The notes under the pieces are model-generated. The model ran no database searches and was not told the DNA's origin. It saw only the letters and a program-made list of their open reading frames with translations. From contig NZ_JACHIO010000015.1 in NCBI RefSeq assembly GCF_014203225.1, positions 1-64,000 on the forward strand: a stretch of 64,000 nt of DNA, given 5' to 3'. Position numbers and translations under genes: made by a program. The stretch is from Granulicella mallensis. Lineage in GTDB: Bacteria > Acidobacteriota > Terriglobia > Terriglobales > Acidobacteriaceae. Positions 1 to 64,000 of the stretch are shown here, in pieces; within the stretch, counting starts at the first letter, position 1, and each line of letters begins with the position of its first letter.

Positions 1-1
1 C

Positions 2-94
2 ACCCCGGTGGCGATGGAGAAGGGCCTGCGCTTCGCAATCCGCGAAGGCGGTCGTACCGTCGGCGCGGGTACCATCTCCGAGATCATCAAGTAA
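2..94 (+). CDS. tuf: Elongation factor Tu, C-terminal end (partial)
   Basis: The window opens inside a gene whose last 30 residues are readable before a TAA stop. They end in [15 protein letters not shown], the hallmark C-terminus of elongation factor Tu (domain 3), the GTPase that delivers aminoacyl-tRNA to the ribosome. Only the tail is present, so the start and GTPase domain lie outside. Position directly upstream of rpsJ matches the common bacterial order in which tuf closes the str cluster and the S10 cluster follows. Confidence 0.95.
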
Positions 95-139
95 GACTCT
101 TCGATAAGAAGGTTTTGCTTCTCGGATACAGATAACGAG

Positions 140-187
140 GACTGCCGGTTCGCCAAGAGGTACGACGGCCGGCAGTCACTCCAGGCG
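140..187 (+). promoter_or_regulatory. Inverted repeat in the tuf-rpsJ leader
   Basis: A perfect 9-bp inverted repeat (GACTGCCGG at 140-148, CCGGCAGTC at 179-187) encloses a 30-base loop between tuf and rpsJ. There is no immediate T-run, so it is not a standard terminator. It could be an RNA-processing or translational control structure separating tuf from the S10 cluster. Function is inferred only. Confidence 0.4.
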
Positions 188-201
188 TTCTTTGAATAAA
201 G

Positions 202-213
202 TGCTTTTTGACA
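202..213 (+). promoter_or_regulatory. boxA-like antitermination motif before rpsJ
   Basis: TGCTTTTTGACA differs at two positions from the Escherichia coli boxA consensus TGCTCTTTAACA. It sits 26 bases upstream of rpsJ, whose product S10 (NusE) binds boxA RNA together with NusB. The core TTTGACAA is shared with the 16S leader and the pre-23S spacer of this window. Functional use is inference. Confidence 0.4.
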
Positions 214-238
214 AAGCATAGAAAGATATTGGTTCAAC

Positions 239-556
239 ATGGCACAGCAGCGCATTCGCATCCGTCTCAAGGCTTATGACTACCGCGTCCTGGACGTCTC
301 CACCAGCGAGATCGTCGAGACGGCTAAGCGCACCGGCGCACAGGTTGCGGGACCGATTCCCCTGCCGACGATGAAGAACAAGTATTGCGTTCTGCGCTCG
401 CCCCACGTCGACAAGAAGTCGCGCGAGGCCTTCGAGATCCGCACGCACAAGCGTCTGATCGACATCCTTGAGCCCACGCAGCAGACCGTCGACGCGCTCA
501 TGAAGCTCGACCTGCCGGCGGGTGTGGACGTAGAGATCAAGACGGTTACCAAGTAA
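239..556 (+). CDS. rpsJ: 30S ribosomal protein S10 (NusE)
   Basis: Encodes 105 residues, the usual length for S10, a protein of the 30S head that also serves as NusE in the NusB-boxA antitermination complex. The N-terminus [17 protein letters not shown] and the internal PLPT block and RTHKRLIDI stretch are characteristic of the family. First gene of the S10 cluster, 144 bases after tuf. The Shine-Dalgarno region is weak (GAAAGA, more than 10 bases away). A boxA-like motif and an inverted repeat lie in the leader. Confidence 0.97.
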
Positions 557-558
557 TA

Positions 559-586
559 AGCAAGTCAGCAAGTCAGCAAGTCAGCC
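559..586 (+). repeat. Short tandem repeat, 8-bp unit AGCAAGTC, about 3.5 copies
   Basis: Three perfect copies of AGCAAGTC plus a partial fourth begin two bases after the rpsJ stop codon. The same 8-mer is repeated at 49219-49252 and, on the other strand, in a 12-copy array at 49701-49799, so it is a recurring spacer element rather than local slippage alone. Confidence 0.85.
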
Positions 587-689
587 TAAAAGCTGATTCG
601 CTGACGCGAAGCAAGCTGACTGGCCGACTCGCTAAAAAAGAAGTACCTACAGTGCCGCGATCAACGCAGCATGATGAGGAAAGGGAAGT

Positions 690-1418
690 ATGTCAGTTAC
701 AGGAATTCTCGGTAAGAAGATCGGCATGACGCAGTTGTTCGATGATCGCGGTGATATTCACCCGGTTACGGTGCTGAAGGTTGGCCCATGCGTTATCACG
801 CAGCTCAAGACCCAGCAGACGGATGGCTACAGCGCCGCCCAGATCGGTCTCGTTGAGTTCGTCAAGGCTTCCAAGATCAACAAGGCCATGACCGGACACT
901 TCGCGAAGTCGAATGTGCCTCCTGTCAGGGAGATCCGCGAAGTTCAGATCGAGTTCGTTGAAGAGGGTGAAGAGGCGCCGAAGGCTGGCGATCGCGTCAC
1001 GGTTGAGATCTTCAATGAGACCCGTTTTGTCGACGTGATCGGCAACTCCAAGGGGCGTGGTTTTGCGGGCGTCATTCGCCGCCACGGTTTCGGCGGCGGT
1101 CCCAAGTCGCACGGTCATATGTTCCAGGTGCAGGGTTCTATCGGCGCTTCGTCGTTCCCCTCGCGCGTGTTCCCTGGTCAGCGTATGCCTGGCCACATGG
1201 GCACCAACCAGGTGACGGTTCGCAACCTCCGCATTCGCGGCATCGACGTAGAGGACAACCTTCTCCTCGTTGAGGGCGCGGTTCCCGGAGCTCGTGATGG
1301 ATATGTTCTCGTTTCGAAGTCCGTTGCTCCTCCGCGTGAGCGTCGTGGATTTGCCGGTGCCGCTACGAAGGACGCGTTGAAGGCTTCCAAGAAGGCAGCA
1401 GCACCCAAGAAGAAGTAA
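690..1418 (+). CDS. rplC: 50S ribosomal protein L3
   Basis: Encodes 242 residues. L3 sits near the peptidyl-transferase centre and is one of the first proteins to bind 23S rRNA. The start ILGKKIGMTQLFDDRG and the central glycine-rich loop (FGGGPKSHGH followed by GSIGASSFPSRVFPG) are diagnostic. The last 25 or so residues form an Ala/Lys-rich tail ending APKKK, longer than in the E. coli protein (209 residues). The start is supported by GGAAAGGG 6 bases upstream. The 133-base gap after rpsJ is long for this cluster and carries the 8-bp repeat. Confidence 0.97.
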   Translation: MSVTGILGKKIGMTQLFDDRGDIHPVTVLKVGPCVITQLKTQQTDGYSAAQIGLVEFVKASKINKAMTGHFAKSNVPPVREIREVQIEFVEEGEEAPKAGDRVTVEIFNETRFVDVIGNSKGRGFAGVIRRHGFGGGPKSHGHMFQVQGSIGASSFPSRVFPGQRMPGHMGTNQVTVRNLRIRGIDVEDNLLLVEGAVPGARDGYVLVSKSVAPPRERRGFAGAATKDALKASKKAAAPKKK

Positions 1419-1513
1419 GCATTCGTAAACCTCTGCTCGGGGAATAGACCGATACAGCAGACGAACAAAGTTAAGGCGCACCGCATCGATGGTGCGCACG
1501 AAGAGAGAAGAAG

Positions 1514-2182
1514 ATGGCAAACATCAACGTAGTCAATCTCACGGGAGCCAAGGTCGGCGAGTTCGAGCTCGACGAGGTTTTCGCGGGAGAAGTAAACGAG
1601 GCTCTGCTCTGGGAGGCGGTCAAGCACTATCGCGCCAGCCTTCGCCAGGGTACGCACGCCACCAAGAATCGTAAGCTCGTCTCCGGCGCAGGTAAGAAGC
1701 TGTGGAAGCAGAAGGGCACGGGCCGCGCCCGCGTCGGTTCGATCCGCACTCCCCTCTGGCGTGGCGGCGGTACGGTCCACGGACCTCAGCCGCGCAGCTA
1801 TGAGTATGCTTTCCCGCGCAAGAAGCTGATGGGCGCTCTGCGCTCGGCTATCGCTTCGAAGATTGCCGACGGCAAGTTCACCGTGGTTGAGAACTTCGAT
1901 GTGAGCGAAGGCAAGACCAAGCTCTATCGCACCGCGCTGAACAAGCTCGAAGCGAAGAAGACCGCGCTCCTGGTAGAGACCTCGCAGCAGCTCAGCGAGA
2001 AGCTCTATCTCGGTTCGCGTAACCTTCAGGGTGTGGAGCTGGTGCTCTCGTCCGAGGTTCACCCCTACGATCTGCTCAAGTATGAGCATGCGATCTTCTC
2101 GAAGGCCGCGATCGAGGCCCTGCAGGAGACGCTGAAGAAGTCCGTTTCCAAGCGCAAGCACGCTGAGAAGGAGGCTGCATAA
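1514..2182 (+). CDS. rplD: 50S ribosomal protein L4
   Basis: Encodes 222 residues. L4 lines the polypeptide exit tunnel and in enterobacteria also represses the S10 operon. The conserved loop KQKGTGRARVGSIRTPLWRGG and the following PRKKLMGALRSA block are clear. GAGAGAAGAAG precedes the ATG. The stop overlaps the rplW start by one base (TAATG), implying translational coupling. Whether L4 autoregulates here is unknown; no E. coli-type S10 leader was recognised. Confidence 0.97.
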   Translation: MANINVVNLTGAKVGEFELDEVFAGEVNEALLWEAVKHYRASLRQGTHATKNRKLVSGAGKKLWKQKGTGRARVGSIRTPLWRGGGTVHGPQPRSYEYAFPRKKLMGALRSAIASKIADGKFTVVENFDVSEGKTKLYRTALNKLEAKKTALLVETSQQLSEKLYLGSRNLQGVELVLSSEVHPYDLLKYEHAIFSKAAIEALQETLKKSVSKRKHAEKEAA

Positions 2183-2475
2183 TGCCTACCGTTTATAACG
2201 TCATTCGTCGTCCGCTCATTACCGAGAAGGCCCTGACGAGCCGTGAAGTTGAAGGCTCGCTCGTATTCGAGGTTGCCGCCAATGCCAGCAAGACCGAGGT
2301 CAAGCAGGCTGTCGAGCACCTCTTCAACGTCAAGGTTGCGAGCATTCGCACCGCCAACGTTGTAGGCAAAGAGCGTCGTCGTGGCAAGTTCGCTGGTTTC
2401 CTCCCCGACTGGAAGAAGGCGTATGTCCGCCTGAAGGCCGGCGAGAAGGTTCCCGACTTCGCTGCAGAGATTTAG
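2182..2475 (+). CDS. rplW: 50S ribosomal protein L23
   Basis: Encodes 97 residues, the normal length. L23 lies at the tunnel exit and is the docking site for trigger factor and SRP. The N-terminal VIRRPLITEKAL and the FNVKVASIRTANV region are typical. Starts on the A of the rplD stop (TAATG overlap), preceded by GAGAAGGAGG inside rplD. Confidence 0.97.
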   Translation: MPTVYNVIRRPLITEKALTSREVEGSLVFEVAANASKTEVKQAVEHLFNVKVASIRTANVVGKERRRGKFAGFLPDWKKAYVRLKAGEKVPDFAAEI

Positions 2476-2480
2476 TACGA

Positions 2481-2540
2481 GTTGTCAGTTCTCCGTTCTG
2501 AAGAAGATCGACTTAAAGCTGACAACTGAGAACTGACAAC
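2481..2540 (+). repeat. Perfect 13-bp inverted repeat in the rplW-rplB spacer
   Basis: GTTGTCAGTTCTC (2481-2493) and GAGAACTGACAAC (2528-2540) are exact reverse complements around a 34-base loop. The same words (GTTGTCAG, GAGAACTGACA) recur in the rplX-rplE and rpmD-rplO spacers, so this belongs to a repeat family planted in the ribosomal-protein operon. Confidence 0.7.
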
Positions 2541-2595
2541 GATCCAGGCCAGGCGCGAGACCAATATGCGCCTGGCAGGCAAAGGAAGAAGCACC

Positions 2596-3420
2596 ATGCC
2601 GATTAAGAGTTTCCGTCCGATTACGCCGACCCTCCGCTTCCAGACGAAGCTGGTCAATGACGACATCACGACCGACAAGCCGTATAAGCCGCTGCTGGCT
2701 GTAAAGCCGCGCACCGGCGGCCGTAACAACATGGGCAAGATGGTCATCCGCCACCAGGGCGGAGGCCACAAGCAGAAGCTGCGCCTCATCGACTTCAAGC
2801 GCGACAAGTACGGTATCCCCGGCACCGTCGCGACCGTTGAATACGATCCGAACCGCAGCTCGCGCATCGCGCTCATTAACTACGCGGACGGTGAGAAGCG
2901 CTACATCATTCAGCCGGTTGGGCTGAAGGTTGGGCAGAAGATCATGAGCGGCCCCGAGGCCGACATCCTGATCGGCAACGCCCTGCCGCTCAAGTTCATC
3001 CCTACCGGTACGATCGTTCATAACATCGAACTCCGTCCTGGCAAGGGTGCGCAGATGGCGCGTTCGGCCGGCGCACAGGTCAACCTGATCGCGAAGGAAG
3101 GCGACTACGCCCTCCTGAAGCTGCCCTCCGGCGAGACTCGCAAGGTACTCGTAGAGTGCATGGCGACGATCGGCCAGGTCGGCAACACCGATCATGAGAA
3201 TGTCACGATCGGTAAGGCTGGACGCAACCGCTGGAAGGGCATTCGCCCGGCCAACCGCGGCGTCTCGATGAACCCGGTCGATCACCCGCACGGTGGTGGT
3301 GAAGGTAAGACCTCAGGCGGCCGTCACCCGGTTACGCCGTGGGGCCAGCCGACACGTGGCTACAAGACTCGTAACAATAAGCGCACTGACACGTTCATCG
3401 TTCAGCGTCGCACGAAGTAA
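2596..3420 (+). CDS. rplB: 50S ribosomal protein L2
   Basis: Encodes 274 residues from ATG 2596 (MPIKSFRP), chosen over an upstream in-frame ATG at 2566 because it matches the family N-terminus and has AAAGGAAG upstream. L2 is a primary 23S-binding protein needed for subunit association and peptidyl transfer. The conserved HPHGGGEGK motif is present, with His230 matching the essential His229 of E. coli. Zinc is not expected. The 120-base spacer before it holds a 13-bp inverted repeat. Confidence 0.97.
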
Positions 3421-3522
3421 CTCACAGCCCGGAGGAGCATCGCCAAGGCGATGCAGACGGGCAAACACCAAGTCTCGGAACTCCTCACGAGATTCGTTGT
3501 ATCGAGTACCCAGGAGTTTCAA

Positions 3523-3807
3523 ATGTCACGTTCGACAAAGAAAGGCCCGTTCATCGACGCTCACCTGATGGTGAAGATCGACACCATGAACGCCGCCAAC
3601 GACAAGAAGGTCATCCGCACCTGGTCGCGCCGGTCCACCATCCATCCCGACATGGTTGGTCACACCATCGCTGTGCACAATGGGCGCAAGTTCATTCCGG
3701 TCTACTGCACCGAAAACATGGTCGGGCACAAGCTCGGCGAGTTCTCGGCTACCCGCACCTTCAAGGGCCACTCCGCGAAGGCTGGCGACACAGCGAAGGC
3801 GAAGTAA
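3523..3807 (+). CDS. rpsS: 30S ribosomal protein S19
   Basis: Encodes 94 residues from ATG 3523, with CAGGAG 7 bases upstream. An upstream in-frame ATG (3451) would add a non-homologous stretch and was rejected. S19 is in the 30S head at the intersubunit bridge with S13. [26 protein letters not shown] and the [13 protein letters not shown] segment are the family signatures. Confidence 0.97.
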
Positions 3808-3854
3808 AAAAGATTTCGACAAAAGGCGTTTGCTTTTTGTTCTAAGGATCAGCA

Positions 3855-4376
3855 ATGGCAAAAGTAACAGCACCGAAAGCTCCCGAGTTCCGCGCCGAGG
3901 CCAAATTCCAGCGCGGCAGTCCGCAGAAGGCCAAGCTCGTGCTCGACCTCATCAAGGGTCAGCGCGTTGAGGCCGCTATCAACACGGTCGCGTTCACCAA
4001 CAAGCGTTGGTCCCCGATCGTCGAGAAGGTACTGCGTTCGGCAGTGCAGAATGCCGTGTATCTCTCCGGCGAGCAGGGCCTGGACGTCGACGTCGATAAC
4101 CTCTACGTCAAGACGGCCATCGCGAACGAAGGCCCGCGCATGAAGCGTATCCGCCCTGCTCCAATGGGACGCGCCTTCCGCTACCAGCGCCGCATTTCGC
4201 ACATCATCATCACCGTAGCGGAGAAGAAGTCCGCTGCAACGGCTAACGTTGAGGCTCCAGCTACACCGGCGAAGAAGACTGCCGGCAAGCCCGCCGCGAA
4301 GAAGGCCGCTACCAAGGCTCCAGCCAAGAAAGCTGCTGCCAAGAAGGCTCCAGCGAAGAAGGCTGCTGCTAAGTAG
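3855..4376 (+). CDS. rplV: 50S ribosomal protein L22 with Ala/Lys-rich tail
   Basis: Encodes 173 residues, against about 110 for a standard L22. Residues 1 to about 123 are the globular core and tunnel loop (SPQKAKLVLDLIKG; RMKRIRPAPMGRAFR). The remaining 50 residues are repeats of the AKKA/PAKKAA type, like the C-terminal domain of histone H1 or bacterial HU extensions. L22 lines the exit tunnel and is a macrolide-resistance locus. The tail probably binds rRNA on the ribosome surface, which is inference. The ATG follows AAGGATCAGCA. Confidence 0.96.
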   Translation: MAKVTAPKAPEFRAEAKFQRGSPQKAKLVLDLIKGQRVEAAINTVAFTNKRWSPIVEKVLRSAVQNAVYLSGEQGLDVDVDNLYVKTAIANEGPRMKRIRPAPMGRAFRYQRRISHIIITVAEKKSAATANVEAPATPAKKTAGKPAAKKAATKAPAKKAAAKKAPAKKAAAK

Positions 4377-4506
4377 TTCAACGGGAATTTCAAGAAGCAA
4401 TCGGTTGACTGAAGTTTAGAAAGCAACCGGTTGATTCTCTCTAACAGGTAATTTGCAGTATCAGCCGCGCCGGCTCAACCGGCTATGGCTCAGGTAAAGG
4501 GAAGCT

Positions 4507-5178
4507 ATGGGACAGAAAGTCCATCCGTATGGATTCCGACTCGGCATCAACAAACCGTGGAAGTCGCGGTGGTTCACCGAGCGCGGTTTTGACAAGCTGC
4601 TGGTTGAGGATGTCAAGCTGAAGGCAGAGCTTCGCGAGAAGCTGAAGGCCGCCGGCGTCAGCTCCGTCGAGGTCGAGCGCCCCGGCAACAAGCTGCGCCT
4701 CATCATCCGCACTGCGCGTCCGGGTATCATCATCGGCCGCAAGGGCGCGGAGATCGATAAGCTCAAGGCCGATATCCAGAAGCGGACCAACCGCGAGGTC
4801 TTTATTGATATCCTCGAGGTCAACAAGCCGGAGCTCGATGCTCAGCTCGTCGCCGAGAACATCGCGCTGCAGCTCGAGAAGCGCGTCTCGTTCCGCCGTG
4901 CGATGCGTAAGAGCGTCGATTCGGCGCTGCGTTTCGGCTGCAAGGGCATCAAGGTCCGCGTTTCGGGCCGCCTGAACGGTAACGAAATCGCACGCTCGGA
5001 GTGGTATCTCCAGGGCCGTCTGCCGCTGCACACGCTGCGCGCCGACATTGACTACGGTTTTGCCGAGGCGCACACCACCTACGGCATCATCGGCGTCAAG
5101 ACCTGGGTTTATCGCGGCGATATCTATGAGCAAAAGAAGCGTCGCGAACCGGCTCCTGTCACGACCGGCGCGTTCTAA
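4507..5178 (+). CDS. rpsC: 30S ribosomal protein S3
   Basis: Encodes 223 residues. S3 forms part of the mRNA entry helicase site. The start [13 protein letters not shown], the type-2 KH domain loop ([15 protein letters not shown]) and the C-terminal [12 protein letters not shown] block are diagnostic. AAAGGGAAGCT precedes the ATG. The 130-base spacer after rplV contains a near-duplicate AAGCAAYCGGTTGA (4396 and 4421). Confidence 0.97.
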
Positions 5179-5350
5179 ATCTTTGCGGGAGATTTGCGGG
5201 CTGGATAAGTCCGCAAATTTCCTGTAAACTTAACAAGCTTCGGCCCCGAGTCTGCGCGGCTACTTCCAGTGCAGAGACCCCGGCTGAATCATCCGACCCA
5301 TTCGCGGACGTTTCATTGCAACATCACGCGGACGTTAGAAGGAATTCCTC

Positions 5351-5785
5351 ATGCTTTTGCCCAAGAAGGTTAAATACCGCAAGCAGCAGCGCGGCCGCAT
5401 GTGCGGCAAGGCGTGGCGCGGCTCCGACATCTCGTTTGGCGATTTTGGTCTCAAGGTTCTGGAGTGCGGTTACATCACCGACCGCCAGATCGAGGCCTCT
5501 CGTATCGCCATGACGCGTTTCATCAAGCGTGGCGGCAAGGTCTGGCTGCGTCTCTTCCCGGACAAGCCCATCACCAAGAAGCCTGCCGAAACCCGTATGG
5601 GTAAGGGCAAGGGTGCTCCGGATCACTGGGTCGCCGTCGTTCGTCCGGGCAAGATCCTGTTCGAGATGGAAGGCGTTCCGGTTGAGCTTGCGAAGGAAGC
5701 CATGCGTCTCGCGGCGCACAAGCTGCCGCTCAAGACCACCTTCGTCGTCCGCCCCGGCATGAAGCCCGAAGTGGCCGCTAAGTAG
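5351..5785 (+). CDS. rplP: 50S ribosomal protein L16
   Basis: Encodes 144 residues, normal for L16, which contacts the A-site and P-site tRNA elbows and is needed late in 50S assembly. [15 protein letters not shown], the [16 protein letters not shown] segment and the [10 protein letters not shown] ending fit the family. GAAGGAAT lies 7 bases upstream. The 172-base spacer after rpsC carries an inverted repeat around TTTGCGG/CCGCAAA (about 5190-5219) that may be an attenuator-like structure. Confidence 0.97.
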
Positions 5786-5877
5786 CTTTTATTTGCATCT
5801 CTGGTTGCCTGCTCCAAGCGCCGTAAGGAATCTGTTCTACCTCGCTTGCAGTGGCAACAACATAGAAGGAAGTCATT

Positions 5878-6090
5878 ATGGAACTCGAAAAGATCCGCAG
5901 TCTGAGTGAAGAGGAGTTGAAGGGCGAAGAGGCCAAGGCCGCTGAGCAGCTCTTCCGCATCCGTTTCGCTAAGAGCCTCGGCAAGCAGGAGGGCGTCAGC
6001 AAGATCCGTAGCCTCAAGCTTGACATTGCTCGCTTCAAGACCATCGCTCGCGAGCGTCAGCTCGCCACCGCTAAGGCAGGGAAGGAATAA
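5878..6090 (+). CDS. rpmC: 50S ribosomal protein L29
   Basis: Encodes 70 residues, the expected two-helix protein next to L23 at the tunnel exit. [14 protein letters not shown] and the ending [14 protein letters not shown] match the family. AAGGAAG precedes the ATG at 6 bases. Only 2 bases separate its stop from rpsQ, implying coupled translation. Confidence 0.96.
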
Positions 6091-6092
6091 CC

Positions 6093-6443
6093 ATGGCCGA
6101 TACCACCGTAACTACCGCGCCAGCGACCGAGCAGGCCGCACCGCGCCGCAATGAGAAGGTCGGCCAGGTCGTCTCGACCAAGATGCAGAAGACCATCGTT
6201 GTCGAGATCGAAATGCGCAAGGCGCACCCCAAGTACAAGCGCGTGATGAAGTCGAACAAGAAGTTCTACGCGCACGACGAGCAGAACTCAGCACGTGTGG
6301 GCGATGTCGTCCGCATTCGCGAGTCACGTCCTCTGTCGAAGCTCAAGCGCTGGTCGCTTGAGGAGATCATTCGCCGCTCGTCCTTGTCGGCTCTGCCTGA
6401 CGAGAAGCCGTCGCGGGCCGAGAACGCCATCCAGAAGGCGTAA
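6093..6443 (+). CDS. rpsQ: 30S ribosomal protein S17, extended at both ends
   Basis: Encodes 116 residues, against 80-90 for most S17 proteins. The OB-fold core starts near residue 18 ([19 protein letters not shown]) and includes [19 protein letters not shown] and [18 protein letters not shown]. About 17 N-terminal residues rich in Ala/Thr and about 20 C-terminal residues have no counterpart in the standard protein. The SD AAGGCAGGGAAGGAA overlaps the end of rpmC. Confidence 0.96.
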
Positions 6444-6536
6444 TCGATTTGTTTTTGAGGGGTTGATTCTAGCCTCGATGCACTACCAAGTTTCCGCGCG
6501 GGGCCCAGGCCTCCCGCTGCTGCAAGGAGATCTACC

Positions 6537-6908
6537 ATGGCAGTTCAAATGCGCACCATCCTTGCCGTCGCCGACAACTCCGGCGCCCGCAAGCTCCAGG
6601 TTATTCTGCCGCTCGGCGGCGGTCTCGGTAAGAAGGCCGGTCTCGGCGACGTCGTTACGGCGGCCGTCAAGGAAGCTTCTCCCGATGGCACCGTCAAGAA
6701 GGGCAAGGTCGTGAAGGCGGTCATCGTCCGTACGCACAAGGAATATCGCCGTCGCGACGGCACGTATATCCGCTTCGATGAGAATGCGGCTGTTGTGATC
6801 AACGATGCGATGGAGCCGGTTGGCACGCGCGTCTTCGGTCCCGTCGCCCGTGAGCTCCGCGAGAAGAAGTTCCTCAAGATCGTCTCGCTCGCTCCCGAAG
6901 TCATTTAG
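6537..6908 (+). CDS. rplN: 50S ribosomal protein L14
   Basis: Encodes 123 residues, normal length. L14 forms an intersubunit bridge and is the binding site of the silencing factor Rsf[33 protein letters not shown] and the ending [12 protein letters not shown] are conserved. CAAGGAG is 8 bases upstream of the ATG. The 93-base spacer from rpsQ contains nothing else recognised. Confidence 0.97.
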
Positions 6909-6988
6909 TTTCGCGCCGCATTGGTTTGCGGCGCAATAAAGCGGATTCCGGCTCCGCGGTAGTGGATCGCCGAGGCAGGAGAGTCGTT

Positions 6989-7366
6989 ATGCCAAGCAAG
7001 TTCAAGCCGATCATCGCCAGCAAGATTCGCATCAAGCGCAACGATCAGGTTGTCGTCATCGCCGGTAAGGACAAGGGCAAGAAGGGCCGCGTCCTGCGTG
7101 TCATCGTCGCCAAGCAGCGCGTGCTGGTTGAAGGCGTCGGCATGATCAAGAAGCACGTCAAGCCCGACCCGCAGCGGAATATTGCCGGCGGCATCGCCGA
7201 GCAGGAAGCTCCGATCCACGTGTCCAACGTGATGCTGGTCGATAGCGAAGGCAAGGCAACTCGTCTCGGCCACCAGGTCGAAGGTGACAAGAAGACCCGC
7301 GTTGCTCGTACCAACGGCGTAGTGATTGCCGATAAGGTCGAGAAAAAGGCGAAGGCCAAGAAGTAA
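6989..7366 (+). CDS. rplX: 50S ribosomal protein L24
   Basis: Encodes 125 residues from ATG 6989; GGCAGGAGAG upstream supports this start over an in-frame ATG at 6926. L24 initiates 50S assembly. The KOW motif (KRNDQVVVIAGKDKGKKGRV) is intact, followed by the GVGMIKKHVKPDPQ segment. The C-terminus is a short Lys-rich tail (KVEKKAKAKK). Confidence 0.96.
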   Translation: MPSKFKPIIASKIRIKRNDQVVVIAGKDKGKKGRVLRVIVAKQRVLVEGVGMIKKHVKPDPQRNIAGGIAEQEAPIHVSNVMLVDSEGKATRLGHQVEGDKKTRVARTNGVVIADKVEKKAKAKK

Positions 7367-7386
7367 GAAATTAGTTCTCAGGAGTG

Positions 7387-7443
7387 AGCTCTCGGTTGTC
7401 AGTGAGGGCGAAATGATCTTCTGGGAACGGACAACGGAGAGCT
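7387..7443 (+). repeat. Inverted repeat in the rplX-rplE spacer
   Basis: AGCTCTCGGTTGTC (7387-7400) pairs with GACAACGGAGAGCT (7430-7443) with one mismatch. It is followed by GACATCTCC, the same string that follows the related repeat before rplO. Lies in a 156-base spacer without another gene. Confidence 0.65.
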
Positions 7444-7522
7444 GACATCTCCAATTGAGCACCCCACGAAACGGTACACAGCGCAAGCTACCCCGGAACC
7501 GTGGAGAAAGAGAAGAAGCCAC

Positions 7523-8071
7523 ATGGCAGCACGTTTGAAAGAGAAGTACCACAGCGAGATCAAGTTGGCCCTGCAGAAGGACCTTGGCCTCGACAACATC
7601 ATGGCGGTTCCCAAGCTCGAGAAGATCGTGATCAACATGGGTCTTGGCGAAGCGACACAGAACGTCAAGATCATGGATCCTTTGCTCGCCGATCTCGGCG
7701 CGATTGCCGGTCAGAAGCCGGTCATCACCAAGGCGAAGAAGTCCATCGCGGCCTTCAAGCTGCGTGAGGGCATGCCGATCGGTGCGATGGTTACCCTTCG
7801 CGGCGATACGATGTACGAGTTCCTCGACCGCCTCATCTCGATCGCTCTGCCCCGCGTACGTGACTTCCGTGGTGTTTCGTCCAAGTCGTTCGATGGACGC
7901 GGCAACTACACGCTCGGCCTGCGCGACCAGTTGATCTTCGCTGAAATCGACTACGCGAAGGTGGACAAGACCAAGGGTATGAACGTCACCATCGTGACGA
8001 CCGCATTGGACGACAATGGCGCTCGATCACTGCTCAAGCACTTCGGCATGCCGTTCCGCCAGGGTGCATAG
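7523..8071 (+). CDS. rplE: 50S ribosomal protein L5
   Basis: Encodes 182 residues, normal length. L5 binds 5S rRNA with L18 and L25 and contacts the P-site t[17 protein letters not shown], the [17 protein letters not shown] block and [18 protein letters not shown] are family signatures. GAGAAAGAGAAG lies upstream of ATG. The preceding spacer holds one of the operon's inverted repeats. Confidence 0.97.
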
Positions 8072-8137
8072 GCTGTAGAGGTTTCGGCCTCGAATCGTTT
8101 CGATAAGTTTGCAGTAAGATAGAGAGAGTAAAAAGTT

Positions 8138-8323
8138 ATGGCTACTACAGCAAAGCGCGTCAAAGACGCCCGCACGCCGAAGTTCAAATCACGCCAGCAC
8201 AACCGCTGCCAGCTTTGCGGCCGTCCGCGCGCTTTCCTGCGCAAGTTCGGTATCTGCCGTCTGTGCTTCCGTGGTCTTGCGCTCAAGGGCGAGATTCCGG
8301 GCGTCGTCAAGTCCAGCTGGTAA
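8138..8323 (+). CDS. rpsN: 30S ribosomal protein S14 type Z (zinc form)
   Basis: Encodes 61 residues. This is the short zinc-binding (C+) S14, with CQLC and CRLC pairs holding the metal, and the conserved [11 protein letters not shown] segment and GVVKSSW ending. S14 completes the 30S head. The N-terminus is slightly divergent from the usual MAKKS start. The region upstream has GATAGAGAGAG as the likely ribosome-binding site. Confidence 0.96.
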
Positions 8324-8387
8324 GCTGCGCAATCGCTTCCACCTAAGAGCACAATGGACATCGGTCCCTTGGGCTTTAGGTGTGGAA

Positions 8388-8403
8388 CGGGGCTTCAGCC
8401 CCG
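8388..8403 (+). repeat. TTCA-loop stem-loop in the rpsN-rpsH spacer
   Basis: CGGGGC, loop TTCA, GCCCCG. It is one of many stem-loops in this window built on GCTTCAGC or GCTTTAGC, found here in the 200-base spacer between rpsN and rpsH. Confidence 0.5.
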
Positions 8404-8523
8404 GCCCTCCCTGAGGGTGAGACAAATATCGGCGTGACACGCTGCAAAGCGAACCGCCACAACCATTCCCGCAGGTTCTCCTGGCTGATCAGTCCGGAGC
8501 GAACGGGGGATGAAAGGAAAACG

Positions 8524-8922
8524 ATGAACCTTACCGATCCAGTCGCAGACTTCCTCACGCGCATTCGCAACGCACACCGTGCTCGCCACCAGAAGCTCGA
8601 CGCTCCAGCCTCCAAGCTCAAGACTGAGATTGCCCGCATCCTCAAGGAAGAGGGCTACATCGCAAACTACAAGGCCGCCGAAGAAGAAGGCCAGAAGGTT
8701 CTGCGCGTGTACCTGAAGTACGGCCCGAACAACGAGCCGGTGATCCGCGACCTCAAGCGCATCTCGCGTCCCGGCTGCCGCGTGTACCTGGGCAGGGACG
8801 AGATTCGTCGCGTCCAGGGTGGCCTCGGCATCTCGATCATGACTACCCCCAAGGGTGTTATGACCGGACGTCAGGCCCGTCGCGAAGGTGTTGGCGGCGA
8901 AATCCTCGCAGAAGTCTGGTAG
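8524..8922 (+). CDS. rpsH: 30S ribosomal protein S8
   Basis: Encodes 132 residues from ATG 8524 (MNLTDPVADFLTRIRNA), which is the family start; the longer frame from 8380 begins in the spacer and shows no homology. AAAGGAAAACG precedes it. S8 binds the central domain of 16S rRNA and in E. coli represses the spc operon. The ending GGLGISIMTTPKGVMTGRQA is fully conserved. Confidence 0.96.
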   Translation: MNLTDPVADFLTRIRNAHRARHQKLDAPASKLKTEIARILKEEGYIANYKAAEEEGQKVLRVYLKYGPNNEPVIRDLKRISRPGCRVYLGRDEIRRVQGGLGISIMTTPKGVMTGRQARREGVGGEILAEVW

Positions 8923-9070
8923 TTCCCGGGGTAGCGGTGGGCTTTGGCTCACCGCTGCCCGTACAAGTTTGAAAGGGCTTTGGCCCAGGCCCAAGGCGAG
9001 CCATGATCGCCGGCTGCAGTGGAACGAAGCCTAAACTCTTCGCGACTCGCAAGCCATAAAGGATTTTGAA

Positions 9071-9610
9071 ATGTCACGTATCGGCAAGAAGCCCATCACG
9101 CTGCCTAAGGGCGTCAAGTACACAATGCAGAGCAACATCTGTGTTGTCGAGGGTCCCAAGGGCAAAGTTAACGCTTTGATTCCCGACGGCATCACGCTTT
9201 CCGAGAAGGACGGCATTCTTACTGTCGAGCGCCCTGACGATAAGCACGCTGCGGTCCACGGGCTGGCTCGCGCTCTCGTCTTCAACGCTGTTGAGGGTGT
9301 GACGAATGGCTGGAAGAAGGAGCTTGACGTTGTCGGTATCGGTTACCGCGTCGAGATGAAGGGCAAGGATATGGTCGTGTTCACACTCGGCTACTCCCAC
9401 CCCATCGAGTTCCCCTTGCCTACCGGTATCGAAGTTGCCATCGACCCCAAGCAGACCCATGTTACGGTCTCGGGCATCGATCGCCAGAAGGTCGGCCAGA
9501 TTGCCGCGGACATGCGTTCGCTGCGCAAGCCTGATCCTTACAAGAACAAGGGTGTTCGCTACTCCGACGAGAAGCTCAAGAAGAAGGTCGGAAAGACGGG
9601 CGCTAAGTAA
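9071..9610 (+). CDS. rplF: 50S ribosomal protein L6
   Basis: Encodes 179 residues, the family length. L6 lies near the GTPase-associated region and the sarcin-ricin loop. [15 protein letters not shown] and the C-terminal [15 protein letters not shown] block are characteristic. The ATG follows AAAGGATTTTGAA. The downstream spacer to rplR has an inverted GGTTCAG/CTGAACC repeat (about 9629-9661). Confidence 0.97.
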
Positions 9611-9732
9611 TAGGGCGTAGGGTCTAGGGTTCAGAAGGCGATGCTTTCTGGGCCCTGAACCCTGGCCCTGACCTCTCAGCAATTCACCGAACGTCGTCTT
9701 CATTGAGGCGACGCTACTAGGAAGGAAAGATC

Positions 9733-10098
9733 ATGATCAATCTCCGCAAACGCAATGACATTCGCCAGCGCGTGCACTTTCGCATCCGTGCGAAGATCTC
9801 CGGCACCGCCGAGCGTCCCCGTCTCAACGTGTATCGTTCGTTGAACCACATCTACACGCAGCTCATCGACGACGCGACCGGCACCACCATCGTCTCGGCT
9901 TCCACCATCAGCAAGAAGGGTGAGGGCAAGACCGCAGGCGGTAACGTTGAAGCCGCAAAGACTGTCGGCAAGCTGATCGCAGAGCGCGCTCAGGAGAAGG
10001 GCATCAAGAAGGTGGTCTTCGATCGTGGCGGTTACCTGTATCACGGTCGCATCAAGGCGCTGGCCGATGCTGCTCGCGAAGCCGGGCTGGAGTTCTAA
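9733..10098 (+). CDS. rplR: 50S ribosomal protein L18
   Basis: Encodes 121 residues. L18 carries 5S rRNA into the 50S central protuberance. The pattern [32 protein letters not shown] and the [21 protein letters not shown] ending is typical. GAAGGAAAG lies about 6 bases before the ATG. Confidence 0.97.
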
Positions 10099-10142
10099 GG
10101 TTTGCTGTCAGGCGCACCGCGCCAGAAGGATTAAGGAAAATA

Positions 10143-10649
10143 ATGGTTACGAAGAAGAGACTCGACGGCAACCGGATGAACCTCAAGGATGAGGTCGTCT
10201 CCATCAACCGCGTCACCAAGGTCGTCAAGGGCGGCAAGAACATGTCGTTTGCGGCGCTGGTCATCGTTGGCGACGCTGCTGAAGGCGTGGTCGGCTACGG
10301 CTCCGGCAAGGCCAAGGAAGTGCCCCAGGCTATCCGCAAGGGCATTGAAGCGGCGAAGAAGAACCTGATCAAGGTCAACCTGACGGAGTACACGATTCCG
10401 CACCAGGTGCTTGGCCACTTCGGTTCGGGTGAAGTTCTATTGAAGCCCGCTCCTGAAGGTACGGGCGTCATCGCCGGCAAGACGGTACGCGCCGTCATGA
10501 CCGCTGCCGGTGTGCAGAACGTGCTGACCAAGAGCCTTGGCTCGGCCAATCCGCACAACGTGATCAAGGCTACCTTCGACGCGCTCACCCAGCTTCGCGA
10601 TCGCGCTGAAGTTGCCGCTCTGCGTGGCAAGTCAGTCGACGAACTTTAA
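10143..10649 (+). CDS. rpsE: 30S ribosomal protein S5
   Basis: Encodes 168 residues. S5 belongs to the decoding-fidelity set (ram mutations) and the mRNA-entry site. The double-stranded-RNA-binding-like N-terminal domain ([19 protein letters not shown]) and the C-terminal [11 protein letters not shown] and [17 protein letters not shown] segments are conserved. AAGGATTAAGGAAA precedes ATG. The spacer after it holds a simple inverted repeat (ATAGAGAGTAGAG region versus CTACACTCTATCC). Confidence 0.97.
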
Positions 10650-10748
10650 GAAATGCAGAGGGTAGGGAATAGAGCATAGAGAGTAGAGAAAGATTTGGTC
10701 TACACTCTATCCTCTTCACTCCATCCTCTCCCTCAACGGAGAAGAACA

Positions 10749-10934
10749 ATGGCAGCCGAAAACAAGATTAAACTCCAGTACTTCCGCTCGCAGATCTGCA
10801 CGCCGGTCAAGCACAAGCTCGTCGTCAAGGGCCTGGGCTTCACGCGCCTGAATCAGATTGTCGAACGCGAAGATACACCGTCGATCCGCGGTATGGTGAA
10901 TAAGATTCCTCACCTCGTCCGTATCGTCGACTAG
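10749..10934 (+). CDS. rpmD: 50S ribosomal protein L30
   Basis: Encodes 61 residues from ATG 10749, preceded by ACGGAGAAGAA; the longer frame from 10695 runs through spacer repeat sequence. L30 is a small 50S protein absent from some lineages. KIKLQYFRSQICTPVKHK, GLGFTRLNQ and the ending GMVNKIPHLVRIVD match the family. Confidence 0.95.
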   Translation: MAAENKIKLQYFRSQICTPVKHKLVVKGLGFTRLNQIVEREDTPSIRGMVNKIPHLVRIVD

Positions 10935-10953
10935 TGAAATGTTCTCAGTGGTT

Positions 10954-10994
10954 GGTTCTCAGTTGTCAGTGAGAATGCAAAGAAGCTGAGAACC
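10954..10994 (+). repeat. Inverted repeat in the rpmD-rplO spacer
   Basis: GGTTCTCAG (10954-10962) and CTGAGAACC (10986-10994) are exact reverse complements. The flanking words AGTTGTCAGTGAG and GGAACGGAGAACTGACATC are near-copies of those in the 2481-2540 and 7387-7443 spacers. Confidence 0.65.
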
Positions 10995-11062
10995 GGGAAC
11001 GGAGAACTGACATCTCCGCAACAGATGCGAGTCGGCTACCAGCCGGCGTTAGCGAGGAAATC

Positions 11063-11527
11063 ATGGCACTTAATCTCAGCAATCTCAAAGCGCCCAAAAA
11101 GGCGAATGAAAACAAGAAGCGCGTTGGCCGCGGTATGGGTTCGGGTATGGGTAAGACCTCGACCCGCGGTCACAAGGGTCAGGGTTCGCGTTCGGGCTCC
11201 AGCCTGATGCGCGGTTTTGAAGGCGGCCAGATGCCGCTGCACCGCCGCCTGCCGAAGCGTGGCTTTACCAACATCTTCCGCGTCGAATACGCCGTCCTCG
11301 GCCTCGACCGCATCGCCGAGCTGAACGAGAGCGAACTCACCCTCGAGAAGCTCACCGAGCATGGGATTCTGAAGAAGCGCAACGGCCTGGTGAAGGTCCT
11401 CGCGAACGGCGAGCTGAAGTCGGCTGTCACGGTGCATGCGCACAAGTTCTCGAAGGCTGCCTTGAAGGCTATCGAGGCTGCCGGCGGTAAGGCTATCGTT
11501 GTTGGCGAACCTGTTTCCGCTGCCTAA
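11063..11527 (+). CDS. rplO: 50S ribosomal protein L15
   Basis: Encodes 154 residues. L15 is a late 50S assembly protein with a long glycine-rich extended N-terminus, seen here as KRVGRGMGSGMGKTSTRGHKGQ, followed by RGFEGGQMPLHRRLPKRGF. GCGAGGAAATC lies before ATG. It is the last ribosomal-protein gene before secY. A 9-bp GGCCGGGGC stem-loop follows the stop closely. Confidence 0.97.
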   Translation: MALNLSNLKAPKKANENKKRVGRGMGSGMGKTSTRGHKGQGSRSGSSLMRGFEGGQMPLHRRLPKRGFTNIFRVEYAVLGLDRIAELNESELTLEKLTEHGILKKRNGLVKVLANGELKSAVTVHAHKFSKAALKAIEAAGGKAIVVGEPVSAA

Positions 11528-11536
11528 TGGTTCATG

Positions 11537-11558
11537 GGCCGGGGCATGAGCCCCGGCC
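11537..11558 (+). repeat. GC-rich stem-loop between rplO and secY
   Basis: GGCCGGGGC, loop ATGA, GCCCCGGCC, followed by TTGTTATGTG. The 9-bp stem with a short T-rich run could partly attenuate transcription between the ribosomal genes and secY. It also resembles the dispersed four-base-loop stem-loops seen elsewhere. Confidence 0.45.
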
Positions 11559-11692
11559 TTGTTATGTGAACGCGAATTTCCGCGTAGAATGTTTCTCAAG
11601 AACCCCAGCAGAGATCGGTTCCGCTGAAACAGTGTGCGGTACTCTGCCTGAAGCTTCGAAATCCGAAATTCGGTTTAAGGCCTTCTTCCACG

Positions 11693-13102
11693 ATGCTCGA
11701 GAAATTCCTCAACATCTTCCGTATCCGCGACCTGCGCAATCGCATTGGCTTTACGCTCGGGATGCTCGCGATCTACCGCCTGGGTGGACATATTCCTACG
11801 CCCGGCATCAACGCCGACATGGTCGCGCAGTTCTTCAATCAGAACTCCGGCTCGGCTCTGGGACTGCTCGATCTGTTCAATGGCGGCAACCTGCGCAAGG
11901 CAACAATCTTCGCGCTGGGCATCATGCCTTACATTACGGCGTCGATCATCTTCCAGTTGCTTACGGTTATCTATGAGCCGTTGGCGAAGCTGCAGAAGGA
12001 AGGCGAGCTTGGCCGCCGCAAGATCACCCAGTGGACGCGCTACGTCACGGTGGTTCTGGCGGTTGTGCAGAGCTTCTTCATCGCTCTTACTTTGACCAGC
12101 ACGCAGGCCGGCCAGTCGATGGTCAACGTCAGCCGTGCTCAGTTCATTCCACTGTGCGTTATCACTCTGACCTGCGGCACCGCCTTTATCATGTGGCTGG
12201 GTGAGCAGATCACAGAGCGTGGCATTGGCAATGGTATGTCGCTGCTGATCTTCACGGGTATCGTCGTCGGCTTGCCACGCGGTGTGGAGGACCTCTACGA
12301 GAAGGCCCATACAGCTGTCTGGGGTGGTTTTACTCCCATTGCGGTTGGGATGATTATCGCGTTGATGATCGCTGTTGTGGCCTTCATTGTTTATGTAGAA
12401 CGCTCTGAGCGCCGTATTCCGATTCAGTCAGCCAAGCGTATGGTCGGTCGCCGCATGGCTGCACCGGATTCCAGCTTTCTGCCGCTCAAGGTGAACTCCG
12501 GTGGCGTGATGCCGGTCATCTTCGCCAGCTCAATTCTGTCATTCCCGCTCTTGTTGCAGGGTGTCAATGTCTTCGGCGTTCCTCTCCGCGATAGCAAATA
12601 CCTGGGGCCCGTCTTCCGGAACCTCGCGCCCTCTGAACCCTGGTATGAACTCATCTCGATTGCGGCGATCATCTTCTTCGCGTACTTCTACATCTCGATC
12701 ATCTTCCGTCCGGACGATATCGCGGACAATATGCGCAAGTACGGCAGCTTTATTCCCGGCATCCGTCCAGGCAAGCGCACCTCCGATTTCATCAACGATG
12801 TGCTGACGCGCATCACACTGGTTGGAGCGATCTATCTCAGTATTATTTGGATCATTCCGACGATGCTGGTCAGCGGTATCCACTTCAACCATCTGTGGCT
12901 CGTTGGCAAGTTCTTCGATACCCTTCCAACGTGGACTACCAATGGCCTTGGCCTTAACTTCTACTTCGGCGGCACATCGTTGCTGATCGTTGTGGGTGTT
13001 GCCATGGATACGGTGCAGCAGATCGAATCGCAACTGATCATGCGCCACTACGAAGGCTTTACGCCCAAGTCCGGGCGTATTCGTGGCCGCCGTAGCTGGT
13101 AG
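11693..13102 (+). CDS. secY: Preprotein translocase subunit SecY
   Basis: Encodes 469 residues, somewhat longer than the 443 of E. coli. SecY is the ten-helix channel of the Sec translocon. Signatures include the N-terminal RIRDLRNRIGFTLGMLAIYRLGGHIPTPG, the plug-region GGNLRKATIFALGIMPYITASI, QWTRYVTVV, the cytoplasmic loop with RRIPIQSAKRMVG, and PGIRPGKRT. Lies in the usual place after rplO. No strong Shine-Dalgarno sequence is visible before the ATG (only AAGG about 13 bases up), unlike the upstream ribosomal genes. Confidence 0.97.
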   Translation: MLEKFLNIFRIRDLRNRIGFTLGMLAIYRLGGHIPTPGINADMVAQFFNQNSGSALGLLDLFNGGNLRKATIFALGIMPYITASIIFQLLTVIYEPLAKLQKEGELGRRKITQWTRYVTVVLAVVQSFFIALTLTSTQAGQSMVNVSRAQFIPLCVITLTCGTAFIMWLGEQITERGIGNGMSLLIFTGIVVGLPRGVEDLYEKAHTAVWGGFTPIAVGMIIALMIAVVAFIVYVERSERRIPIQSAKRMVGRRMAAPDSSFLPLKVNSGGVMPVIFASSILSFPLLLQGVNVFGVPLRDSKYLGPVFRNLAPSEPWYELISIAAIIFFAYFYISIIFRPDDIADNMRKYGSFIPGIRPGKRTSDFINDVLTRITLVGAIYLSIIWIIPTMLVSGIHFNHLWLVGKFFDTLPTWTTNGLGLNFYFGGTSLLIVVGVAMDTVQQIESQLIMRHYEGFTPKSGRIRGRRSW

Positions 13103-13239
13103 TTTCAAACTCGTTTGACGCAGGAACCCACGTCTGCAGGTCTGGGCGTGGGTTCTTACGTTGTTCGTTCATCCTTTGTGATTCTTCAAGGTAGAACGAT
13201 GAACCTCTTCACCCTTGTTCTTCATCAAAGCTGAGTCCT

Positions 13240-13947
13240 ATGTCTAAACCCCTTCCCAACGCGAGCGATTTCCTTCCCGGCCCTGTACTGTTGCTCGGGG
13301 CACCCGGAGTGGGCAAAGGCACACAGGCCAAACGTTTGATGGATGAGTTCAACATCCCTCAGATCTCTACCGGCGATCTGCTGCGTGAGCATCGGCGCAA
13401 TCACACGCCGCTTGGCATGCTGGCCGATGAGCTGATGAGCCAGGGTAAGCTGGTTCCTGACGATCTCGTCAACCAGATGGTGGCGGTCCGTTTTCAGGAT
13501 CCTGATACCCAGCACGGCTACATCCTGGATGGCTTTCCGCGCACGCTCAACCAGGCGGAGTGGCTCGACGGTCAACTTGTTGCCTACCTGCTGCCGGTCG
13601 TTGCGGTCAATATTGTTGTCGACGAAAAGGTCCTGCTGGAGCGCATTACCGGGCGGCGTATCTCTCCCGCCGGGCGCATCTACAACATCTACACCACTCC
13701 GCCCAAGGTTGAAGGCATCTGTGATGTCGATGGCAGCAAGCTCGAACAGCGCGCTGACGATACGGAAGAGGTCTTTCATGAGCGCATGAAGACCTTCCGG
13801 GTCAAGACGGCGGCTGTCATCGAATACTATCGTTCACACGGAAATCGCTTTGCCGAGGTCGATGGGGATCGTCCTGTTGATGAGGTGACAAAAGGCATCC
13901 GTGCCGCGCTTCTGAAGCTTCGGCATCATCCGGAAAACGGAGAATAA
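13240..13947 (+). CDS. adk: Adenylate kinase
   Basis: Encodes 235 residues. Interconverts ATP + AMP and 2 ADP in the cytoplasm. The P-loop GAPGVGKGTQ is at residues 20-29, with the AMP-binding region ISTGDLLR and DGFPRTLNQAEW. The LID region (RRISPAGRIYNIYTTPPKVEG onward) keeps the long form but lacks the four cysteines of zinc-binding adenylate kinases. About 14 extra residues precede the P-loop strand. Weak ribosome-binding site (GCTGAG). Sits between secY and map as in many bacteria. Confidence 0.95.
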   Translation: MSKPLPNASDFLPGPVLLLGAPGVGKGTQAKRLMDEFNIPQISTGDLLREHRRNHTPLGMLADELMSQGKLVPDDLVNQMVAVRFQDPDTQHGYILDGFPRTLNQAEWLDGQLVAYLLPVVAVNIVVDEKVLLERITGRRISPAGRIYNIYTTPPKVEGICDVDGSKLEQRADDTEEVFHERMKTFRVKTAAVIEYYRSHGNRFAEVDGDRPVDEVTKGIRAALLKLRHHPENGE

Positions 13948-14015
13948 AGTTTGAAAGAGGAGAGCTCTTATGCTCCCTCTCTGCGTACGGCTTTCAACGT
14001 TCCACCCCTGAATTT

Positions 14016-14765
14016 ATGGCTATTCTCATCAAATCCGCTGCCGAGATCGAAAAGATGCGCATCTCCGGCATTGCCCTGCGCAAGGTGCACGAGGCTGTGA
14101 AGTCTGTAGTTCGCGCCGGTGTGACCACCATGGACCTGGAACGCGCGGCTGAAGCCAAGGTCGCAGAGCTTGGAGCGAAGGCTGCCTTCAAGGGATACCA
14201 CGGGTATCCGGCGGTACTTTGCACCTCGGTGAACGAAGAGGTCATCCACGGCATTCCCAGCGAGCGGCGTACACTGCGCGAGGGAGATGTTGTCTCCGTG
14301 GATTGCGGCGTCATCGTCGATGGCTATTACTCTGACTGTGCTGTGACCTATCCGGTCGGCAAGCTCAGCCCTGCGGTTGCCAAGCTGCTGCGCGTTACCG
14401 AGGCCTCGCTCTATGCGGCCATCGACAAGGCTGTTGTTGGCGGCCGTCTCTTTGACATCTCCCACGCGGTACAGAGCATGTGCGAAAAAGAAGGCTACGG
14501 CATTGTGCGCGAGTTTGTCGGGCACGGTATCGGCAAGTCCATGCACGAAGACCCGCAGGTTCCTAACTTCGGAGACCCCGGCAAGGGGCCTCGCCTGAAG
14601 GCCGGCATGGTGTTGGCGATCGAGCCGATGATCAATGCTGGCACGGCAGAGGTAAAGGTGCTTGAGGATGGCTGGACCGCTATCACAACCGATGGCAGTG
14701 TCAGCGCCCACTTCGAGCATACGGTTGCCATTACCAACGATGGCCCGGTTATCCTGACGCTTTAA
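14016..14765 (+). CDS. map: Methionine aminopeptidase, type I
   Basis: Encodes 249 residues. Removes the N-terminal methionine from nascent proteins with two metal ions. All five metal ligands are visible: Asp96, Asp107, His170, Glu203 and Glu234; His78 (VIHGIP) is the substrate-contacting histidine. No N-terminal zinc-finger extension. The gene has no clear Shine-Dalgarno sequence before ATG 14016. It ends the cluster: a strong terminator follows 39 bases later, and infA and rpmJ, which commonly come next, are missing. Confidence 0.96.
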   Translation: MAILIKSAAEIEKMRISGIALRKVHEAVKSVVRAGVTTMDLERAAEAKVAELGAKAAFKGYHGYPAVLCTSVNEEVIHGIPSERRTLREGDVVSVDCGVIVDGYYSDCAVTYPVGKLSPAVAKLLRVTEASLYAAIDKAVVGGRLFDISHAVQSMCEKEGYGIVREFVGHGIGKSMHEDPQVPNFGDPGKGPRLKAGMVLAIEPMINAGTAEVKVLEDGWTAITTDGSVSAHFEHTVAITNDGPVILTL

Positions 14766-14803
14766 TTCCTCGACTACGCAATTTGTCTTTGCATTTGTGA
14801 TTG

Positions 14804-14844
14804 CAGCTAAGGGCCCCTGTAGAACAGGGGCCCTTAGCTGTTTT
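14804..14844 (+). terminator. Intrinsic terminator after map
   Basis: A perfect 17-bp stem (14804-14820 with 14824-14840), three-base loop AGA, then TTTT. Only the + strand side has a T-run, so it ends the S10-spc-secY-adk-map transcript. PckG converges from the other side. Confidence 0.9.
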
Positions 14845-14924
14845 GATTCGATTAGGCCCGAGATTTTTGCTAGGTGCGTAGTCGAAGGATGACGCTTCTG
14901 ATGAATATGTAAGAAAGCAGGGCA

Positions 14925-16763
14925 CTACAACCTGCAGATCAAAAGTTCGCGCTCGTAGATCATCTCCGGTGGTAGATGGTCATGCAGAGCGAGGAACAGT
15001 TCTTCGTGTCCCATCACCTCGTGCCGCCAGGCTGCACGGTCTACCTTTTGCAACTCGTCGAATCGATCGCGAGGCATGTCCAGGCCGTTCCAGTTCATGT
15101 CTTCGTAGTGCGGTGTCCAGCCGATGGAGGTCTCCTTGCCCTGGGCACGGCCGCGTACGCGATCGACGATCCACTTGAGGACGCGCATGTTTTCGCTGAA
15201 GCCGGGCCACAGGAACTTACCGCTCTCGTCCTTGCGGAACCAGTTGACGTGGAAGACGCGCGGCGTGACGGAGAGCTCGCGCTGCATCTTGAGCCAGTGC
15301 CGGAAGTAATCACCCATGTGATAGCCGCAGAAGGGAAGCATCGCCATTGGGTCGCGGCGCACCTTGCCCAGCGCGCCTCCAGCGGCCGCAGTGGTCTCAG
15401 AGCCCATCGTCGCACCGAGATAGACGCCTGATGACCAGTTGAAGGCCTGGAAGACCAGTGGGATGGTCGTGGCACGGCGGCCGCCGAAGAGAAAGGCCGA
15501 GATGGGAACGCCGTCGGGCGACTCCCAGGCGGCCAGGTCGATGCTTGGGCACTGCACGGCGGGTGCGGTGAAGCGGCCGTTCGGATGTGCGGCAGGTTTG
15601 CCCGTCTCGCGGCCAATCTCCGGCGTCCAGAGCTCGCCACGCCAGTCGAGGCACTCGGCGGGCGGCTCGTCGGTCATGCCCTCCCACCAGACGCCGCCTT
15701 CCGGCGTCAGCGCGACGTTGGTAAAGATCGTATTGCGGCTGAGTGTCGCCATGGCATTGGGATTGGTCTTGCCGCTGGTGCCGGGAGCTACGCCGAAGAA
15801 GCCTGCCTCTGGGTTGATGGCACGGAGCTGGCCTGTGGCGTCCGGCTTGATCCACGCGATGTCGTCGCCGACGGTCCAAACCTTCCAGCCGTCGAAGCCT
15901 TCGGGAGGAATCATCATCGCGAAGTTGGTCTTGCCGCAGGCGGAGGGGAACGCCGCGGCTACGTAGGTCTTTTCTCCCTGGGGAGATTCCACTCCGAGGA
16001 TGAGCATGTGTTCCGCCATCCAGCCTTCATCACGAGCGATGTTGGAGGCGATGCGCAAGGCAAAGCACTTCTTGCCTAACAGGGCATTGCCGCCGTAGCC
16101 CGAGCCGTAGCTCCAGATCTCGCGCGTCTCCGGGAAGTGAACGATGTACTTGGTGTCGTTCTGCGGCCAGGACACGTCCTGCTGACCGGGCGTCAGCGGA
16201 GCGCCGACGGTGTGCATGCAGGGGACGACGCGCTTCACATCCTTATCGATCTCGGCAAATACCGGAGCACCGATCCTGGCCATGATGCGCATGTTCACCA
16301 CGGCATAGGCAGAGTCCGTGAGCTGCACCCCGATCTGTGACATCGGCGAGCCGATGGGCCCCATCGAATAGGGCAGAACGTACATGGTTCTGCCGCGCAT
16401 CGCTCCGCGAAACAGCTGCTTCAGCTTCTTGCGCATGACGAACGGATCTTCCCAGTTGTTCGTCGGCCCGGCGTTGTCCTTCGACAGCGAGCAGATGAAC
16501 GTACGGTCCTCCACGCGCGCGACATCGTTCGGAGAGGAGCGAGCGTAGTAGCATCCGGGCCACAGCTCCTGGTTCAGCTTGATAAAGGTTCCTGCGTCGA
16601 CGAGCTGACGGCAGAGATACTCATTCTCTTCCGCGGAGCCGTCGATCCAATGGATCGCTGCCGGCTGCGTGAGTTCGGCCATCTTTTCGACCCAGCGGAT
16701 CAGGTGTTTGTTGGTAGTCAGAATACGAGTTGAAGCCAAAGGGCTTTTTGTTGCCGCAGACAT
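14925..16763 (-). CDS. pckG: Phosphoenolpyruvate carboxykinase (GTP)
   Basis: Encodes 612 residues from ATG 16763; a GTG at 16775 is in frame, but GGAGG sits 6 bases before the ATG. Converts oxaloacetate + GTP to phosphoenolpyruvate, the entry to gluconeogenesis. The size and the motif FPSACGKTN (Cys276 and Lys278 in the P-loop) with VGDDIAW identify the GTP-dependent class rather than the ATP-dependent one (about 540 residues, different motif). [19 protein letters not shown] is also typical. Single transcription unit, convergent with map and divergent from ndh. Confidence 0.96.
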
Positions 16764-17023
16764 GGTTTCCTCCACCCTCGGAAGGGATGCAAAAACACTA
16801 GAGCAGCCAGGGTACGCCTGTCGTCAAGACACCCCGGAAATGTCTCAAGAAAAAGCAAAAACGAGCGGTTATCGAAGAGAGGGACGCCTGGCAGGGGCTT
16901 TTGGAGCTGAGAGCCCCACCGTTTGAGGAGGACTGGAGCCAGCTTTCCAGCATGTTGTGCGACAGAGGGGGCTGGTGCAGCATCGTAAGCTAGAGACAGA
17001 TTACGAAGGAGAGGGAGACGGCG

Positions 17024-18403
17024 ATGGCAGAGCAGGGTACAAGCAGACGACCGCGGGTCGTTATCGTGGGTGCAGGCTTTGGCGGCATCAATGCGGCAGC
17101 GGGCCTGGCGAAGCTGCCGGTGGATGTCACCGTCGTCGACCGCAAGAATCACCATACGTTCCAGCCCTTGCTCTACCAGGTGGCATTGGCTGTGCTCTCT
17201 CCGGGGGACATTGCTCAACCTATCCGCAGCATCCTGCGCGAGAACACCAATACCGAAGTCATCATGGATGAGGTTACGGGCTTTGATACGGTGGAACGCC
17301 ACATCATGCTGAAGAGCGGTGCGGTGCTGATCTACGACTACCTCATCCTGGCCACCGGCTCTACGCACAGCTACTTCGGCAAAGACGAGTGGGCGAAGCT
17401 GGCCCCGGGGCTCAAGACGATCGAAGATGCTACGGAGATCCGCCGTCGCGTGCTGCTGGCGTTTGAACTGGCTGAGCGCCAGAAGCTCGAGAGTGGATCG
17501 CATCCGCCGTTGAACTTCGTGATCGTCGGAGGCGGGCCCACCGGGGTGGAGCTCGCGGGGTCCATCTCCGATATCGCCAAGCTTTACATGACGAAGGATT
17601 TTCGCCATATCGATCCGGGTACGGCGCAGGTGCTGATCCTGGAGGGCTCACCGAACATTCTTGGCGCCTACCCTGAAGACCTGCAGAAGAAGGCCGTGGA
17701 GCAGCTCAACGCGCTCGGCGTGCGTGTACGAACCGGCGCGCACGTCTCCGATATTCAGCCCGGATACGTCATGGTTGGCGACGAACGGGTAGAGAGCGTC
17801 TGCACTCTATGGGCGGCAGGGGTGCAGGCTTCGCCGCTGGGAAAGATACTAGGAGTTGAAACGGACAGACGAGGCAGCGTTATGGTCGATGACCATCTGC
17901 ATCCTGCCGGACATCCTGAGATCTTTGTCCTCGGCGACCTTGCGCACTTTGAGCAGGACGGCAAGCAGGTTCCGGGTGTTGCGCAGCCTGCCATGCAGAT
18001 GGGCGCTTATGCGGCCAAACGCATCGGCCTGCTTCTTAAAGGCAAAGGCGACACGCAAAAGCCCTTCCGTTATTTCGACAAGGGAGATATGGCGACGATC
18101 GGCCGCAAGGCTGCGGTAGCCCGTATTGTGTGGCCGTTCCATGCGCACTGGAGCGGCTTTATGGCCTGGCTTACGTGGCTGGTCGTGCACATCTTCTTTC
18201 TTATCGGATTCCGCAACCGTCTCTCCGTCTTTCGCCAGTGGGCTTATACCTATGTGCAGTTTCAGGATGGTGTACGCCTGATCGTCGGTTCGCAGGAGCT
18301 GCCGGGTTGGGACAAGCTTGCAGCGTCCGTAGGCCCGATTACGAGCGGCGATCCGCAGCCTGAGACCCAGAGAGCCGATAGTTCTACAACTACGGTGGTT
18401 TAG
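17024..18403 (+). CDS. ndh: Type II NADH dehydrogenase (NDH-2)
   Basis: Encodes 459 residues. Non-proton-pumping NADH:quinone oxidoreductase on the inner face of the membrane. Two Rossmann motifs: FAD site GAGFGG at residues 16-21 and NADH site GGGPTG at 169-174. HHTFQPLLYQVALAVLSPGDIA is characteristic of the family, as is the FAD-contacting VLGDLAH region. A hydrophobic stretch near residues 375-400 probably anchors the C-terminus to the membrane. AAGGAGAGGG precedes the ATG. Could also be named a generic NAD(P)/FAD oxidoreductase. Confidence 0.9.
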   Translation: MAEQGTSRRPRVVIVGAGFGGINAAAGLAKLPVDVTVVDRKNHHTFQPLLYQVALAVLSPGDIAQPIRSILRENTNTEVIMDEVTGFDTVERHIMLKSGAVLIYDYLILATGSTHSYFGKDEWAKLAPGLKTIEDATEIRRRVLLAFELAERQKLESGSHPPLNFVIVGGGPTGVELAGSISDIAKLYMTKDFRHIDPGTAQVLILEGSPNILGAYPEDLQKKAVEQLNALGVRVRTGAHVSDIQPGYVMVGDERVESVCTLWAAGVQASPLGKILGVETDRRGSVMVDDHLHPAGHPEIFVLGDLAHFEQDGKQVPGVAQPAMQMGAYAAKRIGLLLKGKGDTQKPFRYFDKGDMATIGRKAAVARIVWPFHAHWSGFMAWLTWLVVHIFFLIGFRNRLSVFRQWAYTYVQFQDGVRLIVGSQELPGWDKLAASVGPITSGDPQPETQRADSSTTTVV

Positions 18404-18447
18404 AACATTTCCTCATAGTGTGGTGCAGGAATGAACCATCACAGAAA

Positions 18448-18595
18448 TGTCATCTCGACCGGAGCATGATGGTTTTATCGTCATGCGGAGTGGAGAGACC
18501 TGCAGTTTGCTCGCATAGACGATGGTGCCGGTACGAACAACCTGCAGGTCTCTCCACTGCGGCGGCAAAGAGCGCCGCGTTCGGTCGAGATGACA
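18448..18595 (+). repeat. 148-bp palindromic repeat element
   Basis: Nested inverted repeats fill the 301-base gap between ndh and ilvE. The outer arms are TGTCATCTCGACCG (18448-18461) and CGGTCGAGATGACA (18582-18595). The inner 17-bp arms start at 18489 (AGTGGAGAGACCTGCAG) and 18542 (its exact complement). The outer arm recurs alone at 43813-43826. No gene is visible in this gap. Confidence 0.85.
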
Positions 18596-18654
18596 GGGGA
18601 TGGGTGGGATCGAAGAGGTGCATGGGGGGACTCAACCTACCTGTTTCAGGCAAG

Positions 18655-18684
18655 GGAAAAGGGCAGCCGCATTGGGCTGCCCTT
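18655..18684 (-). terminator. Terminator of ilvE
   Basis: On the minus strand AAGGGCAGCC pairs with GGCTGCCCTT around a six-base loop and is followed by TTCCC after TT. It lies 21 bases past the ilvE stop codon. Confidence 0.75.
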
Positions 18685-18704
18685 CGTGTATTGCGTTCGC
18701 GAGA

Positions 18705-19640
18705 CTAAGCTACAACGGCCTCGCGGACCTTTACCGGCGTCAGCCAGTTATAGCGATCCGGCGCAAGTCCGTTCACCACATCGAAGAACGCCTTGTGCAG
18801 CGCGCTGGTGATGGGGCCCATCTTGCCGTCGCCGACCATGATGCGATCGACAGAGCGCAGATGCGTCACTTCCGCAGCGGTGCCGGTGAAGAAGGCCTCA
18901 TCGCAGATGTAAAGCAGCTCGCGCGGCAGGGCTTGCTCGACGACGGGAATGCCCAGTTGGCGTGCCAGCACCAGGATCGAGTCGCGCGTGATGCCGTTCA
19001 GCACCGAGTTCGCCAGCGGTGTCGTATACAGCGTTCCGTCGCGCACGATAAAGAGATTCTCGCCCGAACCTTCCGAGAGATAGCCGTTCACATCGAGGGC
19101 GATGCCCTCCGAATAACCGTTGATATCGGCTTCCATACGAATGAGCTGCGAGTTCATATAGTTTGCGCCGGCCTTCGCGAGTGAGGGCATCGTGTTGGGC
19201 GCCAGACGGTTCCAGCTCGAGATGCAGACATCCGCGCCGCCGTCACCGGGAACGTACTTGCCCCAGGGGAAGTTCGCGATGTAAACCTCAACCGGCGACT
19301 TTAGCGGGTTGACGCCGATCTCGCCGTAGCCACGAAATGCAATGGGCCGAACGTAGCACGGAGCTACACCATTAGCCTCGACGACCTCGATCACCGCGCT
19401 GTTCAACTGCTCGACATCGTAGGGAAGGGGCATGCGATAGATCTTGGCGGAGTTGATAAGCCGCTTCATGTGTTCGTGCAGGCGAAAGATGCTGGCGCCG
19501 TCAGGCTGCGTGTAACAGCGAATGCCCTCAAATACAGACGAGCCGTAGTGGATCACGTGGCTCATCACGTGAATGTTGGCCTTCTCCCAGGGGATCAGTT
19601 GGCCGTTGTGCCAGATGTTTGTGGTCGTTTCGAGCGGCAT
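18705..19640 (-). CDS. ilvE: Branched-chain amino acid aminotransferase
   Basis: Encodes 311 residues. Class IV PLP aminotransferase doing the last step of leucine, isoleucine and valine synthesis. The PLP lysine is Lys156 in LAKAGANYMNSQ, followed by the signature GYLSEGSGENLFIV and TPLANSVLNGITRDSI. The N-terminal VIHYGSSVFEGIRCY block fits IlvE rather than D-amino acid transaminase. AAAGGAGT precedes ATG. Alone in its orientation, with its own terminator. Confidence 0.95.
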   Translation of the reverse strand: MPLETTTNIWHNGQLIPWEKANIHVMSHVIHYGSSVFEGIRCYTQPDGASIFRLHEHMKRLINSAKIYRMPLPYDVEQLNSAVIEVVEANGVAPCYVRPIAFRGYGEIGVNPLKSPVEVYIANFPWGKYVPGDGGADVCISSWNRLAPNTMPSLAKAGANYMNSQLIRMEADINGYSEGIALDVNGYLSEGSGENLFIVRDGTLYTTPLANSVLNGITRDSILVLARQLGIPVVEQALPRELLYICDEAFFTGTAAEVTHLRSVDRIMVGDGKMGPITSALHKAFFDVVNGLAPDRYNWLTPVKVREAVVA

Positions 19641-19842
19641 AGCATCAAACTCCTTTGATGGAGGAGTGCTTCAGCAATCTCCTCCGCGTTTCACCACTAT
19701 TGTAGAGGGGAACTTGGAGAGTGGGCATCGTCCGGCTGATATAAGCGAAAACTGTTGTTGCAATTGCCCCCCTTCTTTTCCTGGCGGAATTTGCTGGAGG
19801 GCATTCTTCAGAGCCTTTTGGGCGTGCTATATACTTTCGGCC

Positions 19843-21108
19843 ATGTCCGCAGAGATTCCTTCGCAAGAGACGCTTGTGCCTCGTAATGTCCTGGGTGTGT
19901 GGTGGATCTTTTGTGTTATCGCCAGCTTGCTCTGGGTGATCTGCGCGATAGCCCATCGGCACGGCTATGATCCGCTGGCAAAGCCGCTTCTGGATTCGCC
20001 CCTTACGGATATTACGGTGTATGCCCAGCGATTCGAGTTATACCGAACCCCTGCGTTCTTTGCGAAATCCTCTGATCCTAAGGTATCGACCTTTGCCTAT
20101 CCGCCGGCGGCAGCGCTGATTTATTACTTCTTTTATAAAATCATCCCGCATTCGAGATATCTCTATGTGGGGCTTTCAGCGCTTGTAAGTCTTGTGACGA
20201 TTGGCAGCCTTTGGCTGTTGGGTGTACGGTTTCTGCGATCTCCTTTCAGAAGTGGCCTCTTTGTCGCGACGTCGTTGCTCTTCAGCTTTCCCTTTTTATT
20301 TCTTATGCAGCGCGGCAATATCGAACTTATCGTCTGGATCGTTATTGCCATCGGCATACTGGCCTACTTTCGAGGCGCACTCTATCTTGCTGCTGTGCTG
20401 TTTGGAATCGCCGCATCCGTCAAACTGTATCCAGTCCTTCTGCTGGGGTTGTTTCTGTCGCGACGGAAGGCCTACGGCCCGTTCTTTGCCGGACTTGCAT
20501 CCTGTACCGTGGTGACGCTATTCGCGCTCTGGTTTTCCGGCCCATCCATCGGGTATGCAGCGGATGGCTTTGCCGCTGGCGTCGCAGGGTTCCAGGGGGG
20601 CTATGTCAAACAAATTCGTTTCACAGAGATAGGGTTTGATCACTCTCTCTTTTCTCCTTTAAAGTTGCTGGCCATCCAGCACAACATGTCCCTAGCCAGC
20701 TTGACGCGTCCCTACTACCTGATCGCCGGTCTGTTCATGGCGATTGCGTTTTTTCTGAGAGTACGCAAGCTGCCGTCGATCAACCAACTTGTGTTTCTTG
20801 TGACTGCGATGATCCTGTTTCCGCCTGTCTCCTACGAATACACGCTCGTTCACCTGTACCTGCCCCTGTTGCTTCTGCTAGCTACGTTTGTTGGCTATCG
20901 GAGTGAGTCTGGTCCTCCTGTTTCATCTATTGTCCTGGGTGCGCTTGTCTGCATGCTCATTTTGCTTCTGCCCGTAGACTTGTTAGGAAAGTTGCCTGTC
21001 TTTCTGGCGGGTCAGCTTCAGGTTATTCCACTCTTGTTCCTATTGGGTTTTACCGTTGCCGCTCCATGGACCTCCGAGGCCGCAGCGGTAACGGCTGTGT
21101 CTTTGTGA
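19843..21108 (+). CDS. GT87-like membrane glycosyltransferase
   Basis: Encodes 421 residues from ATG 19843; the longer open frame from 19573 crosses the ilvE start and is not credible. About ten membrane helices. The motif RGNIELIVW followed by ASVKLYPVLLLGLF matches the GT-C family GT87 (DUF2029), which use polyprenyl-phosphate mannose or related lipid-linked sugars on the outer face of the membrane. Followed at about 110 bases by a surface acyltransferase, so both probably decorate an envelope glycan. The sugar and acceptor are unknown. Confidence 0.75.
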   Translation: MSAEIPSQETLVPRNVLGVWWIFCVIASLLWVICAIAHRHGYDPLAKPLLDSPLTDITVYAQRFELYRTPAFFAKSSDPKVSTFAYPPAAALIYYFFYKIIPHSRYLYVGLSALVSLVTIGSLWLLGVRFLRSPFRSGLFVATSLLFSFPFLFLMQRGNIELIVWIVIAIGILAYFRGALYLAAVLFGIAASVKLYPVLLLGLFLSRRKAYGPFFAGLASCTVVTLFALWFSGPSIGYAADGFAAGVAGFQGGYVKQIRFTEIGFDHSLFSPLKLLAIQHNMSLASLTRPYYLIAGLFMAIAFFLRVRKLPSINQLVFLVTAMILFPPVSYEYTLVHLYLPLLLLLATFVGYRSESGPPVSSIVLGALVCMLILLLPVDLLGKLPVFLAGQLQVIPLLFLLGFTVAAPWTSEAAAVTAVSL

Positions 21109-21219
21109 CGAACACAGTGTGTCTCGCTTTTCCAGGCGAAGACTTTGAATTGTTCATGGCCGACAGCCGTACCCTCGGCCTGGCATAAACCAAGAAGACT
21201 CCGAAGGGGGTTCCTTAGC

Positions 21220-22443
21220 TTGCCGCATTCATTGCCGGTTTCTGGCAATACAGAACGCACGATACCCGAGAACCGAGCCTTCTACCCTGGGCTCGATGGC
21301 CTCCGCGCGATTGCCTTTCTGATGGTCTTCTGTTTTCACTACCTCCACATCGCATGGGGGTGGGCAGGCGTTAATATCTTTTTCGCTCTCTCCGGATTTT
21401 TGATCACAGGCATTCTCTTCGATACACGCGACAGCCCGCATCGCGCACGTAATTTTTACGTTCGGCGTACGCTAAGAATCTTTCCTCTTTACTACGGGAT
21501 CTTTGCTGTTTTGCTGCTGCTTTACCCACTGGTCCATTGGCAATGGACGTGGCTGTGGGTTCTTTGGCCTGCATACCTGGGGAATTTTGCCGGCTGGATT
21601 CACCCTTATCTTGAGGGCGATCCGTTGCAGCGGCTAGCGGACTTTCAGCTCTTTGCGGCTCGTCCGACTTTTTACACGCCTGTCTATCTCGGACATTTCT
21701 GGACCCTTTGTGTAGAGGAGCAGTTTTATCTGATCTGGCCGTGGATCGTCTTCTGGGTTCGAGATCGGCGCAAGCTTCTCTGGATCTGCGCAGCTTCTAT
21801 TCCAATCTGTCTCCTGGCGAGAATCCTGGCGGAACATCTGCTTCCAGCTTGGCTTCTCCAGCACGAAGTCTTGAGCCATGCCACACCTTTCAGCATGGAT
21901 AATCTTCTGCTGGGCGGATTCCTGGCTCTTCTCCTTCGCGGGCCATATGCCACGGATTTACTGCGTCGGGCGCGCATTGCCTCATTGATAGCATTCACCG
22001 CTGTCTTGCTCTGTTTCGTCTTTACTCCGGCGCACCATTTTCGAGCGCATCCGTATCCTTACCCCGCGAGTCTGCACACCTGGTCTTTTAGCGTCATCGC
22101 AATTCTGTCGGGCCTGCTGATTCTGCTGGCGCTTCAGCCCGGTACATGGGTCTATCGTGTCTTCAACCTTGCTCCACTGCGCTGGATGGGACGCATTAGC
22201 TATGGCGCTTATGTATTTCACGATATTTTCCACATGCTCTATGTCTCTCTTGTTGACCGCTTTTGCGCCTATCTTGTCCTGCATCATGAACCTCTGAGTT
22301 CTGTGTTGTGGGCGCATCGCGATCGTGTCGTTGCGGTGGTTGCCCTGGCCGCAACCTTCCTGCTCGCCTGGCTAAGCTTCAGGTTCTACGAGTCGCTTTT
22401 TCTCAATCTCAAAGAGCGCTGGACGATTCGCGAAGGTGCATGA
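21220..22443 (+). CDS. Acyltransferase family 3 (OafA/YrhL-like) membrane protein
   Basis: About 407 residues. Integral-membrane acyltransferase that transfers acetyl or other acyl groups to extracellular polysaccharide. Signatures: YPGLDGLRAIAFLMVFCFHY with the likely catalytic His, GVNIFFALSGFLIT, FYVRRTLRIFPLYY and FWTLCVEEQFYLIWP. About ten membrane helices. I chose TTG 21220, with GAAGGGGG 9 bases upstream; another in-frame TTG at 21145 would extend it. No ATG in the right place. Context with the GT87 gene suggests glycan modification. Confidence 0.85.
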   Translation: MPHSLPVSGNTERTIPENRAFYPGLDGLRAIAFLMVFCFHYLHIAWGWAGVNIFFALSGFLITGILFDTRDSPHRARNFYVRRTLRIFPLYYGIFAVLLLLYPLVHWQWTWLWVLWPAYLGNFAGWIHPYLEGDPLQRLADFQLFAARPTFYTPVYLGHFWTLCVEEQFYLIWPWIVFWVRDRRKLLWICAASIPICLLARILAEHLLPAWLLQHEVLSHATPFSMDNLLLGGFLALLLRGPYATDLLRRARIASLIAFTAVLLCFVFTPAHHFRAHPYPYPASLHTWSFSVIAILSGLLILLALQPGTWVYRVFNLAPLRWMGRISYGAYVFHDIFHMLYVSLVDRFCAYLVLHHEPLSSVLWAHRDRVVAVVALAATFLLAWLSFRFYESLFLNLKERWTIREGA

Positions 22444-22533
22444 ACTCCTCTCTTTGGCTCGTGCGACGCGAGTATGCGTTCGCACGAGCAGACTCCCGAC
22501 CTGCGCATTGCCGACTCGTGAAAGAATTGCAGA

Positions 22534-23220
22534 GTGATCGTCCCGCATGCAGCTTCGCTCTCCCTCTTTGAAGGGTCGGCCTATGTCCGCTTTTCGCTGC
22601 TTGCTCTTAGCTCGATCTTCTTCCTTGTCGATCCGTTTGCTGCGCTGCCGACGTTTCTGGCCGTTACGGCCGATCAGGATGCCGCTAAACGTGCACGTAC
22701 TGCCCGCAAGGCTTCGCTGACTGCATTCGTGATCCTGACAGCGTTTGCGATTGCAGGCACGTACATCTTCCGCATCTTTGGGATTACACTCCCGGCGTTT
22801 GAGATCTCGGGCGGAATCATCCTTCTGCTGATCGGCCTCGACATGCTCGAAGCCAAGCGCTCACCTACGCAGGAGAGCCCGGGCGAAACCCAGGCTGCTT
22901 CCTCGAAAGACGATGTTGGCATCGTACCGCTGGGTATCCCGATGCTGGCCGGTCCTGGAGCCATCACCAGTGTGATGGTGCTGGTCGGCCAGGCGCAGAC
23001 GCACTGGCAGATGATTGCGATCTTTGGGGCGATCGCCATCACGGCGGCAATCTGCTATCTAGTGCTTGGCAGTGCGGATCGTGTGGCCAGAATGCTCGGG
23101 GATACAGGGATTCGCATCCTTGTTCGCATTATGGGTTTGCTACTGGTCGCGCTAGCCGTACAGTACTTCGTCAATGGTTTCGTTGATCTGGGCGTGTTGA
23201 CGAAACCCAGCAGTCTCTAA
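22534..23220 (+). CDS. MarC family integral membrane protein
   Basis: Encodes 228 residues with six predicted membrane helices. The opening FFLVDPFAALPTFLAVTAD, the segment FRIFGITLPAFEISGGIILLLIGLDML and PLGIPMLAGPGAITSVMVL are the two-repeat signature of MarC/YchE. The family has no firmly proven function; the link to multiple antibiotic resistance was withdrawn. Starts at GTG 22534 since no in-frame ATG lies near; the exact start is uncertain. Confidence 0.85.
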   Translation: MIVPHAASLSLFEGSAYVRFSLLALSSIFFLVDPFAALPTFLAVTADQDAAKRARTARKASLTAFVILTAFAIAGTYIFRIFGITLPAFEISGGIILLLIGLDMLEAKRSPTQESPGETQAASSKDDVGIVPLGIPMLAGPGAITSVMVLVGQAQTHWQMIAIFGAIAITAAICYLVLGSADRVARMLGDTGIRILVRIMGLLLVALAVQYFVNGFVDLGVLTKPSSL

Positions 23221-23241
23221 GCGATTCCAGCGAAGCCCTGT

Positions 23242-23784
23242 TCAGTGAACCAAGAGTGCCGAGGCTGCCAACAGCAGTCCGGCTATCCCCAGGCCTAGTC
23301 CAAGCATGAAATAGATCCTCTGCTTCGTCAGCAGGGTAATCGACGAGAGCACGACCGCAATCTGGAGCAAAGCTTCACCCAGATCGTAACGGCTTGCACG
23401 CCGCTCGGCGCGGTTTACTTCATGCTCAAGATCTTCGGCCTTCCTTTGTTCTTCAATGAGGTCGTCGGCCAGCTTCTCCATATGCGCCTTATAGCTGTTC
23501 AGCTTTTGCTGCACAGCAATACTGTTCGAGCTGGGCTGGAGAGACAACAGATCGGAGGTCATGCCGATCTGTCCCTGGCGAATCTTCTTGGCCTGGTACT
23601 CGTTCCACTGATCGGCCGCGCGTGACTGCAGGAGTACGGCTTCGGTATGTGTGCGATGGCCCAGAACTGTAACCATTGCGACCAATACTGCCAGAATACT
23701 GATGATCAAAGAGATATACCGCGTGTCTCCCTTGCTGGCTTCGTGCATTTCCTGGGTAAATTCGTGAATTTCAGTTGCTTCCAT
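23242..23784 (-). CDS. DUF4337 family membrane protein
   Basis: Encodes 180 residues. One membrane helix at residues 24-42, a central charged helical segment (about 95-130, coiled-coil-like) and two further helices near 138-153 and 157-178. The HTHTEAVLLQSRAADQWNEYQAKKIR stretch after the first helix matches the family DUF4337, common in Acidobacteriota and Proteobacteria and of unknown function. Convergent with the MarC gene (21 bases apart). Confidence 0.75.
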   Translation of the reverse strand: MEATEIHEFTQEMHEASKGDTRYISLIISILAVLVAMVTVLGHRTHTEAVLLQSRAADQWNEYQAKKIRQGQIGMTSDLLSLQPSSNSIAVQQKLNSYKAHMEKLADDLIEEQRKAEDLEHEVNRAERRASRYDLGEALLQIAVVLSSITLLTKQRIYFMLGLGLGIAGLLLAASALLVH

Positions 23785-24074
23785 GGATGGGACACCTGAT
23801 GCGGATTCTATCGGAGCCCTTGTTTGAGTGCGTGAGGGAGTTTTTTAGGCAGTTTGTTCGAATTCTAGTTAATCGCGTTTTCATTGGGGAAATGAGAGTT
23901 TTTGAAGGCTGCGAGTAGCAATAAAGACGAGAAATGCACAGCAGTCCACAGGAATCCACAGCGATCCGCCTTGCATGAGGCCTGGATCGTTGCTAATCTC
24001 AACAAGTCGCAGTTGTAACGCGATGGCAACAAAGAGGTAACGCAGTAGCAATAAAGAAAGTATCAACTTAGAGG

Positions 24075-24103
24075 TTGCGCAAAGTAGAAAGATGCGATAC
24101 ACT
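24075..24103 (+). promoter_or_regulatory. Candidate rRNA promoter P1
   Basis: TTGCGC (24075-24080), 17-base spacer, TACACT (24098-24103), with an A/T-rich block just upstream. Lies in the first copy of the 126-bp duplication. Confidence 0.5.
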
Positions 24104-24200
24104 GAATTGGTACTGAAGTAAGAGCTAAAGCCTTGCATCGAAGCCACTTAGAAGTATTGAGGGCAACAAGGTGGAAATAAAGAAAGTATGAACTTAGGGG

Positions 24201-24229
24201 TTGCGCAAAGCAAGAAGATGCGATACTCT
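24201..24229 (+). promoter_or_regulatory. Candidate rRNA promoter P2
   Basis: TTGCGC (24201-24206), 17-base spacer, TACTCT (24224-24229). Second copy of the duplicated promoter unit; its -10 box equals that of P3. Confidence 0.5.
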
Positions 24230-24545
24230 GGGTTGGTACGAGAATAAGAAGTAAAGCTTCGCGCCAGAGCCCATTTGAGGTGTTGACGGCAAGTCGGAGC
24301 GCAGTCCAAGCGTTTGATCGCGGTAGTAAGAGCTCAGTTGAGCCAGCCGACACAAACCCAAGCCACTGCAATTGATATATCCAGGAGCTTAGGCTCCGCG
24401 GCCCTTTGTTGGGTTGTGAAGATGTTTTTGAGAATTTGTGCTGTTTTTGGTTGACCTCCTCGCTATCTGGTCGCCCCGCTCTCCACGCCCTGACGGGTTC
24501 TGATGAGAAGAGCAAAAGGGTGAAAAGGAAAGTTGAGGGTAGAGG

Positions 24546-24574
24546 TTGACAAGCGAACGAAACTTTGATACTCT
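24546..24574 (+). promoter_or_regulatory. Candidate rRNA promoter P3
   Basis: Consensus -35 TTGACA (24546-24551), 17-base spacer, TACTCT (24569-24574), preceded by a purine-rich A-tract region (AAAAGGGTGAAAAGGAAAG). It is the best match to a housekeeping promoter in the leader and the one closest to 16S. Confidence 0.65.
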
Positions 24575-24738
24575 TAAAAAGTTCGCGCAAAACACTGCAG
24601 CGAGGCCGGTGAATAAAGAAACACTCCCGGTATCTCCCCAGTACAACACAGCGCAATCAAGTTCGAGGACACAAACCTGTGGCTTTGCCCAGAGTTGGTC
24701 CTTGATCCAAAACTGTCCGCTTAGGCGAGAACAGTCAG

Positions 24739-24750
24739 GATCTTTGACAA
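24739..24750 (+). promoter_or_regulatory. boxA-like element in the 16S leader
   Basis: GATCTTTGACAA resembles boxA of rRNA leaders (TGCTCTTTAACA) and lies between P3 and the 16S gene, the place where antitermination signals are expected. Confidence 0.5.
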
Positions 24751-24889
24751 CATAGTTGAACGTGCCAGTCGTGAGATGAAACGACCTTTGGTTGGGTCAT
24801 TCTCACTATATTATTACCTCCGCTCCTTTCGAGCGAGCGGAGCGCTCGAGCCTTCGGACCCCTGTCCTAGAAGGCAGAGCAAACCAAGA

Positions 24890-26722
<1,833 letters not shown>

Positions 26723-26799
26723 GGGCCTGTAGCTCAGTTGGCTAGAGCGCACCCCTGATAAGGGTGAGGTCGGTAGTTCGAGTCTACCCAGGCCCACCA
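26723..26799 (+). tRNA. tRNA-Ile (GAT anticodon)
   Basis: Seventy-seven bases with encoded CCA. Acceptor arms GGGCCTG and CAGGCCC pair perfectly, the anticodon GAT is at 26757-26759, and the T-arm GTTCGAGTC is standard. Position between 16S and 23S is classical. Confidence 0.97.
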
Positions 26800-26830
26800 T
26801 TTTCTATTCTTCGGTTATACTGAACGAAGT

Positions 26831-26906
26831 GGGGCTGTAGCTCAGTTGGGAGAGCGCCTGCTTTGCAAGCAGGATGTCATCGGTTCGATCCCGGTCAGCT
26901 CCACCA
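26831..26906 (+). tRNA. tRNA-Ala (TGC anticodon)
   Basis: Seventy-six bases with encoded CCA. Acceptor GGGGCTG pairs with CAGCTCC (one G-T pair), anticodon loop TTTGCAA holds TGC at 26864-26866, and the T-loop is GTTCGATCC. Follows tRNA-Ile after 31 bases. Confidence 0.97.
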
Positions 26907-27274
26907 AACTCTCTAAGGTTTTTATGAAGCAACCTGTTCGAGGTTGAGTTTCCGCTCATTGCGGATTCTGATCCTTGAGCATGTCTCAGGCGCGCTCCAG
27001 AGCGCGTAGCGTTGCAACACTTTGTTGCCGCAGACGATTTTTGACAACTGAATAGATTGGGTAAATATAACTACAAGGCTGAGCAGCTTTGGGTTATCGG
27101 TAGTCTCGATAACTTGAGCTGATTACAGTGTTGAGTGTCTTTAGAATATTTTTGGAACGGCGATGGAGATCCGCAAGTTGTGATCGAAGTTGACCGTTCA
27201 GGCGGACTAAACAACGTAGGTTTATTGGCTTACGGTCAGAGGTTTTCAATCTGATGCGTGTGAGTAAATTCTAT
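26907..27274 (+). other. tRNA-Ala-23S spacer with boxA and processing stem
   Basis: A 368-base spacer without a gene. CGATTTTTGACAAC (27035-27048) is a second boxA-like element. CAACTGAATAGATTG (27045-27059) is the exact complement of 30334-30348 beyond the 23S gene, and TATAACTACAA (27067-27077) has its complement near 30284. These would form the RNase III stalk of pre-23S RNA. Confidence 0.75.
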
Positions 27275-30223
<2,949 letters not shown>

Positions 30224-30333
30224 TAGAATTTACTCTGCGCAATGTTTAGTCACATTGTTCTAGAGAATATTCAACACAAGCTTTGTAGTTATAGAGATAT
30301 AACTAAGAAATACGTTTTTGGTAAATGTCTGCT

Positions 30334-30348
30334 CAATCTATTCAGTTG
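30334..30348 (+). other. 3' arm of the pre-23S processing stem
   Basis: CAATCTATTCAGTTG is the exact complement of 27045-27059, giving a 15-bp stem that brackets the whole 23S gene. It lies in the 160-base 23S-5S spacer. Confidence 0.7.
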
Positions 30349-30384
30349 TGAACGATCGCGCTGCGGCGCATCTTTCTAAAGTTT

Positions 30385-30500
<116 letters not shown>

Positions 30501-30510
30501 ATTATTTCTG

Positions 30511-30540
30511 GAAAGCCCACCCTTGTGGTGGGCTTTTCTG
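30511..30540 (+). terminator. Terminator of the rRNA operon
   Basis: AAAGCCCACC and GGTGGGCTTTT pair around a short CTTGT loop, with the T-run on the 3' side, 10 bases after 5S. Confidence 0.9.
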
Positions 30541-30568
30541 CGTTTGCACGTCGCATTACACTTGTTCC

Positions 30569-31183
30569 ATGTTTGTTTCGACGCTTCGCTCTTGTTTCTA
30601 CCTTCTTATTGCGGCTTTTCTGTGCGTTCTTGTTCTTCCCGCCTCTGCACAGCTTCCGCCGCCTGGTTACAACAGTCATTGGCGGACAGCTGACGGATCT
30701 GAAAAGCTTGTCCTTGAGTTTGGAGGCGGTTGGGATCTGGCTATGGGAGCAGCGCGCCAGTCTGAGACTCGCGGTTGGAATTACATGATGGGTGCCGGTT
30801 ATAACTTCAATCGCCACTTGGCATTGCTGGGCGAGTACGGCTTCAACCACCCCAGCCCAAGCTGTCGAACACAATTCCTATTTCGGGTAGCCTTCACATC
30901 TGGTCCGTCACGGCCGACCCAAAGTTCCAATACTTCGCGACGGATCGGGTTGGGGCCTACGTCATTGGCGGTGGAGGCTTCTATCGGACGAGCGACAACT
31001 CTGATGGAGACACCGGCGAGGCAAACGATGCCGGGGGAGTCAACTTCGGTACAGGCATAGCTTTGAAGGTGTCCGATAACAGCGACGCCAAGTTCTATGC
31101 GGAAGGCCCGTTATACATGGATCGATAACAAGCCCACCCCGCACACCACTTATATTCCGCTTACGATGGGGATTCGCTGGTAA
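30569..31183 (+). pseudogene. Outer-membrane beta-barrel protein gene, two frameshifts
   Basis: ATG 30569 opens a signal peptide (FYLLIAAFLCVLVLPASAQ) and a barrel-like N-terminus (EFGGGWDLAMGAA, GAGYNFNRHLALLGEYGFNH). After about 30855 the meaningful reading moves to another frame (HIWSVTADPKFQYF, GAYVIGGGGFYR, NFGTGIALKVSD), then near 31101 back to the first (YTWIDNKPTPHTTYIPLTMGIRW, stop 31181). The last residues are typical of barrel proteins, which end in an aromatic. About 205 residues if repaired. Either a decaying gene or two sequencing errors. Unlikely to be expressed as a full protein. Confidence 0.75.
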
Positions 31184-31289
31184 CGGTGGCGGGTTCTACC
31201 TGTGGCTTGATTACAATCAGGGGCTATGGGTAATTCTCCAATTCTTGTAACGCGATGGGGATTCGTGCGTGCCGTCTTCTCCCGGAGAA

Positions 31290-32726
31290 ATGGCATCCAA
31301 ATCCACGATGCGCGTTATTTCAAAGGGAGAGTTACCTCTGGCTCCAAATCCTCGCCGCATAGAGATGCCTGTGACCCAACTTGCCCCGATGGAACGCCGT
31401 CGCGCCGGCTGGTTTACGGCGCTGCTCTTGATGATCAATTTCGTCGGCGATGGCTGGTCCGGGCGCCCGATTGGAGTGGCGCATCAGCTCTTCCTGCTAC
31501 CGTTTACGGCCGGCTTCCTGGTCTTGCTTTGGCGCTTTCTCCATGGTTCGGAGAGTAAAACGGCCTGGTGGTCTACGGAGCGGGCTCTTCAATTGGCATT
31601 GTTCTTTGAGATCCTGGCTGGCCTGCTCTTTCTCTATGAGTGCCACCACTTTGCGCCGCTAGGCTATCGGCTGCATCCGTTCGCGGTGCTTGCGGTCTTC
31701 ATCCCTCTGCTGATCCTTCTCACAGTTTTAATGGTGAAGCCCCGCGCACAGGGCGGTTTGATTTTTGGTGCCGTGCTTGCGGCGTATATCGCAGGAGTTC
31801 TGCTGGCAATCACCAGCTTTCCTTTGAACTACCTCCGCTCGGATATGCTGCCTGTCATCCAGTGGGCAGATACAAACCTGCTGCATCACCTCAGCCCCTA
31901 CGCGACGATGTACGTAGGCGATCGCATCTACAACTTCCCTTATCTTCCGGGAATGCTCGTGGCGTTCTTCCCGTTCGTTGCGGCCCATCTCGATATTCGT
32001 TTCGGGTCGATTGCCTACGTTGTGGGCAGTGCTGTGCTCGTCTTCTGGGCCGCGAAGGTTGAACGGCGACGCGAGGTGGCGGCACTCCTTGGACTCTTTT
32101 TGTTGTGCCCGTTTCTGCAGTATCGCCACGAGCTTTACCTGCAGCCGCATTGGTTTACGCTCGTCGCGATCTTTGTCCTCATGCAGCGCCGCCACTTTGC
32201 CTGGGCAGCGTTTGTCTTCGGCGTCAGCATGGCGATCTACCAGTTCAGTTGGATTCTCTTTCCATTCTTCCTGCTTAACGCGTTCCGTCGTCGTGGCTGG
32301 TTGGAGTCGGCCAAACTTACAGGAGTGGGAGCGCTTGGAGCACTGGCTGTCGCCGGGCCATTTTTGGACTCGGCGACTCGGCGTATCGCCAACAACACGG
32401 TTGGGCAGTGGGGGCTGATGCCTCATGCCGAGGCCATGCCTATCAACCTGTCGTATTGGGTGACGTACCTGATTCGGCCCGACAAGCTGCTGAGGTTGCA
32501 GGCGGTCCTGATGATCGCGATCTTCCTCTACTGCGTCATCCGCAAAGGCTGCGCGACTCTCGAGGACACGTTGCGGTGGAGCATCGTCGCGCTGACTGTT
32601 TTTGTCCTGCTCAATGTGCTGGTCGACGGCTACTTCTATCTCATGCTGCTGGTCCCCATGCTTCTCTACACCTGTGTTGCTAATGGCTGGTGGCGTGAAG
32701 CCGAGGGTAGCTACGACAAGATTTGA
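31290..32726 (+). CDS. Multi-spanning membrane protein, GT-C glycosyltransferase-like
   Basis: About 478 residues with 10-11 predicted membrane helices. After the third or fourth helix it has the pattern DMLPVIQWADTNLLHHLSPYATMY and FPYLPGMLVAFFPF, reminiscent of GT-C enzymes (acidic residue in the first large outer loop, PY motif, then YLPG). No proven family assignment from motif alone. The start is uncertain: GTG 31269, ATG 31290 and later ATGs (31365, 31389) are all in frame and none has a well-placed Shine-Dalgarno. A bidirectional hairpin closes the gene. Confidence 0.6.
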   Translation: MASKSTMRVISKGELPLAPNPRRIEMPVTQLAPMERRRAGWFTALLLMINFVGDGWSGRPIGVAHQLFLLPFTAGFLVLLWRFLHGSESKTAWWSTERALQLALFFEILAGLLFLYECHHFAPLGYRLHPFAVLAVFIPLLILLTVLMVKPRAQGGLIFGAVLAAYIAGVLLAITSFPLNYLRSDMLPVIQWADTNLLHHLSPYATMYVGDRIYNFPYLPGMLVAFFPFVAAHLDIRFGSIAYVVGSAVLVFWAAKVERRREVAALLGLFLLCPFLQYRHELYLQPHWFTLVAIFVLMQRRHFAWAAFVFGVSMAIYQFSWILFPFFLLNAFRRRGWLESAKLTGVGALGALAVAGPFLDSATRRIANNTVGQWGLMPHAEAMPINLSYWVTYLIRPDKLLRLQAVLMIAIFLYCVIRKGCATLEDTLRWSIVALTVFVLLNVLVDGYFYLMLLVPMLLYTCVANGWWREAEGSYDKI

Positions 32727-32744
32727 TGCGATGGCTACAAACAG

Positions 32745-32780
32745 TGAGAGCCCCAGGACCTTGAGATCCTGGGGCTCTCA
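32745..32780. terminator. Bidirectional hairpin between convergent genes
   Basis: TGAGAGCCCCAGGA pairs with TCCTGGGGCTCTCA over 14 bp around an eight-base loop. T-runs on both sides are short (TTGTG on +, CTGTTTGT on -). Placed between two convergent genes, so likely shared. Confidence 0.65.
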
Positions 32781-32821
32781 TTGTGAAAGAACCCTACAAC
32801 TATATGGAAACTGCTCCCAGG

Positions 32822-34531
32822 TCAGAACCCCGGCGAAGGCGGTGCAGGAGCTGCCGGTGGCTGGGGTGGTGTTGTGGGAGCACGCAGCGACTTCGGAGTT
32901 TTGGGTGCCTTGGGCGCCTTGGGACCTGTCGAAAGTACGGTGACTCCGGGGGCAGTGACCGTAATGCGAGGCGGGATAGGTGCAGTGGGCGGCAGGGGAG
33001 CGACGGTGGTTTTGCTAATGGTCACGTCTCCGTCGCTGGTGTTGATCTTTACCTGGGGACCGCCATGGCCCACCGTCTTCAGCAGCATATTAACTTCTTC
33101 CTTCTCCATTGGGGCCAACCCAAAATCGTTTTCGATATCGCCATTTTTCGTCTGGGCGTTCAGCTCAAATCCAGCGTTTGCCGGAACTCCGACGCTCACC
33201 GAACCATGCTGATTCGTAATGGTGATCTGTCCCAGGGGAGAGGTGTTGGTGATATCGACCGAACCATCGCGGTTGGTAATCTGCACGTTGCCTTGCACGC
33301 GGTCCAGGGTGATATTGCGTTCCCGGGTGTTCAGCACGACGGGGCCAAGAATCTGATCGGCCTGTAGCTCCGGTCCGGTTGCTACCTCGAACTCGCCGTC
33401 AAGCCGTGCGGCCTGGAACTGGGTGCGGCTGGTCTGGAAGCTGATCGCTCCGTTGATGTGCTCCAGGTGGGTCGTCCCGAAGAAGTCTCCGCGCAGAGTT
33501 ACCGGGCCCGTGATATCGGTGGCCGTAATGTCGCCGGCGCGTCCTTCGACGGTGACGATTCCGTTGACGCTGTGTGCCGATACGCTCTCATCGTCGTCGT
33601 TGACATGGGTCTGAACGGCGCCGTTAATTCCATTCAGATCGACCTGCCCGTGATTGGCGGTGAGGGTCACATTGGCGTGGATATCCGACACCTCCACATC
33701 GCCGCGCCCCGCCGTGATGGAGAGCATGGTGTTGTGTGGGACATCGACTGTCAGGTCGGCCTGTCCGCCCGCTACATCCGGCACTTCCAGAAGGACATTG
33801 GCTCCGTCAGGCTTCAGTGTAGGTTGCAGTTGAGATTCTTTCTTCTCGGCGTCGCTATCGCTCCACGCATAGGCCTGCTTGTGGACGTTCACATGGACCT
33901 GTCCATCGTCGCTGGTGCCTGTCACTGTTACGTCGCCGTGCGGGCAGTGAATGGTAAGCATTCCGCCGGAGGGGATGGTGCCTGTCACCGAGTCGTCTGC
34001 ATCATGCCGATCGCCGAAGGCATGGTCCCAGTTGGTGAAGCCATGTCCCAGGGCGCGCTCTTTCCACTCCATGCCACGCTTGGTGGCCCGCGAGCAGGCG
34101 CCGACGATCGCGAGGATCACCAGGAGCGTGATGACACCGCCGCCGAGCGCGCGGGTTCCGCGTACCGGGCCGCTGCTGTGTTGCGCCTGGTATTGATCCA
34201 GCGCCCACTCGGCGAGCAGGATCAGGCCGGCGCCGATCATTACAAACGGCCAGTATCCGGCGTACCAGTCCAGCGCATGCGCCCAGGAGAGTCGACCGGT
34301 CTGGACGAGCAGGAACACAATGCCGACGGCCAGGATCACCAGGGGCCCAACGATCGATCCGCGGCGCTGGGCACGCATCTGCAGGCGGGTCTGAGTGCGC
34401 TGCATCCGGGCCTGGGCGCGTTGGAGGCGGGCCTGCTGCTTCATGGCACGCTGCTGAGCCTTCCAGTCGTTGCGGTTATAGGGCGGCGGATACGGCGGCA
34501 GGCCGGAAGGAGGAGGCGGATAGGAGCTCAT
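32822..34531 (-). CDS. Membrane-anchored DUF4097 (LiaG-like) beta-repeat protein
   Basis: About 569 residues from ATG 34531; a GTG at 34543 is possible. Pro-rich start, then a Gln/Arg-rich helix (24-58), membrane helices at about 60-78, 93-110 and 131-146 like the LiaF/DUF5668 module, then a long domain of short beta repeats (ITAGRGDVEVSDIHANVTL, ANHGQVDLNGING, ITNQHGSVSVGVP) of the DUF4097 type. Ends with a Pro/Ala-rich tail. LiaF and LiaG belong to envelope-stress systems in Firmicutes. Here it is the last gene of an ECF sigma operon, so probably an effector or sensor of envelope damage. Function inferred. Confidence 0.8.
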   Translation of the reverse strand: MSSYPPPPSGLPPYPPPYNRNDWKAQQRAMKQQARLQRAQARMQRTQTRLQMRAQRRGSIVGPLVILAVGIVFLLVQTGRLSWAHALDWYAGYWPFVMIGAGLILLAEWALDQYQAQHSSGPVRGTRALGGGVITLLVILAIVGACSRATKRGMEWKERALGHGFTNWDHAFGDRHDADDSVTGTIPSGGMLTIHCPHGDVTVTGTSDDGQVHVNVHKQAYAWSDSDAEKKESQLQPTLKPDGANVLLEVPDVAGGQADLTVDVPHNTMLSITAGRGDVEVSDIHANVTLTANHGQVDLNGINGAVQTHVNDDDESVSAHSVNGIVTVEGRAGDITATDITGPVTLRGDFFGTTHLEHINGAISFQTSRTQFQAARLDGEFEVATGPELQADQILGPVVLNTRERNITLDRVQGNVQITNRDGSVDITNTSPLGQITITNQHGSVSVGVPANAGFELNAQTKNGDIENDFGLAPMEKEEVNMLLKTVGHGGPQVKINTSDGDVTISKTTVAPLPPTAPIPPRITVTAPGVTVLSTGPKAPKAPKTPKSLRAPTTPPQPPAAPAPPSPGF

Positions 34532-34532
34532 T

Positions 34533-35864
34533 TTACTGTCCACCCTTTGTCGAGTCGTCCGTTGCGGGCCAGTGTGGCACGCGGGGTTCCGTTACAGGAG
34601 TTGCGTAGCCGGAGGTCTGCGGGGTTCCGGGAATGAAACTGGAAACAGGAGGGACGTAGGACGGACGGCCGACAGAGCGTTCCAACAGCAGGAGTGCACC
34701 GAAGGTAATGACCAGGATCGGCCACGTCTGCCCGAACGTCCATACATGGGCTGCCTGCAGGGCAAAGAGGATGGCAAGAGTCATCAGCATGACCGGACCG
34801 CGCAGCATGCAGACGAACTGAGCGCTTGCCAGGCCGCTGCCGGTCAGGCGGTTGACGCCACCCAGCCAGCCCAGGCGGCGGACGAAGGCCCAGATAGAGA
34901 GGCCTGCGAGCAGCACAGGGAACAGCCAGCGGCCACTGATATGGAAGAAGGAAGAGTCGATGTTGGCCAGCAGAAAGACCAGGCCAAGAGCGATCAGCCA
35001 GATGGCCCCTGTCGGGAATCGCCGCGCAGGGGCGACTGGAGGGGCGGCGACGTCGGGCGTGTCTGTACCTGTGCCAGTACCGGTATACGTTTGCGCGTAC
35101 GGCGGAGCTGCGGCGAAGCCGGTGTCCCTATAGGCTTGCTGGCGAATGGCTTCTGCCGTAGCTTCGGCTGTCGCCGCCTGCTGTGCGGCTGCGTCTGCTC
35201 CAAACTGCGTAGGGGGGACATAGCCTGCCCAGGAGGGAGGCGTGCTGGGCGACGAGGCGGCGGGCTGACCGGGTGTCCAGCTTGTGACCGGAGTGGCTGG
35301 CGGACGTGTGGCGCTTCCAGGCCAGTTCTTGCCGAAGCCCATGCGATCGCCGATGTCATTGAACCCAAAGGCATTGGGCAGGGGCGTGCCCTCGATGCGT
35401 GCCTTGGCCGTGTGATAGGCCTCAAACGCCTGATAGAAGACCCAGCCCGCTACGAAGAGTCCGAAGATACCGTTGACGCTATCGGCCAGAGAGACCAGCA
35501 CCACGAAGACGATCAGGTGGACGATGCCCTTGGCGAACTGTCCGTTGTACATGGCGCCAACACCGGGGATCAGTCCCAGGAGCCATGCCAGCAGAGGGCT
35601 GGGTTCGCTGGGAAGGGGGCTCACTGGAGGAGGAACTGCCGTGCCTGGGCCCTGGGATGGGGCCTGGGTTGGATTTTGGGTGGTTGCTGAACCCGTGGCT
35701 TGAGGTGAGCCTGAGAGGCGCGCCTCAAGGCAGGATTCGCAGAAGATGCCCGAGCCTACGACTCGTACTGTCTCGCGGGTCAGGGGACGACCGCAATCCT
35801 GGCAGAAGCCTACCCGTTCGTTGTTCTGGCTCTCGTTTGTTGTCTCGTCAGGTTTGTCGAACAT
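34533..35864 (-). CDS. Zinc-ribbon membrane protein with LiaF/PspC-like helices
   Basis: Encodes 443 residues. An N-terminal zinc ribbon (Cys21, Cys24, Cys42, Cys45; FCQDCGRPLTRETVR, GIFCESCLEARL) is followed by a low-complexity Pro/Ala linker, one or two helices around 88-125, a second linker rich in Ala/Pro/Thr (160-280), and a C-terminal helical block starting FPTGAIWLIALGLVFLLANI, as in LiaF-type DUF5668 proteins. One base separates its stop from the next ATG. Probably inner-membrane. No enzymatic motif. Confidence 0.75.
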   Translation of the reverse strand: MFDKPDETTNESQNNERVGFCQDCGRPLTRETVRVVGSGIFCESCLEARLSGSPQATGSATTQNPTQAPSQGPGTAVPPPVSPLPSEPSPLLAWLLGLIPGVGAMYNGQFAKGIVHLIVFVVLVSLADSVNGIFGLFVAGWVFYQAFEAYHTAKARIEGTPLPNAFGFNDIGDRMGFGKNWPGSATRPPATPVTSWTPGQPAASSPSTPPSWAGYVPPTQFGADAAAQQAATAEATAEAIRQQAYRDTGFAAAPPYAQTYTGTGTGTDTPDVAAPPVAPARRFPTGAIWLIALGLVFLLANIDSSFFHISGRWLFPVLLAGLSIWAFVRRLGWLGGVNRLTGSGLASAQFVCMLRGPVMLMTLAILFALQAAHVWTFGQTWPILVITFGALLLLERSVGRPSYVPPVSSFIPGTPQTSGYATPVTEPRVPHWPATDDSTKGGQ

Positions 35865-35866
35865 GG

Positions 35867-36733
35867 CTAGGCTCCTTTCTCGAATGTTGCATAGCGGATC
35901 CTGGGGCGTTGCAGGCTGCTTGTGCCCTGGGGTACATCCTGTTTCGGTTTGTTTTCGGGAGCCTGTTGGTTGGAGTCCGGTGTCTTGTCGCTGGACCTGT
36001 GCGTTCTATCCAGGGTGCCAGGGGTCTGCGTGTCGTCCTGAGTATCGTTGCCGAACTCACTGTTGCGCAGATCATTGACGCGTGACTCCACCTGATACAC
36101 CACGCGCAGATTCTGGAAGGAGCGTGCCGCCGAAGCTCCGGCATCCGCCACGGTTCGGCGCAGGGATGAAGGCCGCAGGCTATCGGCACGCAGGTCGCTC
36201 AACCGGACGCCGGTCATATTCAGCGTCAGGGCGATCGAAAAGAAGGCCATGGCCGCGGTCATCGCCAGCCGGGGCTGGAAGCTTGCGCTGCCATTCTCAA
36301 AGGAGAAGAGATCGGCCAACTTGCGCCGGAAGGCCAGGAACCTGCCGCCGGTCTGGGCTGCGGTACGGGGAGGCCAGGCTTGCAGGGGCTCCTCGTAGTA
36401 AGGCGTGATTGCCGGGCTGGGAGCCAAGACAGGGGCCAGGTCAGGAGCCGGGGAGGCCGCGGCCGCTTGAGCCGCTCCTGTCGTCTCTGCCAGGATCCTT
36501 TGCAGGAGGGCGGCGGGTGGCTCAGGGGTGTGGCCCTTGAGCATCGCCATCCATGCGGCTCCGCGCTGCGCCTCGGCCAGTTCTTCGGCACAGGCTGTGC
36601 AGCCCGCCAGGTGCTTGTCGAATGCCCGCTGTTCGGCCTCGTTGAGCGTGCCGTCCACTGCGTCCGGGCACATCGCCTCACACACGGCGCACGCCATCGG
36701 TTTGCTGTTGTCAAACTCATCGAATTGGCCCAT
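35867..36733 (-). CDS. Zinc-binding anti-sigma factor
   Basis: About 288 residues from ATG 36733, with GGGTGG upstream; GTG 36742 is in frame. The zf-HC2 motif is present as Cys15, Cys22 and His41-xxx-Cys45-xx-Cys48, as in RsrA/ChrR-type anti-sigma factors. One membrane helix at about 156-174 divides a cytoplasmic sigma-binding part from a periplasmic C-terminus. It begins 10 bases after the sigma factor stop, the standard arrangement. Ala/Pro-rich linker between. Target is almost certainly the adjacent ECF factor, by inference. Confidence 0.88.
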   Translation of the reverse strand: MGQFDEFDNSKPMACAVCEAMCPDAVDGTLNEAEQRAFDKHLAGCTACAEELAEAQRGAAWMAMLKGHTPEPPAALLQRILAETTGAAQAAAASPAPDLAPVLAPSPAITPYYEEPLQAWPPRTAAQTGGRFLAFRRKLADLFSFENGSASFQPRLAMTAAMAFFSIALTLNMTGVRLSDLRADSLRPSSLRRTVADAGASAARSFQNLRVVYQVESRVNDLRNSEFGNDTQDDTQTPGTLDRTHRSSDKTPDSNQQAPENKPKQDVPQGTSSLQRPRIRYATFEKGA

Positions 36734-36743
36734 GTTTGCCACC

Positions 36744-37568
36744 CTACATCACCTGCCCTTCTATACGTTTCAAAAGCTTAGCGAGTTCACTGCGTCCGCG
36801 GCTAATGCGACTCTTTACCGTGCCCTGCGGAACGCCGAGAATCTCTGCAATTTCCTTGTAATCCATATCTTCGAGGTCGCGCAAAATTACTGCCTCGCGC
36901 AGGTCCGGCGACACCTGCGCCAAGGCCTGCTGAATCTGAGCCCGAAGTTCCAACCCGGCCATATGATGCTCCTGCCCGGGTCGCGTGTCAGCCAGCTTCT
37001 CCGCTTTGGAGGGCCCGTCCTCTTCGCCGTCATACGTCTCGTCCAGCGAGTCGCTGACGCGGTCCATCCGCGAGCGGCGATAGCTGTCGACGAGCAGATT
37101 GCGTGTCAGCGTCGTCAGCCAGGTTGTAAAGCCACCTTTGGTAGGGTCGAAGCTGGCGAGGTTTTTGAACATCTTCAGGAAGACTTCCTGCGTCATGTCC
37201 TCGGCCTCGGTTGCCGACCCGGTGAAACGATAACAAATTCCGTAGATCCTGCGATGCTGCCCGGTCGCTAATTTTTCCCAGGCGTCGGCGTCGCCCTGCA
37301 GACACCGTACCGTCAACTCGGCCAGCCTGGCCTGTTCTGCTGCTGCCGCGGCGCGTTGCTCCTGCACTTGCGGAAGCGGTTCCCGCTGCGGGTCTGGATC
37401 CTGGGGGGGCAGTCGCGCTTCCGTCATAGGTATCTCTTGCAAAGGCAAATGCTCCGGCCGGGAATTGCGCCCGGATGGGGGTGTCAGCGGCTCGCGCCGC
37501 AGAATTCGCGCCCCCAGCAGAATTCGGCTGTCTTGTTCGAAGATCGCCGGAATCGTCGCCGTTGCCAT
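36744..37568 (-). CDS. ECF RNA polymerase sigma factor (SigW/RpoE type)
   Basis: Encodes 274 residues from ATG 37568, or 227 from ATG 37427 (preceded by AAGAGA). Region 2 is DMTQEVFLKMFKNLASFD and GGFTTWLTTLTRNLLVDSYRR; region 4 is LREAVILRDLEDMDYKEIAEILGVPQGTVKSRI (in parts). The N-terminal about 75 residues are unusual for an ECF factor (normally 180-200 residues). A candidate ECF promoter ends 8 bases before the upstream ATG, so the transcript would be leaderless for that start; this favours 37427. Heads the four-gene envelope operon. Confidence 0.9.
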   Translation of the reverse strand: MATATIPAIFEQDSRILLGARILRREPLTPPSGRNSRPEHLPLQEIPMTEARLPPQDPDPQREPLPQVQEQRAAAAAEQARLAELTVRCLQGDADAWEKLATGQHRRIYGICYRFTGSATEAEDMTQEVFLKMFKNLASFDPTKGGFTTWLTTLTRNLLVDSYRRSRMDRVSDSLDETYDGEEDGPSKAEKLADTRPGQEHHMAGLELRAQIQQALAQVSPDLREAVILRDLEDMDYKEIAEILGVPQGTVKSRISRGRSELAKLLKRIEGQVM

Positions 37569-37575
37569 GTGAAGT

Positions 37576-37605
37576 GATACGCAACACCTGTCGCTATGGT
37601 TCCCC
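37576..37605 (-). promoter_or_regulatory. Candidate autoregulatory ECF promoter
   Basis: On the minus strand GGAACC (37603-37598), 16-base spacer, CGTATC (37581-37576). GGAAC with a CGT-type -10 at 16 bases is the classic ECF group arrangement. It lies just upstream of the ECF sigma gene, as expected for self-activation. Confidence 0.6.
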
Positions 37606-37630
37606 TTAACAGCAGAAAATAGCGAACAGG

Positions 37631-37682
37631 AACAGAAAACAGCGAAAGGAGGGGTGCAACCAGCTTATAACTGTTTTCTGTT
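37631..37682. repeat. 12-bp inverted repeat between sigma and sodC
   Basis: AACAGAAAACAG (37631-37642) and CTGTTTTCTGTT (37671-37682) are exact complements. It lies in the 131-base gap and belongs to the same style of simple-sequence inverted repeats as in the ribosomal spacers. Confidence 0.55.
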
Positions 37683-37699
37683 CACCGCTTTACTGTTTT

Positions 37700-38221
37700 T
37701 TAGTTTTTTATGACCCCGCAGGCGATGCGATTTCCGGAGTTTCCGCTGGGATCGGTCTTCATATCGTCGGCCTTCTCGTGGACGACGATGGAGGTGCCGC
37801 CATTGGCGAAGAGCGAGTTCGGAGCGGCCGGATCGAGCGAGATCGTGGTCACGACGAAGGTCGCGGTGCCGGTGTGGTCTTCGCCGACCGACACGTTCTG
37901 CGGCAGGTCGCCGTTGTGGTGGCCCATCGGGTTGTCGAAGCCGTGCTTCTTGCCGTCCGGATTGAAGTGGCCGCCAGCACTCTTGAAGTCCGGACCTTCG
38001 CAGGAGGCGGTCTGGTGGATATGGACGCCATGAGGTCCGAAGGGCAGGTTTTTCAGGTCGATCTTGACCTTCACACCCTTCTTCGACGTCTTGAAGGTGG
38101 CTGTGCCGGCGTCTTCGCCGGTGGATGTTTTGATTGGAACTTTAATCTCTTTGGGCCCCTGGGCCGTAGCTACCGATAGTCCTGCCACTAACCCACAAAC
38201 CGCCAGCATTTTAAAACGCAT
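37700..38221 (-). CDS. sodC: Superoxide dismutase [Cu-Zn]
   Basis: Encodes 173 residues from ATG 38221 (GGAGG 7 bases upstream); an upstream in-frame start would add an unlikely 38 residues. Secreted: the signal peptide [21 protein letters not shown]. Copper ligands His67, His69, His85 and His148; zinc side His85, His93, His102 and Asp105; disulfide Cys74-Cys168. Dismutates superoxide in the periplasm. Divergent from tdk. Confidence 0.93.
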
Positions 38222-38410
38222 TGCACAGCCTCCAGTCAGAAGTACCGACAGAATACGCCTTATCGAGGAGACAAAGATAAACGCTGTAAAGTTCTGCCGC
38301 CAGTCCTGAGTGTGTTTTACCGACGGGTTATCCACTGCGCCGGCTCTTCGTGGCGATTACGATAATCCAAAGCGTTTACTCCAATCGATTGACGAGGCCT
38401 CCGCCAGCCC

Positions 38411-39016
38411 ATGCAAACACAGCCTCCCGGCGTGCTCGAAGTCATTACCGGCCCCATGTTCTCCGGCAAGAGCGAGGAACTGATCCGCCGCCTCAAGCGG
38501 GCGCGCATCGCTCGCCAGCGCGTAGCCTGCTACAAACCGGACATCGACCTGCGCTATCACCGCACCGCGATCGCCTCGCACAGCGCGCAGACCCACGAGG
38601 CTACGACCGTCGCCACCGTTGAGCGGTTGCGCGAGGACCTGTATCCGCAGCTCTCGGAGGTAGAGGTCGTGGGGATCGACGAGGTGCAGTTCTTCGACGA
38701 CGGGATTATTCCCCTGGCCGTCGAGCTGATCGCCATGGGCAAGCGTGTTCTGATGGCCGGTCTCGATACGACCTTTGCGGCGGAGCCCTTTGGACCGGTC
38801 CCCAACCTGATGGCCATTGCGGACAAGGTTACGAAGCTCTCGGCTGTCTGCATGGTTTGCGGGGCGTCGGCGATCCATACGCAGAGGCTGGGGCAGAGCC
38901 AGGAGCTGGTCGTCGTCGGGGCAGCAGGTCTGTACGAGGCACGCTGCCGCGCGCACTTCTCGCCCTTTACCGATGAGCTCGGGTCGGAGCAGTTGGAGCT
39001 GCCGGCGGTTGGGTAG
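38411..39016 (+). CDS. tdk: Thymidine kinase, type II
   Basis: Encodes 201 residues. Phosphorylates thymidine for dTMP salvage. P-loop GPMFSGKS (14-21), DEVQFF with catalytic Glu91, and a structural zinc site Cys147, Cys150, Cys179, His182 mark the TK1-like family. The ATG follows a weak ribosome site. Bounded by sodC and a dispersed repeat. Confidence 0.94.
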   Translation: MQTQPPGVLEVITGPMFSGKSEELIRRLKRARIARQRVACYKPDIDLRYHRTAIASHSAQTHEATTVATVERLREDLYPQLSEVEVVGIDEVQFFDDGIIPLAVELIAMGKRVLMAGLDTTFAAEPFGPVPNLMAIADKVTKLSAVCMVCGASAIHTQRLGQSQELVVVGAAGLYEARCRAHFSPFTDELGSEQLELPAVG

Positions 39017-39042
39017 TGGTTGTTTGTTTTGCCGGTGTTCTG

Positions 39043-39413
39043 GTGTCATCAACTGCTATTCGAGATGAAGATTGAGCCGTGCAAATAGCTTCTTGTGGCA
39101 CGAATCGGAAGGGCCTGGCTTCAGCCAGGCCGTAGAGGTGGGGCGCACATCTCTTCCACTCTGCCGAAGGCTGGAGCGAAGGCGTAGCCGTAGCGAATGA
39201 ATTGCTTTCCTCGGTATCGTCAAGACTGTATGGGGTTCACCAAGGGCGCATCCGTGCCTGGGGTGGCTTGTTCGCCACTGCAAAAGAAGGCAATTCAGTC
39301 GTTGCGCCCTGCGGGCTTCACTCGGGCCTTCGGCAGAGAGGTATGGTCTTTGGCCTGCTATTCACGGCATGGCTGAAGCTATGCCCTTCCAATTCTTGCC
39401 TCAATCAACAAAT
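39043..39413 (+). repeat. 370-bp dispersed repeat, copy 1
   Basis: Direct copy, roughly three-quarters identical by eye, of 56715-57086. Shared landmarks: GTGTCATCAA at the start, ATTGAGCCGTGCAAAT, the stem-loop GGCCTGGC-TTCA-GCCAGGCC (39112-39131), CCACTCTGCCGAAGGCTGGAGC, GAAGGCAATTCAGTCGTTGC (39285), and CTGAAGCTATGCCCTTCC near the end. Spurious ORFs run through both copies. It occupies most of the 489-base gap after tdk. Confidence 0.85.
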
Positions 39414-39418
39414 TGAAG

Positions 39419-39450
39419 CCCCCGCATTCGTGGCAGCACGAATGCGGGGG
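39419..39450. terminator. 14-bp hairpin next to the dispersed repeat
   Basis: CCCCCGCATTCGTG and CACGAATGCGGGGG pair around GCAG, followed by TCCTTCGGCTACGCCTCAGGATGAC (in part), a word common to the repeat at 62941-63161. Probably terminates tdk or the convergent hydrolase gene. Confidence 0.5.
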
Positions 39451-39505
39451 TCCTTCGGCTACGCCTCAGGATGACGGCGAAAAACGAGCAACGGCAGTGT
39501 GTGTT

Positions 39506-40327
39506 TTAGCTCTTGATGAAGGCCAGTAGATCGGCGTTGATCTCGTCGGCGTGTGTGGTGCACATGCCGTGCGGATAACCGGGGTAGACCTTCAGCGTGG
39601 CGTTCTTCACGATCTTTGCGGACAGAAGGCCGGCCGCGCCGATGGGCACAATCTGATCGTCATCGCCGTGCAAAACCAGCGTGGGGATGTCGATCTTCTT
39701 GAGGTCTTCGGTGAAGTCGGTTTCGGAGAAGGCCTTGATCGTGTCGTACTGGCTCTTGTGCGAGCCGAGCATGCCCTGCAGCCAGAAGCTGTCCTGCACG
39801 CCTTCCGAGATCTTGGCGCCCTCGCGGTTGTAGCCATAGAAGGGCAGCGTCAGGTCCTTGTAGAACTGCGACCGATCTGCCGCGACGCCTGCGCGAAGTC
39901 CGTCGAAGACCGCGATCGGAAGGCCGCCGGGGTTCTGGGCTGTCTTGAGCATCAGCGGAGGCACCGCGCCGATCAGCACGGCCTTCGCGACGCGCTTGCT
40001 GCCGTGACGGCCCAGGTAGCGCGCTACCTCACCGCCACCGGTCGAGTGGCCCACCATCACGGCGTCCTTCAGGTCGAGCGCTTCGAACAGCTCCGCCAGA
40101 TCGTCGGCGTAGGTGTCCATCTCGTTGCCGTCCCAGGGCTGGCTGGAGCGGCCGTTGCCGCGCCGGTCGTGGGCGATGACACGATAGCCCTGCTGGCCGA
40201 GGAAGAGCATCTGTGCGTCCCAGGCGTCTGCGGTCAGCGGCCAGCCGTGCGAGAACACGATGGGCTGACCTGTGCCCCAGTCTTTGTAGTAGAGAGTGTT
40301 TCCATCTTTGAGGGTGAGGATGCTCAT
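39506..40327 (-). CDS. Alpha/beta hydrolase, cofactor-free haloperoxidase/esterase type
   Basis: Encodes 273 residues. The alpha/beta-hydrolase fold has the nucleophile Ser95 in [17 protein letters not shown], the oxyanion region [16 protein letters not shown], an acid in [11 protein letters not shown], and His in YPHGM. This combination is that of the non-heme chloroperoxidase/perhydrolase-esterase family. The native substrate is unknown; the peroxidase label reflects side activity. GGAGATTTTTC lies upstream. Single gene. Confidence 0.9.
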
Positions 40328-40459
40328 TGAAAAATCTCCTTTGGTGCGGTGAGAGATGTTCGTGGGGAGGAGCGCTTATGGAGGTGGCTGTAAGCGTAGT
40401 TTGGGTATGCCCATACTAGCTCGCGGTTCTGTGTGTCTGTATGAAGTTACAGACAAGGC

Positions 40460-41668
40460 TTACCCTTTGCGCATCAACCGCACCAGCGGCAGCAATGCCA
40501 CGCAGGCTGCGAGGCTTACCAGGGCGTCGGTGCGCAGCTCCCCTCGCAGACCGCCGTGGCCGTAGGCCCAGCCGTCGAGCGCGCCCATGTAGCTGATAGG
40601 CAGGGCCGTTGCCGAGGTCAACAGGCCGAACTGCGTTGCCGCCAGAGGGTTGTTGCGTCCGATGGTATCGAAGGTAATGGCCACAGCAGTCGAAAAAGAA
40701 AGTGCCTGGAAGATGTTCTCTCCCAGGATGGCCGTGGCAAAGGTTGCCGGGGCATGGGGGAGCGCCAGCAGGCTCAGGGTAAAGAGCGCGCCTGCGATGC
40801 CGACCACAAAGTACAGCGGCAGAATCCGTATCTTCTTCGCCAGCAGAGGCAGCATCAGGCAGCCGAACGCGCCGGCCAGCATGAGCATGAGCGCGCTGAT
40901 GCGGCTCACAAACTGAGGGCTGGCGTGGAAGTCCTGGCCTATGCCGCCGAGGTTGTTGGTCATGGCGAACGATCCTGTCGGCAGCAGGAACAAGGGCAGC
41001 GCCACCAGGACCTCGCGGCGTTTAAAGAGGGTCAGCAGCTCTCGCCCGAAGGCTCCAAAGCTTGCCGCGAGCCGCTTGGCCTGGGTGAGGTTTTCGAGAG
41101 GCACCGGCATCCAGAGGAAGATCACGGCGGGCAATGCGACCAGCGTGCCCAACAGAGGCGCTATAGCAGAGGGGGGCAGTACACGGGAGAGCTCGCCGGG
41201 AAGGACGGCCATCAGGGCATAGCCCAGATAGCTTCCCACCTGGGTCCAGGCGCTGAGCTGGGCCTCGTCTTCGCGGCGTACGATCGTTCCGAGCCAGCCG
41301 CCGAGCGCATTGGAGCTCAGCATGGCCGAGGCGTAGCCGATGATCAGCAGCGTCTCCAGCGTCCGCATGTGGTGCTGTGACAGGATGGCGACGGCCATGA
41401 TGGCCCCCGCGAGGATTGCGAACAGGGTCGCGTACCACCGCCGCGAGAACCGGACATCGAGCAGGGGGCCCAGGGCAAAGCCCCAGAACCCCGGCGAGAG
41501 ACACGCCGCGACGATCGCTGTGATGTAGCCCTCGGGCACACCCTGTGCGGCGAGCATCTGGGGCAGCGGCACGAGCAGAAATCCGCCGAACAGGCCAAGC
41601 GTCATGTTCGACATGCCCATCAACCACAGAGGGGCATATCGTCTTGGCTGCTGGGTGATATCGGCCAT
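40460..41668 (-). CDS. MFS transporter
   Basis: Encodes 402 residues with about 12 membrane helices, including MGMSNMTLGLFGGFLLVPLPQML at the start and the loop GPLLDVRFSRRWY, the usual MFS signature between helices 2 and 3. A long cytoplasmic loop (LTQAKRLAASFGAFGRELLTLFKRREVL) divides the halves. AmpG/PAT-like in overall look, but no substrate can be assigned. Next to, and in the same direction as, the VOC and YbjQ genes. Confidence 0.85.
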   Translation of the reverse strand: MADITQQPRRYAPLWLMGMSNMTLGLFGGFLLVPLPQMLAAQGVPEGYITAIVAACLSPGFWGFALGPLLDVRFSRRWYATLFAILAGAIMAVAILSQHHMRTLETLLIIGYASAMLSSNALGGWLGTIVRREDEAQLSAWTQVGSYLGYALMAVLPGELSRVLPPSAIAPLLGTLVALPAVIFLWMPVPLENLTQAKRLAASFGAFGRELLTLFKRREVLVALPLFLLPTGSFAMTNNLGGIGQDFHASPQFVSRISALMLMLAGAFGCLMLPLLAKKIRILPLYFVVGIAGALFTLSLLALPHAPATFATAILGENIFQALSFSTAVAITFDTIGRNNPLAATQFGLLTSATALPISYMGALDGWAYGHGGLRGELRTDALVSLAACVALLPLVRLMRKG

Positions 41669-41686
41669 GCGTCGAGCTTACAGACT

Positions 41687-42070
41687 TTATTCGCTGGCCA
41701 ACGGCTGCCACAGCTCCAGGCGGTTGCCATCGCAGTCTTTGATCCAGGCGAAGCGACCGTAAGAGTGATCTTCGCGCTTCGGATCGATCCAGACTCCGGC
41801 TGCGGAGAGTGCTGTGATCAGGGCGTCGAGATCGTCGACACGATAGTTGATCATCGCGGCCTGCTGGCCTTCGCCGAAGTACTGCGTGTCCACTGGGAAC
41901 GCGGACCAGGCCGTCATGCCCGTGCCTGCGGGAACTTCGTCGCTCCATTGAAAGGCTGTGCCGTTGAAATCGCTGAGGTGCACGCCCAGGTTCTCGGCGT
42001 ACCACTTTGCCAGTGCTTTGGGATCGCGTGAGCGGAGGAAGACGCCGCCAATACCGGTAACTCGTGCCAT
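41687..42070 (-). CDS. VOC superfamily (glyoxalase/bleomycin-resistance-like) protein
   Basis: Encodes 127 residues. The fold is seen in ITGIGGVFLRSRDPKALAKWYAENLGVHLSD at the start and DCDGNRLELWQPL at the end, where the terminal Glu often binds metal. The specific reaction is unknown. The stop lies 19 bases from the MFS start and the ybjQ-like gene ends 5 bases upstream, suggesting one transcript. Confidence 0.85.
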   Translation of the reverse strand: MARVTGIGGVFLRSRDPKALAKWYAENLGVHLSDFNGTAFQWSDEVPAGTGMTAWSAFPVDTQYFGEGQQAAMINYRVDDLDALITALSAAGVWIDPKREDHSYGRFAWIKDCDGNRLELWQPLASE

Positions 42071-42074
42071 TTCG

Positions 42075-42434
42075 TTAGCCTATTCTTTCTACGCGTACCG
42101 CCGTGCCGTAGGCCAGCACTTCGTTTACGCCCTGCATGATCTCGTTGGCATCGTAGCGCGTGGAGACGATGGCGTTTGCGCCACGTTCGGCGGCGTGAAC
42201 CATCATTCGATGAAAGGCATCCGCGCGGGTTCTCTCGCAGAGCTCGGTGTAGAGCGTGATGTCTCCGCCGATGATGGTCTGCAGGCTTGCTCCAATGGTT
42301 CCAAACACGGACCGCGAGCGTACGACGATGCCTCGCACCACGCCAAAGTTTTCGACGATGCGATAGCCCGGCAGCTCCAGCGCTGTCGTCACCATGGATT
42401 CGGAGAAGGGAAGCGGTTGGTTCGGTGCGGCCAT
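42075..42434 (-). CDS. YbjQ family protein (DUF74)
   Basis: Encodes 119 residues. YbjQ proteins form pentamers and are annotated as putative heavy-metal-binding, function unproven. Conserved features: ALELPGYRIVENFGVVRGIVVRS, GGDITLYTELCERTRADAFHRM and NAIVSTRYDAN. Adjacent to VOC protein and trpD, same strand. Confidence 0.9.
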   Translation of the reverse strand: MAAPNQPLPFSESMVTTALELPGYRIVENFGVVRGIVVRSRSVFGTIGASLQTIIGGDITLYTELCERTRADAFHRMMVHAAERGANAIVSTRYDANEIMQGVNEVLAYGTAVRVERIG

Positions 42435-42467
42435 GTTCGGTTACCTCTCGGGAGAGTCAGTGTAGGG

Positions 42468-43481
42468 TTACTGGGCCAGCGCCGCAACCAGATTTGTGAC
42501 AGCGCCTGAGTCGATAGTCTGCGCCGCTACTGTTACTCCCTCGCGAATATCGTTGACTCGGCCTGCGGCAACCAGCACGGCTGCGGCGTTCAGCAGCACG
42601 ACGTCGCGATGTGGCCCCGGTGCGCCACTGAAGATCGTCCTCAGAATCAGGGCGTTCGCGGCTGCGTCGCCGCCTTCAAGGGCGCTCAGGGGGGCTCGCC
42701 GCAGCCCAAAGTCTTCGGGGGTGACGACGTACTGCCGGACCTCGCCGTAGAGCACCTCGGCTACTTCGCTGGGACCGCTGAGGGCCAGCTCGTCCAGCCC
42801 GCCATCGCCGTGCACGACAAAGGCGTGCTGAATGCCGAGCATCGTCATGGCTTCTGCAACCAGCGGAACCAGCCGGGCCGAGTAGACTCCCATGACCTGC
42901 CGTCGGGCGCCTGCGGGATTGAGCAAGGGGCCGAGCACATGCAGCACCGTGCGCACGCCCATGGCTCGCCGGACGGGCATGACGGCCTTCATGGCGGGGT
43001 GGTGCGAGGGGGCCAGCAGAAAGCAGAATCCGTGCTGTCGAAGGGCGTTGGCGGCCTCTTCGGGCGCGAGGGTGGTTGGGATGTCCAGGGCATCGAGCAC
43101 GTCGGCTGAGCCGCAGCGTGAGGTAATGGCGCGATTGCCGTGCTTGGCGACCTTTGCGCCTGCTGCCGCTGCTACCAGGGCGGCGGCGGTAGAGATGTTG
43201 AAGCTGCCGCTGGCATCGCCGCCGGTGCCGCAGGTATCGACCAGCGAGGCTTGCTCGGCTGCGGTGAGCGGAAGGGTAGTTGCCACCGCGCGCATGGCAG
43301 AGGCGAAGCCCGCGACTTCTTCGGCGGTCTCGCCGCGACCGGCTAGAGCGCCGAGCAGGGCGGCGATTTCGACGTCGGTGGCCTCGCCGTCGAGGATGCG
43401 TTGCATCAGGATCAGGGCTTCGCCGCGCGAGAGGGTCTCGCGCGCTTCGACGATGCGCCGCAGTTCGTGTTGAATCGACAT
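42468..43481 (-). CDS. trpD: Anthranilate phosphoribosyltransferase
   Basis: Encodes 337 residues. Second step of tryptophan synthesis: anthranilate + PRPP gives phosphoribosyl anthranilate. GTGGDASGSFN (85-95, PRPP-binding) and KHGNRAITSRCGSADVL are the signatures. No other trp gene lies nearby, so it is a split trp set here. The stop is 33 bases from the YbjQ gene, so they may be one transcript. Confidence 0.95.
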   Translation of the reverse strand: MSIQHELRRIVEARETLSRGEALILMQRILDGEATDVEIAALLGALAGRGETAEEVAGFASAMRAVATTLPLTAAEQASLVDTCGTGGDASGSFNISTAAALVAAAAGAKVAKHGNRAITSRCGSADVLDALDIPTTLAPEEAANALRQHGFCFLLAPSHHPAMKAVMPVRRAMGVRTVLHVLGPLLNPAGARRQVMGVYSARLVPLVAEAMTMLGIQHAFVVHGDGGLDELALSGPSEVAEVLYGEVRQYVVTPEDFGLRRAPLSALEGGDAAANALILRTIFSGAPGPHRDVVLLNAAAVLVAAGRVNDIREGVTVAAQTIDSGAVTNLVAALAQ

Positions 43482-43520
43482 GACTTTCTGAGCCTACCAA
43501 AAGCAGCTAGTGTGTTGAGC

Positions 43521-43774
43521 CATTCGTTCGTTGAAGAACCAGCGTTACCCCACAGCGCGAAGCGCAAACCGTGACGCTTCAGCGTCGCGGGGCGGAGGGA
43601 GCCGTAGCCTTTAGGCTACGGAATAGGGGGCAGGCGAGAATCGGGCTTAAGCCCCGGGCCTTTTGTTCGCAGCCGAAAGAAGGCCCGGGCCTAAAGGCCA
43701 CATTTTTGCTAGGCCTGAATTCCGTAGCCTAACGGCTACGGCTCCCTCCGTCTTCCTGATGCTGAAGCATCAGG
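43521..43774 (+). repeat. 250-bp composite palindromic element, copy A
   Basis: Largely matches the reverse complement of 52093-52341. Contains stem-loops GACGC-TTCA-GCGTC (43573-43586), CCGTAGCC-TTTA-GGCTACGG (43602-43621), GGCC-TAAA-GGCC (about 43688-43699), CCGTAGCC-TAAC-GGCTACGG (43722-43741) and CCTGATGC-TGAA-GCATCAGG (43755-43774). Fills most of the 500-base gap trpD-sucC. Next to it at 43813-43826 is a single arm (CGGTCGAGATGACA) of the 18448-18595 element. Confidence 0.85.
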
Positions 43775-43981
43775 GAACGCGCTCCGCGCTGTACTGAACA
43801 GACCAGCCTCCGGTCGAGATGACAATGTTAGTGAGGCGTGAATAACGGTGTTTTTTACTCGCGATTGTTGCTTTTCGCGCGGCGGCTCCGATAATCGTCG
43901 CACTGGTTTGCTCCGCGTTTCCGGCACTCGCTACTATGATTGGGTCTGCCAAGCAGCGAATGGTTGCATTCTGGAGCGCAC

Positions 43982-45160
43982 ATGAAGATCCACGAGTACC
44001 AGGCCAAAGAGATCCTCCGGAAGTACGGCGTCGCCGTACCCAATGGAGAGATGGCCACCACGATCGAAGAGGCCGATGCGGCCGCCAAGCAGCTTTTCTC
44101 CGCCGGTAACGCGGTTGTCGTCGTCAAGGCGCAGATCCACGCGGGTGGGCGCGGCAAGGGCGGCGGCGTCAAGCTGGCGCGCTCGCTTGAAGAGGCTGCC
44201 GGGTACTCGAAGAGCATCCTTGGCATGCAGCTTGTGACGCACCAGACCAGCCCCGCCGGACAGAAGGTGCAGCGGTTGCTGGTCGAGGCCGGTTCGGCCA
44301 TCGCTCGCGAGCTGTATCTCGGACTGGTGCTCGACCGCGCTTCATCGAAGGTCGTGTTCATGGCGTCGCAGGCGGGCGGCATGGAGATCGAAGAGGTCGC
44401 GCACGAGAATCCCGACGCCATCTTCAAGGAGTACGTCAATCCGGCCATCGGCCTGCAGCCCTACCAGGCCCGCGCGCTGGCGTTCAAGCTCGGCCTTGAG
44501 CCTGCACAGATCGGCGAGGCGGTAAGGTTCATGCTCGGCCTCTACAAGGCCTTCATTGAGACCGATTCGACGCTGATGGAGATCAACCCCTTCATCACGA
44601 CCAAGGACGGCAAGCTCCTCGCACTCGACTGCAAGATCAACTTCGACGACAACGCGATGTTCCGCCACAAGGATCTGAAGGAGCTGCGCGACCTGAGCGA
44701 GGAAGATCCGCTCGAAGTCGAAGCCAGCAAGCACGCGCTCAACTACATCAAGCTCGACGGCAACATCGCGTGCATGGTGAACGGCGCAGGCCTCGCGATG
44801 GCGACGATGGACATCATTCAGTACGCCGGTGGCTCGGCTGCGAACTTCCTCGATGTCGGCGGCGGTGCGAACCAGGAGCAGATTGAAAATGCCTTCGGCA
44901 TCCTTCTCTCTGATCCCAACGTAAAAGCAATCTTCATCAACATCTTCGGCGGCATCCTGCGCGTCGACGTGCTGGCGACAGCCGTTGTTGCCGCAGCCAA
45001 GAAGTTGAATGTGCAGCTTCCGATCATCCTTCGGCTTGAAGGAACCAATGTAGAAGAGGGCCGCAAGATCCTTGCTGAGTCCGGTCTGAAGTTTGAAGTC
45101 GGCGCAACGATGAAGGAAGCTGCTGATTTGGCCGTTGCCGCAGCGAAGGGAGTCAACTAA
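43982..45160 (+). CDS. sucC: Succinate-CoA ligase beta subunit (ADP-forming)
   Basis: Encodes 392 residues from ATG 43982 ([12 protein letters not shown]), GGAGCG upstream. ATP-grasp N-terminal domain (about 1-230; [18 protein letters not shown]) and CoA-ligase domain (about 250-392; [32 protein letters not shown]). Makes succinate and ATP from succinyl-CoA in the TCA cycle with SucD. Its TAA overlaps the sucD ATG by one base (TAATG). Confidence 0.97.
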
Positions 45161-46035
45161 TGTCAGTTCTCGTCGATAAAAATACGCGGTTGATCGTGCA
45201 GGGTATTACCGGTCGTGAAGGTACGTTTCACGCCAAAGGCTGCGCGGAGTATGGCACGAAGGTTGTGGGCGGTGTAACTCCCGGCAAGGGTGGTACGACT
45301 CACGAGGGCTGGCCTGTCTTCAATACCGTTGAAGAAGCGGTGAAGGAGACCGGTGCGAATGCTACGGTGATCTTCGTTCCGCCACCGGCTGCTGCGGACG
45401 GAATTCTCGAAGCTACGGCTGCGGGTGTTCCACTGGTGGTTTGCATCACCGAAGGCATTCCGGTTCTCGACATGGTGAGGGTCTGGGAGGTTGTGAAGAC
45501 CTCGAAGTCGCGACTCATCGGGCCGAACTGCCCGGGCGTGATCTCGCCGGGTAAGGCCAAGATCGGCATCATGCCCGGCCGTATTCACAAAGAGGGTTCG
45601 GTCGGCATCGTTTCGAAGTCCGGCACGCTGACCTATGAGGCGGTGTACCAGCTCACGCAGCGTGGCATCGGCCAGTCAACGGCCATCGGCATTGGCGGCG
45701 ATCCCATCATCGGGACGACCCACATCGATGCGCTGCGGCTGTTGAATGACGACCCTGAAACCGAAGCCATCATCATGATCGGCGAAATCGGCGGCTCGGC
45801 TGAAGAGGCCGCCGCTGAGTTCATCAAGCAGCACGTGAAGAAGCCGGTCGTTGGCTTCATCGCGGGCCAGACAGCGCCTCCGGGACGCCGCATGGGACAC
45901 GCCGGGGCGATTATCTCCGGTGGTGAAGGCACGGCCGCGAGCAAGATGGCAGCCATGTCCGCGGCCGGGATCACCGTGGTGAAGAGCCCGGCGGAGATCG
46001 GCGACGCGATGGCGAGGTTGCTGGGCAAGGCTTAG
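45160..46035 (+). CDS. sucD: Succinate-CoA ligase alpha subunit
   Basis: Encodes 291 residues. Carries the CoA-binding domain ([19 protein letters not shown]) and the phosphohistidine site, His247 in [15 protein letters not shown]. Coupled to sucC by a one-base overlap. Followed 127 bases later by ndk, which can interconvert the nucleotide product. Confidence 0.97.
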
Positions 46036-46162
46036 TTCGCCGCAAACAGGAAAACACCAGCCGGGTGGCTCGTTCTTATCGCGTCTTGCGAAAGGGCGGG
46101 TCATCCGGCTGTAACGCGTGTCCAGTTACACTGGTAGAGCAGTCAAAACTAAGGAGAATCAA

Positions 46163-46579
46163 GTGTCACAGCGCACCTTCAGCATCATCAAGCCGGACGC
46201 CGTCCGCAAAGGCGACACCGCCGCTATCCTCGCCGAGATCAGCAAGGCCGGCTTCAAGCTTCTCGCTATCAAGAAGATCGTCCTCACCAAGAAGCAGGCA
46301 GAAGGCTTCTACTACGTGCATGCCGAGCGTCCCTTCTTCGGCGAACTCACCGACTTCATGAGCTCCGGCGTGATCTACCCGATGGTCCTCGAGAAGGACA
46401 ACGCCATCGCCGACTTCCGCAAGCTCATGGGCGCGACCAATCCGGCGCAGGCTGAGGAAGGCACCATCCGCAAGCAGTTTGCTTCTTCGATCGGCGAGAA
46501 CGCGATCCATGGTTCCGATGCCGAAGAGACCGCGGCGTTTGAGATCGGCTACTTCTTCGCAGGTTACGAGCTCAAGTAA
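46163..46579 (+). CDS. ndk: Nucleoside diphosphate kinase
   Basis: Encodes 138 residues from GTG 46163, the family start ([16 protein letters not shown]), with AAGGAG 7 bases upstream; the 46118 start is upstream of the SD. Active-site His116 in NAIHGSDA, where most homologues have NxxHGSDS. Balances NTP pools. A strong terminator follows. Confidence 0.96.
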
Positions 46580-46591
46580 GCGATTCGCATT

Positions 46592-46640
46592 ACGACAAAA
46601 GGCCTGCGGGAGATGTCTCCTGCAGGCCTTTTGTCGTTCG
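46592..46640 (+). terminator. Terminator after ndk
   Basis: ACGACAAAAGGCCTGC (46592-46607) pairs with GCAGGCCTTTTGTCGT (46622-46637) over 16 bp with a 14-base central part (which itself pairs GGAGA/TCTCC). Followed by TCGCAGG; the T-run is in the stem (TTTT). Strong hairpin. Confidence 0.8.
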
Positions 46641-46688
46641 CAGGATAAAAATGGATGTAGAGATCCGTGCATGTTCCGTTAGGTATGG

Positions 46689-47912
46689 CTATTTGGTGAA
46701 CAGCTTCAGATCGATGCTCTCTCCCATGGCTTTATAGCCTGCATCGCTTGGGTGAAGATGGTCGCCGCTATCGTCCGCCGGAAGAAAGGTATCCGGGTGC
46801 GCCGGATCGCTCGTTACTTTGCCGAAGTCAACGAAGCCGTCCAACTCCTTGGTCGTGCGAATCCACTGGTTCAACGCCTGACGTATCGCTTCGCCCGTGG
46901 GGGAGGAATACTTTGCACCCCCATACGGTGTCAACGTGGCTCCGATGACCTTGATGCCGTGCGTGTGTGCGCGGCGCGCCATCTGCGTATAGCCTGCTAT
47001 CAGATCGTCGGCGGTGATGACGTCATAGGGCTTCGCCGGGTCGGTCGCGTGGCCGATATCGTTGACGCCCTCCAGGAGGACCAGGTACTTTACGCCTGCC
47101 TGGGACAGCACATCGCGATCGAAACGAGCGAGAGCGCTGGGCCCCGATACGTCGTGCAGAATCCGGTTGCCGCCGATGCCCTCGTTCAGTACGCCGAGCT
47201 TCGTGGTCTTCTTATCGGCCTGCAGGCGCTGTGCCAGCACATCGGGCCAGCGCAGGTTCTTGTCGCGTGCACTGTGTGCGCCGTCGGTGATGCTGTCTCC
47301 AAAGGTCACGATGGCTGCGCCGTCGGCCTCGGTCTTCACGTCGATGCCCTTCAGGAAGTCCCAGCTATAGACCTCTTTGGGGCTGGTCAGGCTGGCGCTG
47401 GCAACGGAGTTGTCGGGGATGACGTAGTTCGTCTGATCGGCGTAGGAGTGAGCGGACAACTGGCTCATTCGCTGGGTTGGCAGATAGAGGCTGACCGCGA
47501 GGTCCGACAGAGCCGCAGCTTTCAGCGGAGCGGGATCGCTCACGATGAGTGCTCCCGGAGGGATGATGACCGAGCTGTGTCCGCCAAAGGTCAACGGTAC
47601 GGAGCTTCCGGCAAGGATGCTTCCACCGCCCGTGCTTGGTGCCAGCGTGGCGGCGTTGATGGTCAGCGGCTCTTTGCCGAACTCGTTCGTCAGGATGACC
47701 CTGAACTCAGACCCTCCCAGGGAGATGTGTACGATCTCGCGCAGCGTGGTTCCATCGGTGCCATCCGCGCCGAATTGACCGTCGGGATTTGTAGCGCCTG
47801 TGGGGGCGGCGGCCCAGGTGCCTGTCCAATGATCGGGAGCGGCGGCATGGATTGTGGGCGAGAGACTGAGCAGGAAGATCGCTGAGGCAAGCAAGGGGCG
47901 TGAGAGGCGCAA
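46689..47912 (-). CDS. Secreted SGNH/GDSL esterase
   Basis: About 407 residues from TTG 47912 (GGAG 7 bases before); a TTG at 47957 is also in frame. The first gives a proper signal peptide (RLSRPLLASAIFLLSLSPTIHA). SGNH blocks: GDSITDG with Ser207, GIGGNR with Asn249, EGVND with Asn284, and the Asp384-x-x-His387 dyad in GDHLHPSD. An extra N-terminal domain of about 190 residues precedes the catalytic part, as in secreted carbohydrate esterase-like SGNH proteins. Substrate is probably an acylated polysaccharide, which is inference. Confidence 0.88.
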   Translation of the reverse strand: MRLSRPLLASAIFLLSLSPTIHAAAPDHWTGTWAAAPTGATNPDGQFGADGTDGTTLREIVHISLGGSEFRVILTNEFGKEPLTINAATLAPSTGGGSILAGSSVPLTFGGHSSVIIPPGALIVSDPAPLKAAALSDLAVSLYLPTQRMSQLSAHSYADQTNYVIPDNSVASASLTSPKEVYSWDFLKGIDVKTEADGAAIVTFGDSITDGAHSARDKNLRWPDVLAQRLQADKKTTKLGVLNEGIGGNRILHDVSGPSALARFDRDVLSQAGVKYLVLLEGVNDIGHATDPAKPYDVITADDLIAGYTQMARRAHTHGIKVIGATLTPYGGAKYSSPTGEAIRQALNQWIRTTKELDGFVDFGKVTSDPAHPDTFLPADDSGDHLHPSDAGYKAMGESIDLKLFTK

Positions 47913-48125
47913 AGAGAACTCCAGTGTGTGGGATGGGATGGTTATGACGCCTGGCAAGGCGGGCGTTCGGGTTTGCTCAATAGACTAAACCGCTCTTATT
48001 GAGACTGGCTACAGGCTTCGAAAGACGCAGGATGTGCGGCCATGCTGTGCTCGCGTATAGTGGCGCATGATGGCGCGCTACCGTGTGCGGCGTGCCGTGA
48101 TCCTACTCTGTTGGTGAGCTCCCTC

Positions 48126-49220
48126 ATGAAGCTGCTTTGCGCTGTTTTGCTGTGCACCACGTTTACTGCCATCGCCCATGCCTCCGTTACCCATAGCACT
48201 TTTGGAAAACTGCCGGATGGTGCCGCGGTCGAGATCTATACGTTGAAGAATCCATCGGTTGAGATGCGGGTGATGACCTATGGCGCGCGCGTTGTTTCGC
48301 TTGCTACCAAAGATCGTGATGGCAAGATGGGGAACGTCGTGCTCGGATACGACAAGATTGAGGGCTATCTCAAGGATGCGAGTAGCTACTTCGGCAGCGT
48401 GCCGGGACGGTATGCGAACCGCATCGCGCTGGGCAAGTTCACGCTCGAAGGCAAGCAGTACCAGATTCCGATCAACAACGCTCCGAACGCCCTGCACGGT
48501 GGCCCCGATGGCTTTGCGAGCCGCAACTGGACGGGGAAAGAGATTCCCGAAGGCGTGGAGTTCACGCTCGTCAGCCCGGACGGCGACCAGGGTTTTCCCG
48601 GCACGATGACCGCGCATGTGCGCTACACGCTGGCGGGGAACACGGTTCGCATCGTCTACAGCGCGACCACGGACAAGCCCACCGTCGTGAACCTGACCAA
48701 TCACTCGTACTTCAACCTTGCGGGCGCGGGGAATGGAACGATTCTCGATGAGAAGCTGACGATCGACGCCGACAAGTTCACGCCCATCGATGCGACGTCG
48801 ATACCCCTGGGCAATCTTGCGCCGGTTGCGGGAACGCCCTTCGACTTTACGAAGCCCGAGACGGTGGGCTCGCGCATCGACGCGGACAACGAGCAGTTGA
48901 AACATGGCAAGGGCTATGACCACAACTTCGTCCTGCGCGGCAAGGCCGGCGTGTTGCGGCCGGCGGCCAAAGTTTATGACGCGAAGAGCGGGCGTGTGTT
49001 GACGGTCGAGACGACGGAACCGGGAGTTCAGTTCTACAGCGGCAACTTCCTCGACGGCACGCTGATTGGGCCGGGCGGCGTGAAGTATGTGAAGCGCAGT
49101 GCGTTGTGTCTTGAGACGCAGCACTATCCCGATTCACCGAATCGTCCGGACTTTCCGAGTACGGAGTTGAAGCCGGGGCAGACGTATCACAGCGAGACAA
49201 CGTGGACGTTTTCGAATTAG
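48126..49220 (+). CDS. Secreted aldose 1-epimerase (galactose mutarotase)
   Basis: About 364 residues from ATG 48126, with an N-terminal signal peptide (MKLLCAVLLCTTFTAIAHAS). GalM-type beta-sandwich enzyme that interconverts alpha and beta sugar anomers. Conserved His124 (NALHGG), catalytic His193 (NLTNHSYFNLAG), Asp265 (GYDHNF) and catalytic Glu330 (LETQHYPDSPN). A secreted form suits use of extracellular sugars. Divergent from the SGNH esterase, 213 bases apart. An 8-bp repeat begins at the stop codon. Confidence 0.93.
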   Translation: MKLLCAVLLCTTFTAIAHASVTHSTFGKLPDGAAVEIYTLKNPSVEMRVMTYGARVVSLATKDRDGKMGNVVLGYDKIEGYLKDASSYFGSVPGRYANRIALGKFTLEGKQYQIPINNAPNALHGGPDGFASRNWTGKEIPEGVEFTLVSPDGDQGFPGTMTAHVRYTLAGNTVRIVYSATTDKPTVVNLTNHSYFNLAGAGNGTILDEKLTIDADKFTPIDATSIPLGNLAPVAGTPFDFTKPETVGSRIDADNEQLKHGKGYDHNFVLRGKAGVLRPAAKVYDAKSGRVLTVETTEPGVQFYSGNFLDGTLIGPGGVKYVKRSALCLETQHYPDSPNRPDFPSTELKPGQTYHSETTWTFSN

Positions 49221-49252
49221 CAAGTCAGCAAGTTAGCAAGTCAGTGAGTCAG
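49219..49252 (+). repeat. Degenerate 8-bp repeat AGCAAGTC, about four copies
   Basis: Copies start at 49219 and continue as AGCAAGTT, AGCAAGTC, AGTGAGTC. Overlaps the stop codon of the epimerase gene. The same unit is at 559-586 and, inverted, at 49701-49799. Confidence 0.75.
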
Positions 49253-49319
49253 TGAAGCGGAAGGCTAGCGAATTAGTAGGTTCGTGAATCATAAGTCCGG
49301 TGAATCATGTTTCGTTAAG

Positions 49320-49560
49320 GGCACGGGTTTACCCGTGCCGTAAAAGTCTGCCACGAATTGGGCTTTAGCCCCTGAGGTAATGACGCAGAGCGCGCCGCAA
49401 ACATTGGCATCGCGCTCTGCGTCAGAGGTAACGCGCTGTAGCGCGCAACGACTTTTGCGGCAACTTATGTCGGCCCGATTCACCAGTGGCTCCTGGATGA
49501 GCCGGGCTTACAGCCCTCAGCTTCATAGGGGTGCGGCATACCTGGGGCTTCACCCCAGGC
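49320..49560 (+). repeat. Cluster of stem-loops between epimerase and fumarylacetoacetase
   Basis: The 597-base spacer 49221-49817 has no credible gene. It holds GGCACGGG-TTTA-CCCGTGCC (49320-49339), a perfect 14-bp inverted repeat TGACGCAGAGCGCG (49381-49394) with its complement at 49411-49424, and CCTGGGG-CTTCA-CCCCAGG near 49541. All are of the four- or five-base-loop kind seen in elements A and B. Confidence 0.7.
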
Positions 49561-49610
49561 TGGGATGAGCCGGGCCTTTGGCCCTGTATCTTCGCCTGTT
49601 TCGTAACCCG

Positions 49611-49690
49611 CGGATTCACGGACTTTCTGGCTCACTGATTTACTAACCCACGGATTCACGGACTTTCTGGCTCACTGATTTACCAACCCA
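49611..49690 (+). repeat. 40-bp tandem duplication
   Basis: Two copies of a 40-base unit starting CGGATTCACGGACTTTCTGG, at 49611 and 49651, with one mismatch (TACTAACCCA versus TACCAACCCA). Lies just before the 8-bp array. Confidence 0.9.
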
Positions 49691-49700
49691 CGATCTAATC

Positions 49701-49799
49701 TGACTTGCTGACTTGCTGACTTGCTGACTTGCTGACTTGCTGACTTGCTGACTTGCTGACTTGCTGACTTGCTGACTTGCTGACTTGCTGACTTGCTGA
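49701..49799 (+). repeat. 12-copy tandem repeat of TGACTTGC
   Basis: Twelve perfect copies of the 8-mer TGACTTGC from 49701 to 49796 plus three bases, ending 18 bases before the fumarylacetoacetase ATG. The unit is the reverse complement of GCAAGTCA. Perfect copies suggest recent expansion; copy number could vary between strains. It lies in the 5' untranslated region, so it would alter spacing and not reading frame. Confidence 0.95.
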
Positions 49800-49817
49800 A
49801 GAAACGATGGAGGTTCC

Positions 49818-51104
49818 ATGCTCAGTTGGGTTGACGGTGCAAACGAGCCGCATGGCTTTGGCTTGAATCATCTGCCGTACGGTGCCTTTCGCAAGGACGA
49901 TATAACTCGCCTCTGTGTACGGATCGGGGACTGGTTGCTCGACCTGGAGGCGTGCGTAAGACACGGGCTTTTTGAGGGACTTGCTCCCACTGTGCGTGCC
50001 GCCTGTAGCCAGTCCACTTTGAATGATTTGCTCGCAGAGGGGCCGGAGGCATGGCAGGCGTTGCGTGCCACGCTGACTACATGCTTGAGTGCCGATGGCT
50101 ATGCTCGGACGGCCGCGGAGTGGTTGCTGGTTCCGCTGAGTGAGGTTGAGTTGGTTCTCCCCATCGATCCGCGTGGCTACACCGATTTCTATGCAAGCCT
50201 GCATCATGCGCGGAGAGTCGGCGAACTCTTTCGCCCGGACAATCCCTTGCTGCCGAACTACAAGCATGTGCCGATTGCCTACAACGGCCGCGCCTCATCG
50301 GTGATAGCTAGTGGAACACCCGTGCGGCGACCCTGGGGGCAACGTCGTCCAACGAATCAGGAGGCACAGCCTGTGTTCGAGCCGAGTGCGGCACTCGATT
50401 ACGAACTTGAACTTGCGTTTGTCGTTGGGCAGGGCAATGCGCTGGGAGAGCCGATCTCGATAGCAAACGCGCACGAGCATCTCTTCGGAGTCACGCTGTT
50501 GAACGACTGGTCCGCGCGCGATGTGCAGGCGTGGGAGTATCAGCCGCTGGGGCCGTTCCTGGGCAAGAGTTTTGCGACCAGCGTTTCGCCGTGGATTACC
50601 CCGATGGCGGCATTAGAGCCCTTCCGCGTTGCTCCTGCGGCGCGTGAGCCGGGCGATCCGAAATCCTTGCCGTATCTTCTGGACGATGCCGATCAGCAGC
50701 ATGGCGCATTCGACATACAAATAGAGGTGCTGCTGAGCACGGAGGCGAGCCGCGCGGCTGGACTTGCTCCGATGCCGGTAAGTCGCGGAAACGCACGCGG
50801 GCTGTATTGGACCGCCGCGCAGATGATCGCACACCACACCAGCAACGGCTGCAATCTGCGTCCCGGCGATCTGTTGGCAACAGGCACGATCTCCGGACCG
50901 CAACGCGAGTCCGCAGGTTGTTTGCTTGAGCTTACCCGCAACGGTACGGAATCCATCGCTCTTCCAAATGGGGAACATCGTGCCTGGCTTCAGGATGGGG
51001 ACGAGATCACTCTCGCCGCGCGTTGCGAACGCGAGGGTATGCCGTATCTAGAACTCGGTTCGTGTATCGGCCAGATTCTTGCTGCCAATGCGTCCGTTGC
51101 GTGA
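49818..51104 (+). CDS. Fumarylacetoacetase
   Basis: Encodes 428 residues. Hydrolyses fumarylacetoacetate to fumarate + acetoacetate, last step of phenylalanine/tyrosine breakdown. Metal ligands map with a constant offset of three to the mouse enzyme: Asp123, Glu196, Glu198, Asp230; also His130 and Lys250. An SH3-like N-terminal domain (about 1-110) and catalytic C-terminal part match full-length fahA. GGAGG lies 5 bases before ATG. Directly preceded by the 8-bp array. Followed by an aldo/keto reductase after 20 bases. Confidence 0.94.
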   Translation: MLSWVDGANEPHGFGLNHLPYGAFRKDDITRLCVRIGDWLLDLEACVRHGLFEGLAPTVRAACSQSTLNDLLAEGPEAWQALRATLTTCLSADGYARTAAEWLLVPLSEVELVLPIDPRGYTDFYASLHHARRVGELFRPDNPLLPNYKHVPIAYNGRASSVIASGTPVRRPWGQRRPTNQEAQPVFEPSAALDYELELAFVVGQGNALGEPISIANAHEHLFGVTLLNDWSARDVQAWEYQPLGPFLGKSFATSVSPWITPMAALEPFRVAPAAREPGDPKSLPYLLDDADQQHGAFDIQIEVLLSTEASRAAGLAPMPVSRGNARGLYWTAAQMIAHHTSNGCNLRPGDLLATGTISGPQRESAGCLLELTRNGTESIALPNGEHRAWLQDGDEITLAARCEREGMPYLELGSCIGQILAANASVA

Positions 51105-51124
51105 GCCGCGGCGTCCAATGGTCT

Positions 51125-52090
51125 ATGACCACACCGCTCGGTAACACCAAACAACTCGGCAACTCTGACCTTCACCTCACCGCGATCGGCTTTGGCGCCT
51201 GGGCCATCGGCGGAGGCGGCTGGCAGTACGGCTGGGGCGCGCAGGATGATCAGGATTCCATTGCCGCAATCCACCGCTCGCTCGACGCCGGTATCAACTG
51301 GATCGATACCGCTGCCGTCTACGGCCTCGGCCACTCGGAAGAGACGGTTGCCAAAGCCCTGAAGTCCACCAGCGCGAAGCCTTATGTCTTTACCAAGTCC
51401 TCCATGACCTGGGGCGAAGATCGCAAGATCGTGCAGACGATGAAGAAGATCCGCGAAGAGGTGGAGCAGAGCCTTCGCCGTCTGCAGGTGGAGGCCATCG
51501 ACCTTTACCAGATCCATTGGCCGGTTCCTGACGAAGAGCTCGAAGAGGGCTGGACGACGATGGCCGAGCTGCAGCGTGAGGGCAAGGTGCGCTGGATCGG
51601 CGTCTCCAACTTCAGTGTTGCCCAGATGGAGCGCGCTCTCAAGATCGCTCCGATCACCTCGCTGCAGCCGCCTTACTCCGCGATCAACCGCTCGGCTGAG
51701 CCGGAGATTCTGCCGTTCTGCCTGAAGCATGGTATCGGCGTCATCAACTACTCGCCGATGCACTCCGGCCTGCTTACCGGGGCGATGACCAAAGAGCGCG
51801 TTGCGCAGATGCCGGAGGACGACTTCCGCCGCAACGCCAAGAACTACCAGGAGCCGCAACTCTCGCGCAATCTTGAGCTTGCGGAGCTCTTCAAAACCAT
51901 CGGCAAGCGCCATGGCGTCGAGGCGGGTGTCGTCGCCATTGCGTGGACGCTGCATAACCCCGCGATTACGGCGGCTATCGTTGGCGGGCGCAATGCGAAG
52001 CAGGTGGAAGGGGTTCTTCCGGCGGTGAACTTCCGTCTGTCTGAGACCGAGTATGCCGAAGTCGGGGAGTTTCTTAAGGCGAAGTTTTAG
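51125..52090 (+). CDS. Aldo/keto reductase
   Basis: Encodes 321 residues from ATG 51125; the frame from 51023 overlaps the preceding gene and is unlikely. The catalytic tetrad is Asp61, Tyr66, Lys91 and His131. The C-terminal FRLSETEYAEVGEFL end and the WTLHNPAITAAIVGGRNAKQVEG segment bind NADPH. Acts on aldehydes or ketones of unknown identity. Lies 20 bases after fumarylacetoacetase on the same strand, so likely co-transcribed. Confidence 0.9.
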   Translation: MTTPLGNTKQLGNSDLHLTAIGFGAWAIGGGGWQYGWGAQDDQDSIAAIHRSLDAGINWIDTAAVYGLGHSEETVAKALKSTSAKPYVFTKSSMTWGEDRKIVQTMKKIREEVEQSLRRLQVEAIDLYQIHWPVPDEELEEGWTTMAELQREGKVRWIGVSNFSVAQMERALKIAPITSLQPPYSAINRSAEPEILPFCLKHGIGVINYSPMHSGLLTGAMTKERVAQMPEDDFRRNAKNYQEPQLSRNLELAELFKTIGKRHGVEAGVVAIAWTLHNPAITAAIVGGRNAKQVEGVLPAVNFRLSETEYAEVGEFLKAKF

Positions 52091-52092
52091 CT

Positions 52093-52341
52093 CCTGATGC
52101 TTCAGCATCAGGGTGACGGAGGAGCAGGGGCCTTTAGGCCCCTGAATTCAAGGCCAAGAAGAATTTGGCCTTTAGGCCTGGGCCTTCTTTCGGCTGCGAA
52201 CAAAAAGCCCGGGGCTAAAGCCCAATTCTCTCCTGCCCTTGATTCCGTAGCCTAAAGGCTACGGCTCCCTCGGTCTCGCGACGCTGAAGCGTCACAATTT
52301 ACGCTTCGCGCTATGGGGCGCATTGATTCTTCAACGAGCGA
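52093..52341 (-). repeat. 250-bp composite palindromic element, copy B
   Basis: Opposite orientation to 43521-43774. The CCTGATGC-TTCA-GCATCAGG stem-loop begins three bases after the aldo/keto reductase stop (52093-52112); others include GGCCTTTAGGCC and CCGTAGCC-TAAA-GGCTACGG (about 52244-52263). It fills the 354-base gap to the dioxygenase gene. Confidence 0.85.
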
Positions 52342-52444
52342 AAGATTTAAGACGCTAGCCAGAGTTGTCTGGGCTGGCATATCCTCACCTGTTGCGCCGG
52401 ATGCATCTTATAGGAGCATGCCGGCGCACCACGGAGAGACCACC

Positions 52445-53578
52445 ATGAGCACTACCCTCGCCCCAGTCCCCGAAACCACACAGCAGCGCGAAGACTTTCT
52501 GCCCCTGCGCGGCACCGACCATGTCGAGTTCTTTGTCGGCAATGCGCGGCAGGCGGCATACTTTTATCGCGCGGCGTTTGGGATGAAGCTCGTTGCCTAT
52601 GCCGGACCTGAGACCGGACGCCGCGATCGCGCGTCGTACGTTGTGCAGCAGGGCAAGGTGCGCTTTGTACTGACTACGCCTCTGCGCCCCAATACCGAGA
52701 TTGCGGAGCACATTGCCAAGCATGGCGACGGCGTGCGCTCGATTGCGCTGTGGGTCGATGATGCCCGCAAGTCGTGGGAAGAGACGACTAAGCGTGGCGC
52801 GCGCAGCGTCGAGGAGCCGCAGGTGCTGGAAGACGAGCATGGCCGCGCAGTGGTGTCGAGCATCGCCGCCTATGGCGATACGCTGCATACCTTCGTCGAA
52901 CGTGGCGACTACACGGGGCCGTTTCTGCCCGGCTATCGTGCGGTGACGGACGACATCGTCGCGCGGCCCGTGGGGCTGCTGCACATCGATCATTGCGTCG
53001 GCAACGTCGGCTGGAACTCGATGAACGACTGGGTCAAGTTCTACGAAGACGTGATGGGCTTCGGGCTGTATCAGCACTTCGACGACAGCGATATCTCGAC
53101 CGAGTATTCGGCGCTGATGTCGAAGGTGATGGCCAACGGCAACGGCTACGTAAAGTTCCCGATCAACGAGCCTGCCGAGGGCAAGCGCAAGTCGCAGATC
53201 GAGGAGTATCTCGATTTCTATGGCGGCCCTGGAGTTCAACACATCGCTCTTGCGACCAACGACATCCTCGATACGGTCTCGCGGCTGAAGCAGCAGGGCG
53301 TGGAGTTTCTTACCGTTCCGCACTCGTACTATACGGAGCTGCAGGGGCGCGTCGGCAAGATTGATGAGCCAACCGATGATTTGGAGCGGCTGGGCATCCT
53401 GGTCGATCGTGACAACGAGGGTTACATGCTGCAGATCTTCACGCGTCCCGTCGAGGACCGTCCCACGGTGTTCTACGAGATCATTCAGCGCAAGGGAAGC
53501 CGCAGCTTCGGCAAGGGAAACTTCAAGGCGTTGTTTGAAGCGATCGAGCGCGAACAGGCCAGTCGCGGAAACCTGTAG
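52445..53578 (+). CDS. hppD: 4-Hydroxyphenylpyruvate dioxygenase
   Basis: Encodes 377 residues from ATG 52445 (GGAGAGAC upstream); the open frame from 52313 begins within the repeat element. Converts 4-hydroxyphenylpyruvate to homogentisate using Fe(II). Two VOC domains (about 20-165 and 170-355). The iron ligands His183, His266 and Glu345 are visible in IDHCVGNV, GVQHIALAT and FYEIIQRKG. Bounded by palindromic element B. Together with the upstream fumarylacetoacetase, a tyrosine-degradation set. Confidence 0.96.
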   Translation: MSTTLAPVPETTQQREDFLPLRGTDHVEFFVGNARQAAYFYRAAFGMKLVAYAGPETGRRDRASYVVQQGKVRFVLTTPLRPNTEIAEHIAKHGDGVRSIALWVDDARKSWEETTKRGARSVEEPQVLEDEHGRAVVSSIAAYGDTLHTFVERGDYTGPFLPGYRAVTDDIVARPVGLLHIDHCVGNVGWNSMNDWVKFYEDVMGFGLYQHFDDSDISTEYSALMSKVMANGNGYVKFPINEPAEGKRKSQIEEYLDFYGGPGVQHIALATNDILDTVSRLKQQGVEFLTVPHSYYTELQGRVGKIDEPTDDLERLGILVDRDNEGYMLQIFTRPVEDRPTVFYEIIQRKGSRSFGKGNFKALFEAIEREQASRGNL

Positions 53579-53637
53579 TGATACTCGGTGCCCACCCATG
53601 GAGATGATCGTCACGGGTGGAGCACTGTGGTGCGGCG

Positions 53638-53946
53638 CTATGGTTTTGTAGTGTTGCTGACTGGCTCAAGACTCTTGAGCTGTTGAGTGAAGTTACGAAT
53701 CGGCAGCACCAGGGGAGCGAACAACGGATCTTTCCTCTTTGCGAGAACGATCTCGCCCAGGAGCTTGAGCCCAATCGCCAGCGATGCCGATCTGTTTATG
53801 TCGAGGAGGCGTTTCGCCTGAACCGCCTTCACGATATCGAGCAGAGGATCGTGATTGTCGGCGCAGAACTGCAGACTCTCTTCCTCCTGACGATGGCTCT
53901 GAAGTGGGTCGAGATTTTCAATGGTGATCCGGTAACGATAAGACAT
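53638..53946 (-). CDS. DUF3861 domain protein
   Basis: Encodes 102 residues. RYRITIENLD at the start, ENHDPLLDIV and ASLAIGLKLLGEIVLAKRKDPLFAPL are the features of DUF3861, a small family of unknown function often found near oxidoreductases. Convergent with hppD, and 62 bases from the short-chain reductase. Confidence 0.75.
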   Translation of the reverse strand: MSYRYRITIENLDPLQSHRQEEESLQFCADNHDPLLDIVKAVQAKRLLDINRSASLAIGLKLLGEIVLAKRKDPLFAPLVLPIRNFTQQLKSLEPVSNTTKP

Positions 53947-54008
53947 CTCTCCTCCTGACGGCTGGTATGTGGGATCGTCCAGAGACCTGGGAACAGGCCA
54001 GCGTCTGC

Positions 54009-54920
54009 TTAGGACTTGTTCCCATGGACCTTGGTCGGCTTAAGAAGATCCTTAAGGCCAATGCTGTTCAGGAACTCCACGCGTATGCGATCGGCGACAG
54101 CGTTTACTACCTGCGCGCCGTCATCGGCTGGATCGATGTGTACGCGGAAAGGGCGCGTGCCGAAGGGCATGTCCACGACCTGCATGATGGCTTGTGCGAC
54201 CTCGATGACATCGGCGCCTTCAGGCGAAACGCTCTGCAGGCCGGCCATGATCTCCTTGTCGAGTCCAGCGGTCGGCCCCTTGTCGTATTCGGCCAAGCGT
54301 TCTTTGTCGTTCGGGTGTCCTGCGTGAGCGAAGTGATTGGTGCCGGAGGTGTAGGCTCCGGGAACGATGATGGAGGTCTCGATGTTCCAGCGAGCGAGCT
54401 CTCCCGCGTAGCTTACGGCCATGGCGTCCATACCGGCCTTGGCCGCAAAGTAAGGTGCGAGATACGGAGGCGTGCCGCCGCGAGTGCTCGTGCTCCCGAT
54501 CCAAAGTACGAGACCGGTGCCTTGCTTGCGAAGCACTGGCAGAGCAGCGCGATTGACGCGCTGTGTGCTCAGGACGTTGATGTCATAGAGCTGCGCGAGC
54601 TGCTCCGGCGTGAAGGATTCGGCTGGCCCGAAGACCATGTGGCCTGCGTTATGAATCACGACATCGAGCCGGCCCTGCTCCGCGACGATGGTTTGCAGGC
54701 TCTTGTCCACAGAGTCCTGGGACTGTACATCCATCTCGACGGCCCGCAGGTCCGCATGGTTTTCGGCTGCGAACGTACGGACCTCTTCGACCTGTGGGGC
54801 GTTCCGCCCTGTTGTCTCACGCATGCCGGCATACACTGTATGACCGGCCTTTGCCAGCTCGCGGGCGGTCAGTGCGCCAAACCCGCTGGATGCTCCTGTA
54901 ATTACGATTACGCTTTTCAT
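54009..54920 (-). CDS. Short-chain dehydrogenase/reductase (classical SDR)
   Basis: Encodes 303 residues. Cofactor motif TGASSGFG (8-15), NAG (91-93), and catalytic Tyr157-xxx-Lys161 with Ser near 143-145. The Arg in AGMRETTGRN suggests NADPH preference. About 50 residues longer at the C-terminus than a 250-residue SDR. Substrate unknown. Followed upstream by a second SDR gene 46 bases away in the same direction. Confidence 0.88.
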   Translation of the reverse strand: MKSVIVITGASSGFGALTARELAKAGHTVYAGMRETTGRNAPQVEEVRTFAAENHADLRAVEMDVQSQDSVDKSLQTIVAEQGRLDVVIHNAGHMVFGPAESFTPEQLAQLYDINVLSTQRVNRAALPVLRKQGTGLVLWIGSTSTRGGTPPYLAPYFAAKAGMDAMAVSYAGELARWNIETSIIVPGAYTSGTNHFAHAGHPNDKERLAEYDKGPTAGLDKEIMAGLQSVSPEGADVIEVAQAIMQVVDMPFGTRPFRVHIDPADDGAQVVNAVADRIRVEFLNSIGLKDLLKPTKVHGNKS

Positions 54921-54966
54921 AACCTCACTCCTCTAAGTTGCATTTGCGTTTGTGCGGCGAGCTCTA

Positions 54967-55698
54967 TCAGTACGCGAAGCCGCCGTTGACCTTGAGAATC
55001 TGCGAATTGACCCATCCGCCGTCCGGACCCGCGAGGAACGACACCACGTTGGCGATATCCTGCGGCTCGCCGAGGCGCTGCAGCGGAGAGAGGTTGCGCA
55101 GCCGTGCGATGTCCTCTTCGCTCTTGCCGTTGAGGAAGAGCTCCGTTCCTGTAGGTCCGGGGGCTACTCCATTCACCGTGATGTTGCGTCCGGCCAGCTC
55201 ATTCGCGAGAACGTGGACCAGGCCTTCGATACCCGCCTTCGCCGCAATATATGCGCCATAGGTAGGAAAGGACTTCAGCAGCACGCTGCTGGAGAAGGCA
55301 ATGATGCGGCCGCCCTCAGCAATGTGTTGTGCCGCCTGAGAGAAGACCAGGAAGGTGCCGCGCAGGTTGGTCTGGATCGTCTTATCGAAGACCTCGAGAT
55401 CTCCCTTTGCGATGGGCGAGAGTGCCATAATGCCTGCGTTATTCACGACGACATCAATCTGCCCGTACTCCTTCCTGGTCGCTGCGAACAGGTTTTGTAC
55501 CTCTTCGGGCTTCGAGATGTCGGCCTGTAGTGCGACTGCTGTGCCGCCCTCTGCGACGATCTCGCTGACGACTTCCTGTGCTTTGCTTTCGCTGCCTGCA
55601 TAGTTCACAACGACAAAAAAACCGTCCTTTGCAAGACGCTTGGCAATCACTCGACCAATTCCACGTGATGCCCCGGTTACGATTGCGATCTTTGCCAT
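54967..55698 (-). CDS. Short-chain dehydrogenase/reductase (FabG-like)
   Basis: Encodes 243 residues from ATG 55698 (AAAGGAG 7 bases upstream). TGASRGIG, NNAG, Ser near 137, and Tyr150-xxx-Lys154 are all present; the C-terminal VSFLAGPDGGWVNSQILKVNGG is typical. FabG-like but in isolation from fatty-acid genes, so an oxidoreductase of unknown substrate. Divergent from the LysR gene with a 93-base spacer, so probably regulated by it together with the next SDR. Confidence 0.9.
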   Translation of the reverse strand: MAKIAIVTGASRGIGRVIAKRLAKDGFFVVVNYAGSESKAQEVVSEIVAEGGTAVALQADISKPEEVQNLFAATRKEYGQIDVVVNNAGIMALSPIAKGDLEVFDKTIQTNLRGTFLVFSQAAQHIAEGGRIIAFSSSVLLKSFPTYGAYIAAKAGIEGLVHVLANELAGRNITVNGVAPGPTGTELFLNGKSEEDIARLRNLSPLQRLGEPQDIANVVSFLAGPDGGWVNSQILKVNGGFAY

Positions 55699-55791
55699 GA
55701 CTTTCTCCTTTGCGTCGCTTTCCGCAACGCTTATGAAACCATCTGACGCCGCTACCGGGTATAAGTCCAATGCATAGTGCTAATATCCTTT
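55699..55791. promoter_or_regulatory. Shared promoter region, SDR genes and LysR gene
   Basis: A 93-base gap between divergent genes. This is the usual place for a LysR-type operator (T-N11-A) that controls both; I could not pin down a convincing site. Confidence 0.4.
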
Positions 55792-56715
55792 ATGCGTCTG
55801 ACACAACTACGTCAAGCCGATCTCAACCTGTTGGTGGTATTTGCTGTCATGGCGGAAGAGCGCAATGTCTCAAGGGCGGCTTCGCGGCTGCTCCTGAGCC
55901 AACCTGCGGTAAGCCGTGCGCTGCAGCGCCTGCGAGAGCTGTTTCATGACGATCTTCTGGTCAGGACCACCACATCCTACGAACTGACGCCACAAGGGCA
56001 GCGGCTAATGCAGGAGCTTGAAGTCATGCTGCCTCGGCTGGATCGCCTGATCAGCGGAGGCGAGTTCGATCCGGCAAAAGAAGTCGCTCGCTTTCGCATC
56101 GCCGTCACTGATCAGGCCGCCACTGTTTTTTCTCCTCTCCTGTGCCGCGAGATTCTGCCTGTTGCGGGGAAGGTGGCCTTCGAACTGATGGGATGGCGGC
56201 CCGATCGATTTGAAGCCCTGGCCCGCGGCAGTCTCGACCTGGTTCTCGATGCCGAGGAAGTGAAGATTCCATCTCCATTACAGCGGATGGAGCTATATGA
56301 AGAGGAGTTTGTCTGCGTGGTGTCGGCCAGCCGCGGCCGCGGAGAGAAACTTACGCTGAAGCAATATCTGGAAGGGGAGCACATCGGCGTGAGCACGCTG
56401 GGAGACTCGCAAACCATTCCGGACGATAGGCTGGCGGCTCTCGGACACAAACGAAATGTAGTCATGCAGGTCCCTTATTTCTCCGCTGCGATTCATTCGG
56501 TTCCCCAGACGAAGCTGATCGCAACGGTCCCTCGCAGGTTTGCGCAGGCCTACGCCAGGGACCGCCGTATCAAACTCCTCGTTCCGCCTGAGCCGATGCA
56601 TTCCTTCAAGTATGTGATGGTCTGGCATCCCAGGGTGAACACGGATGCGGCGCATATCTGGCTAAGGAAGACGATCCAGATGCTTGGGCGTTCGCTGTCT
56701 GAACAGAACAGCTAG
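55792..56715 (+). CDS. LysR family transcriptional regulator
   Basis: Encodes 307 residues from ATG 55792. N-terminal winged helix-turn-helix (about 1-65: LLVVFAVMAEERNVSRAASRLLLSQPAVSRALQRLRE) and a co-inducer-binding domain from about 90 onward. The domain style is that of NodD/PcpR-like LTTRs. Divergent from the two SDR genes, likely its targets. Ligand unknown. Confidence 0.9.
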   Translation: MRLTQLRQADLNLLVVFAVMAEERNVSRAASRLLLSQPAVSRALQRLRELFHDDLLVRTTTSYELTPQGQRLMQELEVMLPRLDRLISGGEFDPAKEVARFRIAVTDQAATVFSPLLCREILPVAGKVAFELMGWRPDRFEALARGSLDLVLDAEEVKIPSPLQRMELYEEEFVCVVSASRGRGEKLTLKQYLEGEHIGVSTLGDSQTIPDDRLAALGHKRNVVMQVPYFSAAIHSVPQTKLIATVPRRFAQAYARDRRIKLLVPPEPMHSFKYVMVWHPRVNTDAAHIWLRKTIQMLGRSLSEQNS

Positions 56716-57086
56716 TGTCATCAAATTAGTATTTCGGTTGAAAATTGAGCCGTGCAAATCGCATCGTGAGGCAAGATCCGAAAGGGCCCGGCTTCAGCCG
56801 GGCCGCAGGAGTTGGGCGCAGTTTTATTCCACTCTGCCGAAGGCTGGAGCGCAGGCGTAGCCGGAGCGACTAAATTGCTCTTCTCGGTGCCGCCAAGACT
56901 GGGCAGGGCTCGCCAAGGATGTATTTGTGGTGAGGGTGGCGGTTTCACCACGACTAAAGAAGGCAATTCAGTCGTTGCGCCCTGCGGGCTTCACTCCGGC
57001 CTTCGGCAGAGTGGTACGGGCCTTTGGCGCGGCTTTTCGCGGCATAGCTGAAGCTATGCCCTTCCGCTCCATGCCTCAACAAACTG
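56715..57086 (+). repeat. 370-bp dispersed repeat, copy 2
   Basis: Direct copy of 39043-39413, about three-quarters identical by eye. Stem-loop GGCCCGGC-TTCA-GCCGGGCC is at 56785-56804 and shows compensated base changes relative to copy 1 (GGCCTGGC). GAAGGCAATTCAGTCGTTGC is at 56961. Fills most of the 400-base gap. Confidence 0.85.
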
Positions 57087-57118
57087 TTTGCTAAGCTATT
57101 GCTCAGACACATCGGCGC

Positions 57119-57658
57119 CTATTGCGAACTGGCGATCTCGTGATCCAGCTCCGCGAGTTGCGGTGGATCCAGCTCCTTGCGAATCTGCAGCAGGAGGTGG
57201 GCGTTGGCCTTCTCCAGATCGGCACGGGCCTGGGCTACGCGGTCAATCTGCGCGAAGACCTTGTTCTCATCCTGTAGATCTTCACGGGACATCGAACCGA
57301 ATCGCTGCTGCTCATTCTGCAGATTGTTGTAGAGCGAAAGCAGATTGTCCTTGCTGGAGTTGAAGAGATCGTCCATCCGTTTCTGCTGCTCGGGACGCAG
57401 GTCGAGTTTTTTGACGGTCTTCTTGTCGTCCCAGAAGCGGCCGGGTGGCGCAAGCATGGGCCCACGATGAATGGTCTGACTCCCTGCGGAGGGGGTCAGA
57501 CCGCGATCGCCCATGCGGCCTCCCCCCATACCCATCATGCCGCCCCTGGCGCCGCCACGGCCCTGCGCGTGCGCCTGGGCGGCACTGAGCAGGACCATGC
57601 AGGCAAGTAGCATGAAGCCGGCGAGCATGAGATGCCGAAGATGACGGAGCGAGGTCAA
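57119..57658 (-). CDS. Periplasmic CpxP/Spy-like protein
   Basis: About 179 residues from TTG 57658 (GAAGGA about 8 bases before); ATG 57628 is another option. Signal peptide with LMLAGFMLLACMVLLSAAQAHA, then a Gly/Met-rich stretch (GGMMGMGGGRMG), then a helical domain with LDLRPEQQKRMDDLF, the LTxxQ-like motif of CpxP/Spy periplasmic chaperones and metal sensors. Downstream of an ECF sigma/anti-sigma pair in the same direction, so possibly under their control. Confidence 0.75.
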   Translation of the reverse strand: MTSLRHLRHLMLAGFMLLACMVLLSAAQAHAQGRGGARGGMMGMGGGRMGDRGLTPSAGSQTIHRGPMLAPPGRFWDDKKTVKKLDLRPEQQKRMDDLFNSSKDNLLSLYNNLQNEQQRFGSMSREDLQDENKVFAQIDRVAQARADLEKANAHLLLQIRKELDPPQLAELDHEIASSQ

Positions 57659-57679
57659 GAGCGATCCTTCAACCCTAAA

Positions 57680-58276
57680 TCAATTTAGTTCTGTGAGGGG
57701 CGCTGCCTGCTGGTGGCCGTCTACAGGCTGTAGCGAGTAGGCGTCGGCAGGCGATTCGACGGGATTATCCAGAGCCTGATTGATGTTCTGGAGCATCTGG
57801 TTATCGCGGGCAATCTGCTCGTCCTGTTCGTTATCCGCGACGTCGGTCGTAGCCGCCTGGGCTGTAGCGGAGTTCCGTTTCATCGTGGCTGATAGTGCCG
57901 GAGCCGAAACCGCTGCTACTTCTGCCGTTGAAGATCCAGCTCTATGCCCGGCTGATTCCGGGGCAAACTGTAGCTCGCTTTTCGTCAGCGGGATAGCAAG
58001 ACCGATCAGCAGGGCGGCGGTTGCGGTCGCCGCCAGGGCTGCGCGACGCTTCCAGGTCATGGAACCAGCCGTCGAAGACCGTAGCGGCAGGGTGGCCGAC
58101 TGGCGCTCGCTCCAGGAGAGGGTGACAGCTTTGAAGCGAGTGATCGGTACCCTGGCTTCGGCCACACGCTGACGGCAATGTCCACATTGGGAGAGGTGGG
58201 CCGTTATCCCGGCGGCAGGTGCGCCGATCAGCACACTGTCGATCTCCCTTTCGGAGAGGTGCGGGGTGGAGTTCAT
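57680..58276 (-). CDS. Anti-sigma factor (zf-HC2-like)
   Basis: About 198 residues from ATG 58276, whose ATGA overlaps the sigma factor stop by four bases; GGAGG 7 bases before. Zinc-finger-like His27-xxx-Cys31-xx-Cys34 (HLSQCGHC) and a membrane helix at about 79-97. The C-terminal part is periplasmic and Ala/Ser/Gln-rich. Likely sequesters the neighbouring ECF factor. Confidence 0.8.
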   Translation of the reverse strand: MNSTPHLSEREIDSVLIGAPAAGITAHLSQCGHCRQRVAEARVPITRFKAVTLSWSERQSATLPLRSSTAGSMTWKRRAALAATATAALLIGLAIPLTKSELQFAPESAGHRAGSSTAEVAAVSAPALSATMKRNSATAQAATTDVADNEQDEQIARDNQMLQNINQALDNPVESPADAYSLQPVDGHQQAAPLTELN

Positions 58277-58854
58277 CGTGAACCTCCAACCTGGGCCCGC
58301 ACGGACTTCAGCGCCCGATGGAGGTGCGTCTTCACCGTGTTGAGAGGCATGTGGATGGCTGCGGCGATCTCGGCCAGCTCCATGTCTTCGGCAAAGCGCA
58401 TAAGGAAGATGCTGCGCTGGTTGACGGAGAGGTGCTCGAGCGCGGCCTGTACCTGCCGGGTCTGCTCCTTGATCAGGATGCGTGATTCGGCGGAGCACTC
58501 TTTGCTGGGGAGAAAGTTTGCGGCCTCGTTGACATCGATTGCGGTCGCTCGCGCCTGTCGCCAGAAGCGGAACTTCTGCAGTCGCTGCTGGTCGCGGATG
58601 AGGTTCATGGCGATGCTGGTCAGCCAGGTATTGACCGCGCAGTCGCCACGGAAGCTGGCGCGGCCGTTGTAGGCCTTGAGGAAACAGTCCTGCGTGATGG
58701 ACTCCGCGAGGTCCGCGTCGCCGATGGCGAAGGTTACGAAGCGCAGCAGGCGTGGGCGATAGGTCCGCACCAGGGCATCGATATCGTCAAGCTCCGAGCC
58801 AGTGCGCTCGGGAGCTTCCACATTCGTCAAGGTCGCGTTGAGAGCTAGCTGCAT
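58273..58854 (-). CDS. ECF RNA polymerase sigma factor
   Basis: Encodes 193 residues, standard for the group. Region 2 (about 25-95) with ITQDCFLKAYNGRASFRGDCAVNTWLTSIAMN and region 4 (about 135-185) with LEHLSVNQRSIFLMRFAEDMELAEIAAAIHMPLNTVKTH, in parts. No strong ribosome-binding site. First of three genes in the same orientation. Confidence 0.9.
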   Translation of the reverse strand: MQLALNATLTNVEAPERTGSELDDIDALVRTYRPRLLRFVTFAIGDADLAESITQDCFLKAYNGRASFRGDCAVNTWLTSIAMNLIRDQQRLQKFRFWRQARATAIDVNEAANFLPSKECSAESRILIKEQTRQVQAALEHLSVNQRSIFLMRFAEDMELAEIAAAIHMPLNTVKTHLHRALKSVRAQVGGSR

Positions 58855-59032
58855 ATAGAAGGAGACGTGGAAGTCCTCTATTTCAGGTTACATAGAAGCT
58901 TCCTCGCGGTTCAACCTGTTTTGGGAGAAATTCGAGGCCTGTAAGGCAGTTTAGGCTTTTCTTTCTGTCATTCCCGAAGGGAATCTGCTTCCCGCCTGTG
59001 CCACCGCCGCAGATTCGACTGCGAATCCAGGA

Positions 59033-60001
59033 CTAATCTTCGACTGTTCCGGTCATGCTCTCCAGCCATTCCTGGCTGTAGACCGACTCCAGGTCGCTGA
59101 GTCTGCTGGTTTTACCTGTCTCCACGTTGACCACGGGCAAGGCCGAGATCAGCTTCAGCCGCCCGACTCCGCCGATATAGTTCAGTTGCCCGGATTCGTC
59201 CCTGGATTCGCGAACGAAGGACGGCAGCGCCTGGATATTTTGCAATGAGCTGTCCACGAATCGTTGCGCATAGTCTTCACGCACAAAGAAAGCGTCGTTG
59301 GCTGCGGAGTTTGTACCGACGAAACGGTATCCCTTCTTCACCGCCAGCGAACGGAGCGCGGCAATCGAAGCTCCGAAGTATAGGTTGCTGTGGTGAGCCT
59401 GGGTACGGTTGAAGCTGGGGGTATAGGGCGTCGAGATGGGGTGGACGTCTCCCAGAACCGCGTTGTATTCGCAGATGCAGATGATGGGCCGGATGACGTG
59501 GAGGGCTTCCCATACCCAATAGTCGTTGCCGTCGATGTCGATGCTGAGCAGCCCAACGTCGCCTCTGAACCCGGCACTTGAGATCAGGTCGTTGATATTC
59601 TCGCGCGTGATGAAGGCGGCCCGAACGGTGAGGTCATGCTTCCAGTTGAGGTTGTCTTCTTTCACGGCGGCGACCACGGCGGGACTGCCGTCCATAATGA
59701 GCCCGCGCCAGTTACGGTTTTGCAGGAGAAATCGAGTATTGGACTGACGGTAGGTTTCCACTCCGAACTCGATGAAGGATTGAGAGGCAGGAGGAATCTG
59801 GGCGCGCTCGATCAGCCAATCGATGATGCCGTCTTCTCCCCACTGTGAAGTCACCTTAAATTCGACGTCACGAAGCGAGGAGATCACTTGCCGTGGTCGG
59901 ACCTGCCAACTGGCCATGCGTCCCATGAGCTGCAGGGTGTCCCCGGCAACCCACAGTCTCAGGCGCTGCAGCGCTCTCTGAATGGCTTCCTTCGCGAACA
60001 T
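59033..60001 (-). CDS. SAM-dependent methyltransferase-like protein (FkbM-like)
   Basis: Encodes 322 residues. The segment SFIEFGVETYRQSNTRFLLQN followed by LSIDIDGNDYWVWEAL resembles the FkbM-type methyltransferase fold (motif I near residue 77, acidic motif near 153) found in polysaccharide clusters. Methylation of a sugar is a reasonable guess, not proven. Downstream end of the polysaccharide set. Confidence 0.6.
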   Translation of the reverse strand: MFAKEAIQRALQRLRLWVAGDTLQLMGRMASWQVRPRQVISSLRDVEFKVTSQWGEDGIIDWLIERAQIPPASQSFIEFGVETYRQSNTRFLLQNRNWRGLIMDGSPAVVAAVKEDNLNWKHDLTVRAAFITRENINDLISSAGFRGDVGLLSIDIDGNDYWVWEALHVIRPIICICEYNAVLGDVHPISTPYTPSFNRTQAHHSNLYFGASIAALRSLAVKKGYRFVGTNSAANDAFFVREDYAQRFVDSSLQNIQALPSFVRESRDESGQLNYIGGVGRLKLISALPVVNVETGKTSRLSDLESVYSQEWLESMTGTVED

Positions 60002-60070
60002 CTTTTTGCCTCTCTCTTTTCCAACTTAGGAGAGCGTCCTCCCCTGATCATTTTCAATCATTCAGCCGAT

Positions 60071-61372
60071 TCAGCCGGGAGACAGAGTTTGTACGGGTAA
60101 GTTCGAAACCGGGAGCGTTGCGCCGGAGGAATCGAGCTGAGACGGTGAAAGCATGGCTTCCGCCATCAGGGCGGAGAACAAGGTCATTGCCCATAGCGGA
60201 AGCGAGAGATCAAAGGCTTCGGTATCGGCAATGCCGCGGATAAGGACGAACACCAGCAACCCGGACAGCATGGCCTTTAGCGGAGAGGCGGGCAGTTTTT
60301 TGATCTGGCGATAGAAGCTGCCATAAAGGCCGATCAACATGACGATGCCCACCACGCCATAGGCATAGAACTGCTGCAGTAACTCGTTGTGCGCGTGCCT
60401 GGCCTCGAATTGAGAGGTGTAGAAAGGGGGGATTACGTGCCAGACAGAATGAAATCCATGCCCGATCAAGGGTTTATCCACCGCTTCGTTCAAGATGTAA
60501 GCCCATATTCCAAGCCTGCCGCTAAGGGATTCCGCCTGATCTCCAGTGTCGGTGCCGGTGTCGGTATAGTCCGAAAAGTAGGAGACTAATAAACTCGAAA
60601 ACAAGATAAAGATAACGATGAGCGAAAGAATCACGATGACCTTGGTCTTTCGGCTGATCGACTTATCCAGAAGCAACAGGGTGATTCCACTCGCGATGAA
60701 AGCAATGATGGTGGTCTTGCTGAGGCTGCGGAGAAGCGTGATGCCCAGAAAGACTAAGGAAAATTTCCAGGGTCCTTTCTCGCGCCGTACCAGGATCAAA
60801 TACTCCGCAAAAAACATCGCGAAGCCGCAGGCATAGCCAATGGCATTGGGGCCGAGGAGGTCTTCGTCGCCAAGACGAAGGTCCGATTGTGCTGGCAAGA
60901 TCCATGCCACCAGGGCAACGCAGCAGGCCCCGTAGACGATGCCTTTCATGAGGCTGGAAGATACCTCTGAAATAGAGCCTGAGCGAAGCAGCAGAATCAC
61001 CATCGCCCAGTCAGCGGCCATCCCACCCCAGAAAGCCGCCGCTGCCGGCAACGAGTCTGCAACGCTCCAGATCAGACTGCAGCCGGAGAATCCAAGAAAA
61101 AACAGGACCCAGAAGAGGCAGGGCAATCGCAGGAGGGAACCCAGGGTTCTAGGTGCTGGACCGAATGTCTGAAACACGACGAGCAGCAACAACAGGAAAT
61201 TAACACCAAGATTGATGGCCACCCCGACTTGAGGGTCTTGCTGCAGGACACGCACTGTCAGGACCACGGAGAAGATGCGAAAGGAGAAAAAGAATCCGAT
61301 CAGCGCCGGAAGGAACAGGGTCGGCTGCGCCGTTGTGCTGCCTGCTTCGAAAGTTGTAGCGCTAGTATTCAA
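60071..61372 (-). CDS. O-antigen ligase / Wzy-like membrane protein
   Basis: Encodes 433 residues with 11-12 membrane helices. The Wzy_C region has SGRLGIWAYILN (Arg286), PLIGHGF (His305) and RHAHNELLQQFYAYGVVG (His326, His328), in line with the Arg and His required by WaaL ligases and by exopolysaccharide polymerases. It ligates or polymerises a lipid-linked glycan in the periplasm. Lies between the methyltransferase-like and beta-helix genes, same strand. Confidence 0.8.
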   Translation of the reverse strand: MNTSATTFEAGSTTAQPTLFLPALIGFFFSFRIFSVVLTVRVLQQDPQVGVAINLGVNFLLLLLVVFQTFGPAPRTLGSLLRLPCLFWVLFFLGFSGCSLIWSVADSLPAAAAFWGGMAADWAMVILLLRSGSISEVSSSLMKGIVYGACCVALVAWILPAQSDLRLGDEDLLGPNAIGYACGFAMFFAEYLILVRREKGPWKFSLVFLGITLLRSLSKTTIIAFIASGITLLLLDKSISRKTKVIVILSLIVIFILFSSLLVSYFSDYTDTGTDTGDQAESLSGRLGIWAYILNEAVDKPLIGHGFHSVWHVIPPFYTSQFEARHAHNELLQQFYAYGVVGIVMLIGLYGSFYRQIKKLPASPLKAMLSGLLVFVLIRGIADTEAFDLSLPLWAMTLFSALMAEAMLSPSQLDSSGATLPVSNLPVQTLSPG

Positions 61373-61434
61373 GTGTCCTCATACCATTCCAATGCCGCAG
61401 GGCAGTACGTCGAGCGTTGCCGGGTGTGATGGTT

Positions 61435-62688
61435 TCAACTGCAGGTACAAGCGCCTGTGGAGCTGTTCACTTTGGAGCAGAACCCAATCACTACAGGAGG
61501 CCCGGCTGACTTGATACAAGCTACATGCCCGGCCATGGACGATCCTGCTTGCGGTACCTCAGAGACCGTAGGCGGCGGTTCGTTGGTGCTATCGGAGCTA
61601 ATGTCGATTCTTGCCTGGTTTGCATTCTTCAGGATGTAAGGCCACTGGGTGGGGAATTTTCCATCGGGGAGACGGCCACGATAACTCGTTACCTTATCTC
61701 CGATATAGACTCCACCCGTCCCGTCAAGAATAAATCCGCTAGCGGTCGAAGAAGAGGCATTCGCATTTCCTCGTGCATAGCCGTTTGAATCGGAGATACA
61801 CCCAATAAATTCATCGTCGGAGCCGTTGTCGAAAAATCCGTTGGTGTAGTTATCTTCAGCTTCAACAGCCGTGAGGATATTTCTTCCTCCGGATACATAG
61901 ACTGCCGCTTCGGTGCTGTTGGCCGATCCATTCCAGATGACTTCTCCGGAGGTAAATCTATTATTGGCGTTGGCGACATGTATTCCGGCTGTACCGCTAC
62001 GCTCGATTTGAAAGTTTGAAAAGCTGCTGTTCGTTCCCTGGGTATAAATGCCGTACGAGCCATTATTGAAAATGTAGAAGTTATCGAAGAACAGCATGTA
62101 GTTATAGGCGTTGATGTGGATGCCGTCCGCCGAGCAATTCGTAAACATCACCTCTTCCATATGTCCCCACTTCTGGACGTTGATAGAAGCCGCTCGCTTA
62201 TTCGCAGTATTCCACTCCACCGGACCAGTTGGGGTTGTAGCGGTAGAGAAGCAGTTTCCAGATCCACCCTTTGCGGAGTTTCCGTCAAGCGTTAATCCGT
62301 AAACACTGAAGTTGAAAGTTCCAGCCGGAACTGTAAGAACATCCGCGGAGGTGTGCGGTTTGAGCCGGAGGACAGAGGTTCCCCAGCCATCGCCTTTCAT
62401 GTGCACAAACGATTGGAGGGCAAGCCCTGTCGTGATGTAGATGCCCGCCGGAAAATACAAGACGCAGCCGTTGGCTGGAGCCGTTTTGTTGGTGCAGGCT
62501 GTCATCGCCGAGTTGATGGCCTTTGTGTCGTCGGTGATTCCATCTCCCGTAGCCCCATAGCTCATAACGCTGATCCCGGACGTCCCAGTGCCATTACTCG
62601 CAATTGGCACCGCCTGGGAGTTCATAGAGAGTCCACATACGCTCATGCCCAGGGCTAAAAGGAGAGGAAGCGATCTTCTGGACTTCAT
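61435..62688 (-). CDS. Secreted right-handed beta-helix protein (pectate lyase superfamily)
   Basis: Encodes 417 residues. Signal peptide 1-26. Opening SYGATGDGITDDTKAI at 43-58 is the pectate-lyase-3/GH28-like entry motif, followed by parallel beta-helix repeats rich in Asn/Gly (YGIYTQGTNSS, TAGIHVANANN, AVYVSGGRNI). C-terminal Cys-rich tail (CIKSAGPP, GACTCS). Could be a glycoside hydrolase or lyase, or a structural or depolymerase-like protein; the active site is not evident. Preceded in the promoter region by GC-rich sequence. Confidence 0.75.
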   Translation of the reverse strand: MKSRRSLPLLLALGMSVCGLSMNSQAVPIASNGTGTSGISVMSYGATGDGITDDTKAINSAMTACTNKTAPANGCVLYFPAGIYITTGLALQSFVHMKGDGWGTSVLRLKPHTSADVLTVPAGTFNFSVYGLTLDGNSAKGGSGNCFSTATTPTGPVEWNTANKRAASINVQKWGHMEEVMFTNCSADGIHINAYNYMLFFDNFYIFNNGSYGIYTQGTNSSFSNFQIERSGTAGIHVANANNRFTSGEVIWNGSANSTEAAVYVSGGRNILTAVEAEDNYTNGFFDNGSDDEFIGCISDSNGYARGNANASSSTASGFILDGTGGVYIGDKVTSYRGRLPDGKFPTQWPYILKNANQARIDISSDSTNEPPPTVSEVPQAGSSMAGHVACIKSAGPPVVIGFCSKVNSSTGACTCS

Positions 62689-62940
62689 TGAAAATTCTCC
62701 TTATTGCGTTGGCATCCCTTCAGGACGATGGCCCGTGGCGGTCCCGTCCGGACGAGCTCGGGGGTGAGCGGGGTTCTACGACAGATACAGTTTTACTTTG
62801 AATGCGGGCATGGGGTTGCCGCATTTATGTCACTTGTTTGTCGACAAAATGTCTCTGGTCGCGGCGATCGTATTTGCAAGTAATACCGCAAATGTCGTGG
62901 CCTCAACTCAAAATGGTCGTGTTTTTATCCCACCACAGAG

Positions 62941-63161
62941 ACGTCATCCTGAGCGTAGCGTCCCGGTTTTTGGGGACGCGGAGTCGAAGGACCCCGAGGG
63001 TTGTAATTTTGCCTATACCCTTTGCACCTTTTCTACCTCAAGCGCTCGAGCTTGGACGTTCGTGCTGAAAAAGGTCCTGGCGTCATAGGCGAGATAGAGT
63101 CCCTCGGGGTCCTTCGACTGCGCACCTCGCAAAAGCGCGAGATGCTTCGCTCAGGATGACG
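62941..63161 (+). repeat. Inverted pair of the CGTCATCCTGAGCG repeat
   Basis: Arm 1 (62941-63000: ACGTCATCCTGAGCGTAGCG ... GAGTCGAAGGACCCCGAGGG) and arm 2 (63101-63161: CCCTCGGGGTCCTTCGACTG ... TCAGGATGACG) are reverse complements with gaps. Single words also occur at 14877-14892 and 39451-39477. It fills the 513-base gap 62689-63201 between the beta-helix gene and the permease gene; no gene is seen there. Confidence 0.8.
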
Positions 63162-63201
63162 CTTCTGTGGGGAGGAAGAAGCGTCATCGGGACGGTTGCA
63201 A

Positions 63202-64000
63202 TCAGGCTTTTGCCGCGATGGCTTCGGTGGCTTCCGCCTCGCGGGCGAGTTGCTCTCCGTCCGCCTTGACGAAGTATTCGTCCATCAACACGGCGATCAG
63301 GGCGGCGGTCGGCACGGAGACGAGTGCGCCGGGGATGCCTGCCAGAGCTGTGCCGGCCAGCAATGCGACCAGTACGGAGAGTCCCATCAGGTTCACGCTG
63401 GTCTTCATGATGCGTGGTGTCAGGAAGCCGTTTTCGAGCTGCACATAGATCCCATAGAAGATGAAGACCCCGAGCATCTTCGACCAGGAGTCGAGCGCGG
63501 CCACGCTGGCCACCAACAGAATGGTGATGACGCCGCCGGCGACGGGAATGATGTTGAAGAGTCCCATCAGGACGCCCAACAGAACGAAGTAGCGCACATG
63601 CAGTGCGCCGAAGACGCAGATGCTGGTAATGCCGAGGATCAGCATCAGAGCGCCCTGCCCCAGCAGCCACTTGCTCATGCGATGCTCGGCCGTGATCAGC
63701 GTTTTGGCCAGGCGCGTGCGCTCGGAGGCAGTGAAAAAAGAGAGGAAGTAATAGTAGGCGTATTCGCCCTCAAGCATGAAGTAGATGCAGAGGATGAAGG
63801 CGGTAACAATATCGAGGATGCGCTTCATCCAGAGTGGAAGCGAGGCGAGGAGATAGCTTGCGACCGAGGAGGCAAGATCCTCCGAACGCTGGGCCAGGGA
63901 ATCGACGCCCAGTTTATCGGCCATCGGCAGCTTGTGCAGCCGGGCGACGAGGTCGGGGATGCGCTTGGGCAGATCGGCGGCGAAGCGCTGGATGTCATGC
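63202..64000 (-). CDS. AI-2E family transporter (PerM-like), C-terminal part
   Basis: The gene runs off the window; 266 residues are readable, open from the window edge (HDIQRFAADLPKRIPDLV...) to the stop at 63202. About six membrane helices are visible. The pattern LLGVLMGLFNIIPVAGGVITI is the family motif, and the NGFLTPRIMKTSVNLMGLSVLVALLAGTALAGIPGALVSVP ending (in parts) is typical. Permeases of this family transport autoinducer-2 or ions in tested members; the substrate here is unknown. Confidence 0.85.
   Translation of the reverse strand, partial: HDIQRFAADLPKRIPDLVARLHKLPMADKLGVDSLAQRSEDLASSVASYLLASLPLWMKRILDIVTAFILCIYFMLEGEYAYYYFLSFFTASERTRLAKTLITAEHRMSKWLLGQGALMLILGITSICVFGALHVRYFVLLGVLMGLFNIIPVAGGVITILLVASVAALDSWSKMLGVFIFYGIYVQLENGFLTPRIMKTSVNLMGLSVLVALLAGTALAGIPGALVSVPTAALIAVLMDEYFVKADGEQLAREAEATEAIAAKA

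What the first reader, a model, noticed from the sequence alone, without database searches (positions are those of the whole stretch)
8388..57058. Large family of stem-loops with TTCA or TTTA loops
Many spacers hold hairpins built as (stem)GC-TTCA-GC(stem) or (stem)GCC-TTTA-GGC(stem): 8388, 39112, 43573, 43602, 49320, 52093, 56785 and others. The stems differ in sequence but the loop is constant, and copies in the two 370-bp repeats have compensated stem changes. That points to selection on RNA or DNA structure. I know of no named family that matches.
Basis: partly seen in the sequence, partly recalled or inferred. Interest (0 to 1): 0.7.

Follow-up and report, generated by a model that had tools for sequence, protein, structure and literature searches.

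The report
Loop-tagged mobile hairpins in Acidobacteria
Most of these hairpins look like the ends of small mobile DNA repeats that go with a REP-type transposase in soil Acidobacteria, and their oddity is that the four-base loop is fixed while the stems are free to change, which suggests the loop is part of what the enzyme recognises.

Summary
In detail: all seven named hairpins are at the stated coordinates, and TTCA/TTTA loops (TTYA; TGAA/TAAA on the other strand) far exceed simulated expectation in the window and in 400 kb of the same genome outside it. The genome (Granulicella group, Acidobacteriota) has five full-length genes and one partial gene of one RAYT (REP-associated tyrosine transposase) type, all with correctly oriented TTYA hairpins beside them; stems at three match copies in the window. 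Six other Y1 transposase hits have none. In 41 genomes the trait follows one clade (24 of 27 against 2 of 58); 76 of the 80 best related loci of other genomes show it. A typical RAYT end has an 8-bp outer and a 4-5-bp inner hairpin about 36-37 nt apart, preceded by NNAG rather than canonical GTAG. The 200-bp and 370-bp repeats look like transposase-less relatives. Stem covariation holds in a test that did not use the 3' arm. I call it a new, loop-defined variant of the known REP/RAYT (acidobacterial TIRtron) kind; a Marinomonas enzyme has a closely similar loop rule, shown by experiment. The 8388 hairpin is probably separate: part of a covarying rpsN-rpsH spacer RNA.

The parts
39044..39409 (.). 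370-bp repeat A, transposase-less element with a TTCA hairpin near each end; right limit unsure (39385-39409)
   Evidence: 40 distinct places in genome (40 of 99 candidates scored); most of it missing at the orthologous place in G002 and G010; ends judged from copy alignment
39112..39131 (+). left hairpin GGCCTGGC-TTCA-GCCAGGCC with foot GGAAG
   Evidence: folds as ssDNA -10.1 kcal/mol
39366..39385 (-). right hairpin, loop TGAA on + strand, one mismatch
43551..43792 (.). 200-bp composite element, six hairpins, left half TTYA (one TTAA), right half TRAA (one TAAC); shared with G002
   Evidence: outer ACAGCGCGAAGCGC also flanks RAYT L036
43569..43590 (+). outer hairpin GACGC-TTCA-GCGTC; same stem flanks RAYT L036
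43602..43621 (+). middle hairpin CCGTAGCC-TTTA-GGCTACGG
   Evidence: 138 genome matches at up to 1 mismatch
43643..43654 (+). inner hairpin GGGC-TTAA-GCCC (altered loop)
43688..43699 (-). inner hairpin GGCC-TAAA-GGCC
43722..43741 (-). middle hairpin, loop TAAC (altered)
43755..43774 (-). outer hairpin CCTGATGC-TGAA-GCATCAGG
49320..49371 (+). single element end: outer GGCACGGG-TTTA-CCCGTGCC (49320-49339) and inner GGGC-TTTA-GCCC (49360-49371), loops 36 nt apart
   Evidence: same outer stem and same layout at RAYT L043
52092..52315 (.). 200-bp composite element with six hairpins (52093, 52125, 52167 TTYA; 52212, 52245, 52280 TRAA)
   Evidence: 54 bp without it in G010, another repeat in G002
56716..57084 (.). 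370-bp repeat B with hairpins 56785-56804 (TTCA) and 57041-57060 (TGAA)
   Evidence: a different repeat at this place in G002
8388..8403 (+). CGGGGC-TTCA-GCCCCG hairpin in the rpsN-rpsH spacer; probably NOT a mobile copy, part of a structured spacer RNA
   Evidence: orthologous in G000, G002, G010, G017, G012 with pair changes

Best explanation
Apart from 8388, the hairpins are recognition ends of mobile DNA of the REP/RAYT kind. A RAYT (Y1 HUH single-strand nuclease) of one acidobacterial clade recognises a single-stranded hairpin with a perfect stem of about 8 bp, a T-T-Y-A loop (T and A probably pair, leaving TY) and an NNAG foot, probably together with a short second hairpin about 36-37 nt inward, and cuts and joins one strand. 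Gene-bearing copies have such ends in inverted orientation around the RAYT gene; the 200-bp and 370-bp repeats and single hairpins are transposase-less copies that were moved in trans. Because the enzyme reads loop, foot and stem geometry more than stem sequence, stems may drift if both arms change together. Shown: hairpins, excess, loop constancy, orientation, RAYT clade association, copy number, presence/absence at orthologous places, covariation. Inferred: binding, cleavage, trans-mobilisation, which strand is the substrate.
For: In this genome 5 full-length RAYTs of the clade and a further partial one (L366) have correctly oriented TTYA/TRAA hairpins; the 6 other Y1 hits have none, two of these being fragments or broken. 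Stems beside L036, L042 and L043 recur in the window. NCBIfam NF047646 'REP-associated tyrosine transposase' over cut-off for 3 of 3 RAYTs tested; best solved relative E. coli TnpA_REP 4er8, E 3e-16; Y-motif YI..NP in 8 of 9 aligned rows. Tree of 85 Y1 proteins: TTYA in correct orientation in 24 of 27 of one clade (support 97/96) and 2 of 58 others, Fisher 1e-15. 76 of the 80 best related loci (80 kept of 371 found). Orientation in the clade: 63 as expected, 7 reversed. Tetraloop hairpins with 5-bp stems in clade flanks: TTTA or TTCA 37 of 52 upstream; other Y1 loci TTCA 2 of 36. Repeat excess per Mb higher in 14 genomes with a clade RAYT than in 27 without, p 5e-5. 54 of 56 hairpins lie between predicted genes. 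Orthologous places lack the repeats in G002 and/or G010 for three of four elements compared. Experimental precedent: Marinomonas TnpA_Mb requires T, T, any, A in the loop; stem positions 2 and 3 could be changed without effect, position 4 could not, and stem mismatches seriously lowered cleavage (PMC8266576 section 22).
Against: No biochemistry here. Presence/absence could be deletion: at the 39-kb place G002 keeps sequence like that just right of the element. Three clade members (L115, L123, L086) do not show a correctly oriented perfect 5-bp hairpin: L115 degenerate, L123 with loop CTTTG, L086 near a contig end with a 4-bp one. Genomes G006, G012, G013, G015, G027, G033, G035 and G039 have clear TTYA excess (32 or more matches) without a RAYT placed in the clade; RAYT fragments with correctly oriented TTYA hairpins exist in G013 and G039, but a partial match in G006 has none nearby, and G012 has no match. 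Among the 80 loci, 15 also have a reversed hairpin upstream and 13 downstream. L038 has HVY instead of HUH. Ends of one element seldom match in stem: 1 of 20, as expected by chance. The outermost TIR of the 370-bp repeat was not found at L042. 81 of 210 RAYT ends lack a recognisable outer+inner pair.
Confidence: 0.88

Rival explanations
1. The hairpins are kept because they work as RNA (mRNA 3'-end protection or transcription termination); RAYT association is secondary.
For: Enriched between convergent genes (25 of 54, against 16% of intergenic sequence) and rare between divergent ones (4 of 54); hairpins cluster in elements, so the p-values overstate this. REPs are said to stabilise mRNA and stop transcription (PMC6006769, passage).
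Against: No T-run follows the window's hairpins (by eye; the terminator scan was not run); loop constancy and orientation follow the RAYT clade; orthologous places are often empty.
Confidence: 0.07
2. Perfect, 'covarying' stems arise without selection, by template-switch (quasi-palindrome) correction and by copying of whole ends, so covariation says nothing about function.
For: Stem variants come as a few shared types (15 arm combinations in 49 ends), as copying would give; the mechanism is recalled, not tested.
Against: Does not explain the constant loop, the NNAG foot, the RAYT neighbourhood, nor 40 distinct outer stems in 69 hand-chosen loci that co-diverge with the RAYT protein (Mantel r 0.46, 0 of 2000 permutations).
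Confidence: 0.05
3. They are ordinary GTAG (or CGTC) REPs.
For: Intergenic, inverted pairs, RAYT-linked; TY loops occur in GTAG families (PMC3733652, passages).
Against: GTAG is the foot in 1 of 129 RAYT ends and CGTC in none.
Confidence: 0.02

Closest known systems
Acidobacterial TIRtrons/TIRYTs (Di Nocera et al. 2013, PMC3733652; section 16 read whole, else passages; figures not held)
   Same: RAYT-like gene in Acidobacteria (T. saanensis, K. versatilis, A. capsulatum, G. mallensis) between inverted repeats; some TIRs in that paper are 'double palindromic', some are repeated in the genome.
   Different: The text I read treats most TIRs as unrelated to REPs and says nothing of a constant TTYA loop, NNAG foot, hairpin spacing or compensated stems; only one of three K. 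versatilis TIRs was a repeat family. Its TIR sequences are in a figure I could not see.
REPtron Mb of Marinomonas (PMC8266576; section 22 read, else passages)
   Same: Perfect short stem and TTTA loop; T, T and A essential, third base free, mismatch harmful, stem sequence of moderate or no effect by position.
   Different: GTAG two bases from the stem, 5-bp stem; group 3 RAYT; no second hairpin mentioned in what I read.
E. coli REP/BIME and TnpA_REP (PDB 4er8)
   Same: Intergenic palindromes in inverted pairs; HUH/Y1 nuclease, closest solved relative.
   Different: GTAG foot and bulged stem (PMC8266576, passages); here NNAG, perfect stem, fixed loop.
TnpA_Y1 class 3 elements of Acidobacteria and others (Quentin et al. 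2018, PMC6006769, passages)
   Same: Acidobacteria among hosts; atypical hairpins, in high copy in Solibacter, around the gene.
   Different: Y----Q motif and CnGA foot there; YI..NP and NNAG here.

Membership tests
REP/RAYT (REPtron) | High-copy, short, extragenic palindromes | tested here: met
   353 against 11 control genome-wide; 54 of 56 intergenic in the sample
REP/RAYT (REPtron) | Linked to a Y1 HUH transposase of the RAYT class (HUH, Y...NP) | tested here: met
REP/RAYT (REPtron) | Inverted pairs (BIME/REPIN-like) | tested here: met
REP/RAYT (REPtron) | 5' GTAG or GTGG tetranucleotide at the foot (canonical REP) | tested here: not met
   GTAG 1 and GTGG 2 of 129 ends; consensus NNAG. 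So not a canonical GTAG REP.
REP/RAYT (REPtron) | RAYT cuts the ssDNA hairpin | not testable with these tools
   needs biochemistry
CGTC REP | CGTC terminal tag, no transposase | tested here: not met
   no CGTC foot in 129 ends, which are RAYT ends
TIRtron/TIRYT, acidobacterial group | RAYT-like gene in Acidobacteria between inverted repeats | tested here: met
   the named type proteins of the paper were not fetched, so protein-level identity of the groups is untested
TIRtron/TIRYT, acidobacterial group | GGGGWSAS motif in TIR | not tested
   motif not searched for
TnpA_Y1 class 3 | Y----Q motif, CnGA foot | tested here: not met
   YI..NP in 8 of 9 rows; no CnGA among the 129 feet listed
IS200/IS605 insertion sequence | IS200 transposase over NCBIfam cut-off | tested here: not met
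   NF033573 at 31.4, 29.7 and 22.1 bits against cut-off 55
Rfam RNA family | Match at gathering score | tested here: not met
   only rRNA and tRNA in window; none in 15 loci

The most novel reading that the evidence does not exclude
A further REP superfamily, defined by its loop (TTYA) instead of a GTAG or CGTC foot, shared by a clade of acidobacterial RAYTs: the loop is a universal key, the stem is free to drift and co-diverges with its own RAYT (40 stems in 69 loci), so one genome can carry several parallel families, and each end is a two-hairpin unit at a nearly fixed 36-37 nt spacing.
Probability: 0.5. Interest if true: 0.6.

Novelty: new variant of a known kind. Interest (0 to 1): 0.5.

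Why it matters
REPs have been sorted by foot tag (GTAG or CGTC; PMC3733652), and the acidobacterial elements were set apart as TIRs. A loop-defined class linked to one transposase clade gives dozens of natural stem variants for asking what a RAYT reads in its substrate, how REP families split, and how RAYTs persist. It would also let these palindromes be annotated in acidobacterial genomes.

Tried and rejected
Rfam: no family at gathering score for these hairpins in the window or in 15 loci; a weak search of the rpsN-rpsH spacer gave one chance-level hit (E 4.4), of the L226 spacer none. The gene at 55777-56715 beside repeat B was tested as a possible transposase: it is LysR-like. I looked for the outermost TIR of the 370-bp repeat at RAYT L042 and did not find it. 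Left and right stems of one element are not matched. GTAG, CGTC, class 3 and IS200 memberships rejected on foot or protein signature. No covariance model was built: selecting hairpins by pairing would have biased the count, so I used anchored ends. No structure prediction and no terminator scan was run. Paper searches that could have shown a printed description of the constant loop: (listings; passages or sections of five papers); none seen, but figures and supplements are not held.
Full report
Observation. In the window, 8-bp perfect stems around 4-nt loops give TTCA 3, TTTA 3, TGAA 2 and TAAA 1 against at most 0.1 simulated each. In 400 kb of the genome outside the window, 31 of 174 hairpins with 6-bp stems and 24 of 43 with 8-bp stems have one of these four loops, against 1.4 and 0 simulated. 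Whole-genome counts: GCGACGCTWMAGCGTC 61 against 0 in the reversed control, CCGTAGCCTTTAGGCTACGG with up to 1 mismatch 138 against 0, GGSCTTYAGSCC 353 against 11. In the 464-kb sample (window included, rRNA operon left out) 54 of 56 TTYA hairpins with 5-bp stems lie outside predicted genes, while 519 of 622 hairpins with other loops lie inside them; 25 are between convergent, 25 between co-directional and 4 between divergent genes (crude gene predictor, hairpins clustered).

Host. G010 of the genome set has a contig of the same length (696,692 bases) and the same RAYT as a Granulicella sp. S156 record; the window's genome (6.47 Mb, 52 contigs) is in the same genus group.

The RAYT test. The genome has 11 Y1_Tnp matches. 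Five full-length proteins (L036, L037, L038, L042, L043) belong to one clade, and all five have TTYA hairpins upstream; L036, L037 and L043 also have TRAA mirrored downstream; L042 has a TTCA and then, further out, a TGAA downstream, as in a neighbouring 370-bp repeat. A sixth, partial gene (L366, found with alignment A1, not in the tree) lies between mirrored pairs GGCGCGGC(TTTA)+GGGGC(TTTA) and GGGGC(TAAA)+GGCGCGGC(TAAA). The other six Y1 hits have none; L039 is a fragment and L040 broken and unplaced. Stems match the window: GACGC(TTTA)GCGTC at L036 and 43569/52280 (there with TTCA/TGAA loops), GGCACGGG(TTTA)CCCGTGCC at L043 and 49320, GGCATAGC(TTCA)GCTATGCC at L042 and 57041. Three of three RAYTs tested pass NCBIfam's 'REP-associated tyrosine transposase' cut-off; E. 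coli TnpA_REP 4er8 is the closest solved chain.

Clade test. A tree of 85 Y1 proteins from 41 searched genomes (four short or broken ones dropped) has a clade of 27 with support 97/96. A correctly oriented perfect TTYA/TRAA hairpin of at least 5 bp is in the flanks of 24 of 27, and of 2 of 58 others (L109, L112; Fisher 1e-15); within the clade 63 hairpins are in the expected orientation and 7 reversed. L115 and L123 have degenerate or altered hairpins. In flanks of the clade, TTTA or TTCA make 37 of 52 upstream tetraloop hairpins and TAAA or TGAA 24 of 42 downstream; in the 62 other loci TTCA makes 2 of 36 upstream. Among the best 80 (of 371) loci found with a RAYT alignment, 76 have the hairpin in the expected orientation, and 15 and 13 also have a reversed one upstream or downstream; 77 titles are acidobacterial, three belong to one MAG labelled Rhodanobacteraceae. 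Repeat excess per Mb is higher in 14 genomes with a clade RAYT than in 27 without (p 5e-5; within the genus 14 against 11, p 0.002). Against: G006, G012, G013, G015, G027, G033, G035 and G039 have clear excess without a RAYT placed in the clade. Of these, L112 of G027, in a neighbouring clade, does have the hairpins; RAYT fragments in G013 and G039 have correctly oriented TTYA hairpins beside them; a partial match in G006 has none, and G012 has no match.

Anatomy. Of 210 RAYT ends, 129 show an outer plus an inner TTYA hairpin 30-44 nt apart; the spacing peaks at 36-37 nt (82 of 129), the outer stem is 8 bp in 103, the inner 4-5 bp in 115; of 128 feet read, A is second-last in 87 and G last in 102; GTAG occurs once. 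The 200-bp repeats (40 distinct places, 40 of 138 candidates scored) share the outermost ACAGCGCGAAGCGC with RAYT L036 (14 of 14 and 13 of 14 bases). The 370-bp repeats (40 distinct places, 40 of 99 candidates scored) have L042-type hairpins and CTGCCGAAGGC motifs like those beside L042, L115 and L123 (by eye).

Covariation. Thirty copies of the 370-bp repeat were taken by interior similarity. A search blind to loop sequence gave TTCA in 19 of 30 left and TGAA in 25 of 30 right ends. Anchored by 5' tag and TTYA loop, without the 3' arm, 49 of 60 ends remain: the loop is TTCA in 49; 382 of 392 stem cells pair (shuffled mean 313, maximum 337), with pair-type changes at pairs 1, 3, 4 and 5. Left and right stems of one element agree in 1 of 20, as by chance. 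Among 69 RAYT loci (from 74 chosen by hand) there are 40 distinct outer stems; stem distance follows protein distance (Mantel r 0.46, 0 of 2000).

Mobility. Against G002 (about 94% identical), 371 bp at 39020-39392 face 49 bp; the 52-kb element faces 54 bp in G010 and a different repeat in G002; repeat B faces a different repeat in G002; the 43.5-kb element is shared with G002. The direction of change is not proven, and at 39 kb G002 keeps sequence like that just right of the element.

Mechanism. In Marinomonas REPtron Mb, the loop bases T, T and A are required and the third is free; swapping the whole stem moderately affected cleavage, stem positions 2 and 3 had no effect, position 4 did, and mismatches seriously lowered it (PMC8266576 section 22). 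TTYA loops with variable but perfect stems are what such an enzyme would select. I infer that the clade RAYT reads loop, AG foot and stem geometry on single-stranded DNA; not shown here.

Known. Di Nocera et al. 2013 (section 16 and passages) named RAYT-like genes between inverted repeats TIRtrons and noted an acidobacterial group; a term search of the main text found no TTTA or TTCA, and its figure sequences are not held. Quentin et al. 2018 (section 13 and passages) found no REP-like sequences near subclass 2.1, into which they place 20 of 26 TIRYTs. RepRanger 2025 (passages) names Granulicella aggregans once, in a table of counts. Searches showed me no description of a TTYA-loop class.

The exception. 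The 8388 hairpin is at the orthologous place in 5 of 26 genomes with pair changes GGGGC/GCCCC, GGGAC/GTCCC, GAGGC/GCCTC and two wobble forms (by eye). The whole spacer of these 5 folds with 9 of 38 predicted pairs changed on both sides in some sequence; no Rfam match. I take it as a separate structured RNA; an old REP put to new use is not excluded.

Noticed in passing
window 8324-8462: rpsN-rpsH spacer: multi-hairpin structure in 5 genomes with 9 of 38 predicted pairs changed on both sides in some sequence, no Rfam match; includes the 8388 hairpin.
   Followed up: partly
window 8463-8530: Directly upstream of rpsH: conserved CCATTCCCGCAGGTTCTCC..GGAGCGAACGGGGGATGAAAGG, structure with 5 of 9 predicted pairs changed on both sides in some of 22 sequences; candidate S8 leader, no Rfam match.
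   Followed up: partly
L211, L213, L226, L227 (rpsN-rpsH spacer of other genomes): A different conserved stretch..CTAGCCAAGCCCGGCAACG.., sits in the same spacer; no Rfam match for L226 even at a lax threshold.
   Followed up: partly
window 62933-63170: About 240-bp palindromic repeat (GTCATCCTGAGCG..GCTCAGGATGACG) with two matches in the syntenic G002 stretch.
   Followed up: no
G002 (L253) at the places matching window 52.1 kb and 56.7 kb; also L004 near 1250: Another palindromic repeat type (GTCATTCCGAGCG.. / GTCATTCCCGCAGGGAATCTGC..) at the same places where the window has TTYA elements.
   Followed up: no
window 547-592, 49207-49260, 49684-49819: 8-bp tandem arrays (GCAAGTCA / CTGACTTG), the last just upstream of the ORF at 49818.
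   Followed up: no
L038 (G000:C19:38334-38726): RAYT with HVY instead of the HUH motif; possibly a dead copy.
   Followed up: no
window 24036-24287: Two tandem 126-bp copies 75% alike, upstream of the 16S rRNA gene.
   Followed up: no
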